Of a stretch of DNA of 64,000 nt, positions 1 to 64,000 are shown piece by piece. The stretch is from positions 124,001 through 188,000 of the forward strand of contig NZ_BOLM01000001.1 of the NCBI RefSeq assembly GCF_016861605.1, read 5' to 3'. Source of the DNA: Levilactobacillus wangkuiensis (GTDB lineage Bacteria > Bacillota > Bacilli > Lactobacillales > Lactobacillaceae). Under the pieces are notes generated by a model, which saw only the letters and a list, made by a program, of their open reading frames with translations, was not told the origin of the DNA and made no database searches. The translations under genes were made by a program, and so were the position numbers. Numbering within the stretch: position 1 is the first letter of the stretch; every line of letters begins with the position of its first letter.

Positions 1-147
1 TTCGTGTACTACACGGCCATCGTCGGGGAAGGGTTCAAAAAGTTAGAAGCTGGTCAAACCGTGCAATTTGTGATTGTTCAAGGCATGCGTGGCCTCCAAG
101 CGGCAAAGGTAACGCCCGTTGTCACGGGTACTACTGAGGAGGCTTAG
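1..147 (+). CDS. Cold-shock domain protein, C-terminal part (5' end outside window)
   Basis: The first 48 codons are open in frame 1 and end in TAG at 145-147. They encode the second half of a CspA-type cold-shock domain: an RNP2-like segment (FVYYTAI), then [15 protein letters not shown] and [11 protein letters not shown], which matches the usual 'G.GF..L..GQ.V.F...RG.QA..V' pattern. Such proteins bind single-stranded RNA and DNA as nucleic-acid chaperones. The RNP1 motif would lie upstream of the window. The tail 'TGTTEEA' is short. It ends two bases before the NUDIX gene, so the two are probably co-transcribed. Confidence 0.8.
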
Positions 148-149
148 GC

Positions 150-692
150 ATGGACTTAGAAGAGCACGTTGAATCGACCGAGGAACTGTACGACGGTGTG
201 ATCGTGAAGCTGGAACGTCAGCGGGTCCGCCTACCAAATGGGGATACGGCTTCGAGAGAAATTGTGCGTCACGCGGGTGCCGTGGGTATCTTAGCGCTGA
301 CGGATGACCATAAAATGATTTTGGAACGGCAATGGCGCGCGCCCATCGCAGCGGCCACGTTGGAAATTCCAGCTGGTAAATTAGACAGCCGGGATGCCGA
401 CAACGTGGAACACGCGGTGATGCGCGAGCTCAACGAAGAAATTCGTTATCAACCGGGCCAGTTAAAACGGATTACCGGATTTTATTCTAGCGTCGGTTTT
501 TCTGATGAATACATGACGCTCTTTTTGGCGACTGATTTGAAACCCGTTACGACCGAGTTACCCCGGGACCAAGGGGAAAACTTGGAGCTGTTGACGGTGA
601 CCAAGGAAGAAGCTCAGGCCATGATTGACAGCGGCGAGATCAGCGACGCGAAGACAATTACGGCCATCTATTACTGGTTATTACAGAAGTAG
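150..692 (+). CDS. nudF: NUDIX hydrolase, probable ADP-ribose pyrophosphatase
   Basis: The 180-residue protein carries a NUDIX box at about residues 76-100 (GKLDSRD...MRELNEEIRY), after an LEIPAG lead-in typical of ADP-ribose pyrophosphatases, which split ADP-ribose into AMP and ribose 5-phosphate. The box departs from the consensus: it is about two residues longer before 'RE', the first conserved Glu is replaced, and the usual Gly after 'EE' is Arg. The REL.EE metal-binding core is intact, so activity is likely. The ATG at 150 follows a GAGGAGG-like sequence that lies inside the end of the cold-shock gene. The next gene starts about 10 bases after its stop. Confidence 0.85.
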   Translation: MDLEEHVESTEELYDGVIVKLERQRVRLPNGDTASREIVRHAGAVGILALTDDHKMILERQWRAPIAAATLEIPAGKLDSRDADNVEHAVMRELNEEIRYQPGQLKRITGFYSSVGFSDEYMTLFLATDLKPVTTELPRDQGENLELLTVTKEEAQAMIDSGEISDAKTITAIYYWLLQK

Positions 693-701
693 GTGACAGC
701 A

Positions 702-992
702 ATGCGTTCAGACGATGAACAAGATAGTCCCAAGACCCGCGCCGATTACCGACGGGAGCAGGAGCGTGCCGAGCAGGAATTTCAGGAACGCGACCGCAAA
801 CGGGTACAGGTCGAAAAGGAATACGCGCGCACACACGGTGGCGAAACGCCCAGTGACGACGCGCCTACTGAACAGCGGGTCAATCCCGTGGACAGCAAAC
901 AGCAACGGCTAGGACGACGGCTCAATTGGGCGATCTTCTGGCTGGTGCTTTTGATTATTGCGGTTTACCTCATCCTCTTCTTCCTCGACTAA
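702..992 (+). CDS. Small protein with one C-terminal membrane segment, function unknown
   Basis: About 96 residues. The first 70 are highly charged (RADYRREQERAEQEF) and probably helical or coiled. The last 20 form one hydrophobic segment (WAIFWLVLLIIAVYLILFF) ending in Asp, so the protein would be anchored by its C-terminus with the charged part in the cytoplasm. I chose ATG 702 over GTG 693 because AGGTG at 691-695 sits six bases ahead of it. It is probably in one operon with the NUDIX gene. I do not recognise a named family. A repeat element begins directly after its stop codon. Confidence 0.65.
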   Translation: MRSDDEQDSPKTRADYRREQERAEQEFQERDRKRVQVEKEYARTHGGETPSDDAPTEQRVNPVDSKQQRLGRRLNWAIFWLVLLIIAVYLILFFLD

Positions 993-1210
993 GCTTTATC
1001 CTGGCGGTAGCCGCCGACGTCAGCTAGGTACTCCGCCTGTGGGGACCGCCGGCAGCCTGAAAAGCGGTCTGCCGGCTTGACTTTGAACCTCACAAAAGAC
1101 GTGAGTTTCAAAGCTCATCCCGTGGTGTAGGCCGGGAAAGAACCCCGGCCAACGCCACCGACACAGGTCTGCGTACCTAGCTGCCTTACGGCTACGGTCA
1201 AGGCTAAAGC
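993..1210 (+). repeat. Structured repeat, subfamily A copy A1 (+)
   Basis: The basal stem pairs GCTTTA (993-998) with TAAAGC (1205-1210) and CAGCTAGGTAC (1021-1031) with GTACCTAGCTG (1173-1183). Inside are hairpin 1 (GCCGGCAG 1048-1055 with CTGCCGGC 1069-1076, loop ending AGCGGT), hairpin 2 (CTTTGAA 1081-1087 with TTCAAAG 1107-1113, plus CTCAC with GTGAG) and hairpin 3 (GGCCGGG 1130-1136 with CCCGGCC 1144-1150, extended by GTGGTG with CGCCAC). It starts at the base after the preceding stop codon. The 150-base spacer to the next copy holds only small hairpins, for example AGTGA/TCACT near 1339-1355. Confidence 0.8.
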
Positions 1211-1360
1211 CACCGGACTTTGGTGGTTGTTTGATTTGGTTGTGTGAGATAAAGTGTGATCGAAGTTAGGTTAACTTGAATGAGGTTGTGTATTTATATG
1301 GAATATACCATCTCACCTTTTAAAAGTTAATGAATAGCAGTGACTCGCAATCACTGATGT

Positions 1361-1573
1361 CGGGTTAAACCGGTGTGAGCCGTGAGGGCAGTGAAAATGG
1401 GCTCAGCCGGGGGATTTTCCAAGGGTTTTACTTGGAAAATGGCGACTTTGAAACACGTTTTTTGTGGTTCAAAGCGAGTCCAGAGACCGCTTTTTGGCTC
1501 TGGACGTCCTGCCCCCAGCGTTCCGGCCCATTTTCACTGCCCGGTAAGGCGCCAGCTACCGCAGCTTAACCCG
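1361..1573 (-). repeat. Structured repeat, subfamily B copy B1 (-)
   Basis: The end arms are GGGTTAA (1362-1368) and TTAACCC (1566-1572). The main stem is a perfect 17-bp match, GGGCAGTGAAAATGGGC (1386-1402) with its complement at 1526-1542. Hairpin 3 is ATTTTCCAAG/CTTGGAAAAT. Hairpin 2 is CTTTGAA.CAC/GTG.TTCAAAG. Hairpin 1 is GTCCAGAG/CTCTGGAC around a loop that reads AGCGGT on the minus strand. It lies just upstream of mtnN and is convergent with copy A1. Short ORFs inside it are by-products of the repeat. Confidence 0.8.
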
Positions 1574-1615
1574 TAAAGCAATGTAAGACAAAACGAATAG
1601 GAGTGGACACACAAT

Positions 1616-2308
1616 ATGACATTTGGTATTCTCTGCGCCATGGAAGAAGAAATTAAAGAACTGCACGAAGCCCTGGAAAACGCTCAAACCACGAGCATTC
1701 ACGGCTTGGAATTTTACCAAGGCACGATTCACGGACAATCCGTTGTCCTAGTTCGTTCCGGGATTGGTAAAGTTGAAGCTGGTTTGACGACGGCGCTGCT
1801 GATCACCCAATTTGACGTTGATATTGTCATCAACTCGGGTTCAGCTGGGGCCTTGGCGCCCGACCTGAACATCGGTGACGTCGTCGTTTCCACCGAAACG
1901 GCTTACCATGATGCCGATGCCCGGGCCTTTGGCTACGAATACGGGCAATTACCTCAACAGCCAGCGCGGTTTGAAGCGTCCAAAGAATGGGGCGAAAAGA
2001 TCGTGGCGGCCGCTGCGGATACCGGTTTGAAGACCAAGTTAGGCCTGATTGTTTCCGGTGACCAATTCTTGAACAGTCCTGAAACCATTAAGGACATCAT
2101 GGGTCACTTCCCAGATGCTTTATCTGGTGAAATGGAAGGAGCCGCTGTTGGTCAAGTGGCGCATCAATTTGACGTGCCATACGTGGTGGTTCGGGCCATG
2201 TCCGACAACGCCGACAACGATTCCGGCGTAAACTTTGACGACTTTATTATTGACGCGGGGCACCGCTCTGCACAAATGCTATTAGCCTTGTTAGCAGCAC
2301 AGAACTAA
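1616..2308 (+). CDS. mtnN: 5'-methylthioadenosine/S-adenosylhomocysteine nucleosidase
   Basis: This 230-residue cytoplasmic enzyme hydrolyses methylthioadenosine and S-adenosylhomocysteine to adenine and the ribosyl thiol, clearing products of methylation and polyamine synthesis. Family marks: N-terminal 'GILCAMEEEI' with the catalytic Glu near residue 12, 'NSGSAGAL', 'GLIVSGDQF', 'EMEGAAVGQVA', and the catalytic Asp in 'RAMSDNAD' near residue 198. Length is normal. A good ribosome site (AGGAG near 1600) precedes ATG 1616. It is 25 bases upstream of the cysteine desulfurase gene and probably co-transcribed with it. Confidence 0.93.
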   Translation: MTFGILCAMEEEIKELHEALENAQTTSIHGLEFYQGTIHGQSVVLVRSGIGKVEAGLTTALLITQFDVDIVINSGSAGALAPDLNIGDVVVSTETAYHDADARAFGYEYGQLPQQPARFEASKEWGEKIVAAAADTGLKTKLGLIVSGDQFLNSPETIKDIMGHFPDALSGEMEGAAVGQVAHQFDVPYVVVRAMSDNADNDSGVNFDDFIIDAGHRSAQMLLALLAAQN

Positions 2309-2333
2309 CTCGGCTCTTCAGGAGGTTTTTAGG

Positions 2334-3530
2334 GTGCAAGAGATTCACATTGATAACAGTAATGCCGTCCGGGAAATCTACCTGGACAACGCCGCCACCA
2401 CACCGATGGCGCCAGAGGTTTTAAATGAAATGATCGACAAGATGGCTAACGTGTACGGCAACGCCTCAACCCTGTATGGTTTGGGTCGGCAAGCACACAC
2501 GGTCATGGAAAACAGTCGCCAAGTGATTGCCAAGAGCATCAACGCGGCTCACGATGAAGAAATCATCTTCACCAGTGGGGGGAGTGAAAGTGACAACACC
2601 GCCATTACCCAAACCGCATTGACGCGTCAATCCTTGGGTAAGCACATCATTACCACCGAGATTGAACACGAGGCCGTGCTCCGGCCCTTACATGCGTTGG
2701 AGGAACAAGGCTTTGACGTGACCTATTTGCCAGTCGACGAACACGGACGCATCAGCCTGGATGACTTCAGGGCAGCCCTGCGTGATGACACGATTCTGGT
2801 GACCATCATGATGGGGAACAACGAGGTCGGCAGCCGGATGCCAATTCACGAAATTGGTGAGATTTTAAAGGATCATCAGGCATGGTTCCACACCGATGCC
2901 GTGCAGGCCTACGGGTCACTCGACATCGACGTGCAACGCGACCACATCGATATGCTCTCGACGTCCGCCCACAAGATCAATGGGCCCAAGATGATCGGTT
3001 TCCTGTACAAACGCGAAGGCGTGAACTTCCCCAGCTTGATTAAGGGTGGCGACCAGGAAGAGAAGCGGCGTGCCGGGACGGAAAATGTGCCCGCCATCGC
3101 TGGGATGGCCGTGGCCGCTAAGCTGTTGACGCCGGAAGTGAAGGCTGAAAAACGGGCCCGGTTCCACGGCTTCAAGCAACAGGTCGTTGACGGTCTGACC
3201 AAGAATGGCGTGGACTTTGCCATCAATGGCTCACTGGAAGGCGAGAACCTGGAGCACGTCTTAAACATCTGGATCAAGGGAATCTCAACCTACGTGATGC
3301 AAACGAACCTGGATTTGGCGGGCATCGCCGTTTCCGGGGGATCTGCCTGCACGGCCGGGTCAATCGAACCGTCACACGTGTTGACGGCCATGTTTGGCGC
3401 CGACAGTCCCCGCATTGCGGAGTCGATTCGGTTATCCTTTGGTTCACAAACGACGAGCGACGACATTGACGCATTTATCAAGAACGTCAGTGCCATCGTG
3501 AAGCGACTTTCAAAGAACGAGGTGAAGTAA
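2334..3530 (+). CDS. Cysteine desulfurase, NifS/IscS family
   Basis: The 398-residue PLP enzyme takes sulfur from cysteine and passes it as a persulfide. Seen: 'YLDNAATTPM' at the N-terminus, PLP lysine in 'STSAHKINGPK' (about residue 213), and the persulfide cysteine in 'SGGSACTAGS' (about residue 339). The start is GTG 2334, eight bases after AGGAGG. In lactobacilli this type sits with a DUF1831 gene and mnmA and supplies sulfur for tRNA 2-thiouridine; that role is inferred from context. Here DUF1831 follows after one base, but mnmA is about 7 kb further on. Confidence 0.9.
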   Translation: MQEIHIDNSNAVREIYLDNAATTPMAPEVLNEMIDKMANVYGNASTLYGLGRQAHTVMENSRQVIAKSINAAHDEEIIFTSGGSESDNTAITQTALTRQSLGKHIITTEIEHEAVLRPLHALEEQGFDVTYLPVDEHGRISLDDFRAALRDDTILVTIMMGNNEVGSRMPIHEIGEILKDHQAWFHTDAVQAYGSLDIDVQRDHIDMLSTSAHKINGPKMIGFLYKREGVNFPSLIKGGDQEEKRRAGTENVPAIAGMAVAAKLLTPEVKAEKRARFHGFKQQVVDGLTKNGVDFAINGSLEGENLEHVLNIWIKGISTYVMQTNLDLAGIAVSGGSACTAGSIEPSHVLTAMFGADSPRIAESIRLSFGSQTTSDDIDAFIKNVSAIVKRLSKNEVK

Positions 3531-3531
3531 C

Positions 3532-3873
3532 ATGTTATTTGAAAAAGAAATGAAGATCACGGGTGACACGGATACTTACGAATTGCACCCCAATATTAAG
3601 GCTTATGCGCTGAAGGACGTGGGTTTCCAAGTCTCCAACGCCGGTAACTACACGCTGGAACGGTCGGTTGACCCAACGTCCCCTTACAACAAGAATCAAA
3701 TGTTAAAGGTTGTTGTGGCCAAGGACCTCAGCGGGTTCAAGATGTCTACGACCAACGCTTCCGGTAACGCCCGGGTCAACATTTTCAAGGGCGCCCATGC
3801 CGAGGGTAATGTGGAACAGTACCATTTTATTCTGCAAAACCTGATTGACCGGGAAATTTTACAGAAGAAGTAA
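3532..3873 (+). CDS. DUF1831 family protein
   Basis: A 113-residue soluble protein that resembles the DUF1831 family of lactic acid bacteria, often encoded directly after the cysteine desulfurase. The start is one base after the desulfurase stop, with GAGGTG inside the end of that gene, so the pair is translationally linked. No catalytic motif is visible. The family was named as putative amino-acid metabolism; a helper role in sulfur transfer is an inference from the neighbourhood only. A strong intrinsic terminator follows. Confidence 0.75.
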   Translation: MLFEKEMKITGDTDTYELHPNIKAYALKDVGFQVSNAGNYTLERSVDPTSPYNKNQMLKVVVAKDLSGFKMSTTNASGNARVNIFKGAHAEGNVEQYHFILQNLIDREILQKK

Positions 3874-3933
3874 AAAGAGTGGGACGCCAGCTGCCTGGTG
3901 GTGGCCGTTTCGACCACGTAAATTGAATAGCGA

Positions 3934-3966
3934 AAAGTCTGGAATGTGTTTCCAGGCTTTTTTTGC
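3934..3966 (+). terminator. Intrinsic terminator after DUF1831 gene
   Basis: AAAGTCTGGAA, a TGTG loop, TTCCAGGCTTT and a run of T. A near-identical copy lies at 5249-5280 after the next gene (one internal difference plus longer T run). Confidence 0.85.
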
Positions 3967-4440
3967 CGTTACTGATGTCAAGGCTCTCAGCTAAGTCTAA
4001 TTGTGTCAGCCGCTTGTATTTTCGAGCGGCTTTTCGTTTCTCACCAGAAATTGGATGGTTAGGCATGTTCACCCGCCGTTTAGGGTAGTAAAACAGGTAT
4101 CGATATTACGTGTACGCTGTTCATGACTATCTTGATATTTATTTTAAAGATTGATAGTATTAAGCGTGTGAAGTATTAATACAAGATATATTTTGGGAGA
4201 GGGCGAGTTGCGGCCGACTAGGTTTATTTGTTGGGCTATTTTTGGTCAAATCTAATCAACCAACACCAAGCGTAGGCGTGATAGGCATGAGTACCAAATC
4301 GCGACAACTATTGGGTACTTAATGGTTGTCGACTGTTTTTACATGGGGCTGAATACTCGGGAGGACTACTGAGTGTTTTCGGTCAAGTTGCGGGATCCAG
4401 ATGGCATCATAAAAAATTGAGATAAAGGAAGCAGATCAAG
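3967..4440. other. Intergenic region with a second terminator and a possible pseudoknot
   Basis: Near the left is a second hairpin, AGCCGCT (4008-4014) with AGCGGCT, followed by TTTT, ending at about 4034. At 4290-4331 four short segments are ordered a-b-a'-b': AGTACC (4290-4295), CGACAAC (4302-4308), GGTACT (4314-4319) and GTTGTCG (4325-4331). This topology fits an H-type pseudoknot or two interlocked alternative hairpins, about 110 bases upstream of the secreted-protein gene. A minus-strand frame across 3827-4072 looks faintly like a helix-turn-helix but overlaps the terminators. I see no other gene. Confidence 0.5.
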
Positions 4441-5217
4441 ATGAACAAATTAATTAAGGTCGCGGTAGCAGGTGCGTTAGTTGCCGGCATAAACTTGACA
4501 TTTTTGACCGTGGATTCATCCACGGCGATGGCAAAGACGACGGCTGCTAAAGTCATCAGCTCAAAGAAAATACATAAAACGACTTATTATCCTAATGGCG
4601 GGACGCTCTATACGAGTTCGAAGCTCACGACTAAGTCAGCCAAGTCGTTTAAAAAGGTGAAAACCGCACTATATGCAACGAAGTCGGCCAGACTCAAAAG
4701 GGCGACGGGGAAGAAGGTCACGTATTACTACGTCAAAAATAAACAAGGCAGTGTTAAGGGCTGGATTGGGAGAGGCTATCTCAGTAAGACTAAGAATTTA
4801 GCGCAACGTCGTTCGGATATGCGTGGGGTGCAATCGGCTGTGCGGTGGCTGCCTAAGGTAAAGCCAACGAAAGGGATGACGACCTATGATCGGCGGGACG
4901 ATGAAAACCGACTATTTAAGATTATGAAGCCAGTCAATGCTTACAAGTCGGCAGTCTGGTATCCGGGCCTTGGGCTCCCTGACGCGATTGGTTACATGTA
5001 TGCAACGAAGCCTAAAGAATCACGAGCAATCCTGGAAGCTTACAGCGTTTTCAAGGGCCGCTTCGATAAAAAGACGAACGCGAAGTTAGCAAAGCTGAGT
5101 AAGCGCGTTGAAAAGAAAGTAAACGACTCAGATACCTCTATTCATGATGATGAGGCGTTAGATGCGAGTGAAAATCTAATCCATGTTTTAAAAAAGGCTG
5201 TGAAAGGTCTGGATTAG
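4441..5217 (+). CDS. Secreted lysine-rich protein with SH3-like surface domain
   Basis: This 258-residue protein starts with a signal peptide (MNKLIKVAVAGALVAGI..., probable cleavage after AMA near residue 31). Residues about 45-120 (TTYYPNGGTLYTSSKLTTKS ... YYYVKNKQG.VKGWIGRGYL) follow the tandem SH3-like pattern common in extracellular lactobacillus proteins. The rest is charged and K-rich, without a catalytic motif I recognise. It is monocistronic: terminators lie on both sides. The coding sequence is more A-rich than its neighbours, in line with the many lysines. A cell-surface or wall-binding role is inferred; no enzyme activity can be assigned. Confidence 0.7.
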   Translation: MNKLIKVAVAGALVAGINLTFLTVDSSTAMAKTTAAKVISSKKIHKTTYYPNGGTLYTSSKLTTKSAKSFKKVKTALYATKSARLKRATGKKVTYYYVKNKQGSVKGWIGRGYLSKTKNLAQRRSDMRGVQSAVRWLPKVKPTKGMTTYDRRDDENRLFKIMKPVNAYKSAVWYPGLGLPDAIGYMYATKPKESRAILEAYSVFKGRFDKKTNAKLAKLSKRVEKKVNDSDTSIHDDEALDASENLIHVLKKAVKGLD

Positions 5218-5248
5218 GCGTATCACCAATTGTTAAATATTTAAGCCC

Positions 5249-5280
5249 AAAGTCTGGAATGTTTTTCCAGGCTTTTTTTT
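5249..5280 (+). terminator. Intrinsic terminator after secreted-protein gene
   Basis: AAAGTCTGGAA, loop TGTTT, TTCCAGGCTTTTTTTT. It is almost identical to the terminator at 3934-3966 that precedes the same gene. Confidence 0.85.
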
Positions 5281-5305
5281 CGCAAAAAATTAAGTTGGTG
5301 GGAGT

Positions 5306-5511
5306 CTGCCGTTCCCGGCGGCAAATTCAAGATGCCCTGCTGTGGGGCACAACTTCGGCCTGGGAAGCGGTCCTACGTCTCGCCTTGAAACCTCGCAAAG
5401 CCCACGAGTTTCCAAGGTCGTCCCATGCTCTAGGCTGAGTGAGGAAACCTCAGCCAAGACCATCGACACAGCAGGCCACCTTGATTCGTCTCTGGTCACT
5501 CACACTGGCAG
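5306..5511 (+). repeat. Structured repeat, subfamily A copy A2 (+)
   Basis: The conserved core runs from CGTTCCCGGCGGC (5310) to TCTGGTCACT (5500), with CTGCC/GGCAG pairing outside it. The basal stem pairs AAATTCAAGATGCCCTGCTGTG with CACAGCAGG..CACCTTGATTCGT. Hairpin 1 is imperfect, with loop AAGCGGT; hairpin 2 is CCTTG..AAAC...GTTTCCAAGG; hairpin 3 is GGCTGAG/CTCAGCC. The left end faces the upstream gene. Confidence 0.8.
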
Positions 5512-5808
5512 TTGATTGTTAGTGAGTTGAACGTAGAGTTGCTTGTAAGTGTGGTTGGCTGGGGTGACTTAAGTTCTTCGAGTAGTAAGTGAGGGATAGT
5601 GAGTTGATTGTGACGCCACTTATCGGTCAACTCAAACGCCTCAATTTTGTTCGATAATAAGCATACATGATAAACTGTTGATTGAAAGAATGAAGTTCGT
5701 TATGATGGCAGAAATGGCAGTCGGACAGACAGTCGAAAATTTGAGGGTTTCAAACAACTCTTCAATCAGATAGTTAAGGGACAACAAGGTTATGGACAGA
5801 ACAGTATT
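5512..5808. other. Gene-free spacer between convergent repeats A2 and A3
   Basis: About 300 A+T-rich bases without a convincing ORF. One modest inverted repeat is visible (GAGTTGA near 5600 with TCAACTC near 5630). No ribosome site or long open frame supports a gene. Confidence 0.5.
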
Positions 5809-6066
5809 ATTCACGGAAATAGTCAACTGAGAGCGACTATGTTAGTGACCAGAGGCGAGCCAAGGTGACCAGCTGTGTCGGTGGTCTTAGCTGAGCGATT
5901 TGTTCTCAGCTTAGAGCACGGGACGACCTTTGAGACCGCCTTGTGGCTCAAAGTCGAGGTGGAAGCCTGATTCTCAGGCTGGAACCGACCCCACAGCAGG
6001 GCATCTTGAGCTCGCCGCCGGGAACGGAAACAACATACTAGCCATCCCAGTTGACTATCCGTGAAT
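5809..6066 (-). repeat. Structured repeat, subfamily A copy A3 (-)
   Basis: The core runs from AGTGACC (5844) to GGGAACG (6026). Outside it a further long inverted repeat is specific to this copy: positions 5809-5829 (ATTCACGG...AGTCAACTG) pair with 6048-6066 (CAGTTGACTATCCGTGAAT) with only a two-base indel. The hairpin-1 loop differs from the other copies (TCAGG in place of GCGGT). The element reaches to within about 25 bases of the acetyltransferase start codon. Confidence 0.8.
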
Positions 6067-6089
6067 GTATATATTTGGGGGAATGGATT

Positions 6090-6938
6090 GTGAATGAAAT
6101 TGCGGGCGTCACCTTTTTCCAACGAGACTTGACCTATCCCACGAACCGTAATCGGCTACGGCTCGTGTACTCTAAACCGGTGAATGCGTTATTCCGGGAA
6201 CACCGGGTCTATAGCGAGATTCACTCGCGGGACAGTCGCTTTAAAATTGATCAGGACAAGATTTTCTTTGGCAATCAGGCCGTCATCGAACCTTACACGG
6301 CGTTTGGTCGGGGTGCGGCCTTTCATTCGATGGGGGCGTTCAGTTATTCCTGGAGCGTGCTCCCGGTCAACACGGTGGTCGGGCGCTACTCCTCGATTGC
6401 GGCCGGGTCGAGCGTGATGAACGTGGACCACGCGCTACACCACTTTACGACCTCGAGCCTGACGTTTGACCACTACCATCAGCCATTCAACGACTACTTG
6501 GCGGATCATCCTGAGTCTAAATTTGATAGTATCGGCCAGGATGGCATGTATCAGATTAAGCCGGTGGTGATTGGCAACGACGTGTGGATCGGCAAGGGCT
6601 GTGTGTTTGGCAACAAGGGTATCGTGGTCAACGACGGCGCAGTGGTGGCCGCGGGGTCGTTGGTGACCAAGGATGTCCCACCGTACGCGGTCGTTGGTGG
6701 CTGGCCGGCCAGGGTAATTAAGTTCCGCTTTGACTTCGCCACGATTCACGAGTTGATGGCGTTAAAATGGTGGCAGTATGACTTTGGCCAATTCGGTGAC
6801 ATCGAGGTTCAGGAGGACATTGGCCAGTTTATTGAAAAAATTCGGGCAGCGGAGGCGGCGGGGACGCTGGTGCCTTACGCGCCGGCCCCACTGACATTGG
6901 CGGACGTTCAGGCAGCGACGGAACGGGAGGAAGCTTAA
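6090..6938 (+). CDS. CatB-like O-acetyltransferase (hexapeptide fold), first of tandem pair
   Basis: About 282 residues. The middle shows left-handed beta-helix hexapeptide turns and the xenobiotic acetyltransferase pattern: '[10 protein letters not shown]', '[15 protein letters not shown]', '[11 protein letters not shown]', '[11 protein letters not shown]', '[22 protein letters not shown]'. Such enzymes move acetyl groups from acetyl-CoA to hydroxyls of sugars or antibiotics; the substrate here is unknown. I chose GTG 6090, where the GGGGGAA before it is well spaced and the product ([13 protein letters not shown]) lines up with the start of the neighbour; TTG 6051 upstream lies in a repeat arm. 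The stop touches the next ATG. Confidence 0.8.
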
Positions 6939-7778
6939 ATGACAACGGTGATCAGACACAATATCTTCTTTCAACGAGATGTGCAGTTGACCGAAAGGCC
7001 GCGGGCCATCACGGTCCCCGTTCAGCCGGCCGTCGATGATTATTTGCAGGCGCATCACATCTATACCCGCTTTAATTCGGCGGCTCCCCGGTTCAAGGTC
7101 GGGACCGACCAGATCCGCTGGGGGACGACCGCCAGCATCGAACCCTATACCACGTTTGGGCGCGGCACGGCCTTTTACACGATGGGCGCGTTCAGCTATG
7201 CCTGGAGCCAACTGCCGGTGAACACGGTGGTTGGCCGCTACACCTCGATTGGCAACCGGGTCCGTCAGCTGGGCCATAACCATCCCCTGGACCGGTTCAC
7301 CACCTCGAGTGTCAGCTTCGATGGGAAACTGGCGGCCTATCAGGATTATTTACAAACGAGTGGGCAGACGTATCGCCCCGTCGCCAATCCAGCTGCGGCG
7401 GTCCAGCCCATCGTCATCGGCAATGATGTTCTGATTGGCGAAGACGTGGTGTTTGGCAATCACGGTGTGGTGGTCAGCGATGGCGCGGTGGTCGCCGCTG
7501 GGAGTCTGGTGACGCATGACGTGCCGCCGTACGCGGTCGTGGCGGGATGGCCAGCCCGAATCATTAAGTACCGCTTTGACTTTCCGACGATTGACCGGCT
7601 GCTGGACCTACGCTGGTGGCAGTACGACTTTGGCCGCTTCGGGGAAATTGCTGCGGACGCGCGAATCGAGCCCTTTATTGCCCAGTTGGAAAATCTGGTG
7701 GCGGTGCAAGGGCTGCAGCCGTTCGACCCAGAACCGGTCACGGCTGCGACGATGCAGTCGCTGGTCAGTGAAACGTAA
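6939..7778 (+). CDS. CatB-like O-acetyltransferase, second of tandem pair
   Basis: A 279-residue paralogue of the preceding gene, colinear over its full length: 'NIFFQRDV', 'IEPYTTFGRG', '[13 protein letters not shown]', 'NHPLDRFTTSS', 'IGNDVLIGEDV', '[31 protein letters not shown]'. Here the active-site region reads NHP, the commoner form, where its twin has DHALHH. The start codon directly follows the upstream stop (TAA ATG), so the two form one transcript. Trimers are usual in the family, so mixed trimers are possible but unproven. A terminator follows. Acceptor unknown; cell-wall or exopolysaccharide sugars would be a guess. Confidence 0.8.
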   Translation: MTTVIRHNIFFQRDVQLTERPRAITVPVQPAVDDYLQAHHIYTRFNSAAPRFKVGTDQIRWGTTASIEPYTTFGRGTAFYTMGAFSYAWSQLPVNTVVGRYTSIGNRVRQLGHNHPLDRFTTSSVSFDGKLAAYQDYLQTSGQTYRPVANPAAAVQPIVIGNDVLIGEDVVFGNHGVVVSDGAVVAAGSLVTHDVPPYAVVAGWPARIIKYRFDFPTIDRLLDLRWWQYDFGRFGEIAADARIEPFIAQLENLVAVQGLQPFDPEPVTAATMQSLVSET

Positions 7779-7784
7779 AAAAAC

Positions 7785-7826
7785 AGGCTAGCCGTTGGGT
7801 GGGTAGACCCAGGGCTAGCCTATTAG
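7785..7826 (+). terminator. Terminator-like hairpin after acetyltransferase pair
   Basis: AGGCTAGCC (7785-7793) pairs perfectly with GGCTAGCCT (7813-7821), and an inner TGGGT/ACCCA extends the stem. Only a short T/A-rich tail follows on the plus strand; AAAAA before it would serve minus-strand transcripts. Confidence 0.65.
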
Positions 7827-7856
7827 TGTTGTGCGCGAAACTACTGTCATCGACGA

Positions 7857-8126
7857 CTAAACAATCGTTGCGCGTGACAATAGAATAAATTTGAGGACCG
7901 CAATCAGGAGTAGGAGAATCTGCAGGGAAAGGTCGGCCTCGTTTAGGAAGCGGTGGTCCTTGGTCGTGGTGAAGAAATCGAAGTGACCCGTCAGCGTGAC
8001 CAGGGCGAGAAAACTAATGACGGCGAGGACGATGGGTTGGGACGTCAGGGCGGCCAGAATCAGTAACAGCAATGTGACGCCAAACAGGCCTTCCTGCAAC
8101 TTGGAATTTTGTTGGACAACGTGCAT
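7857..8126 (-). CDS. Small membrane protein, function unknown
   Basis: 89 residues with about three hydrophobic segments: 'LFGVTLLLLILAAL', 'PIVLAVISFLALVTL' and 'LSLQILLLLIAVLKFILL'. A short polar loop (FDFFTTTKDHRF) lies between the second and third. It starts at ATG 8126 with GGAGGAA just upstream on the minus strand. It stands alone, convergent with the acetyltransferase pair and about 180 bases downstream of the ABC exporter operon. I do not recognise the family. Confidence 0.6.
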   Translation of the reverse strand: MHVVQQNSKLQEGLFGVTLLLLILAALTSQPIVLAVISFLALVTLTGHFDFFTTTKDHRFLNEADLSLQILLLLIAVLKFILLSRATIV

Positions 8127-8261
8127 GATGATTCCTCCAGTGAGCCCGGTAGACGGTACTGGGTTCGTTTGATACCGCCATTATGCCGGATTCTAGCGAA
8201 ATGGCCAGTTGCCGCAACTATTTTAGCAGAGATGGGTTAGCAAACTATCATAATTACCTTG

Positions 8262-8297
8262 AAATGCTGCTCCCCGAGAAGAGGCGCAGCATTTTTT
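8262..8297 (+). terminator. Hairpin at the 3' end of the exporter operon
   Basis: AAATGCTGC (8262-8270) pairs with GCAGCATTT (8286-8294) and is followed by T on the plus strand. It sits just beyond the stop of the minus-strand exporter operon; there only three T follow the stem, so it may work mainly for plus-strand transcripts. Confidence 0.5.
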
Positions 8298-8302
8298 GAA
8301 GT

Positions 8303-9070
8303 TTAATTAGCCGAAACGTACTTCAGCAGACCCCGTTGCCATTCAATGTAAGAAATGACCAGCAGCACACCGGTGACCAGAGCCGTCCACAGCAAAAGCC
8401 AGGTGGGCTGATTGTGGCCGAACTGGGCCGGGACGTTGGTGATGGCCAGTGAGGGGATGACCCACAGGAAGAGCTGTTGGATCACCCGCGGATAAATTTT
8501 AGCCGGGCGCGCGGACGCGTCCATCAGGTCTTCTGGCAGGCCGTTGAGTGCGGACAGGCCGTCGACCCAAAAGGCCAGCGTGACCATAATCTGGTTGAGG
8601 GCAAAGACAAAGCCGATGCCGACAATCACTGCGACCACATAAAGCAGGAGATTCAGCGGTGTCGGGTGCAATTTGCTTAGAATCACGCCCTCGATGACGC
8701 CGGTCAGCAATAACGTGACCAGCGAGGGGAAGTCCACCCGGTAACTCGCGTGAAACCAGTACGAGTTGACCGGCCGCAACAAAGAGTAGTCCAGGTTGCC
8801 GTCCAAAATTTGGTCGACCAGGTCCTCGTGCCCCGCGACGAATAAGAATTGGTAGGCGTAGCTGATGAGATTGGCCGTGGTGATGAGGTTGAGGTAGTCG
8901 AGAAAATTCCAGCCGTAAATGGTGGGGGTAAACGAGAAGTACACGCCCCCGGTGATCAGGTCAATGGCGTAAAACAGGACACCGAACAGGGCGGTCAGCA
9001 CGGTCGTCACCCGGTAGGTCATGGTCTCCGCTAAGCTTTGCGTGACCAGCACGCGATAAATTTTCAACAT
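8303..9070 (-). CDS. ABC exporter permease, second membrane subunit
   Basis: 255 residues with about six membrane segments, resembling the ABC-2-like permease family DUF990 (PF06182) that usually comes as two different permeases plus one ATPase. Visible marks: 'YRVTTVLTALFGVLFYAI', the amphipathic stretch 'LDGNLDYSLLRPVNSYW' shared by these permeases, and a final 'LLVISYIEWQRGLLKYVSAN'. Its start abuts the end of the next gene upstream (shared position 9070), so translation is probably coupled. The substrate is unknown; relatives are annotated as multidrug or viologen exporters. Confidence 0.75.
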   Translation of the reverse strand: MLKIYRVLVTQSLAETMTYRVTTVLTALFGVLFYAIDLITGGVYFSFTPTIYGWNFLDYLNLITTANLISYAYQFLFVAGHEDLVDQILDGNLDYSLLRPVNSYWFHASYRVDFPSLVTLLLTGVIEGVILSKLHPTPLNLLLYVVAVIVGIGFVFALNQIMVTLAFWVDGLSALNGLPEDLMDASARPAKIYPRVIQQLFLWVIPSLAITNVPAQFGHNQPTWLLLWTALVTGVLLVISYIEWQRGLLKYVSAN

Positions 9071-9846
9071 TAGCTCCCCACCCCCTCATAAGAACGGATA
9101 CCCCGGGGCCAAACGATTTTCAGGATTCCTAAGGCGACGACGGCCCAACCCAGCGCCCAACCGCCCGCCAGCAAAATCTGGTTGAGCGACAGTTTGCCCA
9201 GGAGTAGTAGCGTCAGTTGGTTACCAGCTAGAGAAAAGGGATTATAAATCAGCCAGGCGAATGCTGGTGGCAGTACCTGAAGCGGAAAGGCCTGCCCCCC
9301 TAACAGGAGGAAGAGTGCGCTCAGCACGGGCCGCAACGGCCAGACCTGCACCAACCAGAAGCTACACAGGCTGATGGCGGTGATCATCAGGAAAAACATG
9401 CCGTAGGTCAGCATCATCAGGAGCAGACTACCCAGCCCGTACAGCAGGCCGCGGCGAAAGACGGGACTGATAAAACCGGTCGCCAGGCCGTAAATGACCA
9501 GAAATGGCAGGCCTCGTCCTAGGTAATCCCAGAAACTTTGAATAAAATAATTGATCGGACGCATGAGCACGACGGAGAGGTTGCCACTGCGGACCAGGCC
9601 GCTGAATTTGAAAATGGGTTCCGCGGAAAAAATAAGGGCTAAAACGTTGACCACAATCAGGTAGATGACCATCTGATTGGGCTGGATGCCAGCAATGTCG
9701 CTCCGGCCGCTAAAGTTGTAGACGGCCAGCCACATGAAAATGGTGACCATGACGTTGACGGCGGTCGTCAGTAAGTTTAAAACCAGGTTGCCCCGGTAGG
9801 CCAGCGTGGCCATCAGGGCGTTTTGACAAGTCAACCAATATTTCAT
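9070..9846 (-). CDS. ABC exporter permease, first membrane subunit
   Basis: 258 residues, about six membrane segments, same DUF990-like family as its neighbour. The marker loop reads 'LVRSGNLSVVLMRPINYFIQ', matching 'ILDGNLDYSLLRPVNSYW' in the other subunit. The start overlaps the end of the ATPase gene by four bases (ATGA). Together with the ATPase and second permease it would make one exporter in the cytoplasmic membrane. Substrate cannot be read from sequence. Confidence 0.75.
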   Translation of the reverse strand: MKYWLTCQNALMATLAYRGNLVLNLLTTAVNVMVTIFMWLAVYNFSGRSDIAGIQPNQMVIYLIVVNVLALIFSAEPIFKFSGLVRSGNLSVVLMRPINYFIQSFWDYLGRGLPFLVIYGLATGFISPVFRRGLLYGLGSLLLMMLTYGMFFLMITAISLCSFWLVQVWPLRPVLSALFLLLGGQAFPLQVLPPAFAWLIYNPFSLAGNQLTLLLLGKLSLNQILLAGGWALGWAVVALGILKIVWPRGIRSYEGVGS

Positions 9847-10811
9847 TGGGTCGGCGCCTCCTCGGAAAACAATTGGGTGAGGATGGCGTCTAGGCTGCCG
9901 TTGTGCCGGTTGACGCTTAAAATGCGGCGTGGGTCGATCGGCAATGCGGTTAGCGTTGTCGCATCAATCTCATAATGGGTCGCATCCACTTGGCGCACGT
10001 GGTCGGGCAACGGGTCCAGTGGCGCGTCGGTCACGATTTCCAGGAGGGGCACGGTGGCGTAACGACTGATCAGGCCGGTCGTTGTGCCGTCGAAGATCTT
10101 GTGACCGTGGTTGATGACCGCAACGCGTTGGGCCAGCGCCTCGATATCCTTGGTATTGTGGCTGGTCAGGATGATGGTCATCTGGGTGTCGTGATTCAGC
10201 TGCTTGAGGAACCGGTAAATATTGGCCTGACTGCTGACGTCGATGCCAATCGTGGGTTCATCCAGGAAGAGAATCTCGGGCTTATGGATCAGTGCGCAGA
10301 TGAGTTCAAACTTGATGCGTTGGCCCAGCGAGAGCTTCCGGACGGGCACGTGGAGTTGCGGTGTCACGGCCAGTTCCTTGGTGAGAAACGCCAGCCAGGT
10401 GGTGAAGGCGTCGTGGGGGATGTGGTAGATCTCCCGCAGGAGCACCAGGGTGTCTAGCGGCGGCAGGTCCCAGGCCAGCTGACTCTTCTGGCTCAGCATG
10501 ACGCCGATGCACTGAAGGAAGGCGGGCCGCTTGCGAAAGGGAATCTGGTCGGTGAACAGGCGGACGTCACCGGTATTAACCGGCAGGATGCCCGTCATCA
10601 GTTTGATCAGGGTCGTTTTACCCGCCCCGTTGGCGCCCAGGAGGCCGAGAACCTCGCCCTGGTTGACGTGTAGTGAAATGTCTTGAACGGCCGCGACGGT
10701 GCTTTTTTGGCGATGAAAGAGGTCGTGCCAGGCCCCGCTGAAGCCGGCTTGCTTGGTGAAGGTCACGTAGCTAAAATTCGCGTGGTCGACGGAAATAATG
10801 GGTGAGGGCAT
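9843..10811 (-). CDS. ABC exporter ATP-binding subunit
   Basis: 322 residues. Walker A 'GANGAGKTT' (about 59-67), signature 'KLSLGQRIKFEL' (LSLGQ in place of LSGGQ, a usual variant in this subfamily), Walker B 'EILFLDEPTIGID', and the switch His in 'LTSHNTKDIEAL'. The N-terminal insertion between the first strand and Walker A ('GAWHDLFHRQKSTVAAV') and the extended C-terminal domain are typical of ATPases paired with DUF990-type permeases. It is the first gene of the three-gene minus-strand operon. Confidence 0.85.
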   Translation of the reverse strand: MPSPIISVDHANFSYVTFTKQAGFSGAWHDLFHRQKSTVAAVQDISLHVNQGEVLGLLGANGAGKTTLIKLMTGILPVNTGDVRLFTDQIPFRKRPAFLQCIGVMLSQKSQLAWDLPPLDTLVLLREIYHIPHDAFTTWLAFLTKELAVTPQLHVPVRKLSLGQRIKFELICALIHKPEILFLDEPTIGIDVSSQANIYRFLKQLNHDTQMTIILTSHNTKDIEALAQRVAVINHGHKIFDGTTTGLISRYATVPLLEIVTDAPLDPLPDHVRQVDATHYEIDATTLTALPIDPRRILSVNRHNGSLDAILTQLFSEEAPTQ

Positions 10812-10862
10812 AGATGTCGCTTCCTAACAATAATGGATTCTAATTATTTTCTCATCATTTTA

Positions 10863-10868
10863 TCATTA
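10863..10868 (-). promoter_or_regulatory. Predicted -10 of the ABC exporter operon
   Basis: On the minus strand a perfect TATAAT lies about 50 bases upstream of the ATPase start, with TGGTCA about 16 bases further upstream as a weak -35. Confidence 0.5.
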
Positions 10869-10939
10869 TACACGTCTAGGGCAGTTTGACCAGTCATACC
10901 GCTGGAAACGGGGCAGTTAGATGAAAGGAAACGCCAGGC

Positions 10940-10968
10940 TTGCAAAACCGCTTGAAAATGGGTAAACT
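10940..10968 (+). promoter_or_regulatory. Predicted mnmA promoter
   Basis: TTGCAA (10940-10945), 17-base spacer, TAAACT (10963-10968). A small hairpin GATTCT/AGAATC (11003-11016) lies in the leader. Confidence 0.6.
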
Positions 10969-10970
10969 AG

Positions 10971-12167
<1,197 letters not shown>

Positions 12168-12173
12168 TTTTTC

Positions 12174-12218
12174 AGCTCCTCATTGAACCGGCCCCGCTGG
12201 TTCAATGAGGAGCTTTTT
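12174..12218 (+). terminator. mnmA intrinsic terminator
   Basis: AGCTCCTCATTGAACC (12174-12189) pairs perfectly with GGTTCAATGAGGAGCT (12199-12214), then T5. The first repeat arm of copy B2 begins directly behind. Confidence 0.92.
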
Positions 12219-12430
12219 GGTTACACGGGTCGTTGATGGGCCGCCTTACCGGGCGGAGAAAATGGGATCGGAACGCTGAGGGGAGGACGTCTAGAGCCAA
12301 AGAGCGGTCTCTAGACTCGCTTTGAGCCGAAACCCGCGTCTCAAAGTCGCCATTTTCTGAGCAAGCCACTCAGAAAATCCCACAGCTGGACCCATTTTCT
12401 CCGCCCTCACGGCTCACGTCGGTGGTAACC
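12219..12430 (+). repeat. Structured repeat, subfamily B copy B2 (+)
   Basis: The ends pair as GGTTAC (12219-12224) with GTAACC (12425-12430). The main stem is a perfect 16-bp match, GGGCGGAGAAAATGGG (12251-12266) with 12391-12406. Hairpin 1 is GTCTAGAG/CTCTAGAC with loop CCAAAGAGCGGT, hairpin 2 TTTGAG/CTCAAA, and hairpin 3 ATTTTCTGAG/CTCAGAAAAT. All arms are intact. Confidence 0.82.
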
Positions 12431-12499
12431 AGCTCCTATCGAAATGGCGGGCTGCTTCAAGATAGCTGAGACTGCCGTGAAAAGTAAATCGTCAGGCGT

Positions 12500-12700
12500 T
12501 AGAGGGGGGTGAATGGTCTAGTTAGTAAGTACACGCGGTGGGCAGGACGGCCAGAGCCAAAGGGCGGTCTCTGACCTTGCTTCTGAGCCGAAGGTCGCGT
12601 CTCAAAAACACCACTTGTCATCAGAACGTTCCGTTCTCACGACAAGTCCCACGGCTGAACATATTTTCACCATCCCTGCGGCGGAGACGGCGGTCACTGG
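12500..12700 (+). repeat. Structured repeat, subfamily B copy B3 (+), degenerate
   Basis: It keeps the B junction motif (GCGGTGGGCAGGACG), the hairpin-1 loop (CCAAAGGGCGGT) and TCCCACGGCTGAAC. Hairpin 3 is strong: ACTTGTC/GACAAGT with an inner GAACG/CGTTC. The main outer stem is eroded to GGTGAA (12509-12514) with TTCACC (12667-12672), and hairpin 1 has one mismatch. It lies in tandem with B2. The following bases to 12914 show nothing else. Confidence 0.7.
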
Positions 12701-12914
12701 CAACTGATGTAGTGGCGAGGCCGGTTCAATGGGGAGCTGGCGATGATTTGACTATTGGTAACTTGCAGTCAAATTGTGGGGATGTCCTAGGCAACGTAAC
12801 TTTTAATTAAGAGTGATTAGCTAACTCCAAGTGGTAGACGTGACGGTGGTAGATATAATGCCAGCGACCTAGGTGAAAGAAACAACCGTAAAATTCAAAT
12901 CAGTCCGTTCTTGG

Positions 12915-13145
12915 GCTGCCGGAGCGGAGGTGAACGGTCGGTGGGGACAGCCAGAGCGAAAGGGGGACGGGGATAGAACCCTGTGTCGGTGGTGTTAGCT
13001 GGGTGATTTTCCCAGCTTTACAGCACGGGACGACCTTTGAGACGTGGGCTTCGGCTCAAAGGCGAGCCGGAGGACCGCTTCTCAGGCCGCAGGCGGTCCC
13101 CACAGGGGAGCAGTCCCTATTCACCGCAGCGGAGGCAGACCAAGA
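12915..13145 (-). repeat. Structured repeat, chimeric copy A4 (-)
   Basis: The right two thirds (from about 12978, CCTGTGTCGG, to 13110) is subfamily A: hairpin 3 GCTGGG/CCCAGC, the conserved CGGGACGACCTTTGAGAC, hairpin 2, and hairpin 1 with loop read as AAGCGGT on the minus strand. The left part (12935-12970) instead carries a subfamily-B-like stretch (GGTCGGTGGGGACAGCCAGAG, read in the plus sense). The outer flanks CTGCC...GGTGAA and TTCACC...GGCAG still pair at their ends. Confidence 0.65.
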
Positions 13146-13180
13146 ACCCCAGCAATTTGAATTTTCTAACGGATGTTTCT

Positions 13181-13208
13181 TTGAAAACTTAGGAAAAACT
13201 GGCATAAT
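13181..13208 (+). promoter_or_regulatory. Predicted promoter of the phosphatase/TPR/recD2 operon
   Basis: TTGAAA (13181-13186), 16-base spacer, and extended -10 TGG-CATAAT (ending 13208). Confidence 0.6.
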
Positions 13209-13246
13209 ATAGACTATGTGACTTTACGGAAAGGACGGCAACAATT

Positions 13247-13903
13247 TTGAAATTATACTTTATTCGCCACGGCAAGACCGAATGGAACCTGGAAGGCCGC
13301 TTCCAAGGCGCCGGGGGCGATTCCCCGCTGTTAACCGAGAGCTACGACCAAATGGTGCAGGTTGGCCGCTTCTTAAAGGACACGCCGTTCACCCACGCGT
13401 ACGCCAGCCCCATCAAACGGGCCCGGGTGACGGCCCAACACGTGGTCAAAGAATTACACCAACAGGTGCCGCTGACGCTGGTTAGCCGCCTGGAGGAGTT
13501 CCATTTAGGCAAGATGGAAGGCATGGCGTTTACCGCGGTGCGCGACCAATTTCCCGCCGAGCTCGATGCTTTTCGCAATCATCCGGACCAATACGATGCG
13601 GCAAAGATTGGTGGGGAGACGTTTACCCAGGTGATCGACCGGATGACGCCCGCCATTCAAAAAATCGTGGCGGCTAATCCCCAACCGACCGACAACGTTC
13701 TAATCGTTAGCCACGGGGCGGCCCTGAACGCCGAAATCAACGCGTTACTGGGGACGCCACTGGCTGATTTGCGGAAACGTGGGGGCCTGCGGAACGCCAG
13801 CGTGACGGTCCTGGAGACCGTGGACGGGCACCATTACGACCTGGTCGACTGGAACGATACTAGCTTTTTGACGGCAACTGCAACGCCAACCGATACAATT
13901 TAG
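13247..13903 (+). CDS. Histidine phosphatase family protein (phosphoglycerate mutase-like)
   Basis: 218 residues of the histidine phosphatase superfamily. The phosphate-accepting His is in 'FIRHGKTEWN' at the N-terminus, and the second His in 'LIVSHGAALNAEI'. The segment 'GKMEGMAF' matches the mid-sequence GxxEG motif. This size and form fits co-factor-dependent phosphatases of broad specificity better than glycolytic mutase. The start is TTG 13247, with AAAGGA upstream. It heads an operon with the TPR protein (8-base gap) and recD2. The substrate is unknown. Confidence 0.8.
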   Translation: MKLYFIRHGKTEWNLEGRFQGAGGDSPLLTESYDQMVQVGRFLKDTPFTHAYASPIKRARVTAQHVVKELHQQVPLTLVSRLEEFHLGKMEGMAFTAVRDQFPAELDAFRNHPDQYDAAKIGGETFTQVIDRMTPAIQKIVAANPQPTDNVLIVSHGAALNAEINALLGTPLADLRKRGGLRNASVTVLETVDGHHYDLVDWNDTSFLTATATPTDTI

Positions 13904-13911
13904 GTGATAAA

Positions 13912-14598
13912 ATGACTGAAGAAAAAAAGACCCGCGATGCGGATAAACAAAAATCAGAACAAATGGTCCACAAACTAGTTCAACGGATCGACACCCATCC
14001 CGGTGATGCGGAAGCGTATTACGAGTTGGCAACGGTGCTGGTCGACCTGAACTCCTACGCCCAGGCCGAGGAACTCCTGATGAAGGCCCTCGGACTCTTC
14101 GCGACCCAACCGGCCGTGGTGGAAAAGTTGCGCTACGGACTGGGCAACGTGTACTATGCCGCAGAAGACTATCCCAAGGCCATTCAGCAGTTTGATCAGC
14201 TGGGGGCGCAGTGGAAGGGTGCCGGCTACCTGATGATGGCCCAGAGCTATATGGCTAACGGCGACCACAAACGGGCGTTGGCCTTTGCCCTAACGGCGCT
14301 GACTAGCCAACCAAATGACGAGGCAACCCTCCAGGTCATGGCTGAGAACCTGTTGGCTTTGGGGAACATGGACCAGGCGGCCGAGTACTATGACCGCGTG
14401 CTCCAGCTGGACGCCCAGAACGGCCGGGCCCACTTTGACCGTGGCTTGGTGGCCATGGTCTTAGGCCAGCCCTACCAGGACCATTTCGCACAGGCCAAGC
14501 AGCTGGACCCCACGTACTATGAGAAAGGTCAGCAACGGCTAGCCGACATTGAACGCTTCGTGCAAACGCAACGGGGCAAGACTGACGACCAAAAGTAA
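13912..14598 (+). CDS. Tetratricopeptide repeat protein
   Basis: 228 residues, all helical, with about five TPR-like units (for example 'AEAYYELATVLVDLNSYAQAEELLMKAL', 'YGLGNVYYAAEDYPKAIQQF', 'ENLLALGNMDQAAEYYDRVL'), quoted here in pieces as seen at about residues 33-190. There is no signal peptide, so it is cytoplasmic. TPR proteins serve as docking scaffolds; the partner is unknown. A TPR gene directly before recD2 is the usual order in lactobacilli, which suggests but does not show a shared role. The recD2 start is 13 bases after its stop. Confidence 0.8.
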   Translation: MTEEKKTRDADKQKSEQMVHKLVQRIDTHPGDAEAYYELATVLVDLNSYAQAEELLMKALGLFATQPAVVEKLRYGLGNVYYAAEDYPKAIQQFDQLGAQWKGAGYLMMAQSYMANGDHKRALAFALTALTSQPNDEATLQVMAENLLALGNMDQAAEYYDRVLQLDAQNGRAHFDRGLVAMVLGQPYQDHFAQAKQLDPTYYEKGQQRLADIERFVQTQRGKTDDQK

Positions 14599-14611
14599 GG
14601 GAGGCGCACAG

Positions 14612-17167
14612 ATGGCAACCGAATCGCTCGATTTATTTGAAGAAAGTGGCGCGCCCCAGGCCGATTACGTGGTCGGCACCGTCAGTGCGGTCTTTTTTGC
14701 CAGCAACGATAGCTTTTATAAGGTCATGCTGGTCAAGGTATCCGAGACCAGCTTGGACTGGCACGAAGACGAGATCGTCGTCACCGGGAACTTTGCTGAT
14801 ATCAAGGACGACGTGACCTATCGCTTCACGGGTAAGCGCGTGGAACACCCCAAGTACGGGGTCCAGTTCCAGGCGGATAACTATCAAAATGAAACGCCAA
14901 CCACCCGCAGCGGCGTCGTCGGCTATTTAAGCGGCGACGACTTTCCCGGGCTGGGCAAGAAGACGGCCGAAAAAATTGTGGATGCCTTGGGCACCAACGC
15001 CATTGAAGAAATTTTAAACGATCCGGCGGTGCTCCAACCACTCGGCTTGTCGCCCAAGGTGTCGGCGACCCTGATCAGTCAGCTCCAGACCAACAACGGG
15101 ATGGAACAGATCATCATCGGTCTCAACGGTTACGGCTTCGGGAGCACGTTGGCCGCGGCCATTTACAACCGGTACCAGGAAAAAACACTGGACGTGATCC
15201 ACGAGAATCCGTACCAATTGGCCGAAGACATCAACGGGGTCAGCTTCCGGCGGGCAGACCAAATCGCCACCCAGCTGGGGTACGAGGCGGATAAGCCCGA
15301 ACGGTTGCGGGCCGGCCTGTTACAGACGCTCAATGATCTGTCGGTGGCGAACGGAGATACCTATACCACGGCTAAACCGTTACTAGCCAACGCGTTAAGT
15401 CTACTGGAAAATTCACGCAACGTTCGTCTGGACCCGGCCAAGCTGGCGGATGAACTGCTGGAACTGGCCAAGGAACAGAAGGTCGTGGGCGATGACCAGC
15501 GGATCTATTTGAAGACGCTCTACGACGCCGAATGGCAGATTGCGGAGCACCTCCAGCGGCTATTAAAGGCGGACGATTCGACGGCCAAGTTCAATGATGA
15601 TGCCATCCGTAAGCAACTCCGCATCGTGGAGAAACAGGGCGACATCGTGTACGATGAGTCCCAAACGGCGGCGCTGACCGCGGCTATTCAGGCCAAGGTC
15701 ATGCTGCTGACGGGGGGACCCGGGACCGGGAAGACCACGATCATTCGCGGACTGGTCAATTTGTATGCGCGCATGCACGAGGTCTCTTTAGACATCAACG
15801 AATACAAGGAAAAACCGTTTCCAATCCTCCTAGCCGCGCCAACCGGTCGGGCCGCCAAGCGGATGAGTGAGTCGACCGGCTTACCGGCCAGCACGATTCA
15901 CCGCCTACTGGGCCTGACCGGTCGGGAAGATAACCTGGATGAGGCGGCCACCAACGACCTAGAGGGGGGACTGTTGATCATCGATGAAACGTCGATGGTC
16001 GACGTCTACCTGATGAAGACGCTCTTGCGGGCCGTACCCGTGGGGATGCAGGTCGTGCTGGTCGGCGATAAGGACCAACTGCCATCCGTCGGCCCCGGTC
16101 AGGTCTTTCACGACCTGTTGGCCAGCGACCAACTACAAAAGATTCAGCTCGATACGATTTACCGGCAGGGGGATGGCTCGTCCATCATCCCGCTGGCCCA
16201 CGCCATCAAGTCGGGAAAACTACCGGCTGATTTCACCAAGAACCAAAAGGACCGGTCGTTCATCGCTTGCCACGCCAATCAGGTGGAGAGCGTGATCGAC
16301 CAGATCGTCCAGAAGGCCCACGCCAAGGGCTTTTCCGCTAGTGATATTCAGGTGCTGGCCCCCATGTACCGGGGCTCGGCCGGAATTGACCGGTTGAACG
16401 TGGTATTACAGGATATCTTGAACCCGAAAAAGTCTGAGCGGACTAAGGAAGTTGAGTTCCGTAACCAGAAATTTCGAATCGGCGACAAGGTCTTACACCT
16501 GGTCAACAGCCCCGAAAACAACGTGTTCAACGGGGATATCGGAGTCATCACCGGAATCGACCTGGCCAGCGATAAGCACAGCGAGGTCAAGAGCGACCAG
16601 CTGACGATTGCCTTTGAGCAGACCGAGGTCACGTATGCCCGCAACGATTGGAACCGGCTGACCCTGGCCTACTGTATGTCGATTCACAAGTCGCAGGGGT
16701 CTGAATTTAAAATGGTGATCCTGCCCATGGTCGGCCAGTATAACCGGATGCTCCAGCGGAACCTGCTGTATACGGCGGTCACGCGGGCAGCGGACATGCT
16801 GATTCTCCTGGGTGAGCCGCGGGCCTTTGAGGCCTGTGTCACCAGCCTGGGCGTCAACCGGAACACCACGCTGACAACGCGGATTCAAACGGTGCTGGAC
16901 CCAGACGGGACACCCGTGACGCCTGACGAGCCGGCAGAAACAACGCCGACTGCTGAGACCGAGACGCCTGAACCGGCTGCGGTACCAACTACAGCAGAGG
17001 CGGAAACGCCCGAGCCAGTCACGACAGATGGTGCGTCGACTGACACCACAGAACCCACGACGTCAACGGATTATCGTCTGACGCCGGAACTGGTTTTGAG
17101 CCGAAAGATTGACCCGATGATCGGGATGCAGGGTGTGTCACCCAAACAATTTATGCCATCCGTATAA
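14612..17167 (+). CDS. recD2: RecD2-type ATP-dependent DNA helicase
   Basis: About 851 residues. Order: N-terminal OB-like domain, helix-hairpin-helix ('DFPGLGKKTAEKIV'), two RecA-like domains with Walker A 'TGGPGTGKTTIIRG', motif II 'LLIIDETSMVD', motif III 'VLVGDKDQLPSVGPG', and motifs V/VI 'SIHKSQGSEF' and 'LLYTAVTRA'. It unwinds DNA 5' to 3' in repair, outside any RecBCD complex. The ATG at 14612 sits eight bases after AAGGGAGG; an earlier ATG at 14549 lies inside the TPR gene. The C-terminus has a Pro/Thr/Glu-rich linker of about 60 residues and a short final motif 'DPMIGMQGVSPKQFMP'. Confidence 0.92.
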   Translation: MATESLDLFEESGAPQADYVVGTVSAVFFASNDSFYKVMLVKVSETSLDWHEDEIVVTGNFADIKDDVTYRFTGKRVEHPKYGVQFQADNYQNETPTTRSGVVGYLSGDDFPGLGKKTAEKIVDALGTNAIEEILNDPAVLQPLGLSPKVSATLISQLQTNNGMEQIIIGLNGYGFGSTLAAAIYNRYQEKTLDVIHENPYQLAEDINGVSFRRADQIATQLGYEADKPERLRAGLLQTLNDLSVANGDTYTTAKPLLANALSLLENSRNVRLDPAKLADELLELAKEQKVVGDDQRIYLKTLYDAEWQIAEHLQRLLKADDSTAKFNDDAIRKQLRIVEKQGDIVYDESQTAALTAAIQAKVMLLTGGPGTGKTTIIRGLVNLYARMHEVSLDINEYKEKPFPILLAAPTGRAAKRMSESTGLPASTIHRLLGLTGREDNLDEAATNDLEGGLLIIDETSMVDVYLMKTLLRAVPVGMQVVLVGDKDQLPSVGPGQVFHDLLASDQLQKIQLDTIYRQGDGSSIIPLAHAIKSGKLPADFTKNQKDRSFIACHANQVESVIDQIVQKAHAKGFSASDIQVLAPMYRGSAGIDRLNVVLQDILNPKKSERTKEVEFRNQKFRIGDKVLHLVNSPENNVFNGDIGVITGIDLASDKHSEVKSDQLTIAFEQTEVTYARNDWNRLTLAYCMSIHKSQGSEFKMVILPMVGQYNRMLQRNLLYTAVTRAADMLILLGEPRAFEACVTSLGVNRNTTLTTRIQTVLDPDGTPVTPDEPAETTPTAETETPEPAAVPTTAEAETPEPVTTDGASTDTTEPTTSTDYRLTPELVLSRKIDPMIGMQGVSPKQFMPSV

Positions 17168-17184
17168 AATAGCGGTTGCAAGCG

Positions 17185-17213
17185 TTGCGTTTCCGGTCAA
17201 AGATTGCGATAAT
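17185..17213 (+). promoter_or_regulatory. Predicted prs promoter
   Basis: TTGCGT (17185-17190), 17-base spacer, GATAAT (17208-17213) with TG one base upstream (extended -10). Confidence 0.6.
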
Positions 17214-17322
17214 AAAGACAGAAAAAACGCGCTGCTGGGCGTCAGTTGGTCTGATGAAAATGACCAGTGCCCGGTAGTCCGTAAAATATACGAATTTGTG
17301 GAAAACCCACAGGGAGGCTGTT

Positions 17323-18309
17323 ATGGCAGAACACGTCGAAGCTGGCAGAATGAAAGTCTTTGCTTTGAACTCGAACCGACCACTCGCCGAAAAGATTGCG
17401 AAGGCGGCAGGTGTCGAATTAGGGAAGGCAACAATCAAGCACTTTAGTGACGGTGAGATTCAGATCAGTATTGACGAAAGTATTCGGGGGGATGAATTGT
17501 TCCTGATTCAATCCGTTTCGGATCCGGTTAACACGAACCTGATGGAATTATTGATCATGGTGGATGCCGCACGGCGGGCCAGCGCTGAGAAGATCAACGT
17601 GGTCATTCCGTACTACGGTTACTCACGGGCCGACCGTAAAGCCCGTTCCCGCGAACCCATTACGGCTAAGTTAATTGCGTCCTTGCTACAGATGGACGGC
17701 GTCAACCGGGTCATTGCCTTAGACCTGCATGCGGCTCAGCTGCAAGGATTCTTTGACATTCCCGTTGACCACCTCCAGAGTGACCGGTTACTGACCAGTT
17801 ACTTTGAAAACAGCACGACCTTGGCCGATGAGGATATCGTCGTGGTTGCACCTGACCATGCCGGGGTCAGCCGGGCCCGGCGGTTAGCTGAACTCTTAGG
17901 CGCCCCGATTGCCATCATCGACAACCGTTCCGATACGGAGAACGCGGCTCATCCCGAGGCTGTTATTGGGGATGTGAAGGGCAAGCACGCTATCCTGGTG
18001 GACGATATCATTGATACCGCCATTCGGATCACCGTCTCCGCTGACGCCTTGAAGAAGGCCGGTGCGGCGGACGTTTACGCGGCAGCGACCCACGCGGTCC
18101 TGTCCGGTGACGCGACCCAACGCATCAACGATTCCGTGTTGAAGAAGGTTGTCATTACCGACTCCATTCAATTGCCAGAGGACAAGCAAAGCGACAAGTT
18201 TGTCGTGATGTCCGTGGGCGAAATGTTTGGGAAGGCCATCGACCTGATTTACCATGAAGAACCCGTCGATTCCCTGTTCCACAAGGCACCTAAGCGTCAA
18301 GAACAATAA
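17323..18309 (+). CDS. prs: Ribose-phosphate pyrophosphokinase, divergent second-type paralogue
   Basis: 328 residues. PRPP synthetases join ribose 5-phosphate and ATP to give PRPP for nucleotide, His and Trp synthesis. Seen: '[16 protein letters not shown]', '[10 protein letters not shown]', '[12 protein letters not shown]', '[20 protein letters not shown]', '[15 protein letters not shown]'. The PRPP-binding loop reads '[12 protein letters not shown]', where canonical enzymes have DTAGT, so a Gly-Thr pair is replaced by Ile-Arg. Lactic acid bacteria often carry two prs genes, and this looks like the divergent one; activity should not be assumed. AGGGAGG precedes ATG 17323. Confidence 0.85.
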
Positions 18310-18327
18310 AATCATAAGTTTAGTGAG

Positions 18328-18362
18328 GTGGTCGAGATTATTTTCTCTCGACCACTTTTTTT
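18328..18362 (+). terminator. prs intrinsic terminator
   Basis: GTGGTCGAGA (18328-18337) pairs with TCTCGACCAC (18346-18355), followed by T7. Confidence 0.9.
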
Positions 18363-18398
18363 GTCGTAACAGCTAATGTACAGACTTGGTAAAGGGAA

Positions 18399-18427
18399 TT
18401 TACAACCTTTTGTACGTTTGCTATAAT
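18399..18427 (+). promoter_or_regulatory. Predicted methyltransferase promoter
   Basis: TTTACA (18399-18404), 17 bases, TATAAT (18422-18427) with TGC just upstream. Confidence 0.7.
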
Positions 18428-18471
18428 GAACGAATCGGGGTAATTGTGAAAAATTGGGGGAGGTCAGAATT

Positions 18472-19194
18472 TTGTCTAATTGGAAAACTTTTGGGATCGA
18501 TGCGCCACTCGTTCCCGTGCTGTATATTTTGGCGGCGGTCTTTTTGTTTGTGCAGGGCTATGTGTTGCGACCAGCGGCACCCATCGTCCTAGAGGTGATT
18601 GTGGCGGGCATCGTGTTCGTTGAAGGAGGACTCTTCTTACATACCACGGTTCGCGGAAAATATCGGTTGTTTGATCAGCTGATTCCGCGATTGGGGGTGA
18701 AAGCGACCGACCAGATTCTGGATCTCGGTTGTGGTCGGGGAGCACTGTTAACCCGGTTGGCTGGGCAATTAGAAAAGTCGGGACAAGCCGTGGGCATGGA
18801 CTTGTGGCATTCACGCGACCAGTCGCATAACGCTGCAGAAGTCACCCAGCGAAACGTGACGGCATTAGGACTCACCGACCGGGTTAAGCTGGTGACCGGT
18901 GACATGGTGGCGTTGCCCTTTCCAGACGACCAATTTGACGTCATCACGACCAGTTTTGCGTTGCATAATATTCATGGCGTCCAGCAACGACAGCGGGCGC
19001 TACAAGAGGCGGTCCGGGTGTTGAAACCGGGCGGTCAGTTGGTCATCATCGACACCGGCCATCACGCCGCTGAGTATCGTCAAACGCTCAGTGCAGCGCA
19101 GCTGGATGTTCGGGAAGCCCATTCGCTGGGCATCAACGGGTGGTGGTCTGGCCCCTGGATGAACAGCTACTTGGTGCGCGGGGTTAAGTTGTAA
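18472..19194 (+). CDS. Membrane-anchored SAM-dependent methyltransferase
   Basis: About 240 residues. Two hydrophobic segments at residues about 13-60 ('LYILAAVFLFVQGYVL', 'LEVIVAGIVFVEGGLFL') anchor it. The rest is a class I methyltransferase: SAM-binding 'ILDLGCGRGALL', acidic 'VGMDLWHSRD', 'VTGDMVALPFPDDQFDVI', and 'LKPGGQLVIID', most like the Methyltransf_11 group. Substrate unknown. The start is TTG 18472, eight bases after GGGGGAGG. It has its own promoter and terminator. Confidence 0.8.
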   Translation: MSNWKTFGIDAPLVPVLYILAAVFLFVQGYVLRPAAPIVLEVIVAGIVFVEGGLFLHTTVRGKYRLFDQLIPRLGVKATDQILDLGCGRGALLTRLAGQLEKSGQAVGMDLWHSRDQSHNAAEVTQRNVTALGLTDRVKLVTGDMVALPFPDDQFDVITTSFALHNIHGVQQRQRALQEAVRVLKPGGQLVIIDTGHHAAEYRQTLSAAQLDVREAHSLGINGWWSGPWMNSYLVRGVKL

Positions 19195-19235
19195 ATCGCA
19201 AGAGTTTTTACTTTCAGTTAAGCGTACTAGAACAA

Positions 19236-19276
19236 AAATAGGGTCCGAAACCAATTAACGGTTTCGGACCCTATTT
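19236..19276. terminator. Bidirectional terminator between convergent genes
   Basis: AAATAGGGTCCGAAACC (19236-19252) pairs perfectly over 17 bases with 19260-19276. Either strand supplies some T, so it can end both the methyltransferase and the amino-acid transporter transcripts. Confidence 0.85.
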
Positions 19277-19284
19277 GTAAAACG

Positions 19285-19974
19285 CTAAATCATTTTCATA
19301 TGAATTGATTTCCGGTCATAATCTAAATACCGCTCGAGCCAGTTCTGTCCGGCCGTTAAGACCACGCAACAGAGCCAGTAGAGAATGGCAATCGTGATGT
19401 AGATCGTCATGTAGTCCTGATTGGCCCCGGCCACAATTTTCGCGTCCATAAACATTTCGGTCACGGTAATCATGGCGGCCAGCGAGGTGCCCTTGAACAT
19501 GTCCAGCAGAATGTTGCCGAGTGCTGGAATGCTGATGCGAAAGGCCTGCGGAATGATGATTAGGCGCATGACCTTGCGGTAGGGCAACCCAATCGAGTAG
19601 GCGGCTTCGTACTGGCCGTGGTCAATCCCCAGAAATGAGGACCGAAAGACCTCGGACACGAACGCCGCGGCACCAATCGTAAACGAGATGATGGCGGCGG
19701 GGATGGCAGTCAAGCCAAAGCCGAAGTAGACGATGAACAGGACGACCAGCATGGGCACACCACGCATAAAGGAAATATAGGCGCGGGCAATCCAGTGCAG
19801 CACCCGAATGTGGCTAAGTTGTGCCAGCGTCAGGAACATCCCTAGAATCGTGGCCAACACGAAGGCCATTAAAGTTAGGTAGATGGTCATCGGCAGTCCC
19901 GCCAGAATCTGGGGGATGGACGACCAAGCCAACTTGGCGTTAAAAAATCCCGGAATCGAGAAATATTTTAGCAC
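19285..19974 (-). CDS. Amino-acid ABC transporter permease
   Basis: 229 residues of the HisM/GlnP family: 'GLPMTIYLTLMAFVLATILG', 'YISFMRGVPMLVVLFIVYFG', 'FRSSFLGIDHGQYEAAYSIG' and the cytoplasmic EAA loop 'EAAYSIGLPYRKVMRLIIIPQAFR', seen here in parts. About five membrane segments. It follows the binding-protein gene by about 20 bases and forms one operon with it. No ATPase gene is next to it, so one must be supplied from elsewhere. Cystine or another polar amino acid is a plausible substrate. Confidence 0.85.
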   Translation of the reverse strand: MLKYFSIPGFFNAKLAWSSIPQILAGLPMTIYLTLMAFVLATILGMFLTLAQLSHIRVLHWIARAYISFMRGVPMLVVLFIVYFGFGLTAIPAAIISFTIGAAAFVSEVFRSSFLGIDHGQYEAAYSIGLPYRKVMRLIIIPQAFRISIPALGNILLDMFKGTSLAAMITVTEMFMDAKIVAGANQDYMTIYITIAILYWLCCVVLTAGQNWLERYLDYDRKSIHMKMI

Positions 19975-19993
19975 AGTGGCGTCACCTGACTTT

Positions 19994-20878
19994 CTATTGA
20001 CCCGTGTACTTAGACTTAATGGTGAAGTTCTTAGAAATCTTCACGTTCGGCTTCTTCGTGACATCGGCGCCATAGTACTTTTCAGAAATCTTCTTGATGG
20101 TACCATTCTTCAATAATTTTTGAACTTCTTTATCGACTTCGGCCTTCAGCTTGGTGTTGCTCTTCTTCATCAAGATTCCCACACCCTGACCATCATCGCT
20201 GGTGGTAAAGTACATGTTCTTGATCAAATGCAGACCGTTGTTAGGAATAGCCTTCAACGCCAGCTTTTGCAGGTAGTAGTCGTTCATGATCATATCGGTC
20301 TTGCCATTTTTAACGTCCTTCAAATAAACATCATTCGAAACGTTGTCATAGTTAACCAATTTGGCACCAAGTTGCTGAGCCAGTCGTTGATAACCCGTCC
20401 CGGCTTCACCAGCGGACTTCTTACCCTTGATGTCTGACCAGTTGTGGATGCCGGAGTCATTGCTGTTCCGGACCATGATACTGTTAAAGGAGTGCTTGTA
20501 CACCGTGGACAGCGCGTACTGCTTCTTGCGGGCAGGGGACAACCCAAAGTCGTTAGCTGCCATGTCGGCCTTGCCCGTGTTGACCGCCGTTAACTGCCCG
20601 TCAACGCTGAGTTCCTTGAACTCAACTTTTTTGTGCAAGCCCTTGGCGACGGCACGGACAACTTCAATGTCGTACCCCGTCAGCTTACTGTTCTTGGAGG
20701 TGTGGAACGAGGTGGGATACAAAGTCCCGGACGTTGCCACAATCAAGGTCTTCTTGTTAGCGACCTTGGTATTCGTTGACTCCGACGACGATGAGCTCTT
20801 CCCGCAACCAACGAGACCGACGCCCATCACTAAGCTTAAACCTAAACCTAAAACCAACCATTTCTTCGTCTTATTCAT
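19994..20878 (-). CDS. Amino-acid ABC transporter substrate-binding lipoprotein
   Basis: About 294 residues. Lipoprotein signal with lipobox 'VGLVGC' near residue 25, a Ser-rich linker, then a solute-binding protein family 3 fold: 'TLIVATSGTLYP', 'LTGYDIEVVRAVAKGL', 'ELSVDGQLTAVNTGKADMAAN', 'SDIKGKKSAGEAGTGYQ'. It would sit outside the membrane and deliver an amino acid to the downstream permease. I chose ATG 20878; TTG 20881 directly before it is the alternative and has better spacing to AAAGGA. Exact substrate unknown, with the cystine-type group the closest by eye. Confidence 0.82.
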   Translation of the reverse strand: MNKTKKWLVLGLGLSLVMGVGLVGCGKSSSSSESTNTKVANKKTLIVATSGTLYPTSFHTSKNSKLTGYDIEVVRAVAKGLHKKVEFKELSVDGQLTAVNTGKADMAANDFGLSPARKKQYALSTVYKHSFNSIMVRNSNDSGIHNWSDIKGKKSAGEAGTGYQRLAQQLGAKLVNYDNVSNDVYLKDVKNGKTDMIMNDYYLQKLALKAIPNNGLHLIKNMYFTTSDDGQGVGILMKKSNTKLKAEVDKEVQKLLKNGTIKKISEKYYGADVTKKPNVKISKNFTIKSKYTGQ

Positions 20879-20919
20879 CAATTTTTCATTCCTTTCAATT
20901 TGTGACCTAAGACTTTTTA

Positions 20920-20948
20920 AGTATAACTATTTGAAAACGCTTTTACAA
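20920..20948 (-). promoter_or_regulatory. Predicted promoter and cre-like site of the amino-acid transporter operon
   Basis: On the minus strand TTGTAA (20948-20943), 17 bases, TATACT (20925-20920). On the plus strand 20932-20947 reads TGAAAACGCTTTTACA, close to the CcpA cre consensus with one mismatch, and it overlaps the -35. Carbon catabolite repression is plausible. Confidence 0.55.
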
Positions 20949-21206
20949 CCGTCGCGTTCACAAATGCTGCGGTAAAATATTGGCGTTCCCGGCGGCGAAT
21001 TCAAAGTTCCCAGCTGTGGGGAACGCTTCCAGCCAAAGGGCGGTCTTCCAGCTCGCCTTGAAACCTCGCTGAAATTCGCGAGTTTCCAAGGTCGTCCCGT
21101 GCTCTAGGCTGAATGAAGAACTTCAGCCAAGATCACCGACACAGCAGGGAACTTTGATTCGCCTCTGGTCACTCTGATTTGCCACGATATTTACACTTGG
21201 CGGTTG
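20946..21206 (+). repeat. Structured repeat, subfamily A copy A5 (+)
   Basis: The core runs from CGTTCCCGGCGGC (20984) to TCTGGTCACT (21173). Its basal stem pairs GGCGAATTCAAAGTTCCC with GGGAACTTTGATTCGCC. Outer copy-specific arms include CAACCG (20946-20951) with CGGTTG (21201-21206). Hairpin 1 has a TCC/TCC internal mismatch. Hairpin 2 is CTCGC/GCGAG within CCTTG...CCAAGG. Hairpin 3 is GCTGAA/TTCAGC. It abuts the transporter promoter. Confidence 0.8.
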
Positions 21207-21594
21207 GCGTCTCCTGACGTATGCGAGTGTGAAAACTTTTTCAGCGACTGTGGTGTTGTGGGGGCCCATTATGGTGTGACACAACTACCGAGTCTTTTAA
21301 CAATATGAATTCACAAATAGCCTGTTCTGTTGGGACTTTTGGCTGGTGTTGTCGGTAAGCAAAGACTGGCAAATTATAAAAATCGTTCTTACTATGAAAA
21401 GTCGGTAAATTGCGGGGCACTGTACAACAAAATTCAATTGGAAAGCGGTATAGTTACAGTTGGTTCTAGTTTTTAGTAAGTGAATTGGATTCTCTGGGTG
21501 TATCAACGAGATGCCTGTTTAGCGTAATAGCTATTATTCCGATTATCCTTAAAGCCGGTTATACACTGGGGAATGAAATGATACGAGCGTAACG
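21207..21594. other. Gene-free spacer between convergent repeats A5 and A6
   Basis: About 390 A+T-rich bases. No open frame with a ribosome site on either strand; a 69-codon minus-strand frame looks random. No clear hairpin or repeat was seen. Confidence 0.5.
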
Positions 21595-21817
21595 TGACTT
21601 AGCAAGTTTTAGTGACCAGAGGCGGTTCAAGGGGCCCGGCTGTGTCGATGCTCTTGGCTGAGTGGTTTTCTCAGCTTAGAACATGGGCCGACCTTGGAGG
21701 CTGGTGAATTTCCAGGCTTCAAGTCGAGGTGGAAGACCGCTCCTCAGTCTGGAACCGTGCCCCATAGCAGGGCCCCTTGAAACCGCTGTCGGGAACGGAT
21801 GGAAACCTGTTAGGTCA
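21595..21817 (-). repeat. Structured repeat, subfamily A copy A6 (-)
   Basis: The core is 21611-21797 (AGTGACC to GGGAACG). Outer arms TGACTTAGCAAGTTT (21595-21609) and AAACCTGTTAGGTCA (21803-21817) pair in 14 of 15 positions when G-T wobbles are allowed. Hairpin 2 differs in sequence from other copies yet still pairs (CTTGAAGCCTGG with CCAGCCTCCAAG, minus strand). It lies 42 bases before the amidase start. Confidence 0.8.
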
Positions 21818-21859
21818 GGGTTAGGGTCGGATACATAAAATTTGTAGGAGGCGTTTGAT

Positions 21860-23347
21860 TTGGCAATTACGGATTGGATCGGTACACCAGCATTAACGTG
21901 GGCACAACGGGTGCGCAGCGGTGAAGTGACCAGCCAAGAGCTGATTGAACGAGCATTTACCGAGATTGAGAAACAGAACCCACAGTTGAACGCGGTCATC
22001 ACGACTAGAAAAGAGAAAGCCTTAAAGGAAGCCGCGGCGCAAACCGATAGTGGCCAACCATTTTTGGGGGTGCCGTTACTCTTGAAGGGCCTGGGCCAAC
22101 AGTTGAAGGGCGAATCAAGCACGAGTGGTTCACGCCTGTTGAAGGACAACGTCGCCACCCAGACAAACTTCTTTGTCGAAGCACTGCAACGCGCCGGATT
22201 CATTGTGATTGGTCAGACCAATTTCCCCGAATTTGGGTTTAAAAATATCACGGACGCCGACATCTATGGTGACGCCCATAACCCGTGGAATCTGGATTAC
22301 CAACCGGGGGGATCCTCAGGTGGTGCTGGGGCTGCGGTGGCCGCAGGAATTGTGCCCCTAGCTGCCGGTAGTGATGGCGGGGGATCGATTCGGATTCCGT
22401 CATCCTGGTCCGGAACCATTGGCCTGAAGCCAACGCGGGGTCGTGTTCCCGTGGGTCCTGGCGACTGGCGGTCTTGGCAGGGAGCGGCTATCGACTTCGG
22501 TCTGACCCGCTCCGTGCGAGATACTGCGGCCTTACTAGACAGTTTACAAACGATTCAACCGGCGGCCGTCTTTCAGCAGCCGTTGGAGGAGCCGGGCTTC
22601 TTAGCCCAGTTGGATCAGCCGGTTCAGCCCGGAGTCATCGGTTACACGACCGAATCCCCTGTCGGCACGCCGGTCAGTCCGGATGCCGTTAAAGCAGTCG
22701 AAGATGCCGTTGCCTTTTTGACCAGTGAAGGATTTGACGTCGAAGAGGTTCATAACCCAATTGATGGGGTGGCTTTAATGGAAAGCTACTACACCATGAA
22801 CGCTGGGGAAACGGCGGCCTTCATGGGCGAGATGCAGGATGGCATGGGCCGATTGTTAACGCGTGACGACATGGAACTCCTGACATGGGCGCTGTATCAG
22901 ACCGGACTGAATACCAGTGCGGCCGAATACAGTCAATCCCTGGGCAAATGGGATCAGGCGGCTTGGCAAATGGCGCAGTTACACGCTAAGTACCCGGTCA
23001 TCCTGACGCCAACGACCGCCTGGCCAGCACCTAAGGTTGGCGACACGTTGGTTTCTGCAGAAAATGCCGCGAAAATGGCCGACATCACGAGCTTGAAGCC
23101 AGCGGCCCAGAAGCAACTAATTTACGACCAGTGGTTGCCGGCACTGACCCGTTCGCCATTTACGCAACAGGCTAACTTAACGGGAGAACCCGCTATCAGT
23201 TTGCCGACGGCGGTCACGGCCGAGGGCTTACCACTGGGGATCCAATTTAATGCGGCAAAGGGTCAGGAAGCGGTTTTATTAAAGCTCGGGGCTTTATTCG
23301 AACGCGCAGGTAAGTTAAAATTGTTACACCAGACTATTTTAGATTAG
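21860..23347 (+). CDS. Amidase signature family enzyme
   Basis: 495 residues. The Ser-cisSer-Lys triad is visible: Lys in 'VPLLLKGLGQ', the Gly/Ser-rich signature 'PGGSSGGAGAAVAAG', and 'AAGSDGGGSIRIPSSWSG', followed by 'GLKPTRGRVP'. There is no signal peptide, so it is cytoplasmic. By length and motif spelling it resembles the 6-aminohexanoate-cyclic-dimer hydrolase-like amidases rather than GatA; the real substrate is unknown. TTG 21860 follows TAGGAGG at good distance. The OppA-like gene starts 13 bases after its stop, so amide or peptide use is suggested. Confidence 0.88.
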   Translation: MAITDWIGTPALTWAQRVRSGEVTSQELIERAFTEIEKQNPQLNAVITTRKEKALKEAAAQTDSGQPFLGVPLLLKGLGQQLKGESSTSGSRLLKDNVATQTNFFVEALQRAGFIVIGQTNFPEFGFKNITDADIYGDAHNPWNLDYQPGGSSGGAGAAVAAGIVPLAAGSDGGGSIRIPSSWSGTIGLKPTRGRVPVGPGDWRSWQGAAIDFGLTRSVRDTAALLDSLQTIQPAAVFQQPLEEPGFLAQLDQPVQPGVIGYTTESPVGTPVSPDAVKAVEDAVAFLTSEGFDVEEVHNPIDGVALMESYYTMNAGETAAFMGEMQDGMGRLLTRDDMELLTWALYQTGLNTSAAEYSQSLGKWDQAAWQMAQLHAKYPVILTPTTAWPAPKVGDTLVSAENAAKMADITSLKPAAQKQLIYDQWLPALTRSPFTQQANLTGEPAISLPTAVTAEGLPLGIQFNAAKGQEAVLLKLGALFERAGKLKLLHQTILD

Positions 23348-23360
23348 AGGAGCGAAAGTT

Positions 23361-25010
23361 TTGAAGGGAAAGCAAGTTAGTATTTTAATTGGGGTCGCGT
23401 TGTTGGTTGCGGGCGGGTTAGCCGCTTGTGGCAAGTCAACGTCCAGCACCAGCAAGTCCAATCAACTGGCGACGAATCAGTCCGTCAAGTTATCGGCCAA
23501 ATCTGAGGTCACCACGTTAGACGTGTCTAAGGCCGCGGATTCCACGAGTTTAACCATGCTGTACCATACGCAAGAGGGATTGTACCGGTTAGGCAAGAAT
23601 GAAAAATTGATCAACGCCATGGCCACCAAGACGACGGTATCTAACGGTGGGAAGACGTACGTGTTTAAACTGCGGCAGAACAACCACTGGAACGATGGCA
23701 AAGCTGTGACGGCCAACGACTTCGTTTACTCTTGGCGGCGGACGGTCAATCCCAAGACGGCATCCGAGTATGCGTACTTGATGGCCGGCCTGAAAAATTA
23801 TAGTGCCATTCAAAAGGGGAGCCTCGGACCGAACCAATTAGGCGTTCAGGCCGTGAACAAAAACACCCTGAAGGTGACGTTAAGCAAGCCAGTTGCCTAC
23901 TTCAAACTGTTGCTGGCCTTCCCAACCTTCTTCCCACAGGAACAAAGTGTCGTGGAGAAGAACGGGAGTGACAACGGTCATTCAAGTAGTCAGACGGCAT
24001 ACGATGGGCCATTTACCATGACCAAGTGGCAAGGGACCAACCAGAGCTGGGTCTTGAAGAAGAACACCAAGTTCTGGGACAAGAAGGCTATCACGCTGGA
24101 CAAGATGAACTTCCAAGTGGTCGCAGATCCTTCGACCGGACTGAGTTTATACCAGAAGCATGAATTAGACGCCACGACGCTGGACGGCACGCAGGTCGCT
24201 AACCTGAAGAATAATCAGGACATGAAGACCTTCGTCGGCGGGACCACCTACTACATGCAGATGAACCAGAAGAAGGTCAAGGCCTTACGGAACTTAAAGG
24301 TGCGTCAAGCCTTATCCATGGCCATCGATAAGCAACAGTTAGCCAAGAGCGTCTTACGTGACGGGTCCAAGGCACCAATGGGCTTCATTTCTCAAAACCT
24401 GTCTCGTAACCCGAAGACCAAGGCTGATTTCGCCAAGGACGCCTACGTTAAGGACGGGGTCGTTTACGATTTGAAGCAGGCCAAGACCTTGATGAAGGCG
24501 GGCTTGAAGGCTTCCGGTCAAAAGAGCCTGAACCTAACGTTGCTGGCGGATGATACGAGCGTGACCAAGACGGTGGCACAGTACATCCAAGCTGAACTGC
24601 AAAAAATGCCAAACGTTAAGGTCACCATCAACACGTTGCCTTACAAGACGCGGTTGAGCCGGTCAAACGCCGGGAACTTTGAACTGGTTCTGTCCAGCTG
24701 GGGGGCCGACTTCGCCGATCCAATCAACTTCTTGTCCCTGATGAGCACCGGTAATACCAACAATAACGGTGACTTCTCGGATGCCAAGTACGACGGCTAC
24801 GTGAAGGATTCAGAAAACAAGGACGCCAACAACCCAACGGCTCGTTACCAAGACCTGGTCAACGCCGAAAAGCGCTTGATGACGCAACAAGGGGTTGTGC
24901 CGTTGTATCAACCCGCTACCGTTGAAATGTGGAATTCCAAGGTTTCCGGGTATGTTTGGAATCCGGCGGGGATGAGTCGTGGCTACCAATGGATGAAGGT
25001 CGAAAAGTAA
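23361..25010 (+). CDS. Oligopeptide-binding lipoprotein, OppA-like
   Basis: 549 residues. Signal with lipobox 'GGLAAC' near residue 23. The body is solute-binding protein family 5: 'LYHTQEGLYRLGKN', 'RQNNHWNDGKAVTANDFVYSWRRTV', 'MDKQQLAK'-like segment read as 'AMAIDKQQLAKSVL', and 'SWGADFADPINFLSLM', given in parts. It would bind peptides outside the cell. No permease or ATPase gene is near, so it is an orphan that must use a transporter encoded elsewhere. It starts at TTG 23361. Its stop codon directly abuts repeat A7. Confidence 0.88.
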   Translation: MKGKQVSILIGVALLVAGGLAACGKSTSSTSKSNQLATNQSVKLSAKSEVTTLDVSKAADSTSLTMLYHTQEGLYRLGKNEKLINAMATKTTVSNGGKTYVFKLRQNNHWNDGKAVTANDFVYSWRRTVNPKTASEYAYLMAGLKNYSAIQKGSLGPNQLGVQAVNKNTLKVTLSKPVAYFKLLLAFPTFFPQEQSVVEKNGSDNGHSSSQTAYDGPFTMTKWQGTNQSWVLKKNTKFWDKKAITLDKMNFQVVADPSTGLSLYQKHELDATTLDGTQVANLKNNQDMKTFVGGTTYYMQMNQKKVKALRNLKVRQALSMAIDKQQLAKSVLRDGSKAPMGFISQNLSRNPKTKADFAKDAYVKDGVVYDLKQAKTLMKAGLKASGQKSLNLTLLADDTSVTKTVAQYIQAELQKMPNVKVTINTLPYKTRLSRSNAGNFELVLSSWGADFADPINFLSLMSTGNTNNNGDFSDAKYDGYVKDSENKDANNPTARYQDLVNAEKRLMTQQGVVPLYQPATVEMWNSKVSGYVWNPAGMSRGYQWMKVEK

Positions 25011-25227
25011 CTTGACCTTGGCGGGGGTCGCCTCGCCAGCCAGACACTCCGCCTGCTGTGGGGAACGCCTGCGGCCTAAGGGGCGGTCCTCCGGCTCGGT
25101 TGGAAAACGGGCTGAGAATCACCCGTTTCCCAACACGTCCCACGGGGTAAGCTGAGAAAGCCTCTCAGCTAACGCCGTCGACACAGCTGTCTGCGTGTCT
25201 GGCTGACTTCGGCTGGCAGCAAGGTTA
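25011..25227 (+). repeat. Structured repeat, subfamily A copy A7 (+)
   Basis: Arms ACCTTG/CAAGGT at the ends and CAGCCAGACAC (25037-25047) with GTGTCTGGCTG (25195-25205). Hairpin 2 is GTTGG..AAACGGG with CCCGTTT.CCCAAC, and hairpin 3 AGCTGAGA/CTCTCAGCT. Together with A1 and A11 it forms a variant without the CGTTCCC and GGTCACT ends. It begins at the base after the OppA stop codon. Confidence 0.8.
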
Positions 25228-25343
25228 AGTTCGTTTGGACTTTCCAGTTTTACTTTTTAAATTTAAATTGTTTATGTAGGTCGTGTTAGAGAATATGCTG
25301 AGAGGTGTTTCCTGACACGACCTTTTGTGTGTCAGAGGGGCCA

Positions 25344-25580
25344 AGTGGTGAAAATCGGTGGCCAATGTTAGTGACCAGAGGCGGATCAAGGCGAACAGCT
25401 GTGTCGATGTTCTTAGCTGAGTGATTTATTCTCAGCTTAGAACATGGGACAATCTTTGTGACCGATTCTCAGGCACAAAGTTGAGGTGGAAGACCGCTTC
25501 TCAGGCTGGAACCGGCCCCACAGCAGGGAACCTTGAATCCGCCGTCGGGAACGTTTACGGCTAGCACAATTTTCACCACT
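25344..25580 (-). repeat. Structured repeat, subfamily A copy A8 (-)
   Basis: The core is 25370-25553. The copy-specific outer arms AGTGGTGAAAAT (25344-25355) and ATTTTCACCACT (25569-25580) are perfectly complementary. The 240 bases to murQ contain a weak AGCGA/TCGCT hairpin with T6 near 25661-25683 and the murQ promoter. Confidence 0.82.
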
Positions 25581-25730
25581 CCGGAGGTACAAACAATGGG
25601 TAACCCCTTTAGTAAATATTAACTAAATGATGGGTAAAATTTTGATTTCCATGAAAGCGGATAGCGACGGCTTTTCGCTTTTTTATTTTGCGATAATGAC
25701 GAAGAAATTTGCCTGAAAATCAAATCCGAA

Positions 25731-25759
25731 TTGAAATTAAATATGAAACATGTTATACC
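25731..25759 (+). promoter_or_regulatory. Predicted murQ promoter
   Basis: TTGAAA (25731-25736), 17 bases, TATACC (25754-25759). Confidence 0.55.
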
Positions 25760-25822
25760 TAGGATAGTAACTATGAAAGCGAATACATAACCGTGAAACT
25801 TGCGGATTTGGAGGCCGACACG

Positions 25823-26731
25823 ATGCAATTTGATGATTTACTGACAGAACAACGGAATCACCGGTCAACACATATTGATCGAGAATCCACGTTAGAAATG
25901 GTTGCGACGATCAACCGGGAGGATCACCGCGTAGCGCGCGCCGTACAAAAGCAATTACCGCAAATCGCAGCGGCAATTGATGCTGCGTACCCACTCTTTG
26001 ACCAGGGGGGCCGCTTGATTTACGTGGGGGCCGGGACTTCTGGTCGACTCGGCGTGATTGATGCGACCGAACTGCAACCGACCTATGGGCTGAGTGGCGA
26101 GCAGACCTTTGGCTTGATTGCCGGGGGCACGGACGCTTTGACCCACACAGTCAAGGCAGCAGAAGATTCGATTGAGTTGGCACAAAATGATATGGCTGGC
26201 GTTGACTTGACCGATAAGGATGTGGTGATTGCGAGTGCCGCTTCCGGCCAGACGCCTTACACGTTGGCTGCTCTGCAGTATGCGCAGGACCACGGTGCCG
26301 TGGGTATTGGGTTTTCCTGTATCGAGGGGAGCCCGCTGTCCGAACTAGCCGACTACGCCATCACGCCAGTCGTGGGACCGGAAATCATTACCGGGGCCAC
26401 GCTGTTAAAGGCCGGGACTGCCGAGAAGATGGTGCTGAACATGTTGTCCACGGGCATCATGATCAAGACGGGCAAGGTTTATCAAAACTTGATGATCAAC
26501 GTCGTGCCAACCAACGACAAGACGTTTGAACGGGCCAAGAAGATCATTGCCGAAGCGACGCAAACGTCCACGCTGGCCGCAGAACGGGCCTTGGAACGGT
26601 CAGACAACAATGTGCCGCTCGCCATCGTATTGATTGAAACGAAGGGGACCATCGCGGAGGCGAAGGCCTTGCTGGAAGCTACCGGCGGCCACGTTTCACA
26701 AGCGGTTAAATTGAACGATTCACAACATTAA
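25823..26731 (+). CDS. murQ: N-acetylmuramic acid 6-phosphate etherase
   Basis: 302 residues. It removes D-lactate from MurNAc 6-phosphate, giving GlcNAc 6-phosphate, in recycling of cell-wall sugars. Seen: N-terminal 'LLTEQRN..STHIDRESTLEM', SIS-domain 'YVGAGTSGRLGVIDATEL' with the catalytic Glu, 'DVVIASAASGQTPY', and 'NMLSTGIMIKTGKVYQNLMI'. I chose ATG 25823 (GGAGG about ten bases upstream); GTG 25793 would add ten residues not seen in the family. It has its own promoter. No MurP transporter gene lies nearby. Confidence 0.92.
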   Translation: MQFDDLLTEQRNHRSTHIDRESTLEMVATINREDHRVARAVQKQLPQIAAAIDAAYPLFDQGGRLIYVGAGTSGRLGVIDATELQPTYGLSGEQTFGLIAGGTDALTHTVKAAEDSIELAQNDMAGVDLTDKDVVIASAASGQTPYTLAALQYAQDHGAVGIGFSCIEGSPLSELADYAITPVVGPEIITGATLLKAGTAEKMVLNMLSTGIMIKTGKVYQNLMINVVPTNDKTFERAKKIIAEATQTSTLAAERALERSDNNVPLAIVLIETKGTIAEAKALLEATGGHVSQAVKLNDSQH

Positions 26732-26745
26732 AGTTGGCAAGAAAC

Positions 26746-26774
26746 TTGACTGGTCCACACCAATTCTCTATACT
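26746..26774 (+). promoter_or_regulatory. Predicted aldo-keto reductase promoter
   Basis: TTGACT (26746-26751), exact 17-base spacer, TATACT (26769-26774). Confidence 0.75.
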
Positions 26775-26809
26775 TTAACTCAGGTATAAGTGGAAAGGAA
26801 TGTGGCAGA

Positions 26810-27799
26810 ATGTATCTTGCAGATGAACACCGTTACGACAAAATGCCGGTTCGCCGGGCAGGAAATACGGGTTTCCAATTACCCGCAATTTCTTTTGGGA
26901 TGTGGCACAGTTTCGGGGAGAACGCTAACTATGGCGACACCCGCGACATTATCCTGAAGGCCTTCGACGCCGGTATTTTTAGTTTCGACTTGGCGGCAAA
27001 CTATGGTCCTGGCTCTTACGCTGCGGAAAGCCTCTTTGGTGAGGTTTTACACCGCGAATTGATGCCATACCGTGATGAGTTGGTCATCAGTAGTAAGGCT
27101 GGTTTCCATATGTGGCCTGGCCCTTATGGTCAAATGAGCTCTAGAAAGGCTTTGACGGCCTCTTTGGATCGTTCCTTGAAGGCAATGGGGTTGGATTACG
27201 TGGATATTTACTACAGCCACCGATTTGATGCCGAAACGGCTCCTGAAGAAACGGCCGTGGCCTTGGACGATTTGGTTCGTCAAGGGAAGACGCTGTACGT
27301 TGGGATTTCCAACTACACGAAACCACAAGCCGAAGCCATGATCAAGATTTTCAAGGACTTGCACACGCCATTCGTCGTGGACCAAGTTTCTTACAACATG
27401 TTGAACCAAACCGCTAATGATGATGGTTTGTTCGACATGCTGGCCCAAAACAACGCCGGGGCCATTGCTTACGGGCCACTGTCCGAAGGGTTATTGACGG
27501 ACAAGTACCTCGATGGCATTCCCGAAGACGTGGACATTCACTGGTCCAACGAATTCGTCTTGGACAATGGTCGCGACAAGATGGTCCAAAAGCTCCAAGC
27601 ACTCAACAAGATTGCGCAGAGCCGGGGCCAGAAGCTGTCCCACATGGCCTTAGCCTGGTTATTACACAACCCGGTTATCACCAGCGTCATCACGGGGGCT
27701 TCCAAGCCAGAACACTTGAACGAAAACATCAAGGCCGTTCAAAACCTGGAATTCGACCCAGAGCAATTAGCAGCAATCGATAAAATTTTAAAGGCTTAA
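26810..27799 (+). CDS. Aldo-keto reductase, YghZ/GpR-like
   Basis: 329 residues with an (alpha/beta)8 barrel. The catalytic Asp-Tyr-Lys-His set is visible as 'FDLAANYG', 'ISSKAGF' and 'YYSHRFD'; the NADPH side reads 'ITGASKPEHLNENI'. The N-terminus 'YDKMPVRRAGNTGFQLPAISFG' is typical of the YghZ group (L-glyceraldehyde 3-phosphate or methylglyoxal reductases). The exact substrate is not settled by sequence. It is monocistronic with a consensus-like promoter and strong terminator. Codon use is biased toward favoured codons, suggesting good expression. Confidence 0.88.
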   Translation: MYLADEHRYDKMPVRRAGNTGFQLPAISFGMWHSFGENANYGDTRDIILKAFDAGIFSFDLAANYGPGSYAAESLFGEVLHRELMPYRDELVISSKAGFHMWPGPYGQMSSRKALTASLDRSLKAMGLDYVDIYYSHRFDAETAPEETAVALDDLVRQGKTLYVGISNYTKPQAEAMIKIFKDLHTPFVVDQVSYNMLNQTANDDGLFDMLAQNNAGAIAYGPLSEGLLTDKYLDGIPEDVDIHWSNEFVLDNGRDKMVQKLQALNKIAQSRGQKLSHMALAWLLHNPVITSVITGASKPEHLNENIKAVQNLEFDPEQLAAIDKILKA

Positions 27800-27810
27800 T
27801 GATTAAGCGA

Positions 27811-27858
27811 AAAGGACTAAATTTGGCGGGTCGAACCGTGAATTTGGTCCTTTTTTTC
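27811..27858 (+). terminator. Aldo-keto reductase terminator
   Basis: AAAGGACTAAATT (27811-27823) pairs with AATTTGGTCCTTT (27841-27853), then a T run. Confidence 0.88.
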
Positions 27859-28211
27859 GAAAAATTTGGTGAGCAAATTCACTGTTGAAGTAAAACTGAA
27901 AGTCACAGTTAGCCAGAATTGGGTGGACCAATTCTACAAATGGGTTCTAAGAAAAGACCAATTTAGACGGGTAACTACCAATCCACCCCCTAATTTGCGG
28001 GTAACTGTGTGAATACGTTGCAGGTGAAAAGGGTCAAACACTGAAATTTTCAAAATAGTCGCAAAATCCCGCGTGCCATGGGGTATAATAAAACATAGGT
28101 TAAACTTGGTGCCGGCGAAATTACCGGCCCATAAAGTATGTGACAATCAGCTGATAGGCAGATAATCAATCAGTGAGCTGCTTATCAGAGGAGAAGTGAT
28201 TGTCAGCAATC
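27859..28211. other. Long leader-like region upstream of rbsR with -10 box and hairpins
   Basis: No gene. Seen in order: inverted repeat AGAATTG/CAATTCT near 27914-27936; two direct CGGGTAACT repeats near 27968 and 28001; a consensus TATAAT at about 28083-28088 with a poor -35; hairpin GCCGG/CCGGC near 28110-28128; and a larger hairpin whose ends TGACAATCA (28141-28149) and TGATTGTCA (28197-28205) are perfectly complementary, with inner CTGATA/TTATCAG. If transcription starts at the TATAAT, the rbsR leader is about 400 bases and includes repeat A9. Confidence 0.5.
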
Positions 28212-28456
28212 GGCTAGTGAAATGGACGTGCAAGTCAGAGTGACCAGAGGCGGGCCAAGGTGTCCAGCTGTGTCGGTGGTCTTAGCTGAGTGAGTTTCTC
28301 AGCTTAGCCCACGGGACGACCTTGGAAACTCGCGAACCACAGCGAGGTTTCAAGGCGAGGCCCCAGACCGCCCCTCAGGCTGGGGCCGTTCCCCACAGCA
28401 GGGCACCTTGAGCCCGCCGGCGGGAACGGAATTGATGACTGTTCATTTCAGTAGCC
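28212..28456 (-). repeat. Structured repeat, subfamily A copy A9 (-)
   Basis: The core is 28239-28428. Outer arms GGCTAGTGAAATGGAC (28212-28227) and GTTCATTTCAGTAGCC (28441-28456) pair in 15 of 16 positions with one wobble. Hairpin 1 is a perfect 8-bp stem here (GGCCCCAG/CTGGGGCC, minus strand). It ends 40 bases before the rbsR start. Confidence 0.82.
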
Positions 28457-28496
28457 AGGTGCGCTGGCGGTTAAATCTAGACGGTGGAGGTTGGCT

Positions 28497-29504
28497 ATGA
28501 CACGTAAAGTAACGATCCGGGACCTTGCTGAAGCGGCGGGCGTTTCGGTCACAACGGTTTCGCAAATTTTAAACGGTAAGGGCGAGCGCTTCAGTCTGGA
28601 TACTCGGCGGCGGGTCCATCAGCTGCAAGAGGAGATGGGCTACGTGCCTGACTTCAACGCCCGCAACCTGATTATGAAGTCGGCCCAGACGATTGGTGTC
28701 CTGGTCCCGAACTTGGGCAACCCCTTCTTCAGTATGTTTATCCGCGGGGTGCAAGAAACCAGCCGGGAACGGCACTTCATCCCCTTAATCTTTGGGGCCA
28801 ACCATGATGAAAAGCTGGAGAGCTACTACCTGGAGGAACTGATCAAGCGGGCAGTCGACGGCCTCATCATTGCTAGTGCCTCAATCACGGCCGAAGCTAT
28901 CGATAATATTTTGAAAAAGAACGGGATTCCGTACCTGTTGATCGATCAAAACGGGGGGCCGAGTGTGGACCGCGTGCAGATCAATGATGAGCAGGGTGGC
29001 CAGCTCGCCGCAGATCATTTGTTGGCGCTGGGCCACGAGAAGATTGCGGTCGTCATGCCCGATGATCCGACCCAAAACCTACAGATTCGGTTGGCTGGGT
29101 TTAAACACCGATTGGCTGAACACCACGTGGACCTGCCGGAAAATGCCATCGTGCATTCGGCCATGACCAAGTTGGGCGGTTACCAAGCAACTGCGGCCGT
29201 TCTGGCGCAGCACCCGACCGCAGTCTTTGCCATCAACGACGAAACGGCGTTGGGCTTGATGCGTGGGTTGCACGAGCAGGGGTTGTCGGTGCCCAATGAC
29301 ATTTCAGTCCTGGGTTACGATGATATCGACCTGGACGAGTACGTGGTTCCCAAGCTGACCACGATTCACCAACCCGTCGTGACTATGGGCCAGCAGGCGA
29401 CCGGGCTGTTGATCAACCGCATCAAGGATCAACGGCAGGCGGCCCAGCTGGTAGACTTACCGGTCGACCTGCGTGAACGCGAAAGCACGGCGCATTTGAA
29501 ATAA
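28497..29504 (+). CDS. rbsR: LacI-family transcription regulator, probable ribose repressor
   Basis: 335 residues. N-terminal LacI helix-turn-helix 'TIRDLAEAAGVSVTTVSQIL' and hinge, then a periplasmic-binding-like effector domain ('TIGVLVPNLGNPFFS', 'AVFAINDETALGLMRGL', 'SVLGYDDIDLDEY'). The ribose assignment comes from rbsK, 130 bases downstream, and the perfect palindrome in front of it. ATG 28497 lies six bases after GGAGG and is preferred to TTG 28491. It probably represses rbsK and perhaps itself. Confidence 0.85.
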   Translation: MTRKVTIRDLAEAAGVSVTTVSQILNGKGERFSLDTRRRVHQLQEEMGYVPDFNARNLIMKSAQTIGVLVPNLGNPFFSMFIRGVQETSRERHFIPLIFGANHDEKLESYYLEELIKRAVDGLIIASASITAEAIDNILKKNGIPYLLIDQNGGPSVDRVQINDEQGGQLAADHLLALGHEKIAVVMPDDPTQNLQIRLAGFKHRLAEHHVDLPENAIVHSAMTKLGGYQATAAVLAQHPTAVFAINDETALGLMRGLHEQGLSVPNDISVLGYDDIDLDEYVVPKLTTIHQPVVTMGQQATGLLINRIKDQRQAAQLVDLPVDLRERESTAHLK

Positions 29505-29518
29505 ATTTCAGTTAGTTC

Positions 29519-29602
29519 TTGTAAGCCTTTTCGAAACATGATACGCTAAGGGTAATCTAAACGGATACCCTCGGTGTGTCAGCATTGAGTAAAACGTTTT
29601 AC
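29519..29602 (+). promoter_or_regulatory. rbsK promoter and LacI/CcpA-type operator
   Basis: Promoter TTGTAA (29519-29524), 17 bases, TACGCT (29542-29547). Operator GTAAAACGTTTTAC (29589-29602) is a perfect 14-base palindrome with central CG, as bound by LacI-family proteins. It lies about 40 bases after the predicted start point, where binding would block transcription. Confidence 0.7.
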
Positions 29603-29637
29603 AATTTTAAACACTGCTTAAGGAGTGAAGGTAAATT

Positions 29638-30558
29638 ATGTCAAACAAAGTTACGGTTCTCGGAAGTCTAAACGTAGATACGACGCTGCGAGTTGCTCGG
29701 ATGCCTCAACCTGGGGAAACGTTGTCAACGGAAAACAAGAGTAGCGCTGCCGGTGGGAAGGGTGCTAACCAAGCGGTTGCTGCTGCGCGGGCCGGTGCTG
29801 AAACCAGCTTTATCGGTAAAGTCGGTAACGACGACGCCGGTCGGTTCATGGTGGAATCTCTGAACAACGACGGCATCGATACCAGTGCCATCATCACGGA
29901 CAAGACGGTCGGAACCGGTTCTGCGTTCATTCTCTTGGATGAAGCTGGCCAAAACAGTATTTTGGTTTACGGTGGGTCCAACCAACAGATCAAAGCGGAC
30001 GAAGTCATTGCCCGTGAAGATGAAATTGCGAAGGCTGATTTCCTGATCGCCCAGTTTGAAACGCCACAAGCAGCCACCTTGGCAGCGTTTAAAGTTGCCA
30101 AACAACACGGGGTCACGACCATTTTGAACCCGGCACCAGCTGCGAAGATCGACCCAGAGATCCTGAAGGTGACGGACCTGGTGGTTCCTAACGAAACGGA
30201 AAGTGCCGAACTGACCGGTATCGAAGTGACTGACGAAGCTTCGATGGATGCCAACGCTAAGAAATTCCGTGAAATGGGCGTGAAAAACCTGATCATCACG
30301 GTCGGGAGCAAGGGTGCGTACTACGCTAACGCCAAGGAATCCGGCTTCGTGCCAGCCTTCAAGGTACACGCAGTCGACACCACGGCTGCTGGGGACACGT
30401 TTATTGGGGCCTTGAGCTCACAATTAAAGCCAGACCTGAGCAACGTGGCCACGGCCTTAGTCTTTGCCCAACGCGCTAGTTCCTTGACTGTTCAAGGTTT
30501 AGGCGCGATGCCATCGATTCCAACGGTTGCTGAAATCGAAGCCGCTAGTCAAAAATAA
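29638..30558 (+). CDS. rbsK: Ribokinase
   Basis: 306 residues of the PfkB family: 'VLGSLNVDTTLRV', 'SAAGGKGANQAVAAARAGA' (signature 1), the anion-hole and base motif 'VDTTAAGDTFIGAL' (signature 2, catalytic Asp in GD). It phosphorylates ribose to ribose 5-phosphate in the cytoplasm. Upstream are RbsR and its presumed operator, downstream a terminator and the transketolase gene. No rbsD or ribose transporter is nearby, so uptake is encoded elsewhere or is shared. Confidence 0.92.
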   Translation: MSNKVTVLGSLNVDTTLRVARMPQPGETLSTENKSSAAGGKGANQAVAAARAGAETSFIGKVGNDDAGRFMVESLNNDGIDTSAIITDKTVGTGSAFILLDEAGQNSILVYGGSNQQIKADEVIAREDEIAKADFLIAQFETPQAATLAAFKVAKQHGVTTILNPAPAAKIDPEILKVTDLVVPNETESAELTGIEVTDEASMDANAKKFREMGVKNLIITVGSKGAYYANAKESGFVPAFKVHAVDTTAAGDTFIGALSSQLKPDLSNVATALVFAQRASSLTVQGLGAMPSIPTVAEIEAASQK

Positions 30559-30579
30559 TCTTTCAGAAAACAGATAGTC

Positions 30580-30630
30580 AAATCGCAGACTTAACCGATA
30601 ATTTTCGGAAAAGTTTGCGATTTTTTTTGC
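30580..30630 (+). terminator. rbsK terminator
   Basis: AAATCGCAGACTT (30580-30592) pairs with AAGTTTGCGATTT, then T run, with a 20-base loop. Confidence 0.8.
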
Positions 30631-30730
30631 GTTTTGGGACAACCGGTTGCAAACTATTTAAATCGGTCTATTTGGTATATCTGATTTTTGACGTTTAGAA
30701 TCACCGGTATAACAACTTTCTGACGAGGGG

Positions 30731-30759
30731 TTGCAATAATCATTTTAAATTGGTATAGT
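30731..30759 (+). promoter_or_regulatory. Predicted transketolase promoter
   Basis: TTGCAA (30731-30736), 17 bases, TATAGT (30754-30759). The 100-base leader has a GGCCG/CGGCC hairpin near 30832-30850. Confidence 0.7.
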
Positions 30760-30872
30760 GATGAAAGTCGATGAGCGATTGGCGATTTTACCGGTAAGAT
30801 CAACGAATTGGGAACATCAACCAAAAACAAGGCCGTGATTGGTCCGGCCGATTTAAGTGAGGTTATTTAAAA

Positions 30873-32894
30873 ATGTTGAATGAAGAAGTTGTCTCAAACC
30901 AAATTGATTTTGATGAAACGGATACACAAGCGGTCACTGCCGTGCGGATGTTAAGCATGGATATGATCTCGCGGGCACGGTCGGGCCATCCCGGTCTGCC
31001 GTTGGGGGCGTCACCGATGGCTTACGTACTATTTTCCCGGCACCTGCGGGTTGACCCCTCGTTTCCACAGTGGTTCAATCGTGACCGGTTCGTCCTCTCT
31101 GCAGGGCACGGGTCAGCGATGCTCTACAGCCTGTTGCACCTTAGTGGTTTTGCTCTGGACCGTCATGATTTAATGAATTTCCGGCAGCTGGGCAGTAAGA
31201 CCCCGGGCCATCCCGAAGTCGGCGTGACCCCTGGGGTGGACGCGACGACCGGGCCGTTGGGCCAAGGCATCGGCATGGCGGTTGGGATGGCCATGGCCGA
31301 AAGCCATTTACGGGCAACGTACAACCAACCGAATTTAAACGTGGTCGACCACTATACTTACGCGTTGTGTGGCGACGGTGACTTGATGGAAGGGGTCGCC
31401 GCCGAGGCCGCTAGCTTAGCTGGCCAACTCCAACTCAATAAATTAATTGTTTTGTATGATTCAAATGATATTTCACTGGATGGACCGTTAAGCAATGCCT
31501 GCCAGGATGACGTGGGCCAACGGTTTGAAAGCTATGGCTGGAACTACCTGCGGGTCGCCGATGGCGAGGACTTGGAAGCCATTGACCGGGCTATTCGCAC
31601 GGCCAAGAACACTCAATCCGGGCCAACTTTGATCGAGGTCAAGACACAGATTGGGGCCGGGAGCCCCGCCGCAGGAACGAATAAGGTTCATGGGGCACCG
31701 CTCAGCGAGGCGGATCTAGCCACGACGCGGCAGAACTATAACTGGGACTGTGATCCCTTTACGGTGCCCGCTGCCGTGCACGAACGGTTCATGACGACCA
31801 TCAAGGCTCGCGGCTGGGCGAGCCACCAAGAATGGTCGAACCTAGTTGCCCGTTATTCCGACGTGGAACCAGAATTGGCCACCCAATTTGCGCAGGGCAT
31901 CAGTCAGGCGTTACCCGATGACCTGGCTACGCAACTGCCAACGTATTACAAGAAGGACCAGTTAGCCACACGAGCTAGTGGTCATGAAGTGCTCCAACGG
32001 TTGAGCGCGGCGGTTCCCAACTTATGGGGCGGGTCCGCGGACCTGTTTAGTTCCAACAAGACGGCGGTGACCGATAGTGAGCGGTTTAGTGCCGAGAATC
32101 CTCGCGGGAAAAACTTATGGTTTGGGGTGCGAGAATTTGCTGAAGCTGCTGCGATGAACGGGATTGCCTTACACGGTGGCACCCGGATCTACGGGTCAAC
32201 GTTCTTCGTCTTCTCCGATTACATGAAGCCAGCGATTCGGTTGGCCGCTATCCAACACCTGCCAGTGACCTACGTGTTTACCCACGATTCCCTGGCAGTC
32301 GGGGAAGATGGCCCGACCCACGAACCCGTTGAACAGTTAGCCGCTCTACGGGCAATCCCAGGATTAACGGTCTACCGGCCAGCCGATGGCAATGAGACCG
32401 CGGCGGCCTGGTTGGCGGCGATACAGGCGACGGACCATCCAACGGCCATCGTCCTGTCCCGCCAGGGCTTGGCGACGTTACCGCGGCCCACGGCTGTTAG
32501 AGCTGGCGTTAAGCGGGGCGGTTACGTGGTCGCAGATGCCCACGATGAGGCGGAAGGCATCTTGATGGCTTCCGGTTCAGAAGTGAACCTGGCCTTGGCC
32601 GCACAGGCAAAATTAAGTGCGCTCGGCCATGACGTTCGCGTCGTTTCGCTCCCAAGCTTTGAAAAATTCAATGCGCAATCTGTCGAGTACCAGGAACGGA
32701 TCCTCCCACGGCACCTGCGCCGGCGGGTTGCCGTGGAAATGGCCAGTGGCTTAGGCTGGTGCCAATACACGGGCCTGGATGGCATCATGCTCACTCAGGA
32801 ACGGTTCGGCGCTAGTGGCCCAGGAAGCACCGTCACCGAGATGGCGGGCTTCACACCAGAACGCGTGGTGCAAGCTTACTTAGCCTTAGACTAA
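30873..32894 (+). CDS. tkt: Transketolase
   Basis: 673 residues. It moves two-carbon units between pentose-phosphate sugars with thiamine diphosphate. Seen: '[21 protein letters not shown]', TPP motif '[18 protein letters not shown]...[11 protein letters not shown]', pyrimidine-domain '[26 protein letters not shown]' and catalytic His residues, given in pieces. The C-terminal domain ends '[20 protein letters not shown]'-like. It lies next to rbsK, which fits growth on ribose: kinase, then carbon shuffling. It has its own promoter. Length is normal. Confidence 0.93.
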
Positions 32895-32943
32895 CGCGGT
32901 CAAAAGCGTTACCAATATTCGGGGAAGCAACAACCATCGGAGA

Positions 32944-32977
32944 CAGCAAAGCTGGGACGCGGGTCCTGGCTTTGTTG
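32944..32977 (+). terminator. Possible transketolase terminator hairpin
   Basis: CAAAGC.GGGAC (32947-32958) pairs with GTCC..GCTTTG (32962-32974). Only a weak T-rich tail follows. Beyond it, 32990-33115 shows one imperfect inverted repeat (AACT..TTTTATC with GATAAAATGAGTT) and no gene. Confidence 0.5.
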
Positions 32978-33115
32978 CGTTCTGGTGGGAATGAACTGGC
33001 TAACTTTTTATCAGCAGTGCAACCACGTGCGATAAAATGAGTTGGTTAACGAGAGTTATGGCAGTCATGTCATTAGCTATAAGACAATTTAGTGTCGAAA
33101 AAGGTCACGATTGTC

Positions 33116-33352
33116 GTTGAAAATAAATGGTCGATGTCAGCGGACCAGAGGCGGATCAAGGCGGCCAGCTGTGTCGGTGGTCTTAACTGAGTGATTTTCT
33201 CAGTTTAGAGCACCGGACGACCTTTGAGACTGCGGGTTATCAGGCTCAAAGTCGAGGTGGAAGACCGCTCCTCAGGCTGGAACCGTTCCCCACAGCAGGG
33301 CGCCTTGAATCCGCCGTCGGGGAGCGAAAGATAGGACCAATTTGTTTTCAAC
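33116..33352 (-). repeat. Structured repeat, subfamily A copy A10 (-)
   Basis: The core is 33139-33326. Outer arms GTTGAAAATAAATGGTC (33116-33132) and GACCAATTTGTTTTCAAC (33335-33352) match with one mismatch and one extra base; pairing continues outward (TTGT..CGTTG with CAACG..ACAAG). Hairpin 3 is CTGAG/CTCAG. It ends about 80 bases before the NlpC/P60 gene. Confidence 0.8.
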
Positions 33353-33432
33353 GTAACAAGTTTCCGTCCAAACCTAGTAAGTTGTTAAAATTATTGGTAT
33401 ATTGGGGGTAAAGATACTGGAGGCGGTTTTTA

Positions 33433-34326
33433 ATGGATATTCGACGGATCAAGGTACCGACAGCGCTGGTGTGGTCTACACCAACGACCGTCACAAAAAC
33501 GGATCGACCTTACTTGAAGGATGGCAACCTCACGACCTGGTTAGCGAGCTTAAAACCAGCGGAACGGGAACAACTCGCAGATAAGAATCGAGTGGTCACT
33601 GAGGCCCTGTTTAACGATCGCGTGATTTTAGACCGGGTCGAGGGTGAATGGGCCCACGTTTTTGTTACTCGGCAAAGTAGTCGGCAGGAACGACGCGGTT
33701 ACCCTGGTTGGATTCCATTAACGCAACTGACTACCAGTGACGAGGAACTCGACTACCCAACGACCACGGTACGACTGGCGCATCCGGTCACCCAGCTCTT
33801 AGATGAGAACAAGCAACCTTTGATGGAGCTGCCATTGGGCACGATTTTACCGACGACGGGGCAAGATAGCGAATGGATCCAAGTGGTCACACCACTGGGG
33901 CAAGGCTGGATCACGGCCACTGCGGCCACGCTAGGCGTCGAGGGTGCCGATGATGGTAGCCGGCTCCTGACCTTAGGCAAACAATTTCTGGACACGCCTT
34001 ACCTGTGGGGTGGCATCACGCCGCAAGGTTTCGACTGTTCCGGCTTGATCTACGCGCTACACCGGGCTTTAGGCTACATGATTCCCCGGGATGCACAGGA
34101 TCAATTTGCCAATGGCTACCCGGTTGCGCCCGAAGAATTGGCCGCCGGTGACCTGGTCTTCTTTGCCCGAGAACACGGTACGGGTGAGATTCACCACGTT
34201 GGCCTGTATGCCGGCAGTGGGAAAATGTTACACGCACCCAAGCCTGGTGAAGCGGTGCAGTTAGTCTCGATGACGGCGACCGGCTTAGCCCCAGAATATG
34301 CGGGTGCCCGGCGTTTCTGGCAATAA
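33433..34326 (+). CDS. NlpC/P60 family cell-wall endopeptidase, YkfC-like, cytoplasmic
   Basis: 297 residues without signal peptide. Two SH3-like regions (about 1-80 and 110-170) precede a C-terminal NlpC/P60 domain with catalytic Cys in 'GFDCSGLIYAL', His in 'GEIHHVGLYAGSG' and a third polar residue in 'LHAPKPG'. This layout is that of YkfC-type gamma-D-glutamyl-L-diamino-acid endopeptidases that cut imported muropeptides. With MurQ in the same window it fits wall recycling; that link is inferred. GGAGG lies upstream of ATG 33433. Confidence 0.85.
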   Translation: MDIRRIKVPTALVWSTPTTVTKTDRPYLKDGNLTTWLASLKPAEREQLADKNRVVTEALFNDRVILDRVEGEWAHVFVTRQSSRQERRGYPGWIPLTQLTTSDEELDYPTTTVRLAHPVTQLLDENKQPLMELPLGTILPTTGQDSEWIQVVTPLGQGWITATAATLGVEGADDGSRLLTLGKQFLDTPYLWGGITPQGFDCSGLIYALHRALGYMIPRDAQDQFANGYPVAPEELAAGDLVFFAREHGTGEIHHVGLYAGSGKMLHAPKPGEAVQLVSMTATGLAPEYAGARRFWQ

Positions 34327-34437
34327 AGCAAGTCTGAAGAATTCTCTAAATTCATGGCAGGACTCCACGCAACGGGTGGGGACCTGCTATACTTGTTTAT
34401 GGGGGAAGTATTCTAACGAGAAGAGAGGAACATTCTA

Positions 34438-35466
34438 ATGAAGATGAAAAGCGTTGTTTTAGGATTGGCCGCGGCCTTATTAGCAGTCGGCATCGGCGGT
34501 CAAACGTTGGCGGTTCACGCCGACACGACGGATAGTTCCACTGATACTACGAGTACCAGCAGCTCTGCGACGAGTGGCAGTACCGTCCAAACCAAGGCGC
34601 TGTCCAAGGCCTACGTGGTCTACGGTGCTGGTTTAGCCAGTGAGGACAAGGATACGGTCGCCTCTGCCTTAGGGGTAAAATCAAATTATACAGCCTTAAC
34701 GGCAACGGGCAGTGACTACGCCCAGTATCTAAATTCAGCCGGAACGACCGATGCCAGCATGATCAGCTCCGTGGCGTTAGCGCCCGCTGATCCCGGAACC
34801 GGCGTCAAGGTCAACATTGCCGAATATAATGGGAGTAATAACATTACCGAAGTCACCTCACAACAGTACGCGATGGTCGCCACCATGGCGGGGGTCAAGG
34901 ATGTGATCATCACCGTCACGGCGGACAAATCCGTTTCTGGTGAATCTGCGCTGACCGGGGTGTACAAGGCCCTGGCTGCGGATGGGTTAACGTTGAATTC
35001 AGAAAACACCCAAGCCGCTAACGGCGTGCTGGATGCGACTCAACCAGCCATCGATTCCAACAGTAGTAACAAGAAATACCCAGGGAAGCTGATGTCAGCG
35101 GTGGGGTCCGTTTCTTCCGACCTGGCCAAGCAACGGCAAGATGGGAATGACCTAGCTACCAAGGCGGACATTGAAGAGATGCTGCAAAAGGCCCTGGCTA
35201 AACAAGGCATCGACGGTCAAACGAGTTCCACCCAAATCACTAACATTGCCATCGCGTTAAGCAAGGTACAACAAGCCCCAGTCTCAACCAGTAAGAACTA
35301 CGTCACCAATGTGACTAACGTTGCCAATAACCTGGCAAATAGTATTGGGGACAAAATGGCTGGCGTGAAAGACTTCGCCAACAGTGCGGATGCCCAAAAA
35401 GCAGAGAACTTCATTGTGCAAATCTGGCAAAAAGTCGTCAACTGGTTTAAGAGCTTAGTTGGCTAA
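34438..35466 (+). CDS. Secreted DUF1002 family protein
   Basis: 342 residues. Signal peptide (VLGLAAALLAVGIGGQTLAV, cleavage about HA-DT near residue 30), then a Ser/Thr-rich spacer of about 25 residues. The rest matches the DUF1002 (YpuA-like) pattern: 'KAYVVYGAGLASEDKDTVASALGV', 'SQQYAMVATMAGVKDVIITVTA', 'SGESALTGVYKA', given in parts. The family is of unknown function and secreted or wall-associated. It is monocistronic with a clear terminator. Confidence 0.82.
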   Translation: MKMKSVVLGLAAALLAVGIGGQTLAVHADTTDSSTDTTSTSSSATSGSTVQTKALSKAYVVYGAGLASEDKDTVASALGVKSNYTALTATGSDYAQYLNSAGTTDASMISSVALAPADPGTGVKVNIAEYNGSNNITEVTSQQYAMVATMAGVKDVIITVTADKSVSGESALTGVYKALAADGLTLNSENTQAANGVLDATQPAIDSNSSNKKYPGKLMSAVGSVSSDLAKQRQDGNDLATKADIEEMLQKALAKQGIDGQTSSTQITNIAIALSKVQQAPVSTSKNYVTNVTNVANNLANSIGDKMAGVKDFANSADAQKAENFIVQIWQKVVNWFKSLVG

Positions 35467-35496
35467 TAAGCAGTAAGAACGGCGGGTTAACAAATT

Positions 35497-35523
35497 AACG
35501 GGAGTTTAGCTCCCGTTTTTTTG
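35497..35523 (+). terminator. DUF1002 gene terminator
   Basis: AACGGGAG, loop TTTAG, CTCCCGTT and T7. Confidence 0.9.
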
Positions 35524-35949
35524 TGCGCTTTTTTGAATTTCACAAAGTCGCGGACTCACCGGATACTTGTAGCATGCAGAAAGCGCCGTCAATATTAACT
35601 TGTATTCTGCAATCATTCATAAAATGTGACGTTTCTGCAAATATGTGATAGTGGCGGGCAATCAGTTGATGAATGAAAAAGAACGGGTGTTTGAATAGCA
35701 AGTGAAAGAAAATAGCGATAGAAAGGGTTTTCAAGAGCACGTTGTATTTCAGAAAACGTCAAAGGGAACACCGGTTCAGCTTTAAAAATCCGTTAACAAT
35801 TCCTTAATATTTCACAAGGAACTGGGAAAACGTGTGGTACTATTAGCTTGTGATTCGTATTGACTATGAACGAACGGGATTGCGCTTGATCGGCGTGTGA
35901 CCACGTTCACTTTGTTTGAAAAAATCTAAAGTCATAAAAGGACGTGTTG
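35524..35949. other. Long A+T-rich upstream region of the LysM-NlpC/P60 gene
   Basis: No gene. An extended -10, TGG-TACTAT (35835-35843), gives a predicted start point about 100 bases before the gene. The region further upstream (35524-35830) shows no convincing hairpin, repeat or operator. Confidence 0.45.
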
Positions 35950-37596
35950 GTGAAGATGAGTACAGGACAACGGAAAACCAAAGCAGTTGTTGGGGTCGTT
36001 GGGGCCATTGGGGCTTTCGCGGCGGGCGCAACCATTACCGCAAATGCGGACAGCATCCAAGTTAAGCCAGGAGACACCGTGTGGGACCTTTCACAAAAAC
36101 TCGGCGTTTCTATTCAGGATTTAGAACAACAGAATTCAATTGACGGCAAGACCGATTTAATCTTTGTTGGACAACGGTTACAAGTCAAGTCAGCTAAGAC
36201 CGCTAAGCAGTCATACACAGTGAAGTCTGGCGATACCTTATGGGATCTCGCTCAGACCTACCACTTAACAGTGGCACAGTTACAGAAGGCCAATGATATG
36301 TCCGGCGATATGTTAAGCGTCGGTCAGAAGTTGACGATTCCACAAACGAGTGCAACTAAGAGTGACAGTACATCCAGTCAAACAACTCCTAGTGCAACCA
36401 GCCAGTCAACGCAGAAGGCCAACGCCGTTCAAGCCCAGATTGTGGCTGAACAGCAGGCGGCTGCAAGTAAGCAAAAGCAACAAACCGCCGCAGCTACTAG
36501 TAGCTCTACTGTGACGAGTGCGGCGAAGTCAACCAGCTCAACGTCAGCAGCATCGACGGGACAGAGTAGTGCCGCCCAGTCATCATCAACGACGGCGACA
36601 AGTCAGGCGAAATCCTCAACGGCCCAAACGGGTTCGCAAACGACTAGTCAATCAGCTTCATCGAGTTCGACGATGAAGCATCAGGCAGCGGCACAACCAG
36701 CAACCCAGTCGGCTGCTAGCTCATCCGTGACGACGCCTTCATCATCAAGTGTGTCAAGTCAGAGTGCCACGTCGCGTACGAACACGACGACGTCTTCCTC
36801 AGTTGCCAGTCAATCACAATCAGCGACGAGCAACCAGACGCCAACTAGCAATGCCACGACCACGACGCAACGGCGCAGTCGTGCAGCCTTGGTACGGTCA
36901 ACGACGCCAAGTGCTACGAGTCAAAGCACGACGAGCCAGAGCCAAACTAGTCCGGCAGCTAAGCAGTCAACAACGAGTCAAAGTGCCGTACAGAGCAGTA
37001 CCAGCACGCCAGCTGCCACGAGTAGCAGTGCGGTAACCCAAACGGGCAGCCAAAACGCGACGGCCACGACCGCGGCTAAGAAGACGAAGCGGATCAAGAC
37101 CGCGACGCGTTCTGCCGTGAACAATCAGACCACGTCATCTGCTTCTGCAGCCCAAGGGTCTACGTCTAGTTCAACGGCAGCCGTTGCGGCGACTAGCAGC
37201 AGTACAAAGAAGAAGGCTAGCACCAGTGGCTTGACCTCAGGTTCTGTCACGGGCTTGGCCTTGAAGTTAGCTTCAGCCAACATTCCTTATGTCTGGGGCG
37301 GGTCTTCCTTGAGTGGGATGGACTGTTCTGGTCTGGTGGCTTATGTTTACCAGCACGCCCAGGGCGTCAGCCTGCCACATAACACGGTCTCCCAAGAAAG
37401 CTATGTCACCACGCACTCTGTGGGCTCAGCTAAGCCTGGGGACATCCTGTTCTGGGGATCTAAAGGGGCCACGTACCACGATGCCATTTACTTAGGCAAC
37501 AACCAATTTGTTGCGGCACCAGAACCCGGTCAAAACGTTAAGGTCCAATCCATCAGCAAGTACTTCATGCCTTCCTTCGCGGGAACCCTGAAGTAG
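35950..37596 (+). CDS. Secreted LysM-NlpC/P60 peptidoglycan endopeptidase with long Ser/Thr/Gln linker
   Basis: About 548 residues. Signal peptide (AVVGVVGAIGAFAAGATITANA), two LysM domains at about 37-82 ('VKPGDTVWDLSQKLGVSIQDL', 'VKSGDTLWDLAQTYHLTVAQL' at their cores, shown in part), then about 300 residues almost only Ser, Thr, Gln and Ala, and a C-terminal NlpC/P60 domain with Cys in 'GMDCSGLVAYVY', His in 'YHDAIYLG'. It binds peptidoglycan and cuts stem peptides, likely in cell separation. Four start codons cluster at 35944-35956; GTG 35950 has the best distance to AAAGGA. Confidence 0.88.
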   Translation: MKMSTGQRKTKAVVGVVGAIGAFAAGATITANADSIQVKPGDTVWDLSQKLGVSIQDLEQQNSIDGKTDLIFVGQRLQVKSAKTAKQSYTVKSGDTLWDLAQTYHLTVAQLQKANDMSGDMLSVGQKLTIPQTSATKSDSTSSQTTPSATSQSTQKANAVQAQIVAEQQAAASKQKQQTAAATSSSTVTSAAKSTSSTSAASTGQSSAAQSSSTTATSQAKSSTAQTGSQTTSQSASSSSTMKHQAAAQPATQSAASSSVTTPSSSSVSSQSATSRTNTTTSSSVASQSQSATSNQTPTSNATTTTQRRSRAALVRSTTPSATSQSTTSQSQTSPAAKQSTTSQSAVQSSTSTPAATSSSAVTQTGSQNATATTAAKKTKRIKTATRSAVNNQTTSSASAAQGSTSSSTAAVAATSSSTKKKASTSGLTSGSVTGLALKLASANIPYVWGGSSLSGMDCSGLVAYVYQHAQGVSLPHNTVSQESYVTTHSVGSAKPGDILFWGSKGATYHDAIYLGNNQFVAAPEPGQNVKVQSISKYFMPSFAGTLK

Positions 37597-37663
37597 AGCG
37601 TTTCCATCCGAAGCAGGGGTTTAGCCACTTTGGCCAAACTGCCGAAAAAAGTTAAGATTATCG

Positions 37664-37692
37664 TTAACAAATCCGTGACCAAGTGTTATGAT
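37664..37692 (+). promoter_or_regulatory. Predicted promoter of small ORF
   Basis: TTAACA (37664-37669), 17 bases, TATGAT (37687-37692). Confidence 0.6.
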
Positions 37693-37757
37693 ACTTTTTG
37701 TCATTTAGAGACAGACGAGTAATCATAAATAAACCTGGTTGAAGGAGTTGTGTATTG

Positions 37758-37964
37758 ATGAGTAATCGAATTGAGATTCTGGAAGAATACCGGCAAGCTA
37801 ATTCACAGTTAGCCACGCTTAAGCGGAAAGAGTCTGAGAGTGTTTGTTCTAGTTCGGAAACGGTGCGAATCGAGCCCCGTTACGGCGAGGAAATGCATGA
37901 CCTATCCAATAAGTGCGCTCAGCTGGACATGATTCTGGAAGCAATGGATGCTTCGGAAGATTAA
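37758..37964 (+). CDS. Small hypothetical protein
   Basis: About 68 residues, acidic and probably all helical ('IEILEEYRQANSQLATLKRK' and 'LSNKCAQLDMILEAMDAS'), which would suit a short coiled coil. There is no signal or membrane segment. It has its own promoter, a GGAG ribosome site and a terminator, which supports a real gene. ATG 37758 is chosen; TTG 37755 is possible. I do not recognise the family. Confidence 0.6.
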   Translation: MSNRIEILEEYRQANSQLATLKRKESESVCSSSETVRIEPRYGEEMHDLSNKCAQLDMILEAMDASED

Positions 37965-37979
37965 ATAAAAACCTATCGA

Positions 37980-38012
37980 GGAGTTTGGGAGTTGATCCCA
38001 GGCTCCTTTTTT
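37980..38012 (+). terminator. Terminator of small ORF
   Basis: GGAGTTTGGGA (37980-37990) pairs with TCCCAGGCTCC (37996-38006), then T6. Confidence 0.85.
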
Positions 38013-38063
38013 GCTAGGCCAATTTTGGTAGCTTAGCCATTGAACGTCAATATTGGGATATAC

Positions 38064-38114
38064 AAAAAGCCGTAGAGTGGTCGGACAGATGTCCAAGCCA
38101 TTCTACGGCTTTTT
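38064..38114. terminator. Bidirectional terminator
   Basis: AAAAAGCCGTAGA (38064-38076) pairs perfectly with TCTACGGCTTTTT (38102-38114). It serves the minus-strand lipid kinase and stops read-through from the left. Confidence 0.85.
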
Positions 38115-38129
38115 AAAATAAGAACCTTA

Positions 38130-39089
38130 TTAAATGGTTAAATCAAACCAGAAGGGATACTGGTTAACCCCAACGTAGACGTCGAAGAAACGTCCGCCCA
38201 TCTCTTCACCGTCTAATTGGCCGTATTCGATGGCTGGAACGGTGAGGTGGACCTTTGGTGCCTGATAGTAGTGAACGGCCTTAGACGTCAAATGACGCTT
38301 AAATACGAGCCGTAGGGCTAACCACATCAGCTTCAAGAAGTTGGGCTTCTCGATAACCACTAGGTGGAGCTGATGATCTTCAATCGTGGCCCCCGGGGCG
38401 ATGCCAACGCCACCCCCGAAGTAGGGATGATTAGTTGTAGTCACCAAGAAGGCGTTGGCATAGATATCACGTTGATTGCCCACGTGGACGGTCAACGTGA
38501 ACCCAGATTGGTTGTAGTACACATCTAATGCCGATGCCAGGTAAGACAGGGAGCCCAGGTGGTGCTTGTTGAGCCAAACCTTGGCCTTGGATTGATTGGC
38601 CTTGGTAATAATGGCTGCATCGAAACCGATCCCCAAATTGTTCGTGAAGACACCATGTTCGTGCTTAATCGTTTCATCATACGCGCCAATATCATAATTG
38701 GTTGCGTGGGTACATTGGATGACTTGATCAAAGGCGTCTTCCCATTTCAGGGCCATGCCGGCGCCGCGGGCAAAGTCGTTGCCGGACCCGATAGGAATGT
38801 AGCTAACCGGAATCGGGTAAGTCCGGGGTTGTTTGGTGAGACCGTTAATGGCCTCGTGCAGGGTGCCGTCGCCCCCAATGGCGAGAACCACCCAATTTTG
38901 GTGGGGTTCATCGGGGAGTTGTTTGGCAAATTGCTCGCTTAACAGAATTGCGTGGTGGGGGTACTCCGAAACAGCTAGTTGGTAGGAGACTTGGGCGTCA
39001 TCAAGGCGCGCCTGAATCTGAGGCCAAAGTGTAGCGGCCTGGCCACTTCCTGCGTGTTCATTTAGGATGATATAGAACTGGACAGTCAC
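38130..39089 (-). CDS. Diacylglycerol/lipid kinase family protein
   Basis: 319 residues of the DAGK catalytic family (DgkB/YegS/BmrU type). N-terminal 'NEHAGSGQA' and the ATP/metal motif 'AIGGDGTLHEAINGL', then 'PIGSGNDFARGAG'. It is a soluble, membrane-associating kinase that phosphorylates diacylglycerol or a similar lipid, recycling lipids from lipoteichoic acid synthesis. The exact lipid is uncertain. It starts at GTG 39089 with GAGGAG upstream. Monocistronic on the minus strand. Confidence 0.87.
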   Translation of the reverse strand: MTVQFYIILNEHAGSGQAATLWPQIQARLDDAQVSYQLAVSEYPHHAILLSEQFAKQLPDEPHQNWVVLAIGGDGTLHEAINGLTKQPRTYPIPVSYIPIGSGNDFARGAGMALKWEDAFDQVIQCTHATNYDIGAYDETIKHEHGVFTNNLGIGFDAAIITKANQSKAKVWLNKHHLGSLSYLASALDVYYNQSGFTLTVHVGNQRDIYANAFLVTTTNHPYFGGGVGIAPGATIEDHQLHLVVIEKPNFLKLMWLALRLVFKRHLTSKAVHYYQAPKVHLTVPAIEYGQLDGEEMGGRFFDVYVGVNQYPFWFDLTI

Positions 39090-39244
39090 CGTACTGCTCC
39101 TCTCAATTTTTAGTCCATTTCATTATAAACGAAAACCAGCGGGGTGCCTAGTGATTATCGTCGACTTTCCTTAGTTGTAATAATTAAGACGCCAATGGGT
39201 TCGGAAATGGCTAAATGACAACGGTTTCATGGGTTTTGCACAAC

Positions 39245-39280
39245 TAAAAAAGGACCCGAGACGATTGGCCTCGAATCCTT
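39245..39280 (-). terminator. rpoY-rnjA terminator
   Basis: On the minus strand AAGGATTCGAG pairs with CTCGGGTCCTT (two G-T wobbles), followed by T6. Confidence 0.8.
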
Positions 39281-39288
39281 CAGGTAAA

Positions 39289-40968
39289 TTACTTAGTCAT
39301 GATGAACATTGGGAGAATCATTGGGTGCCGCTCGGTCTTCTCAAACAAGAAGTTTTGCAGGTCATCAATGACCGCGTTGCGAATGGAGGCTTCAGTGGCC
39401 TTCGGATTACGCATCGCCCGACGGATTGTCTGGAAGACGCGCCGCCGACCCTCGTTCAACAACTCACCGGATTCTCGCATGTAAACGAACCCACGAGAAA
39501 GCAGGTCAGGACCGGCTTTGATCTCTTGGTTCTTGAGATCGATCGTGGCAACCACGACCACCAGGCCTTCTTCGGAGAGTAATTGACGGTCGCGTAACAC
39601 GACGTTGCCAATGTCACCGATGCCAGAGCCGTCAATGTAGACGTCACCAGCAGTGAAGTGGCCAGCGACCCGAGCCGAATCCTGGGTGAGGGCGAGAACG
39701 TCCCCATTTTGCAGGATAAAGCTGTGGTCGAGGGGAACCCCACATTGTTCAGCCAGTTCGGTATGGATTTTCAACATCCGGTATTCCCCGTGAATTGGCA
39801 TGAAGAATTTCGGTTGCATCAGCCGGAGCATCAGCTTCTGTTCTTCTTGACCACCGTGACCGGAAGTATGAATGTTGTTGACCTTACCATGAATGACGTT
39901 GGCGCCGGCTTCTTCTAGCTCGTTAATGACCCGGTTGACCGAAATGGTGTTCCCAGGGATTGGGTTACTAGAGAAGACGACGGTGTCACCCGGTTGGATG
40001 GCGATTTGCCGGTGGGTCCCGTTGGCGATCCGTGAAAGGGCCGCCATGGGTTCACCTTGCGAACCGGTACAGAGAATCATGACCTTGTTCGCCGGCATGG
40101 AGCGAATGGTATTGGCGTCAACTAACGCTTCGTCGGGGATGTTTAAGTACCCGAGTTCTCGACCATTAACAATGGCTGCTTCCATGGAACGGCCAAAGAC
40201 CGCAATCTTACGACCGTGGGCCAGTGCTGTTTCACAGGCAGTTTCAATCCGAGAAATGTTCGAAGCGAAGGTGGCAAAGATGACCCGGCCCTCGACTTGG
40301 TCAAAAATCTTACGGATGGACTTACCCACCCATTTTTCTGACTTCGTCCAGATAGGGCGTTCAGCGTTCGTGCTATCAGACATCAAGCACAAAACGCCTT
40401 CTTCACCCAGCTTGGCCATCTTTTGTAGATCAGGCGGCTGGTTGGTAACGGGTGTTAAGTCGAACTTATAGTCACCCGTTTCCACAATCGTGCCGACTGG
40501 TGTATGGACAGCAACCCCCAGGGTATCAGGGATTGAGTGGGTCGTCCGGAAGAAGGTGACACTCATCTTCCGAAATTTAAGCACAGTATCATCATCAATT
40601 GTGTGTAGTTCAGTCGATTTAAGTAATCCGTGTTCTTCAAGCTTGTTCTTGATTAAAGCTAAGGCTAACGGACCCGCGTATACGGGAACGTTGAGTGCCT
40701 TTAATAAATAAGGAATACCGCCAATATGATCTTCATGGCCGTGGGTAATCACTAGCGCCTTGATTTTGGCTTGGTTTTCAACGAGGTACTGGTAATCAGG
40801 AATCACATAATCGATTCCTAATAATTCGTCCTCTGGAAATTTAATCCCGGCATCAATTAGGATGATTTCATCCTGAAATTGAATTCCGTAAGTGTTTTTC
40901 CCAATTTCGCCAAGTCCACCCACGCCAAAGATAGCGGTCTCGTTATTTTTGACGTTTAACTTGTTCAT
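39289..40968 (-). CDS. rnjA: Ribonuclease J1
   Basis: 559 residues. A metallo-beta-lactamase/beta-CASP ribonuclease with 5' exonuclease and endonuclease action in mRNA decay. The zinc motif is complete: '[16 protein letters not shown]'; also '[17 protein letters not shown]', '[11 protein letters not shown]', '[17 protein letters not shown]', '[12 protein letters not shown]', given in short parts. Length is normal. It overlaps rpoY by four bases (ATGA). A second RNase J gene lies at the right end of the window and probably supplies the J2 partner. Confidence 0.93.
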
Positions 40969-41183
40969 TCAGTGAACTCCGTTAATTTGTAATTCGGATT
41001 CTGTTGCTCGTAAGCTAAGTCGTTGCCTTCGATAGCTTCGATGAATTCGATATTGTGGTCCGTGTGTGCTTCCACTTGTGCCCGGGCTTCAACCTCGGTT
41101 GGGGCCTCCAGGTAAAGGGAATGCGTATCCTCGCGCTTAGGATTCCGCTTGTTATCTTCTTGGTAATATACTTTATAAATCAC
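40965..41183 (-). CDS. rpoY: RNA polymerase epsilon subunit
   Basis: 72 residues: '[19 protein letters not shown]', '[20 protein letters not shown]', 'YNIEFIEA'-like segment read as '[18 protein letters not shown]'. It matches RpoY (DUF1447), a small RNA polymerase subunit of Firmicutes, normally encoded just before rnjA as here. GTG 41183 is chosen because it is eight bases after GGAG and gives the usual start 'MIYKV'; TTG 41189 is too close to the ribosome site. Confidence 0.9.
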
Positions 41184-41343
41184 AGACAAAACTCCTTCAA
41201 TTTAAACGATTTAATTCGTCAATTCGTGAGCGAACGATGAATTATTTATGTCCTGCCGAACTGCGGGTTGCTTACACAACAATTAGCACAATTTTAGCAT
41301 AGTTTCAGCTGATTGTATAGAATTACCCCTAGACGGTAAAACA

Positions 41344-41352
41344 TGCTATGAT
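41344..41352 (+). promoter_or_regulatory. Predicted extended -10 of the membrane-anchored unknown
   Basis: TGC-TATGAT with no good -35. It is divergent from the rpoY-rnjA operon. Confidence 0.5.
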
Positions 41353-41384
41353 GAAACTAGTGTAAAGTGAACGGAGGAGTCGCC

Positions 41385-41888
41385 ATGGCACTAATAGTGG
41401 AAATAATTATTGGCATCATTATTGCGTTGGTTATTTACGTTGTGATTCACCGAATGATTGTACAACGGGCCACCAGAATGGTGCGGCGAAACGCCCAGGA
41501 TGAAACGGATGTGGCGGTCAAGGCCGCGCTACAGCGGTTGGTGAATGACGATGTGCTGACCGAAGAAGAGTGTCAAATTAGTTCGGCGGTGACCGTGGCC
41601 GATGTCTGGGGTCGGGGCGTGATGGCCTTTGAATACGCCATGCCAACCGGAATGGATACGGATCGCCGGTTACCGCACTTAGAAACAGCCTTCAATGACG
41701 CGTTGGCCAGTTTTAGTGCGGATCATCAAGTCAAGGCAGTCGTGGCCGGGCCGGCGTTTGTGGTCAGTGACATCTGGCTGTACGAGGGGCAACTTCACGT
41801 GGATGTGGCCTACCTCATGAACGAATCCACGGTGGAATACTTGAAAGATTTAAAAAAGCTTAATGATCCGGCGATGAAGGACCTCTAG
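41385..41888 (+). CDS. Membrane-anchored protein of unknown function
   Basis: 167 residues. One N-terminal hydrophobic segment ('LIVEIIIGIIIALVIYVVI') is followed by a charged, helical stretch ('RATRMVRRNAQDETD') and a soluble domain of about 110 residues ('VWGRGVMAFEYAMPTG', 'VVAGPAFVVSDIWLYEGQLHVDVAYLMN'). No cysteine pairs or catalytic motif. GGAGGAG precedes ATG 41385. It stands alone between rpoY (divergent) and a candidate small RNA. I do not recognise a family. Confidence 0.65.
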   Translation: MALIVEIIIGIIIALVIYVVIHRMIVQRATRMVRRNAQDETDVAVKAALQRLVNDDVLTEEECQISSAVTVADVWGRGVMAFEYAMPTGMDTDRRLPHLETAFNDALASFSADHQVKAVVAGPAFVVSDIWLYEGQLHVDVAYLMNESTVEYLKDLKKLNDPAMKDL

Positions 41889-42090
41889 CCCTTGTTAGAG
41901 GGAACTCGGAATGACGTGTTCTTCCATTAGAAGTGCTTGGAGATATGTGAGTCCACGTAAGCGACACGTCGGTCCAGTTAATGGTTCACTCCCACTAGTC
42001 GCTTTCACGAGGGACGAATCGGGGTCGCACCTAGGTCATTGAAACACTCCGGATAAGATGTGTAAGAATAGATTGTTAAAACAATCACAA
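41889..42090. other. Intergenic segment with alternative inverted repeats
   Basis: No gene. GACGTGT (41914-41920) can pair with ACACGTC (41965-41971), while CGTAAGCGAC (41957-41966) can pair with GTCGCTTTCACG (41999-42010); the two overlap and exclude each other. It may be the 3' end of the upstream transcript. A clear T run is missing. Confidence 0.35.
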
Positions 42091-42102
42091 TATAATGGAA
42101 GA

Positions 42103-42278
42103 AACACGTTTGATTTTGATAGAAATCGGCAAATAATTGTTGTCAGATGGGGCTGTGGCCCACGTTTAAAAGGGAAAAGGTTCCCCAAAGATTTTACGGT
42201 TTCTACTATAGAGAGATTCAGTCGAAAAGGATTCAAGTCCAGATGCCTGGTTGGCGCCGCAGGACTTGAATCCTTTTT
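42103..42278 (+). ncRNA. Candidate small RNA with own promoter and terminator
   Basis: A perfect TATAAT (42091-42096, weak -35) lies upstream, and a very strong terminator, AAAAGGATTCAAGTCC (42225-42240) with GGACTTGAATCCTTTT (42262-42277), ends it. In between are about 120 bases with small hairpins (GGGC/GCCC and GGGAA/TTCCC near 42153-42185) and no ribosome site or plausible ORF. It sits between two convergent genes that have or need their own terminators. It does not look like 6S RNA, since its ends do not pair, nor like tmRNA or RNase P RNA. Confidence 0.55.
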
Positions 42279-42341
42279 GCTTGGTGCTGGCCGATTCTTA
42301 TACTGAGAACGGAAACCCACACTAGATTCGTTTAGCCACCT

Positions 42342-42377
42342 AAAAAACGCCGTCACCCAATTTTCAGGGCGACGGCG
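42342..42377 (-). terminator. def terminator
   Basis: On the minus strand CGCCGTCGCCC pairs with GGGTGACGGCG, followed by T6. Confidence 0.85.
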
Positions 42378-42390
42378 ACATTTTAGTTAA

Positions 42391-42951
42391 TTACTCAATC
42401 ATGATCATGTCATCGTTACGGGCGAACGGCTCGTCCTTGTTGATGTGATCGTAGAAGAGGGTGCCATGTAAGTGGTCGATTTCGTGTTGGCAAACGATTG
42501 CCGGGTAGTTCTTCAGGCGAATCTGGTGCTTCTCACCGGTCACGTCGTAGTAACGTAAGGTGATGCGGTCGTGACGGGGTACGAAGCCGGGCACGTCTTT
42601 ATCAACGGAGAGGCAGCCTTCACCCTCAGTCAGGGCACCGGGTTGAACGGATTCAGACACGATGACCGGATTGATGATGACATCGGTGAACGGTGACTTG
42701 CCGCCGTCTTCTGGTGCGGGCACCAGCACGGAAGCCATCTTCTTGGAAACCCCCACTTGGGGAGCTGCCAGGCCAACGCCAGCGCGCAAACCGTATTTCT
42801 TACATTGTTCTGGGTCTTGGGAAACAACTAAGTATTCCATTAAGTCCTTAGCGAGTTGTTGGTCTTCCGCTGAGAGGGGGAACTTCACGTCCGCAGCCTC
42901 TTGACGTAGGACGGGATCGCCGTCGCGGACAATATCTTTCATGAGAAACAA
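42391..42951 (-). CDS. def: Peptide deformylase
   Basis: 186 residues. It removes the formyl group from N-terminal Met of new proteins. The three metal/active-site motifs are all present: '[10 protein letters not shown]', 'EGCLSVD' and 'HEIDHLHG'. The insertion between motifs 1 and 2 fits the type 2 deformylases of Gram-positive bacteria. TTG 42951 is chosen because it lies eight bases after GGAGGT; ATG 42942 is seventeen bases away. Confidence 0.93.
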
Positions 42952-43124
42952 GAGCAATTACCTCCGCAAAAATTAAATATAGTTACGTACTATTGTAACA
43001 TACCGGTTAAAGGAAATGAAATGAAAAGAAAACGGTTTCTATTTTCAAAAAAAGTGAAAAATGTAAAACCGCAACTCGCAGTAGGAGTTTGACCGAATCC
43101 CTTTATTTGTCACAATGAAAGGGC

Positions 43125-43153
43125 TTGCAAGAGCTGTGAAAAAATGGTACATT
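43125..43153 (+). promoter_or_regulatory. Predicted pdh operon promoter
   Basis: TTGCAA (43125-43130), exact 17-base spacer, TACATT (43148-43153). The leader holds GTTAAC..GTTAAC, able to form a short hairpin (about 43179-43199). Confidence 0.7.
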
Positions 43154-43231
43154 TTAAACGTAGTCAGGAAACGCAACGTTAACTCACTTTTAGTTAACAA
43201 TTTCATATCAAGTGAAAGGAAAGTGTTACTT

Positions 43232-44347
43232 ATGGCTAATGGAAGCAAACAGATTGTAGACTTTGCCAAAATCAAAGCTACGATGGCCGATCCGTATAAG
43301 CACCCGGTTCAAGTCATCAATGGAGATGGCAAGGTTGTTGATCCAGACACGTTGGCAAAATATTCAGATGACCAACTTGTTGACTTCATGAAGAAAATGG
43401 TTTGGGAGCGTACGTTACACGAACAAACAATGAACTTCTCCCGTCAGGGTCGTCTCGGTTTCTATGCTCCAACTGCCGGTGAGGAAGCCAGTGAAATGGG
43501 AAGTGTTACCGCATTTAAGGAACAAGACTTCCTGTTACCTGCATACCGTGATTTACCACAAATGATTCAACACGGTACTACCGTTGCAAAAGGTTTCTTA
43601 TGGTCAAAGGGTCATGTTGAAGGTAATCAACACGAAAATCCTAACATGATGTTCCCACAAATTATCATTGGTGCCCAATACGTTGAAACTGCCGGCGTTG
43701 CTCTGGGTATCCAAAAGAACAAAGACGAAGACCGTGTAGCGTTTGTCTACACCGGTGATGGTGGTACTTCACAAGGGGACTGGTACGAAGGAGTTAACTT
43801 CACCAGTGCTTACCAAGCACCTGCCGTATTCTTCGTTCAAAACAACGGTTGGGCTATTTCCGTTCCACGGAAGAAGCAAACTGCTGCTGAAACCTTAGCA
43901 CAAAAGGCCGTTGCCATGGGTGTTCCTTCCGTCCAAGTTGATGGGATGGATATCGTGGCCGTCCACGAAGTTTCAAAGGCTGCTCGTGACTATGCCGCTG
44001 CTGGTAATGGTCCAGTTGTTATTGAAACCTTAACTTACCGTTATGGTGCTCACTCCTCTGCTGGTGATGATCCTTCTCGTTACCGGACCGATGAAGAAAC
44101 TAAGCCTTGGTTCGATGCCGATCCATTAATTCGTATGCGGAAGGTCTTAACTGACAAGGGCGTTTGGTCACAAGATCAAGAAGACAAGTTAGTTGAACAA
44201 TACAAAGACGAATTTAAAGACGCAATGAAGGAAGCTGAAGCAGCACCTGCACAAAAGGTTTCTGACTTCTTGAAGTGGACTTACAATGTTCCTACTCCAG
44301 CTGTTAAGAAGCAAATTGCAGAATTCGAAGCAAAGGAGTCGAAGTAA
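43232..44347 (+). CDS. pdhA: Pyruvate dehydrogenase E1 component, alpha subunit
   Basis: 371 residues. With PdhB it decarboxylates pyruvate using thiamine diphosphate. TPP motif 'GDGGTSQGDWYEGVNF...FVQNN' at about 175-206; phosphorylation-loop region 'RYGAHSSAGDDPSRYRT' near 270, given in part. First gene of pdhABCD. ATG 43232 gives the family start 'MANGSKQIVDF'; the in-frame ATG at 43115 lies in the promoter. Codons are strongly biased to A/T-ending favoured ones, as in highly expressed genes. Confidence 0.95.
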   Translation: MANGSKQIVDFAKIKATMADPYKHPVQVINGDGKVVDPDTLAKYSDDQLVDFMKKMVWERTLHEQTMNFSRQGRLGFYAPTAGEEASEMGSVTAFKEQDFLLPAYRDLPQMIQHGTTVAKGFLWSKGHVEGNQHENPNMMFPQIIIGAQYVETAGVALGIQKNKDEDRVAFVYTGDGGTSQGDWYEGVNFTSAYQAPAVFFVQNNGWAISVPRKKQTAAETLAQKAVAMGVPSVQVDGMDIVAVHEVSKAARDYAAAGNGPVVIETLTYRYGAHSSAGDDPSRYRTDEETKPWFDADPLIRMRKVLTDKGVWSQDQEDKLVEQYKDEFKDAMKEAEAAPAQKVSDFLKWTYNVPTPAVKKQIAEFEAKESK

Positions 44348-44349
44348 TC

Positions 44350-45327
44350 ATGGCTAAAATGACGTATATCAAAGCGATCACTTCTGGTCTGGACCAAGTC
44401 TTAAGCGATGACCCTAAGACGTTGATCTTCGGTGAAGATGTTGGTAAAAACGGTGGTGTGTTCCGGACGACCGTTGACTTACAAGACAAGTATGGCGAAG
44501 ACCGTGTCTTCGATACTCCACTTGCTGAATCCGGTATTCTTGGATTAGCTATTGGTTTATCATTGACTGGCTGGCGTCCAATTCCTGAAATCCAATTCAT
44601 GGGCTTCACGTTCGAAGCGATGGATGGGATTGTTGGACAATTAGCTCGTGACCACTACCGTTTCGGTGGCCAAAAGAACTTCCCTGTTACCATCCGTACG
44701 CCATTTGGTGGTGGGACTCATACCGCCGAAATGCATGCTGATAACTTGGAAAACTACTTCGTAAGTACTCCAGGTCTGCGGGTAGTTACCCCTTCAAATC
44801 CATATGATGCAAAGGGCTTGGTTATTTCCGCTATCGAAAGCGACGATCCAGTTCTGTTCATGGAAAACTTGAAACTTTACCGTTCAATGAAGGATGAAGT
44901 TCCAGATGACAAGTACACTGTTCCGTTGGACTCCGCTAAGGTTGTTCGCGAAGGTACTGATATTACCCTCGTTGCCTACAGTGCTGAAGTCAACGAAGCC
45001 TTGACCGCTGCCGATGCTTTAGCTAAGGACAACATCTCTGCTGAAGTTATTGACCTGCGTTCCTTGTCACCAATTGACACTGATACGATCTATGCTTCCA
45101 TTGACAAGACCCACAAGGTTGTTGTCATTCAAGAAGCACAACGGATGGCCGGTGTCGGCGCCGTTGTCGCATCAGACATTGCTGAAGACAAGATCATGTC
45201 ATTGGATGCCCCAATCGGCCGGGTAGCTGCACCAGATAGCGTTTACCCATTTGCCCAAGCTGAAAATGACTGGATCCCTAACTCCGATGATATCGAAGCT
45301 AAGGCTCGCGAAATCTTCAACTACTAA
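44350..45327 (+). CDS. pdhB: Pyruvate dehydrogenase E1 component, beta subunit
   Basis: 325 residues, transketolase-like pyrimidine and C-terminal domains: 'IFGEDVGKNGGVFRTT', 'DTPLAESGILGLAIGLSLTG', 'GIVGQLARDHYRFGGQ', 'TPFGGGTHTAEMHADN' and 'VVIQEAQRMAGVGA', shown in short parts. It forms the alpha2beta2 E1 tetramer with PdhA. The gap to pdhA is two bases, so translation is coupled. Eighty bases separate it from pdhC, with a small GATGT/ACATC hairpin there. Confidence 0.95.
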   Translation: MAKMTYIKAITSGLDQVLSDDPKTLIFGEDVGKNGGVFRTTVDLQDKYGEDRVFDTPLAESGILGLAIGLSLTGWRPIPEIQFMGFTFEAMDGIVGQLARDHYRFGGQKNFPVTIRTPFGGGTHTAEMHADNLENYFVSTPGLRVVTPSNPYDAKGLVISAIESDDPVLFMENLKLYRSMKDEVPDDKYTVPLDSAKVVREGTDITLVAYSAEVNEALTAADALAKDNISAEVIDLRSLSPIDTDTIYASIDKTHKVVVIQEAQRMAGVGAVVASDIAEDKIMSLDAPIGRVAAPDSVYPFAQAENDWIPNSDDIEAKAREIFNY

Positions 45328-45407
45328 AAATAACATCTAAACATTAAACGATAAAATTAACGATGTGGGAGACATCCTGCATTAGATGAAAGAAAGGAAG
45401 TTTTCCC

Positions 45408-46724
45408 ATGGCTTATACGTTCAAACTCCCAGAGCTTGGTGAAGGAATGGCCGAAGGCGAAATTTCTTCATGGCTTGTTAAAGAAGGAGACGCAGTTAAG
45501 GAAGACGACACATTAGTCGAAATCCAAAACGATAAGTCTGTTTCGGAATTACCATCACCCGTTGCTGGTACTATTTCACAAATTGTTGCACAAGAAGGGG
45601 ACACTGTTGAAATTGGCGATCCACTGATCGTCATTGACGATGGTTCAGATACCCCTGCTGACTTGACGAAAGCTAGCGACTCTGCAGACGACGCTCCAGC
45701 TGAAGAAGCTGCCCCAGCACCTGCTCCAGAACCAGCCGCAGCACCTGCTGCTCCAGCCGCTGCACCTACTGGTGTTCCAGCCGCTTCAGATCCTAACAAG
45801 TTAGTTATGGCAATGCCATCTGTCCGTCAATACGCACGTGACAAGGGTGTTGACATTACCCTGGTTACCCCAACCGGTAATCATGGTCAAGTTCTCAAGG
45901 CTGACATCGACAACTTCAATGGCGCCGCTGCACCTGCAGCCGCTGCTGCTCCAGCTGCCGAAGCCGGTGGCAAGGCCGTTGCTGGTCAAGCTATCAAGCC
46001 TTGGAACGCTGACAACCCAGATCTGGAAACTCGTGAACCAATGTCACCAATGCGGAAGATCATTGCTAAGAGCATGCGTACTTCCAAGGACATTGCACCT
46101 CACGTAACTTCATTTGATGAAGTTGAAGTTTCTGACTTAATGGCTAACCGTAAGAAGTACAAGCAAGCTGCTGCCGACAAGGACATCCACTTGACCTTCT
46201 TACCTTACATTGTTAAGGCTTTGGTTGCCGTTATGAAGAAGTACCCTGAATTGAACGCATCTATTGATGACACGACTCAGGAAATTGTTTACAAGCACTA
46301 CTACAATATTGGTATCGCTACCAACACTGATGATGGTCTTTACGTACCAAACATCAAGGCTGCTGATTCCAAGGGTATGTTTGAAATTGCTAAGGAAATC
46401 ACTGAAAACACCCAAGCTGCTTACGACAACAAGTTAAGCCCAGCTTCTATGGCCGGTGGTTCCATCACGATTTCTAACGTCGGCTCAATCGGTGGTGGCT
46501 GGTTTACCCCAGTTATCAACCAACCTGAAGTTGCTATTTTAGGTGTTGGCCGGATTGAAAAGGCTCCTATCGTCAACGAAGATGGCGACATCGTTGTTGG
46601 TCGTATGTTGAAGCTTTCTCTGAGTTACGATCACCGTCTGATTGATGGTGCCTTAGCTCAAAATATTTTGAACGACATGAAGGCATTGTTACACGATCCT
46701 GCAATGTTGTTAATGGAAGGGTAG
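45408..46724 (+). CDS. pdhC: Dihydrolipoamide acetyltransferase (E2)
   Basis: 438 residues. Single N-terminal lipoyl domain with lipoyl Lys43 in '[10 protein letters not shown]', an Ala/Pro-rich flexible linker (about 90-128), the E3/E1-binding domain ('[16 protein letters not shown]'), a second Ala-rich linker, and the catalytic domain ending '[14 protein letters not shown]' (catalytic His and Asp). It passes the acetyl group to CoA and forms the core of the complex. One lipoyl domain is usual in many Gram-positive E2 proteins. Confidence 0.95.
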
Positions 46725-46731
46725 GAATAAT

Positions 46732-48159
46732 ATGGCAGATGTTGAAAAAAAGGACACCGTCATCATTGGTGCCGGACCCGGCGGTTACGTTGCCGCCATT
46801 CGGGCTTCTGAATTAGGCCAAAAGGTCACTTTAGTTGAAAAGTCCGATACCCTTGGTGGTGTCTGCTTAAACGTTGGTTGTGTACCTTCTAAGGCCTTGA
46901 TTCAAGCGGGTCACCGTTTGGAACAAGCTAAAGATGGTTCCACCTACGGGATTTCAACGAAGTCAGCTGAAATCGACTTCGCCAAGACTCAGGAATGGAA
47001 GCAAAAGAAGGTCGTTGATCGGATGACCAGCGGTGTTAAGATGCTGATGAAGAAGCACCACGTTGACGTTGTTAACGGGGAAGCCGTCTTCCTGAGTGAT
47101 ACCCAACTACGGGTTATGCCTACGGGTGAAAAGCAGTTCATGTCTACTGATACGGGCCAGACTTTCGAATTCAATAACATTATTATTGCATCCGGGTCTC
47201 ACCCAATCGAAATCCCTGGCTTCAAGTTTGAAGGTCGGGTTGTCGATTCTACCGGTGGTCTGGCCTTGCCAGAAATCCCTAAGGAATTCGTTGTTATCGG
47301 TGGTGGTTACGTTGGGACTGAATTAGCTGGTGCATACGCTAGCTTAGGTGCTCACGTAACGATCCTCGAAGGAACGAAGTCAATTCTGCCTAACTTTACT
47401 AAGGACATGGTTTCCGTTGTCCTTAAGAAGTTGAAGAAGAAGGGCGTTGATGTTATCACCAACGCTATGGCTAAGAGTTCCAAGCAAGACGACAACAGTG
47501 TCAGTGTGACCTACGCTGTCGACGGCAAGGAATCTACGATTAAGGCTGACTACTGCATGGTCACCGTTGGTCGTAAGCCAAACACTGACGACTTAGGCTT
47601 GGAATACACCAAGGTTAAGTTGAACGACCATGGTCAAATCGAAGTCGATAACCAAGGCCGGACTGCTTCAGAACACATCTGGGCTGTCGGTGACGCTGTT
47701 CCTGGTGCTGCATTGGCTCACAAGGCCTTTGCTGAAGCCAAGACTGCGGCTGGTGCCATCTCCGGTAAGAAGACGGCTAACGACTGGCTGAGTGTTCCAG
47801 CTGTCTGCTTCTCTGATCCTGAAATTGCGACCGTTGGTTACAGCGCCGACGCAGCTAAGGACAAGGGAATCAAGGTCAAGACTGCGCAATTCCCATTCGC
47901 TGGGAACGCACGTGCCGTTTCATTGGACGCCGCTGATGGGTTTGTTCGGTTCATCTACACGGATGACGACAACAAGAACATCGTGGGTGCCGAAGCGGTT
48001 GGCCCTGAAGCCAGCACCATGGCTGGTGAATTATCAATCATCGTTAACGACGGCTTGAACGTTGAAGACGTTTCCTTGACTATTCACCCACACCCAACGT
48101 TAAACGAACCAATCCAAGAAACTGCCGATATCGCAATGGGCTTCCCAACACATATCTAA
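46732..48159 (+). CDS. pdhD: Dihydrolipoamide dehydrogenase (E3)
   Basis: 475 residues. FAD-binding 'IIGAGPGGYVAAIRA', redox disulfide Cys45/Cys50 in 'GGVCLNVGCVPSK', NAD-binding 'VIGGGYVGTELAGAYASLG', second FAD motif 'IWAVGDAVPG', and the C-terminal catalytic 'HPHPTLNEP'. It reoxidises the lipoyl groups and reduces NAD. Seven bases separate it from pdhC. Last gene of the operon, followed by a strong terminator. Confidence 0.95.
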   Translation: MADVEKKDTVIIGAGPGGYVAAIRASELGQKVTLVEKSDTLGGVCLNVGCVPSKALIQAGHRLEQAKDGSTYGISTKSAEIDFAKTQEWKQKKVVDRMTSGVKMLMKKHHVDVVNGEAVFLSDTQLRVMPTGEKQFMSTDTGQTFEFNNIIIASGSHPIEIPGFKFEGRVVDSTGGLALPEIPKEFVVIGGGYVGTELAGAYASLGAHVTILEGTKSILPNFTKDMVSVVLKKLKKKGVDVITNAMAKSSKQDDNSVSVTYAVDGKESTIKADYCMVTVGRKPNTDDLGLEYTKVKLNDHGQIEVDNQGRTASEHIWAVGDAVPGAALAHKAFAEAKTAAGAISGKKTANDWLSVPAVCFSDPEIATVGYSADAAKDKGIKVKTAQFPFAGNARAVSLDAADGFVRFIYTDDDNKNIVGAEAVGPEASTMAGELSIIVNDGLNVEDVSLTIHPHPTLNEPIQETADIAMGFPTHI

Positions 48160-48190
48160 AGTCTCTCGTGATTGTTAAAAGCGTTACAGA

Positions 48191-48220
48191 AAAGGCTGCC
48201 AGCAATGGCAGCCTTTTTTG
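48191..48220 (+). terminator. pdh operon terminator
   Basis: AAAGGCTGCC (48191-48200) pairs with GGCAGCCTTT (48208-48217), then T. Confidence 0.92.
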
Positions 48221-48225
48221 CTGTC

Positions 48226-48308
48226 CTTGGGTTTGGGACCTTGGGGTTAGAGGCTTTGGAATCAGGGGCTTAGGGTCAGAGACTTAGGGTCAAAACCAGG
48301 GTCAAGGG
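48226..48308. repeat. Degenerate G-rich short repeat tract
   Basis: A run of variants of (C)TTAGGGTCA and CTTGGGGTT, with at least eight tracts of three or four G in about 80 bases on the plus strand. Not coding. It lies between the pdh terminator and repeat A11. Confidence 0.6.
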
Positions 48309-48317
48309 CACGCGGCA

Positions 48318-48512
48318 TTGGCCACCTACGGCTTCCAGGTGTTCCGCCTGCTGTGGGGAACGGTGCCGGCCTGAGAAGCGGTCCGGCGCCTCGCTTTGAA
48401 ACCTCGCTGAGGCACGCGAGTTTCCAAAGTCGTCCCGTGATGTAAGACCGGGGAGAGCACCCGGTCAACATCACCGACACAGCCGTCTCCACACCTGGCT
48501 TCCTCCGGCTCT
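48318..48512 (+). repeat. Structured repeat, subfamily A copy A11 (+)
   Basis: Stem CCAGGTGT (48335-48342) with ACACCTGG (48491-48498), flanked by further partial pairing (GGCTTCC with GGCTTCCTCCGGCTC on opposite strands). Hairpin 1 is GGTGCCGG/CCGGCGCC (one G-T), hairpin 2 CTTTGAAACCTCGC/GCGAGTTTCCAAAG, and hairpin 3 GACCGGG/CCCGGTC. Confidence 0.8.
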
Positions 48513-48558
48513 TGATGGTGAGTGATTCCTGAAAAGGGTTTAACCCAAACCCAAAATG

Positions 48559-48665
48559 CGCTACAACGGGTGTGAGTGGTGATAACAAGGTTACAGCTCT
48601 TACACCCGTTGTAGCGGTCAAAGCATTGACTCATGATGTTTTCGTAAAGTTACGGGGATGAGTCA
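48559..48665. repeat. Two adjacent strong hairpins between A11 and B4
   Basis: First: CGCTACAACGGGTGT (48559-48573) pairs perfectly with ACACCCGTTGTAGCG (48602-48616). Second: TGACTCAT (48627-48634) with ATGAGTCA (48658-48665) and an inner CGTAA/TTACG. No ORF and no T run. The interval sits between convergent repeat copies. Confidence 0.65.
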
Positions 48666-48757
48666 CTATGATTGGGAAGGGCGAGTGCAGCACTGATGGG
48701 GACGACAGCAGGCAGTGACAATCAACCTTTGCATGAGTTGTTGAATAAGCAGCAATG

Positions 48758-48939
48758 TGAGCCGTGAGGGCGGGCAAAATGGGTTCAGCCGTGGGATTCA
48801 CTCATCAGGCCCTGATGAGTGAATGGCGACTTTGAAACTCGGTTCTCAGAGGTTCAAAGCGAGTCTGAAGACCGTTCTTTGGCTTCAGACGTCCTGCCCA
48901 CCGCGTTCCGACCCATTTTGCCCGCCCGGTAGGCGCTGA
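48758..48939 (-). repeat. Structured repeat, subfamily B copy B4 (-)
   Basis: The main stem GGGCGGGCAAAATGGG (48768-48783) pairs perfectly with 48912-48927. Hairpin 3 is a near-continuous 14-bp palindrome, ATTCACTCATCAGG/CCTGATGAGTGAAT (48796-48824). Hairpin 2 is CTTTGAA.CTC/GAG.TTCAAAG, and hairpin 1 GTCTGAAG/CTTCAGAC. Confidence 0.82.
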
Positions 48940-48989
48940 CGAGGACAATTTAATCTACAAAACGCCTAGAAAAAGTTGATTGTTACAGC

Positions 48990-49017
48990 TTGCTATCCCC
49001 GGGCGTTCACTTATAAT
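48990..49017 (+). promoter_or_regulatory. Predicted promoter of LDH-like/UPF0223/SuhB operon
   Basis: TTGCTA (48990-48995), 16 bases, TATAAT (49012-49017). The leader has a CACAC/GTGTG hairpin near 49047-49058. Confidence 0.65.
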
Positions 49018-49102
49018 GGAGCTATGACTTGCGTTTTGTCCGGACCACACCGTGTGTGCCTGGGCAGGAGAGAACGTGAATTGGGCAAAAAGGAGGGTCA
49101 CC

Positions 49103-50011
49103 ATGAAACCAACGTTGATTATTCAAGGAAACTTTGATCAGGCAAGTCGGTTTATCCGGCAATTACTGGTGGCGGATCTGCCGCTGGAATGTGTTGTGAT
49201 CCCGAATGTAACTGACGACGCCCCGCGGTATCAAGCGTTGGTGGTGGCCAGTGCCCTGTGTCCCCAGATGACGTTACGGGTGGGGACGGCCGTGGACTAC
49301 GGTAAAGCTACCTGGCTGGTCTTGCTTGACCGGGCCGAGGCTGAAACCGTTCCGGCGGCCGAGGTTGCTGAATTGCGACTGTTCATGAACCGAATCGTGG
49401 AGAATGGGTTTAAGGGCCAATTGGTTTTCTGTGGTGAGCACGATGAATTGTTGACCTACTTTGCCTGGAAATTCTCCGGGTTGAACCAGAGCCAAATCTG
49501 GGGCCTGGGAACCTTTCCATTGGCGCGCCTCCTCACGTACCGCTTAGCTGAACGACTTGGAGTCGGCGTGGCGGCGATTCAGGCGGCCGTCGTTGGGACG
49601 GCGGATAAGCCCATCGTGGCGTGGAGTCGGACCTACGTGGGGCCTGCCCCCATTTTGATGTATCTGGCTAACGAGGATGCCAAATTTAACGCGGATGATT
49701 TAGGTAAAATGGGTCATTGGCTCCAACGAGAGGCCGGGGCGGACCAACGGATGTTGCGTTCTATGGCGCTTATTCGCCTGTTAGAGGCCGATTTGACGAA
49801 TCAACCCCTGATTGCCTCGGTCACGAATATTCACGATGAGACGCCTGTCTACGCCGCAGCGACCCCCGTGCTGGTGAATGGCAGTGGGGTCAAGCATCTG
49901 ACCAACTTAGTCTTATCTGAAGATGAGCAACACGAATTTGCCGAGCAGATTGCGACGCTACGAGAAAATATTGCGACCATTGCCGGTCAGCAAACGGAAG
50001 GACGCGCTTAA
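49103..50011 (+). CDS. Lactate/malate dehydrogenase-like protein, probably non-catalytic
   Basis: 302 residues with an L-lactate dehydrogenase-like outline: an N-terminal nucleotide-binding-like part ('TLIIQGNFDQASRFIRQL') and 'WGLGTFPLARLLTYRLAERLGV', which lines up with the 'G.GT.LDTAR.R..L...L.V' helix of LDH. The usual catalytic segment GEHGDS is replaced by 'VVGTADKPIVAWSRTYVG', so the proton-relay His is absent, and GxGxxG is not intact. It is probably a pseudoenzyme or has another role. ATG 49103 follows AAGGAGGG. Operon with UPF0223 and suhB, with gaps of zero and one base. Confidence 0.7.
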   Translation: MKPTLIIQGNFDQASRFIRQLLVADLPLECVVIPNVTDDAPRYQALVVASALCPQMTLRVGTAVDYGKATWLVLLDRAEAETVPAAEVAELRLFMNRIVENGFKGQLVFCGEHDELLTYFAWKFSGLNQSQIWGLGTFPLARLLTYRLAERLGVGVAAIQAAVVGTADKPIVAWSRTYVGPAPILMYLANEDAKFNADDLGKMGHWLQREAGADQRMLRSMALIRLLEADLTNQPLIASVTNIHDETPVYAAATPVLVNGSGVKHLTNLVLSEDEQHEFAEQIATLRENIATIAGQQTEGRA

Positions 50012-50302
50012 ATGGAACCAAATAATTATGCCTACCCCTTAGAACCAGACTGGTCGACTGAGGATATCGTTGCAGTGACCAAACTCTACCAGCGAGTGGA
50101 AGACGCGTATGAATTACCACGCGGCGTGGCTAGTAGCGACTTACTGGATGCCTACCGGGCATTTCAGAAGGTCGTTCCACAGAAATTTATGGAAAAACAG
50201 CTCGACAAGTCTTTTGAAGAAGCGGCCGGGTATAGCATTTACCGGACGATGAAACGGGCCCGGCAGGAAGATGGTCAGATTAAGATGAAAGGACAGGGGT
50301 AG
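50012..50302 (+). CDS. UPF0223 family protein (YktA-like)
   Basis: 96 residues, no membrane segment. The pattern 'YPLEPDWSTEDIVAVTKLYQ', 'EDAYE...GV..SDLLDAYRAFQKVVP' and 'GYSIYRTMKRAR' matches UPF0223, a small helical Firmicutes family of unknown function. It is usually next to an inositol monophosphatase-type gene, as here. It starts directly after the previous stop. Confidence 0.85.
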   Translation: MEPNNYAYPLEPDWSTEDIVAVTKLYQRVEDAYELPRGVASSDLLDAYRAFQKVVPQKFMEKQLDKSFEEAAGYSIYRTMKRARQEDGQIKMKGQG

Positions 50303-50303
50303 C

Positions 50304-51095
50304 ATGAGCCAAGATTGGCAGCAACTCAACACCGCAATTATTAAGTTATTGAAAGAGGCCCGACAACGGGTTTTAACCAAGATGCAGGATCCATTGACCG
50401 TGGCTGAAAAAAGTAATCGCAAAGACTTAGTCACCAACGTGGACCGCGCCAATGAAAAATTTTTGATTGCCGGTATTCGTGAAATTGATCCCACGGCTAA
50501 GGTTTTGGGCGAAGAGGGCTTTGGTGATGAACTCGCGAGTCTGGATGGTCGGGTCTGGATTGTGGACCCCATTGATGGCACGATGAACTTTGTGAAACAG
50601 CAAGATAACTTTGCCATCATGATTGGGATTTACCAGGACGGCGTTGGCCAATTGGGCTACATCTATGATGTGATGAATGATGTGCTGTACCACGGTGGAC
50701 CGCAACTGGGCGGCGTTTGGGCCGATGATCGGCAACTCGTAGCGCCGGCTGATATTGCGTTGGCCGATGGGCTGATTGGTGCCAGTGGTCCCTTAGTGAT
50801 TCATGATGTGGCGCACATGCAAGAAATTATTCACGTCAGTTCGGGGATGCGCGTCCTGGGAAGTGCCGGAATCGAAATGATTAATATCATGAATGGCAAG
50901 ACGTTAGGGTACATTTCGCACCTGAAGCCTTGGGACATCGCGGCAGGTCAAGTCCTGCTAAATGAGTTGGGGGTTCAAGTGTCGACTATTGACGGAAAAC
51001 CACTCGATATGTTATCATCTAATCTTGTACTAGTAGCGACGAAAAAAGCGCAACGTGATATTCTCCGAATCGAAGAAGATGACGTCTCACTGTGA
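50304..51095 (+). CDS. suhB: Inositol monophosphatase family protein
   Basis: 263 residues. The metal-binding motifs of the family are present: 'LGEEGFGDEL', 'WIVDPIDGTMNFV' and 'KPWDIAAGQVLLNE'. It is a Mg-dependent phosphatase in the cytoplasm; the substrate in lactobacilli is unknown (inositol phosphate, or nucleotide phosphates such as PAP). The stop codon lies inside the left arm of the terminator, so translation to the end would cover the hairpin. Confidence 0.87.
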   Translation: MSQDWQQLNTAIIKLLKEARQRVLTKMQDPLTVAEKSNRKDLVTNVDRANEKFLIAGIREIDPTAKVLGEEGFGDELASLDGRVWIVDPIDGTMNFVKQQDNFAIMIGIYQDGVGQLGYIYDVMNDVLYHGGPQLGGVWADDRQLVAPADIALADGLIGASGPLVIHDVAHMQEIIHVSSGMRVLGSAGIEMINIMNGKTLGYISHLKPWDIAAGQVLLNELGVQVSTIDGKPLDMLSSNLVLVATKKAQRDILRIEEDDVSL

Positions 51096-51113
51096 CCCTG
51101 TCACAGTTTTTTT
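51090..51113 (+). terminator. suhB terminator overlapping the stop codon
   Basis: CTGTGA (51090-51095, its last three bases are the TGA stop) pairs with TCACAG (51101-51106), then T7. Confidence 0.8.
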
Positions 51114-51133
51114 ATGCGGCTGGCCGATACGGA

Positions 51134-51162
51134 TGGACTTTACCAGCTATTGACGCTACAAT
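51134..51162 (+). promoter_or_regulatory. Predicted typA promoter
   Basis: TGGACT (51134-51139), 17 bases, TACAAT (51157-51162). Confidence 0.55.
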
Positions 51163-51231
51163 AAGCGTACTTACAGACGTAAGCATGCCGTGATCCATCT
51201 AATTCACCAAGCACGAAAGGAAGAAATACAC

Positions 51232-53076
51232 TTGAAAATCAGAGATGATATCCGTAACATTGCCATCATTGCCCACGTTGACCACGGGAAGACGACCCTG
51301 GTTAACGAAATGCTGAAACAATCCGATACGTTAGACGAACACACGGCCATTGACGACCGTGCCATGGATACTAACGCAATCGAAAAGGAACGGGGCATTA
51401 CGATCCTGTCCAAGAACACTGCCGTTCGTTACGGCGACAAGCAAATCAACATCTTGGATACCCCAGGACACGCCGACTTTGGTGGTGAAGTGGAACGGAT
51501 CATGCGCATGGTTGACGGCGTTCTGTTGGTTGTCGATGCCTACGAAGGTACGATGCCACAAACCCGTTTCGTTTTGAAGAAGGCCCTCGATCAACACTTA
51601 ACCCCAATCGTGGTTATCAACAAGGTTGACCGTGAAGGCGCCCGTCCTTCCGAAGTCGTTGACGAAGTCTTAGACCTCTTCATCGAATTAGGTGCGGACG
51701 AAGACCAATTGGACTTCCCAGTGGTTTACGCCTCAGCTATGAACGGGACTTCTAGCTACGAGCCAGAAATCTCCTCACAAGAACACACGATGAAGCCTGT
51801 CTTTGACACGATCATCAAGCACATCCCAGCCCCAATTGACAACACTGACGAACCTTTACAGTTCCAAGTTGCCATGCTCGATTACAACGATTTCGTTGGT
51901 CGGATTGGGATTGGCCGGATCTTCCGTGGGAAGGTTAAGGTTGGTGACAGTGTTACTGTTATGAAGCTTGACGGTTCTAAGCAAAACTTCCGGGTTACCA
52001 AGTTATTTGGTTTCTTCGGTTTGAAGCGTTTGGAAATCAACGAAGCCCAAGCTGGTGACTTGATTGCCGTATCTGGGATGGATGAAATCAACGTTGGGGA
52101 AACCGTTGTGGCTCCTGACACGTTGGAACCACTTCCAATCTTACGGATTGACGAACCAACGTTGCAAATGACTTTCCGGACCAACGACTCACCATTTGCT
52201 GGTCGCGAAGGTAAGTTTGTTACGTCTCGTCAAATCGAAGAACGTTTGAAGCGTGAATTGCATACCGACGTTTCCTTACGTGTTGATGACACCGACAATC
52301 CTGGTGCCTGGGTCGTTTCTGGTCGTGGTGAACTTCACCTGTCCATCTTGATCGAAACGATGCGTCGCGAAGGTTACGAATTGCAAGCTTCTCGTCCAGA
52401 AGTTATCTACAGAACAATCGATAACGTTCGTTGCGAACCATTCGAATCAGTTCAAATCGATACCCCTGACGAATACACCGGTTCAATCATCGATACCTTA
52501 TCTAAGCGTAAGGGTGAAATGAAGAACATGGAAGCCGTTGGGAACGGTCAAACGCGTTTGACCTTCATTGCCCCATCACGTGGGTTAATCGGTTACTCAA
52601 CTGAATTCTTATCCTTAACTCGTGGATACGGGATCATGAACCACACGTTCTCCAAGTACATGCCAGTTATCAAGAACTGGAACCCTGGTCGTCATAACGG
52701 GACTTTGGTTTCCATCAACTCTGGTAAGGTAACGACTTACGCTATCATGGCTGTGCAAGACCGTGGGATCATCTTTACGGATGCCGGGACTGAAGTTTAC
52801 GAAGGCATGATTATTGGCCAAAACAGCCGTGACAACGACATTTCTGTCAACATCACGCGTGGTCGTAACCAAACCAACGTCCGTGCCGCTGGTTCCGAAG
52901 ATATCGCTAAGGTTAAATCACCTTTGAAGATGTCCTTGGAAGAATCACTGGAATTCATCAACGAAGATGAATACTGTGAAATCACCCCAGAACACGTCCG
53001 TCTTCGGAAGCAAATTCTGAACACCAGTGAACGGGAAAAGGCTGCCAAGAAGCGGAAGACTGCTTCACGGAAGTAA
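51232..53076 (+). CDS. typA: Ribosome-associated GTPase TypA/BipA
   Basis: 614 residues. An EF-G-like translational GTPase that helps ribosome assembly and stress adaptation. GTP motifs: 'AHVDHGKTT' (14-22), 'ERGITI', '[12 protein letters not shown]' and 'NKVDREGA'. Domains II, III, V and the special C-terminal domain follow; the end '[14 protein letters not shown]' is basic. TTG 51232, after AAAGGAAG, gives the family start '[19 protein letters not shown]'. Favoured codons dominate. Confidence 0.95.
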
Positions 53077-53097
53077 TTTAAACCTTAAATAAATTTT

Positions 53098-53145
53098 AAC
53101 GGTAAGACCCAGTGAGGGAACTCACGGGCCTTACCGTTTTTTTTG
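53098..53145 (+). terminator. typA terminator
   Basis: ACGGTAAG..CCC.GTGAG pairs with CTCAC.GG..CTTACCGT, loop GGAA, then T8. Confidence 0.92.
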
Positions 53146-53167
53146 TGCCAAAATCGTGAGTGAGCTA

Positions 53168-53176
53168 TGCTATAAT
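53168..53176 (+). promoter_or_regulatory. Predicted ftsW extended -10
   Basis: TGC-TATAAT (53168-53176); no good -35, as usual with an extended -10. Confidence 0.6.
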
Positions 53177-53228
53177 AAGAGCATTCGATTACCGCTAGAC
53201 GGCGGTAGACTTGGAGCGAATCAATCGT

Positions 53229-54383
53229 ATGCGAAAGTTAAAATATTTAGATTATTGGTTACTGGTACCTTATTTGATTTTGAGTGTCTTCGGGATTGTG
53301 ATGGTGTATTCCGCCAGTGCCGACATCGGCACGCAAAATGGGGGGAGTCCGGGTAGTTATTTAATTAAGCAGGCTCTGTATGTCTTCCTGGGGTTAGCTA
53401 TTCTGGTGTTCATGATTATGATGAACATCAATAAGTTACGGAATAAACGACTGTTGAAGATCGCCGGGTACTTGGCCTACGGGGCGCTGTTCTTCCTGCT
53501 GGTTAGGGGCGAAACCGTCAATGGGGCCGCTGGCTGGATCAGTCTGGGACCTATCAACATTCAACCGGCCGAATTCATTAAGTTCTATATCATTATTTGG
53601 TTATCAAACGTGATAACGAACCGCCAGGATGATTTAGAGGAATACAGTTGGTGGTCGACGATGCAAAAGCCACTGTTAGTTTGCGCAATTATTTTGGCCT
53701 TGATTATGAAGCAACCCGATTTAGGTGGGGCGGCAATCAACGGGGCTATCATGTTTGTCCTGTTCTTAAGTAGCGGTTTTGCCTCACGCTTGGCTAAGGT
53801 TATTTTTACCGGGATCATTGCTTTAGGTATTTTCGTGCTTATGCCGGCGCTTTCCTGGTTAGCAACATCGTCCGCAGGAAAAGGGTCGTATCAGTTGCAA
53901 CGAATCGTGGCCTTCATGAATCCCTTTGAGCATGCTCAGGGCGTGGGGCAACAGCTGGTCAATTCCTACTACGCGATTAGTAATGGCGGGATTTTTGGTG
54001 TCGGTTGGGGAAATAGTATCCAAAAGACGGGGTACCTGCCCGAACCCAACACTGACTTCATCATGGCCATCTTGACCGAAGAGTTAGGCTTGATCACGGC
54101 GCTGGCCGTTGTAACGTTACTCTTTGTGATTATCTTACGGACCGTGCTGGTTGGTGTTCGGAGCAACTCGACCTATCAGTCGTTAGTGTGTTACGGGGCG
54201 GCGACTTATTTGGCCGTGCAGACGTCCTTTAACTTGGGTGGGGTTCTAGGATTTCTTCCAATCACTGGGGTCACGTTCCCATTCATCAGTTACGGGGGGT
54301 CAAGTACCTGGACTCTGGCGCTGGTGATGGGGGTCGTCATGAACATTAGTGCCCGGCAAAAGCGTTACCGGATGACAAACTAG
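53229..54383 (+). CDS. ftsW: FtsW/RodA/SpoVE family peptidoglycan polymerase
   Basis: 384 residues, about ten membrane segments. SEDS family marks: 'IVMVYSASA' in the first segment, 'NGAAGWISLGPINIQPAEFIK', 'KQPDLGGAAI', 'YYAISNGGIFGVGWGNSIQK', 'PNTDFIMAILTEELGL' and 'GVTFPFISYGGSS', given in short parts. It polymerises lipid II at the septum (FtsW) or side wall (RodA); neighbours and N-terminus favour FtsW. ATG 53229 gives the family start 'MRKLKYLDYW'; TTG 53211 would add six residues. Confidence 0.9.
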   Translation: MRKLKYLDYWLLVPYLILSVFGIVMVYSASADIGTQNGGSPGSYLIKQALYVFLGLAILVFMIMMNINKLRNKRLLKIAGYLAYGALFFLLVRGETVNGAAGWISLGPINIQPAEFIKFYIIIWLSNVITNRQDDLEEYSWWSTMQKPLLVCAIILALIMKQPDLGGAAINGAIMFVLFLSSGFASRLAKVIFTGIIALGIFVLMPALSWLATSSAGKGSYQLQRIVAFMNPFEHAQGVGQQLVNSYYAISNGGIFGVGWGNSIQKTGYLPEPNTDFIMAILTEELGLITALAVVTLLFVIILRTVLVGVRSNSTYQSLVCYGAATYLAVQTSFNLGGVLGFLPITGVTFPFISYGGSSTWTLALVMGVVMNISARQKRYRMTN

Positions 54384-54502
54384 GTTGTGAGGTATCAGCA
54401 TTGGGCAACTAATTTATTCCTGATGTCATTAGAGATAACGCAAATTTTTTCTGAGTCGTAAATGATTACTTAGAGTGATATCAAAGCTCTGTATGTGGTG
54501 AA

Positions 54503-54690
54503 CTAGTGTTAGCCGCAGGGCTGTTGAAAATGGGCTTAGCCGTGGGAATTCCCTTAACGGTGATAGGGAATTGGTATCTTTGAAACGCGTTTTTCAGCGG
54601 TTCAAAGTAAGTCTGGAGACCGTTCTTTGGCTCCAGACGGCCGCCCACCGCGTTCCGGTCCATTTTCAACAGCCCGGAGGCGGACTGGTT
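54503..54690 (-). repeat. Structured repeat, subfamily B copy B5 (-)
   Basis: The main stem GGGCTGTTGAAAATGG (54518-54533) pairs perfectly with 54660-54675, with outer TGAACTAGT-type pairing at the ends. Hairpin 3 is AATTCCC/GGGAATT, hairpin 2 CTTTGAA.CGC/GCG.TTCAAAG, and hairpin 1 GTCTGGAG/CTCCAGAC. It ends 28 bases before ylbG. Confidence 0.82.
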
Positions 54691-54718
54691 TAGCCCAGAA
54701 AAGAAGGAGGACGAACGA

Positions 54719-55012
54719 ATGGCATTTGAAATGCAAGCGCGGCAGAGTCTGATCGTCTACACCTATAGTTTAAAGCAGACGCGCCAACTAAAACGCTACG
54801 GGACCGTGATGTACGTGTCAAAGAAGATGCGTTATGTGGTCCTCTACGTCAATCAAGAGGACATCAAGAAATTAACTGACCAGTTGAGCCAATTGCGCTT
54901 TGTCAAGCGCGTGGTGGCTTCAGCACGGCCAGAAATCAGTGAAACGTTTAACGGGGTCGCCGAAGAGATGGCGGCCCACCAAGACCCTGAAGCAGAGGAT
55001 GATGAAGAATGA
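54719..55012 (+). CDS. ylbG: YlbG family protein (UPF0298)
   Basis: 97 residues, cytoplasmic. 'LIVYTYSLKQTRQLKRYG', 'YVSKKMRYVVLYVNQED' and 'LRFVKRVVASARPEI' match the UPF0298/YlbG family, which always precedes rsmD in Firmicutes. Function unknown. The acidic tail (EAEDDEE) is specific. Stop and rsmD start overlap (ATGA). Confidence 0.87.
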   Translation: MAFEMQARQSLIVYTYSLKQTRQLKRYGTVMYVSKKMRYVVLYVNQEDIKKLTDQLSQLRFVKRVVASARPEISETFNGVAEEMAAHQDPEAEDDEE

Positions 55013-55572
55013 GAATTGTAGCTGGTGATTTTGGTGGCCGGCGGTTGAAGGCCGTTCCTGGTATGGCAACACGACCAACCACGGATAAAGTTAAGGAAGC
55101 CCTGTTCAACATTATTGGGCCTTACTTTGAGGGCGGTCGGAGTCTGGACCTATTTGCCGGCTCCGGTGGCCTCAGTATTGAAGCCGTATCCCGGGGCATC
55201 GAACAGGCCGTTTTGATTGATCGTCAATACGCGGCGATTCAAACGATTAAGGACAATGTGGCGGTTACCAAGGCTGAAGACCGGTTTGAAATTTTAAAAC
55301 GAGACGCGAACCGAGCCCTACAGGAATTGTCTGACCGTGGCGACCAATTCGACCTGGTCTTCTTTGATCCGCCATACGCCCAACAAAAAATTGTGCTCCA
55401 GATGGCGCGGCTACGGGAATTAAATCTGTTAACGCCAACGGCCCGTGTCGTGTGTGAAACGGACCAACAGGCTAAATTACCGGATGACGTTGACGGTTTT
55501 CACTTCATTGAACGCCGGGACTATGGGATTACCGAGTTGACCATTTATGGAATGGGAAGTGACGCCGAATGA
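55009..55572 (+). CDS. rsmD: 16S rRNA (guanine(966)-N(2))-methyltransferase
   Basis: 187 residues. Class I methyltransferase that methylates N2 of G966 in 16S rRNA. Seen: 'RIVAGDFGGRRLKAV', 'RPTTDKVKEALFNI', SAM site 'LDLFAGSGGLSIEA' and catalytic 'VFFDPPYA'. It overlaps ylbG and coaD by four bases on both sides, so the three are translated as a unit. Confidence 0.93.
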   Translation: MRIVAGDFGGRRLKAVPGMATRPTTDKVKEALFNIIGPYFEGGRSLDLFAGSGGLSIEAVSRGIEQAVLIDRQYAAIQTIKDNVAVTKAEDRFEILKRDANRALQELSDRGDQFDLVFFDPPYAQQKIVLQMARLRELNLLTPTARVVCETDQQAKLPDDVDGFHFIERRDYGITELTIYGMGSDAE

Positions 55573-56054
55573 CGATTGCGGTCTTTCCAGGCAGCTTTGA
55601 TCCATTGACCAATGGCCATCTGGATTTGATTACTCGCGCCAGCAAGATTTTTGATCAACTGGTCGTCGCTGTGGGACAGAATACCTCTAAGCGTGGCCTG
55701 TTCACGACGGCAGAGCGGGTGGCCTTTATTGAAGAGACCACGAAAGACTTGCCTAACGTGAGTGTGCGGGTCGAAAGTGGCCTGACGGTGAGCTTCATGC
55801 GGTCGATTCAGGCGACCGTGCTGGTCCGGGGCATTCGCAATAGCGTGGACTTTGAGTATGAACAAGGTATTGCGGGGATGAACCGAACGCTGGATCATAA
55901 CGTTGATACGGTTTGCTTGATGGCGGATCCTCAGTATCAATTCGTCTCTTCGAGTTTGTTAAAGGAAGTCGCACGGTTTGGCGGGGACCTCACCAATTTG
56001 GTACCGCCCGTGGTGGCCCATGCCATGATTGCCCGCTTAGAAGGTGAACAGTAG
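55569..56054 (+). CDS. coaD: Phosphopantetheine adenylyltransferase
   Basis: 161 residues. Fourth step of CoA synthesis: transfers AMP to 4'-phosphopantetheine. N-terminal nucleotidyltransferase motif 'PGSFDPLTNGHLDLI' (T.GH at about 15-18), 'RGIRNSVDFEYE', and 'YQFVSSSLLKEVA' near the end. Length normal. The next gene begins at the base after its stop. Confidence 0.95.
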   Translation: MTIAVFPGSFDPLTNGHLDLITRASKIFDQLVVAVGQNTSKRGLFTTAERVAFIEETTKDLPNVSVRVESGLTVSFMRSIQATVLVRGIRNSVDFEYEQGIAGMNRTLDHNVDTVCLMADPQYQFVSSSLLKEVARFGGDLTNLVPPVVAHAMIARLEGEQ

Positions 56055-57104
56055 ATGTGGAAATTGACCCGCCGTGAGTGGCGGCAAATTATCGTAACGA
56101 TTGGCCTCTCACTGCTGATTCTAGCGTTTTTCTTCCTGCCATTACCCAAGTATATTGAGGGACCGGGCGAGGCGGATAATTTAAAATCATTTGTGAGTAT
56201 GCCAGGACATCCCGATAAGTATGGGGGCAAGTACATGATCACGTCCGTGGCCCTGTCACAGGCACGTCCGGCCACATACTTATACGCGAAGTTAAATTCT
56301 TACTACAGCATTGAAAGCGTGGACGATGTCACCGGGGGCGAAAGTAATGCCACCTATGACAAGGTTCAGGACTTTTATATGCAGAGTGCGATCAATGAAT
56401 CCATTTACACGGCCTATCAGGCGGCCCATAAGCCCGTTACGCGGCGTTATCTGGGCATCTACGTGCTGAGCGTGGATGCGAAGTCACCGTTCGCTGGTAA
56501 GCTTAAGGTGGGTGACACCGTGACCAAGGTCAACGGGCGGCATTTTAACTCGATGGTTGGGTACCAACACTACATTCAGAAGCAAACCGTGGGGGAGCCG
56601 GCAACCATTACCTATAAGCACAATGGTCAAACGAAACGGGTGACCAAGAAGCTGATGCGCCTGCCAACCAAAAAGGCGGGTATCGGCATCACGCTGACGG
56701 ATAACGTTAAGGTCACCGCAAAGCCCAAGGTTTCTATTGACGCGGGCCAAATCGGCGGGCCGTCCGGTGGGCTGATGTTCAGTCTGCAGGTCTACTCGCA
56801 GGTCACCGGCAAGAACTTGCGTCACGGTCGAAAGATTGCGGGGACCGGGACCGTTGATGGCAACGGTAACGTGGGCGAAATTGGCGGCATCGATAAGAAA
56901 ATTATCGCCGCTAAGCGTGCCGGGGCGACGGTCTTCTTTGCGCCATACGTGAAACCGTCTAAACTCCTGCTAAAGTACGAGGAGCAGCACAAGACCAATT
57001 ACCAATTGGCCAAAGCAACGGCGAAAAAGTATGCGCCAGACATGAAGGTCGTGCCGGTCAAGACGTTTAATGACGCCGTGCACTACCTGGAGACGCATAA
57101 ATAA
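56055..57104 (+). CDS. Membrane-anchored PDZ-Lon type serine protease, SepM/YlbL-like
   Basis: 349 residues. One N-terminal membrane segment ('IIVTIGLSLLILAFFFLPL'), a PDZ domain at about 130-205 ('VDAKSPFAGKLKVGDTVTKVNG'), and a Lon-type proteolytic domain with the catalytic Ser in 'GGPSGGLMF' (about 237) and Lys in 'GEIGGIDKKIIAAK' (about 281). SepM trims competence peptides in streptococci; YlbL works in B. subtilis stress control. Context right before com genes is suggestive, but the order coaD-ylbL is common in Firmicutes. Confidence 0.88.
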   Translation: MWKLTRREWRQIIVTIGLSLLILAFFFLPLPKYIEGPGEADNLKSFVSMPGHPDKYGGKYMITSVALSQARPATYLYAKLNSYYSIESVDDVTGGESNATYDKVQDFYMQSAINESIYTAYQAAHKPVTRRYLGIYVLSVDAKSPFAGKLKVGDTVTKVNGRHFNSMVGYQHYIQKQTVGEPATITYKHNGQTKRVTKKLMRLPTKKAGIGITLTDNVKVTAKPKVSIDAGQIGGPSGGLMFSLQVYSQVTGKNLRHGRKIAGTGTVDGNGNVGEIGGIDKKIIAAKRAGATVFFAPYVKPSKLLLKYEEQHKTNYQLAKATAKKYAPDMKVVPVKTFNDAVHYLETHK

Positions 57105-57116
57105 GATTTGTGATTA

Positions 57117-57146
57117 GGTTGGAGAATTTTTCCAGCCTTTTATTTT
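57117..57146 (+). terminator. Terminator between SepM-like gene and comEA
   Basis: GGTTGGA (57117-57123) pairs with TCCAGCC (57131-57137, one G-T), followed by TTTTATTTTT. Confidence 0.75.
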
Positions 57147-57217
57147 TGAAAATTTTTTTGCAAAATAAAAAACATTTGCGTCCCGTTTACGCAGTTAATC
57201 TGTAAAGGGGGCGCAAA

Positions 57218-57955
57218 ATGAGTCGCATACAAGAATGGTGGTTGACATTGAGTCGCCAGCAACGGTGGTTAGGATTAACAATTGGTATTAGCGTCGTGGT
57301 ACTGGGTGGCTGGTTAGCCCTACGACAGCCCGCACAGGCGGCCGAATCGACCATGATTCCGTCCGCAACCGGGAGTGGGCAAATGCAACAGTCGTCGGCT
57401 ATTAGTAGTGGTCACCGGCCGGTCACACAGTCGTCGATGGGACAGTCCGGTCAGGCAAGTAGTCACGATACCCGGGTGTTTGTGGACGTTCAGGGAGCGG
57501 TCGCCCATCCGGGACTTTATCAGTTTGGCGCCGACATGCGAGTAGCCGATGCGTTGAAGGCTGCCGGTGGACTGACTAGCCGGGCGGATCGGCAACAGAT
57601 CAATCTCGCCACGCGGCTGACCGACCAGCAACAGCTGTACGTTCCCATCAAGGGCGAAAAGCCACCCACTAGTAGTGCGGCGGCAACAGCGTCCGGTAGC
57701 GGCAGTCAAAAGCCGGGGAGCCAGGCGACGGCCACCAGTGGGGGAAGCGACAAGCCCACGGCCGTGGTGAATTTGAACACAGCCACGGTGGCAGACCTGC
57801 AACAGCTAACCGGTATCGGAGAGAAGAAGGCCCAAAAGATTGTCGATTACCGCGAGGCTCACGGGAGCTTTCAGACGGTGGCTGATTTGGCCCAGGTTCC
57901 TGGCTTTGGGGCGAAGACCGTGGCGAATTTACAAGATCAACTCACGACGTCTTAA
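57218..57955 (+). CDS. comEA: Competence DNA receptor ComEA
   Basis: 245 residues. N-terminal membrane segment ('LGLTIGISVVVLGGWLAL'), Ser/Gln-rich spacer, an SLBB domain at about 88-148 ('VFVDVQGAVAHPGLYQF'), a second Ser/Gly linker, and two helix-hairpin-helix DNA-binding motifs ('LQQLTGIGEKKAQKIVDYR', 'LAQVPGFGAKTVANL'). It binds incoming double-stranded DNA outside the membrane. It heads the comEA-EB-EC-holA run. GGGGGCG precedes ATG 57218. Confidence 0.93.
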   Translation: MSRIQEWWLTLSRQQRWLGLTIGISVVVLGGWLALRQPAQAAESTMIPSATGSGQMQQSSAISSGHRPVTQSSMGQSGQASSHDTRVFVDVQGAVAHPGLYQFGADMRVADALKAAGGLTSRADRQQINLATRLTDQQQLYVPIKGEKPPTSSAAATASGSGSQKPGSQATATSGGSDKPTAVVNLNTATVADLQQLTGIGEKKAQKIVDYREAHGSFQTVADLAQVPGFGAKTVANLQDQLTTS

Positions 57956-57999
57956 CTGGTGGTATACTGAAAACTAAAATTGCTAAAGGGGTAATTGTG

Positions 58000-58479
58000 A
58001 TGAAACGAGAACGGATTCCTTGGGACCAATATTTTATGCTCCAAGCGCTAGTGATTTCCACGCGGAGCACCTGTAACCGGCTGGCGGTCGGGGCGACCGT
58101 GGTTCGGGACAAGCGCATCATTGCGGCGGGCTATAACGGGTCCGTTTCGGGCGATGATCATTGTTTAGATGAGGGCTGTTACATGGTTGACGGTCATTGC
58201 GTTCGGACGATTCATGCGGAAATGAATGCTATCTTACAGTGTGCCAAATTTGGCGAGGCAACGGATGGCGCAGAAATCTATGTCACGGACTTTCCGTGTC
58301 TCCAATGCACCAAGATGTTGCTGCAGGCCGGCATTCGCAAGATTACCTACATGCGAAGCTACCACAATGACCCATACGCCCAAAAGTTAATCGAGTTGAA
58401 GCATGTGATGTTAAACCAGGTGACCGTTGATCCGGCCTTATTGTCGACGTTGCCGTTTGATCAACCCAAACAAGGTTAG
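58000..58479 (+). CDS. comEB: dCMP/cytidine deaminase family protein ComEB
   Basis: 159 residues. Zinc-dependent deaminase: 'TIHAEMNAIL' (HAE, catalytic Glu) and 'DFPCLQCTKMLLQ' (PCxxC), with an extra 'CNRLAVGATVVRDKRIIAAGYNGS' start, shown in part. It turns dCMP into dUMP; in the com operon its role in DNA uptake is not essential in B. subtilis. ATG 58000 is eight bases after GGGG; GTG 57997 directly before is possible. Confidence 0.9.
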   Translation: MKRERIPWDQYFMLQALVISTRSTCNRLAVGATVVRDKRIIAAGYNGSVSGDDHCLDEGCYMVDGHCVRTIHAEMNAILQCAKFGEATDGAEIYVTDFPCLQCTKMLLQAGIRKITYMRSYHNDPYAQKLIELKHVMLNQVTVDPALLSTLPFDQPKQG

Positions 58480-60746
58480 TGACGGCTGACCGTTGGTTCT
58501 TTATGAGTCTCCCTGTGGCGGCGCTGAGCGTGGTTATGGGTGGTCATCCATGGGCTGGTGCGCTCCTTCTCGGACTAATGTTGGCCCGAGTCTGGACGTT
58601 ACGAGTACGGACCATCTGGGTACTGACGCTGGTCTTGCTCGGGTTATTTGGTGGACTCTGGGGGATGCGACAGGCCACACTAACACGCCGACAACTGCCA
58701 TTTGCGACCCCGACACTGACCAATCGAACCTTACGTGTACAGCCGGACGCCGTGGTCCTGCGCGGAGCAGCCTACTATTTCGTGGCCCGAGATGTTGTGA
58801 CCGGCGAAGGCTTAACGGTGCGGGGTGCGGTGAAAACGGCTGATGAGCTTCATCAATTGCAACGTGAGAGCCACGCAACTGTCTGGCGGGTGAGTGGGCA
58901 ACAGCAAGGCATTTTGCCGGCCACAAATTTTAATCAGTTCGACGGTGCGGCTTACTGGCGGCACCGGGGAATCGTGAAGACGCTAAAGGTTACGGCCATC
59001 ACCAGTCGGAAGCGGGCTAAATCCACGCTGACGTCGGGGTTTGCCGACTGGGGACATCATTGGCGAGCACGTCTGATTCAAGCCTGTGAGCGCCTGCCAG
59101 GGGCATTACGCGTCTATGCGTTGGGATTGTTACCAGGAGCCAAAGCAGCTGAGTCGGTGGCTGAGTTACAGGGGATGCAGCGCTTAGGCCTACTCCATTT
59201 ATTTGCGATTTCGGGGCTCCACGTGGCGCTACTTTTGACGGCGGTCGAGTGGCTGTGTGTACACCTGCGACTACAGCGCGAGCACTGGGAGATGGGGATG
59301 CTTCTTGGCTTACCGGCTTACTTCATCTTGGCCGGCAGTGGGAGCGGTGTTCTCCGGGCTTGTTGGATGCGCGGCCTTCAATTGACGGGTAAACGCCTAG
59401 GCTGGCGACTGAGTAACTTAGATGCGTGGGCCCTGGCTTTTCTGGTAGGGCTGACGGTGAACCCCGGGTTACTATTTGAGCTGGGGAGTCAATTGAGCTA
59501 TGGCTTGTCCCTGGGACTGATTTTGCTAAAGGATGAGTCCAAGGCCTGGCGACAGGTCGGCCTCACATTACTGGGTCTGCCCAGCCTCCTCAGCGGGTTG
59601 TTTCAGTGGCACAGTCTGACGTTACTAGCCAACTGGCTGGTAGCGCCGCTGTTTCCCATCGTCATTTTACCCGTGACGTTGTTGGGCACCGTGGCATTTC
59701 CCTGGTTGCCCGGTGTCAGTCGGTGGTGTGCTGGTTTATTGAAAGGTTTAGACGATGGTTTAGCCTGGTTGGCAACGTTACCCGGGAATGTGCCCTTTGG
59801 CAAACCGGCGTGGTGGGTGGCTTGGCTTTGGCTTGCTGGGACCTGGTGGCTGTTTACCCGAGCACCCCGGCAACGACGGCGGTGGGTTGGGATGTTGTTG
59901 GTGAGCTATGCGCTGGTCTACGGGGCGATTCACTTGCCGCTGTCGGGTGAAGTGGCTTACTTTGATGTGGGCCAGGGGGATAGCATTTTGTTGCGGACAC
60001 CCTTTAACCGGCGAATATCCCTGATTGATACCGGCGGTCGCTTGGGCTTTCCGCAACCCGATTGGGTCCCGCCAACGCCGACCACGTACGGTGCAGAGCG
60101 GACAAATATCAATTACTTAAAGAGTCGGGGCATCGATCATGTGGATGATCTTTATCTGACGCATCATGATGCCGATCATATTGGGGACCTGCCAGCCTTT
60201 TTACAGGAGCTACGGGTCAAGCGACTTTTGGTTCCCGCGGGGATGGAGTCGGAACCAGGTTGGCAACGTTTATTGAAGAATAGTGCCACACCGGTCAAAA
60301 TTGAACCCATTCAAGTGGGCAGTCCGGAGCCCCTATTGGTACGGCATCCTTATCACGCGGCACCAGCCGAAAATGAAAATTCCCTAGCGCTACAGGGAAC
60401 CTTTGGCGGCCTAAATTTCCTGTTCATGGGGGATTTGGACCAGGCCGGTGAGCAGAAAATGTTGGTGGCGGACCCGCAGCTGCACACGGACGTGTTAAAA
60501 TTAGGACATCACGGAAGCAAAACGGCGTCGGCCCCAGCCTTTATTGCCCAGCTAAAACCGAAGTGGGCAATTATTTCTGCGGGTCGACAGAACCGATATG
60601 GCCATCCGAATGTGGAGACCCTCACCACGCTGAGACAGAATCAGGTGCCAGCGGTGAGTACCCAAACGAGCGGGATGATCCGCTACGTTTATCGGGGGAA
60701 GCACGGGTATTGGCAAACTAAACTTAAAGGGGCACAAGTGTCGTGA
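58479..60746 (+). CDS. comEC: DNA uptake channel protein ComEC/Rec2
   Basis: 755 residues. N-terminal membrane segments and OB-like region, the competence domain ('LLHLFAISGLHVALLL', 'AGSGSGVLRACWMRG'), then a C-terminal metallo-beta-lactamase domain ('FDVGQGDSILLRTP', 'YLTHHDADHIGDL', 'LKLGHHGSKTA'). It brings single-stranded DNA through the membrane. Full length, with no frameshift, so DNA uptake could be functional. GTG 58479 overlaps the comEB stop; holA overlaps its end by four bases. Confidence 0.93.
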   Translation: MTADRWFFMSLPVAALSVVMGGHPWAGALLLGLMLARVWTLRVRTIWVLTLVLLGLFGGLWGMRQATLTRRQLPFATPTLTNRTLRVQPDAVVLRGAAYYFVARDVVTGEGLTVRGAVKTADELHQLQRESHATVWRVSGQQQGILPATNFNQFDGAAYWRHRGIVKTLKVTAITSRKRAKSTLTSGFADWGHHWRARLIQACERLPGALRVYALGLLPGAKAAESVAELQGMQRLGLLHLFAISGLHVALLLTAVEWLCVHLRLQREHWEMGMLLGLPAYFILAGSGSGVLRACWMRGLQLTGKRLGWRLSNLDAWALAFLVGLTVNPGLLFELGSQLSYGLSLGLILLKDESKAWRQVGLTLLGLPSLLSGLFQWHSLTLLANWLVAPLFPIVILPVTLLGTVAFPWLPGVSRWCAGLLKGLDDGLAWLATLPGNVPFGKPAWWVAWLWLAGTWWLFTRAPRQRRRWVGMLLVSYALVYGAIHLPLSGEVAYFDVGQGDSILLRTPFNRRISLIDTGGRLGFPQPDWVPPTPTTYGAERTNINYLKSRGIDHVDDLYLTHHDADHIGDLPAFLQELRVKRLLVPAGMESEPGWQRLLKNSATPVKIEPIQVGSPEPLLVRHPYHAAPAENENSLALQGTFGGLNFLFMGDLDQAGEQKMLVADPQLHTDVLKLGHHGSKTASAPAFIAQLKPKWAIISAGRQNRYGHPNVETLTTLRQNQVPAVSTQTSGMIRYVYRGKHGYWQTKLKGAQVS

Positions 60747-61771
60747 CAATCAATGAACTTTTAAAAACACTCGAACACGGGGGACAGTTGGCCAACGTTT
60801 ATTTAATTTTAGGCCAAGCGGATTATCTGCAACGGCGGTTGAAGACGGGCTTCAAGAATAGCGTGCCGGCCGAAGAACAGACCATGAACTTTGCCAGTTA
60901 TGACATGGATACGGTCCCACTGGCGGTCGCCCTGGACGATGCCATGGCGGCGCCGTTCTTTGGCGAACGTCGGGTCGTCTGCATCGACAACCCTCAATTT
61001 TTAACCGGAGAAACGAAGAAACAAAAGGTCGACCACGATATCGATAGTCTTCAAACCTACTTGGGCGCCCCCATGCCCAGCACGGTACTGGTCTTCTTTG
61101 CCCCGTACGAGAAGCTAGACGGCCGGAAGAAAGTCTCGAAGCAATTAAAAAAAGTTGCCACGACGATTGAAATCGGCAACTTTGCGGAGCGTGAGGTGCG
61201 GCAGTTTATTGAAGGACAGCTCAAGCAGGATGGCTATAGCATGGCACCGGCTGCGTTGAACGAATTGATTCAGCGGACCGACGCGGATCTGACCCTCATG
61301 ATGAGTGAGTTGCCCAAGCTGGAACTCTTCTCCTTACCCAGCAAAACGATTGAGCTGGCGGCGGTCACCGGACTGGTGCGGCAGACCTTAACGCAAAATG
61401 TGTTTGACCTGGTCAACCGGGTCTTAGCCAAGGACACGGCCGGGGCAGTGACCCTATACCGAGAACTGCTACAGGCTAAGGAAGAACCCCTGCGAATCAA
61501 TGCTATCCTGCAGGGACAATTTCGGCTGTTGATTCAGACGAAGGTTTTAGCCAAGCAGGGATACAGTCAGGGTAAGCTAGCCAGCATCTTAAAGGTGCAC
61601 CCGTACCGAATCAAATTGGCGTTGCAGAGTCAACGGCGGTTTAAGTTGACCGATTTGAACCGGGCATACTTGGGGCTCTTCCGAGTCGAACAGCAGATGA
61701 AGTCGACGGCAATGGAACCAGAAATGCTGTTTTCATTATTCATGACGCAATTTGCGAGTCAAGTTGCCTAA
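60743..61771 (+). CDS. holA: DNA polymerase III delta subunit
   Basis: 342 residues. Clamp-loader subunit that opens the sliding clamp. Family pattern: 'NVYLILGQADYLQRRLKTGF', 'APFFGERRVVCIDNPQFLTG', 'VLVFFAPYEKLDGRKKVSKQL', 'VTGLVRQTLTQNVFDLVNRVL' and 'LRINAILQGQFRLLIQTKVL', given in short parts. GTG 60743 overlaps the comEC stop (GTGA). Always next to comEC or rpsT in Firmicutes. Confidence 0.93.
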   Translation: MTINELLKTLEHGGQLANVYLILGQADYLQRRLKTGFKNSVPAEEQTMNFASYDMDTVPLAVALDDAMAAPFFGERRVVCIDNPQFLTGETKKQKVDHDIDSLQTYLGAPMPSTVLVFFAPYEKLDGRKKVSKQLKKVATTIEIGNFAEREVRQFIEGQLKQDGYSMAPAALNELIQRTDADLTLMMSELPKLELFSLPSKTIELAAVTGLVRQTLTQNVFDLVNRVLAKDTAGAVTLYRELLQAKEEPLRINAILQGQFRLLIQTKVLAKQGYSQGKLASILKVHPYRIKLALQSQRRFKLTDLNRAYLGLFRVEQQMKSTAMEPEMLFSLFMTQFASQVA

Positions 61772-61784
61772 GATTGATATACGT

Positions 61785-61815
61785 GGTGTCGGCAGGGGAT
61801 GTCGGCACCTTTTTT
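61785..61815 (+). terminator. holA terminator
   Basis: GGTGTCGGCA (61785-61794) pairs over ten positions with TGTCGGCACC (61800-61809, two wobbles), then T6. Confidence 0.8.
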
Positions 61816-61821
61816 AGACGA

Positions 61822-61858
61822 CAAAAAAGGCGATTGACCACCGAAGTGGTCAATCGCC
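61822..61858 (-). terminator. rpsT terminator
   Basis: GGCGATTGACCA and TGGTCAATCGCC form a perfect 12-bp stem; on the minus strand T6 follows. Confidence 0.92.
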
Positions 61859-61891
61859 TGATTGCATCATCTAATCGTTTTGATTAATTGA

Positions 61892-62146
61892 TTACTTAGC
61901 TAAACGTGCAGCCATCCGTGACTTGTCACGGGCAGCCTTGTTACGCTTGATCAAGCCCTTTGAAGCGGCCTTGTCAACTGCAGCACTAGCTTGACGGAAT
62001 AAGTCTTCCGCGTTGTCGGCACCGGCGGTCTTAGCTTGTTCAAAACGCTTAACGGCAGTCCGCATAGTGCTCAATTGAGCAGAGTTACGTTCGTTAGCCT
62101 TAACGTTGGTCTTGGCACGTTCGATTGCTGATTTGATAATTGGCAT
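61892..62146 (-). CDS. rpsT: 30S ribosomal protein S20
   Basis: 84 residues, helical and basic: '[18 protein letters not shown]', '[11 protein letters not shown]'-like segment read as '[13 protein letters not shown]', and '[16 protein letters not shown]', typical of S20. It binds 16S rRNA early in assembly. The longer open frame to 62344 is not real: GAGGTG sits just ahead of ATG 62146, which gives the family start. Confidence 0.95.
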
Positions 62147-62207
62147 GAAAATTTCACCTCCGAATGAGAAATCCTTTGTACCGGAAATCTTAATTTCAAC
62201 GTATGTA

Positions 62208-62236
62208 ATTATACAGAAGGCCGGGGCCGAATGCAA
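62208..62236 (-). promoter_or_regulatory. Predicted rpsT promoter
   Basis: On the minus strand TTGCAT (62236-62231), 17 bases, TATAAT (62213-62208). Confidence 0.85.
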
Positions 62237-62293
62237 GACCCTGTTGCGATAAATGTAAAGTAATTTTACTTGATAGGCAATCGGGGAAAAAAC

Positions 62294-62322
62294 TTGCACT
62301 TTATCGGCAAGTCCCGTATAGT
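62294..62322 (+). promoter_or_regulatory. Predicted rpsO promoter
   Basis: TTGCAC (62294-62299), 17 bases, TATAGT (62317-62322). Divergent from the rpsT promoter. Confidence 0.8.
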
Positions 62323-62329
62323 AGATAAC

Positions 62330-62423
62330 TGTGCTTAAGCACAAACCTCTAACTTAGTTCGCCAGGCGGCCACCGCCGACTTACTCAGTTTGGGGCAATT
62401 ATTTGAAGGGTGGTATATTTACC
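62330..62423 (+). promoter_or_regulatory. rpsO leader, candidate S15 autoregulatory site
   Basis: About 95 bases of leader with palindrome GTGCTTAAGCAC (62331-62342) and hairpin GGCGG/CCGCC (near 62373-62385) upstream of the ribosome site AAGGGTGG. S15 is known to bind its own leader in several bacteria; here the role is inferred from position and structure only. Confidence 0.4.
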
Positions 62424-62693
62424 ATGGCTATTAGTCAAGCAAAGAAAAACGAAATCATCAAGCAATACGCTCGTCACGAAGGTGACACTGGTTCTACCGA
62501 AGTCCAAGTCGCTGTTTTGACCGCTGATATCAACGAAATCAACGTTCATATGCAACAACACCGGAAAGACTTCCACTCACAACGTGGTTTGATGAAGAAG
62601 ATTGGTCACCGTCGTAACCTTTTGGCTTACTTACGGAAGACTGATTCTCAACGTTACCGTGAATTAATCAAGAGCTTAGGCCTGCGTCGTTAA
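62424..62693 (+). CDS. rpsO: 30S ribosomal protein S15
   Basis: 89 residues: '[20 protein letters not shown]', '[19 protein letters not shown]' and '[13 protein letters not shown]' are the S15 signature. It binds the 16S rRNA three-way junction. ATG 62424 is chosen; the TTG 62403 frame start is in the leader. Favoured codons dominate. Confidence 0.96.
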
Positions 62694-62706
62694 TTCGTCG
62701 CACCGG

Positions 62707-62740
62707 AGTCCCTTGCCAGAAATGGCGAGGGGCTTTTTCT
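62707..62740 (+). terminator. rpsO terminator
   Basis: AGTCCCTTGCCA (62707-62718), loop GAAA, TGGCGAGGGGCT (62723-62734), then T. Confidence 0.9.
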
Positions 62741-62901
62741 TTTGCCTCAACTATCATCTTAGTACTGCAAACGGTTAAAGTGTGGTAAACTGAAGAAAGT
62801 TTAATCATGGACGAATCTGGGTTATTCTACCCAGCATAAAGTACTGGTGATCAATACCAGGATTGAATTAAAAACTATTGAAGATATCTTGAGGTGAACT
62901 T

Positions 62902-64000
62902 ATGAGTGCGAAGATTAAGATTATCCCGTTTGGCGGTGTCCGCGAAAATGGGAAGAACATGTACGCCGTCGATGTTAACGGCGGAATTTATATTTTAGAT
63001 TGTGGTTTAAAATACCCGGAAAATGAATTGTTGGGGATTGACGTGGTCATTCCTGACTGGGCTTACTTACGTGAAAATAAGGATCGGATCGTGGCGGTCT
63101 TCTTGACCCACGGCCATGCCGATGCGATTGGGGCGTTACCTTACTTCTTAAGCGAATTTAACGTACCCGTCTTTGGGTCCGAAATGACGATTGCCTTAGC
63201 TAAAATTGGCGTCGAAGCTGAACCCAAAATCAAAGATTACGATGATTTTCACATTATTGATGAAAAAACGGAAATCGACTTCGGTGACGTGGTGGTTTCC
63301 TTCTTCTCAACGACCCATTCCATTCCAGAATCATTGGGAATTGATCTGAAGACTGACGAAGGCCAAATCATCTACACTGGTGACTTTAAATTTGACCAAA
63401 CCGCTAAGCCAGGCTACCAAACCGACTATGCGCGGTTAGGGAGCATTGGTCAGGCCGGGGTGCTCGCAGTCTTGAGCGACTCCGCCAACGCCGAAAATCC
63501 AGCGATGAATGCCTCGGAGCAAACGATTGCGGAAGACATTGAAGAAACTTTCCACTACAGAGATGGCCGCGTGGTCGTTGCTTGTGTGGCTTCGAACATT
63601 CTGCGGATTCAACAGGTCTTTGATGCGGCTGCTAAAACCGGACGGAAGGTCTGCCTGACCGGACAAGACCTGGAAAAAATCGTGAACACGGCGATGAAGC
63701 TGGGCAAATTGGTCTTTGACGATGATTTATTAGTCACGACCGCCCAACTGGACAGTCTGTCACCAGCCGAAACAGTTATCCTGCAAACTGGTAAGATGGG
63801 TGAACCCATCAAGGCAATTCAACGGATGGCCAACAAACAAGAAAAAGACTTAAATATCCTGGAGGGTGACTTGGTCTACATCACGACCACGCCATCCCAT
63901 GCCATGGATACGACGGTTGCACAGACCCGCGACATGATTTACCGGGCCGGTGGCGAAGTCAAGGCTATTTCAGATGACCTGAATTCATCAGGCCACGCTT
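62902..64000 (+). CDS. rnjB: Ribonuclease J2-like protein (3' end outside window)
   Basis: 366 codons are visible and the frame is still open at 64000. Metallo-beta-lactamase/beta-CASP ribonuclease: 'IIPFGGVRENGKNMYAV', 'FFSTTHSIPESLGIDL', 'YTGDFKFDQTA', 'LSDSANAENPAMNASE'. The zinc motif reads 'THGHADAIGAL', so the last His of HxHxDH is Ala. This matches J2-type subunits, which are weakly active and work in complex with J1 (rnjA at 39289-40968). ATG 62902 follows GAGGTG. Position after rpsO is usual for this paralogue. Confidence 0.88.
   Translation, partial: MSAKIKIIPFGGVRENGKNMYAVDVNGGIYILDCGLKYPENELLGIDVVIPDWAYLRENKDRIVAVFLTHGHADAIGALPYFLSEFNVPVFGSEMTIALAKIGVEAEPKIKDYDDFHIIDEKTEIDFGDVVVSFFSTTHSIPESLGIDLKTDEGQIIYTGDFKFDQTAKPGYQTDYARLGSIGQAGVLAVLSDSANAENPAMNASEQTIAEDIEETFHYRDGRVVVACVASNILRIQQVFDAAAKTGRKVCLTGQDLEKIVNTAMKLGKLVFDDDLLVTTAQLDSLSPAETVILQTGKMGEPIKAIQRMANKQEKDLNILEGDLVYITTTPSHAMDTTVAQTRDMIYRAGGEVKAISDDLNSSGHA

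What the first reader, a model, noticed from the sequence alone, without database searches (positions are those of the whole stretch)
993..54690. Sixteen-copy family of large cloverleaf-like intergenic repeats
Sixteen intergenic elements (A1-A11, B1-B5 in the feature list), about 185-260 nt each, share one plan: a long basal stem closing hairpin 1 (loop ending in GCGGT), hairpin 2 (CTTTGAA-type arms) and a variable hairpin 3. They make up roughly one copy per 4 kb and none lies in a gene. They encode no protein and lack simple terminal inverted repeats of a transposon. I know of no lactobacillus RNA or MITE family that fits this plan, but novelty cannot be judged without a search.
Basis: partly seen in the sequence, partly recalled or inferred. 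Interest (0 to 1): 0.9.

Follow-up and report, generated by a model that had tools for sequence, protein, structure and literature searches.

The report
Lactobacillaceae-wide cloverleaf DNA repeat family
The sixteen folded repeats are real members of a family, not found in Rfam, of cloverleaf-shaped elements between genes that occur in hundreds of copies in Levilactobacillus and in many related lactic acid bacteria, mostly pointing one way relative to the neighbouring gene, by a mechanism still unknown.

Summary
Confirmed and enlarged. One covariance model built from the repeats finds exactly 16 copies in the window. Rfam has no match. Extrapolation gives about 700 copies per genome (28 in 124 contiguous kb). 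The host is a Levilactobacillus. The family rings in 34 of 35 genus genomes, in 45 of 201 Lactobacillaceae genomes and 10 of 40 genera, and in no other family among 295 genomes of the order. One copy found no BLASTN match in plasmid or phage records.

New facts: (1) pairing is kept mainly by Watson-Crick double changes. (2) In the copy-rich genomes orientation follows gene borders, not transcription: 130 of 138 own copies have the model 5' end nearer a gene; neighbours are inward 59 times, outward 0. Low-copy genomes show no such polarity (8 of 16). (3) Palindromes continue as locus-specific arms, some into the gene. (4) Orthologous copies are often replaced in place. (5) The genome has no Y1/RAYT transposase.

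Best reading: a REPIN-like but unrelated DNA-hairpin element. An RNA on the opposite strand is not excluded.

The parts
1033..1170 (+). short A-type copy (core); inward pair with 1403-1521
   Evidence: R1 126 bits
1403..1521 (-). B-type copy (core)
   Evidence: R1 44.8 bits, E 3.5e-9
5308..5505 (+). full A copy; absent at the orthologous place in G017 (L. mulengensis), present in G015 (L. lanxiensis)
5839..6028 (-). full A copy, inward partner of 5308-5505, next to the ORF starting at 6051
12273..12389 (+). B-type copy (core)
   Evidence: R1 47.3 bits
12535..12655 (+). B-type copy (core), the weakest of the window
   Evidence: R1 27.4 bits, E 1.4e-4
12978..13109 (-). short A-type copy, inward to the B copy at 12535-12655
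   Evidence: R1 122 bits
20982..21178 (+). full A copy in a divergent intergenic region
   Evidence: orthologous copy in G015 95% identical
21606..21799 (-). full A copy, inward partner of 20982-21178
25052..25190 (+). short A-type copy
   Evidence: R1 123.6 bits
25365..25555 (-). full A copy, inward partner of 25052-25190
28234..28430 (-). full A copy, single, between a conserved promoter-like TATAAT and the start of a LacI-family gene; no copy at this place in G006
33134..33327 (-). full A copy, single
48347..48486 (+). short A-type copy
   Evidence: R1 120.7 bits
48785..48906 (-). B-type copy, inward partner of 48347-48486
   Evidence: R1 44.3 bits
54539..54651 (-). B-type copy, single, next to the ORF starting at 54719
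   Evidence: R1 29.5 bits, E 3.9e-5

Best explanation
The repeats are a family of non-coding, non-autonomous DNA elements that act as folded single strands or cruciforms. Each is a four-way hairpin module. The module often occurs as an inverted doublet (module, spacer, inverted module), in the way REP sequences form BIME-1 doublets.

Shown here: the family, its structure, its mostly Watson-Crick covariation, its polarity at gene borders in copy-rich genomes, the inward doublets, the locus-specific palindromic arms, the in-place replacement of copies, and its restriction to Lactobacillaceae among the genomes sampled.

Inferred: during replication or repair the module folds. DNA synthesis then switches template, either within the palindrome (perfecting stems and adding an inverted copy of the gene-side flank on the intergenic side) or onto another copy (ectopic conversion that swaps the whole module or single hairpins). 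Many sites are stable over species splits while their sequences turn over. What first inserts new copies, and why the 5' end faces the gene, is not known.
For: Structure and covariation: 3,215 Watson-Crick, 19 G-T, 77 A-C and 81 other of 3,392 cells on 64 own copies. On 46 sequences 230 cells differ on both sides and 5 on one side by G-U on the model strand. On 33 matches from several genera: 1,101 / 16 G-T / 33 A-C / 68 other.

Orthologs: in 20 comparisons above 90% identity (12 with G015, 8 with G017) 15 of 15 double changes are Watson-Crick to Watson-Crick, several of them transversions, against 44 single changes; three double changes of 28234-28430 are counted in both species.

Blind to transcription: of the 130 copies with the 5' end nearer a gene, 68 face a stop and 62 a start. 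Tandem, convergent and divergent intergenic regions carry copies alike (55 of 156, 16 of 46, 19 of 46; p=0.73). Wobble type does not follow the UTR strand (7 GT:35 AC in 25 copies near starts, 5:29 in 27 near stops, p=1; the other 12 copies of the alignment left out).

Doublets: neighbours in one intergenic region are inward 30+14+10+5 times, outward 0, same-direction 19. All six inward pairs of the G029 stretches align as A module, diverged spacer and B-side module, the B side degenerate in one.

Arms: a copy's own flanks pair better than flanks of different copies, p=1.8e-15, 21 of 72 above the null 95%.

Replacement: leaving out 5 comparisons in a tandem array, 11 of 30 orthologous copies are 71-87% identical and outranked by paralogs, while the rest of such regions is about 89%.
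Against: Polarity is not universal: in the low-copy genomes G190, G119, G145, G168 (genus g20) and G227 (g15) only 8 of 16 copies have the 5' end nearer a gene, and three 3' ends lie within 100 nt of one (counted from its list); in g24 it is 15 of 21, not significant.

No mobilising gene was found: Y1 transposase is absent from the genome, and 10 single genes enclosed by inward copies, from a list cut at 12 pairs, show no transposase domain. No clean insertion with a target duplication was proven; the empty sites are ambiguous.

On the strand opposite to the model A-C cells read as G-U, so 77 G-U against 19 A-C leaves room for an RNA there; three positions supply 40 of the 77. The elements are not significantly more conserved than the rest of their intergenic regions. 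Composition does not explain polarity in general. Members of a doublet are not each other's closest relatives. The stricter mirror test is weak (9 of 72).
Confidence: 0.5

Rival explanations
1. A structured cis- or trans-acting RNA, read from the strand opposite to the model (mRNA leader for copies at gene starts).
For: Strong four-helix covariation. Opposite-strand wobble pairs exceed mismatches 77 to 19. One copy read in detail (28234-28430) lies between a conserved promoter-like motif and a start codon.
Against: Copies face stops as often as starts and occur in convergent as in divergent regions. Wobble type is unrelated to the strand expected to be transcribed. Double changes far outnumber one-sided changes on the model strand (230 to 5). 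No Rfam family. Ten neighbouring genes tested are unrelated in function or without a Pfam match.
Confidence: 0.2
2. An ordinary MITE family mobilised in trans by a transposase not recognised here; polarity and doublets reflect its target preference.
For: Hundreds of dispersed copies. Inverted ends. Intergenic regions with copies measure 541 nt apart from the copies, against 158 nt without (medians); four such regions are 116-162 nt long in G004 and G001 where these could be aligned. Presence/absence differences between close species.
Against: No autonomous copy seen; no BLASTN match of one copy in plasmid or phage records. Interiors between copies are largely unshared. No target duplication demonstrated. 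Structure is kept after insertion.
Confidence: 0.2
3. One-way transcription insulators: RNA polymerase leaving a gene on either strand meets the model orientation and is stopped, whereas polymerase entering a gene is not.
For: Fits the polarity at both starts and stops and the inward doublets of the copy-rich genomes.
Against: No polarity in low-copy genomes (8 of 16). No T-run at the 3' end of the consensus. In the few cases I read by eye an ordinary terminator stands beside the copy. No marked excess at gene ends (68 to 62).
Confidence: 0.1

Closest known systems
REP / BIME-1 with RAYT transposases (PMC2817692, passages seen)
   Same: High copy number, intergenic, palindromic, inverted doublets with unrelated inter-repeat segments, palindrome kept by complementary changes.
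   Different: REPs are 20-40 bp (PMC4666352, passages seen); here a four-way module of about 190 nt. The paper reports RAYT (Y1) genes obligately flanked by two inverted REPs and proposes them as the mobilisers; this genome has no Y1 match. I know of no REP report of border polarity and locus-specific arms (recall, not searched).
ERIC/IRU of enterobacteria (recalled, not looked up)
   Same: Intergenic imperfect palindrome of 100-200 nt.
   Different: No sequence or branched-structure relation tested; different phylum.
BOX and RUP of pneumococcus, Correia/NEMIS of Neisseria (recalled, not looked up)
   Same: Modular or MITE-like intergenic repeats of 100-200 nt.
   Different: Not compared by sequence or structure here beyond the empty Rfam search.

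Membership tests
REP/BIME with RAYT | A Y1 (PF01797) RAYT gene in the genome, flanked by two inverted copies | tested here: not met
   0 matches in the own genome; 12 of 35 genus genomes lack it, among them element-rich ones (G018, G019, G033), while element-poor G012 and G025 have it
REP/BIME with RAYT | Inverted doublets of palindromic units | tested here: met
   59 inward, 0 outward, 19 same-direction neighbours in four sets
REP/BIME with RAYT | Unit of 20-40 bp | tested here: not met
   136-position core with several helices
MITE | Terminal inverted repeats | tested here: met
   Basal stem P1, variable but complementary
MITE | Target-site duplication at clean insertions | tested here: inconclusive
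   Candidate TTAAA direct repeat around 28234-28430 by eye; empty sites ambiguous
MITE | Autonomous partner with the same ends | tested here: inconclusive
   None among 10 genes enclosed by inward copies, from a list cut at 12; only 464 kb of 3.14 Mb examined
Known structured RNA (Rfam 15) | Match to a family | tested here: not met
   0 at gathering score in the window; 0 at E<=5 in 20900-21900
Structured RNA in general | Wobble pairs as tolerated intermediates | tested here: inconclusive
   Model strand 19 of 3,392 cells, opposite strand 77 of 3,392; 11 tRNAs give 14 of 246, a small control whose program may list only pairs it accepts
Structured RNA in general | Transcribed and folded in the cell | not testable with these tools
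   No expression data available

The most novel reading that the evidence does not exclude
A class of border elements unlike known bacterial repeats: four-way DNA hairpins that, once amplified, line gene borders irrespective of transcription, grow locus-specific palindromic arms that can reach into coding sequence, and are rewritten in place by a dedicated or replication-linked single-strand copying process.
Probability: 0.3. Interest if true: 0.88.

Novelty: new variant of a known kind. Interest (0 to 1): 0.7.

Why it matters
A repeat family that would fill roughly 4% of this genome (about 700 copies by extrapolation, times about 190 nt; my estimate, an upper one because B copies are shorter) and rings in ten genera is not in Rfam, and my searches of an open-access library showed no description of it. 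Its border polarity in copy-rich genomes and its mostly Watson-Crick evolution make two open questions testable: how bacterial intergenic palindromes keep their pairing, and what spreads them when no RAYT is present. It also bears on why these intergenic regions are several times longer than in relatives.

Tried and rejected
RAYT/Y1 mobilisation: rejected for this genome.

A as the end of one larger homologous element: 46% of the bases between own copies and the next gene match another such interior, judged from the profile mostly where further copies or about 60 nt of outer stem lie; the rest is unshared. In G029 the doublet is recognisable with a diverged spacer.

Doublets made by inverted duplication: members of 30 own pairs rank 2 to 140 of 145 in mutual similarity.

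Polarity caused by a GC-rich gene side: holds in the own genome (100 of 137), not in g1 relatives (16 of 38), g24 (10 of 23) or g38 (5 of 18).

Polarity as a rule for every genome: not so, 8 of 16 in low-copy genomes.

Strong sequence conservation after insertion: element medians 0.919/0.909 against 0.891/0.889 for the rest of the region, not significant (11 and 9 regions). Regions without copies are better conserved than either (0.958/0.935; 21 and 27 regions).

UTR-strand dependence of wobble: none.

A stricter mirror test beyond the outer stem gave 9 of 72 at or above the null 99%, against 3 for a direct-repeat control. The anchored test is the stronger one.

tRNA wobble control: the first parse failed; the second gave 11 tRNAs, and its zero A-C count may come from the program listing only accepted pairs.

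Low-copy genomes as a place to find a mobiliser: neighbourhoods were laid out but their genes were not identified.

Literature: eight searches. Searches showed, in their listings (8 of 12 papers listed), no title or abstract start describing the family; one search looked for one RNA survey by title. That survey's DOI, given from memory, is not held. Of two papers only passages were seen.

Full report
WHAT WAS CHECKED. A profile built from four window copies and refined on the own genome gave 124 matches in 464 kb (the window plus 20 stretches, most of them chosen near earlier hits), 88 of them above 60 bits. The 73 best full copies share a consensus of about 185 nt running from CGTTCCCGGCGG to CCTCTGGTCACT. 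Many copies are enclosed in a further outer stem with GGTGAAAA on the left and TTTTCCCA/TTTTCACC on the right. RNAalifold and a covariation scan agree on a basal stem (P1) and three hairpins (P2, P3, P4). A covariance model of the core, R1, finds 146 copies in the same 464 kb, 16 of them in the window. In the whole genome all 150 scored of 1,450 candidates match, a cap and not a count. On 124 contiguous kb that include the window there are 28 copies, about 708 per genome if uniform.

RANGE. The host genus is Levilactobacillus. By equal contig lengths G015 is L. lanxiensis, G017 L. mulengensis, G006 L. cerevisiae, G004 L. brevis ATCC 14869 and G001 L. acidifarinae. BLASTN with one A copy rings in 27 of 35 genus genomes, the own one included. 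R1 rings at E<=1e-3 in 7 of the other 8 (all but G025; G012 only twice, best E 1.7e-4). In an even sample of the family R1 rings in 45 of 201 genomes and 10 of 40 genera at E<=1e-4, with stricter filters and 16 candidates scored per genome. In an even sample of the order, 12 of 295 genomes ring, all in the same family. BLASTN of one copy found nothing in 72,556 plasmid and 50,697 phage records. Rfam gave nothing.

STRUCTURE AND HOW IT CHANGES. On 64 own copies the chosen pairs give 3,215 Watson-Crick, 19 G-T, 77 A-C and 81 other cells. On 46 sequences including eight from other species, 230 cells differ on both sides and 5 on one side by G-U. One pair of columns has 33 A-T and 31 G-C and nothing else. 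An RNA read on the model strand should show more G-U intermediates. The opposite strand shows 77, of which 40 sit at three positions, so an RNA on that strand is not excluded. Orthologous copies with more than 90% identity (12 in G015, 8 in G017) show 15 double changes, all Watson-Crick to Watson-Crick, and 44 single changes; the two species share the same reference, and three double changes occur in both. From these counts about one double change would be expected by chance (my estimate). The wobble type does not depend on whether the copy lies at a gene start or a gene end.

IN-PLACE REPLACEMENT. Of 35 orthologous comparisons, 15 are 70-87% identical and the other 20 are 91-98%. Five comparisons belong to a tandem array whose size differs between species, so their orthology is unsure. 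Without them 11 of 30 are low, and in those the ortholog ranks 12th to 101st among copies (ranks are inflated by one, because the set holds the copy itself). In the regions that could be aligned the rest stays near 89%. In 33134-33327 mainly P3 and P4 changed and P1 hardly. Ectopic conversion, or loss and re-insertion at the same spot, explains this; I cannot tell which.

POSITION AND POLARITY. No copy of 146 overlaps a called gene by more than 60 nt (genes from my own codon-based ORF caller, which misses some small genes, as one search showed by eye). In the own genome 130 of 138 copies have the model 5' end nearer a gene (p=1.6e-29; 8 copies at stretch ends left out). The median distance is 95 nt on that side and about 540 nt on the other, and no 3' end lies within 100 nt of a gene. 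The gene border is a stop in 68 and a start in 62 of the 130. Relatives: 34 of 37 in three other Levilactobacillus genomes, 15 of 18 in genus g38, 15 of 21 in g24 (p=0.08). Against this, in five low-copy genomes of g20 and g15 only 8 of 16. Polarity therefore belongs to the copy-rich genomes. Neighbours in one intergenic region are inward 30 times, outward never, and same-direction 19 times in the own genome; inward 14, 10 and 5 times and outward never in the other sets. Copies are blind to the type of intergenic region (p=0.73).

ARMS INTO THE GENE. Extending the palindrome outward from the A borders, a copy's own two flanks pair much better than flanks taken from different copies (median score 13 against 2.5, p=1.8e-15; 21 of 72 above the null 95%). 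In the strongest cases beside a stop codon the arms reach 57-112 nt, beyond the stop into coding sequence. Example: the stop region GCGCAAATCTAG of one gene is mirrored on the far side of the copy. In one locus a G to A change in the gene end is matched in the mirrored arm of the other species; other loci in the same call show unmatched differences.

GROWTH OF INTERGENIC REGIONS. Regions with copies measure 541 nt apart from the copies, regions without 158 nt (medians). Several regions without copies keep their length to within some ten bases across relatives (for example 133, 314, 111 nt), while four regions that carry copies here are 116-162 nt in G004 and G001 where these could be aligned. 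What the extra unique sequence is remains open.

DOUBLETS. All six inward pairs of the G029 stretches align as A module, diverged spacer and B-side module; the B side of the sixth is degenerate. The two members of own doublets are not close to each other, so doublets are not simple inverted duplications.

WHAT IT MOST RESEMBLES. The passages seen of the RAYT paper (PMC2817692) describe inverted REP doublets with unrelated inter-REP sequence and palindromes kept by complementary mutations, which is close in behaviour. Membership fails on the RAYT gene (absent here) and on the short unit. I therefore call it REPIN-like in behaviour, not a REP.

JUDGEMENT. Shown: the family, structure, range, polarity in copy-rich genomes, doublets, arms and replacement. 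Inferred: DNA-level copying as their cause. Unknown: the enzyme that places new copies, the reason for the polarity, and any benefit to the host.

Noticed in passing
window 3929-3964 and 5244-5279: Two terminator-like hairpins, 92% identical, flank the gene at 4441-5217; G015 lacks window 3875-5271, as if the gene was lost between them.
   Followed up: partly
window 6051-6938 and 6939-7778: Adjacent genes share a 244-nt stretch at 73% identity (6559-6802, 7405-7648), which looks like a tandem duplication; the first has no Pfam match at E<=1e-5.
   Followed up: no
window 26731-26810: A 78-nt intergenic region that carries 584-826 nt in G030, G026, G003 and G002, with A/B-type elements (by profile in three, by eye in G030) between the stop codon and the conserved promoter-like motif.
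   Followed up: partly
L010:4029-4713: Tandem array of three copies in the own genome, one in G015, two in G017: copy-number change between close species.
   Followed up: partly
L047 (G030) at the place of window 26731-26810: A B-type copy that seems to lack P3 and P4 compared with G003, as if the hairpins had been lost together (read by eye).
   Followed up: no
L033:303-960 (G017): Two short A-type copies where the own genome has one (25052-25190).
   Followed up: no
L154-L165 (g20 and g15 genomes): Low-copy genomes hold the element without border polarity (8 of 16); several copies lie beside what looks like the same 517-aa gene in G190, G168 and G145.
   Followed up: partly
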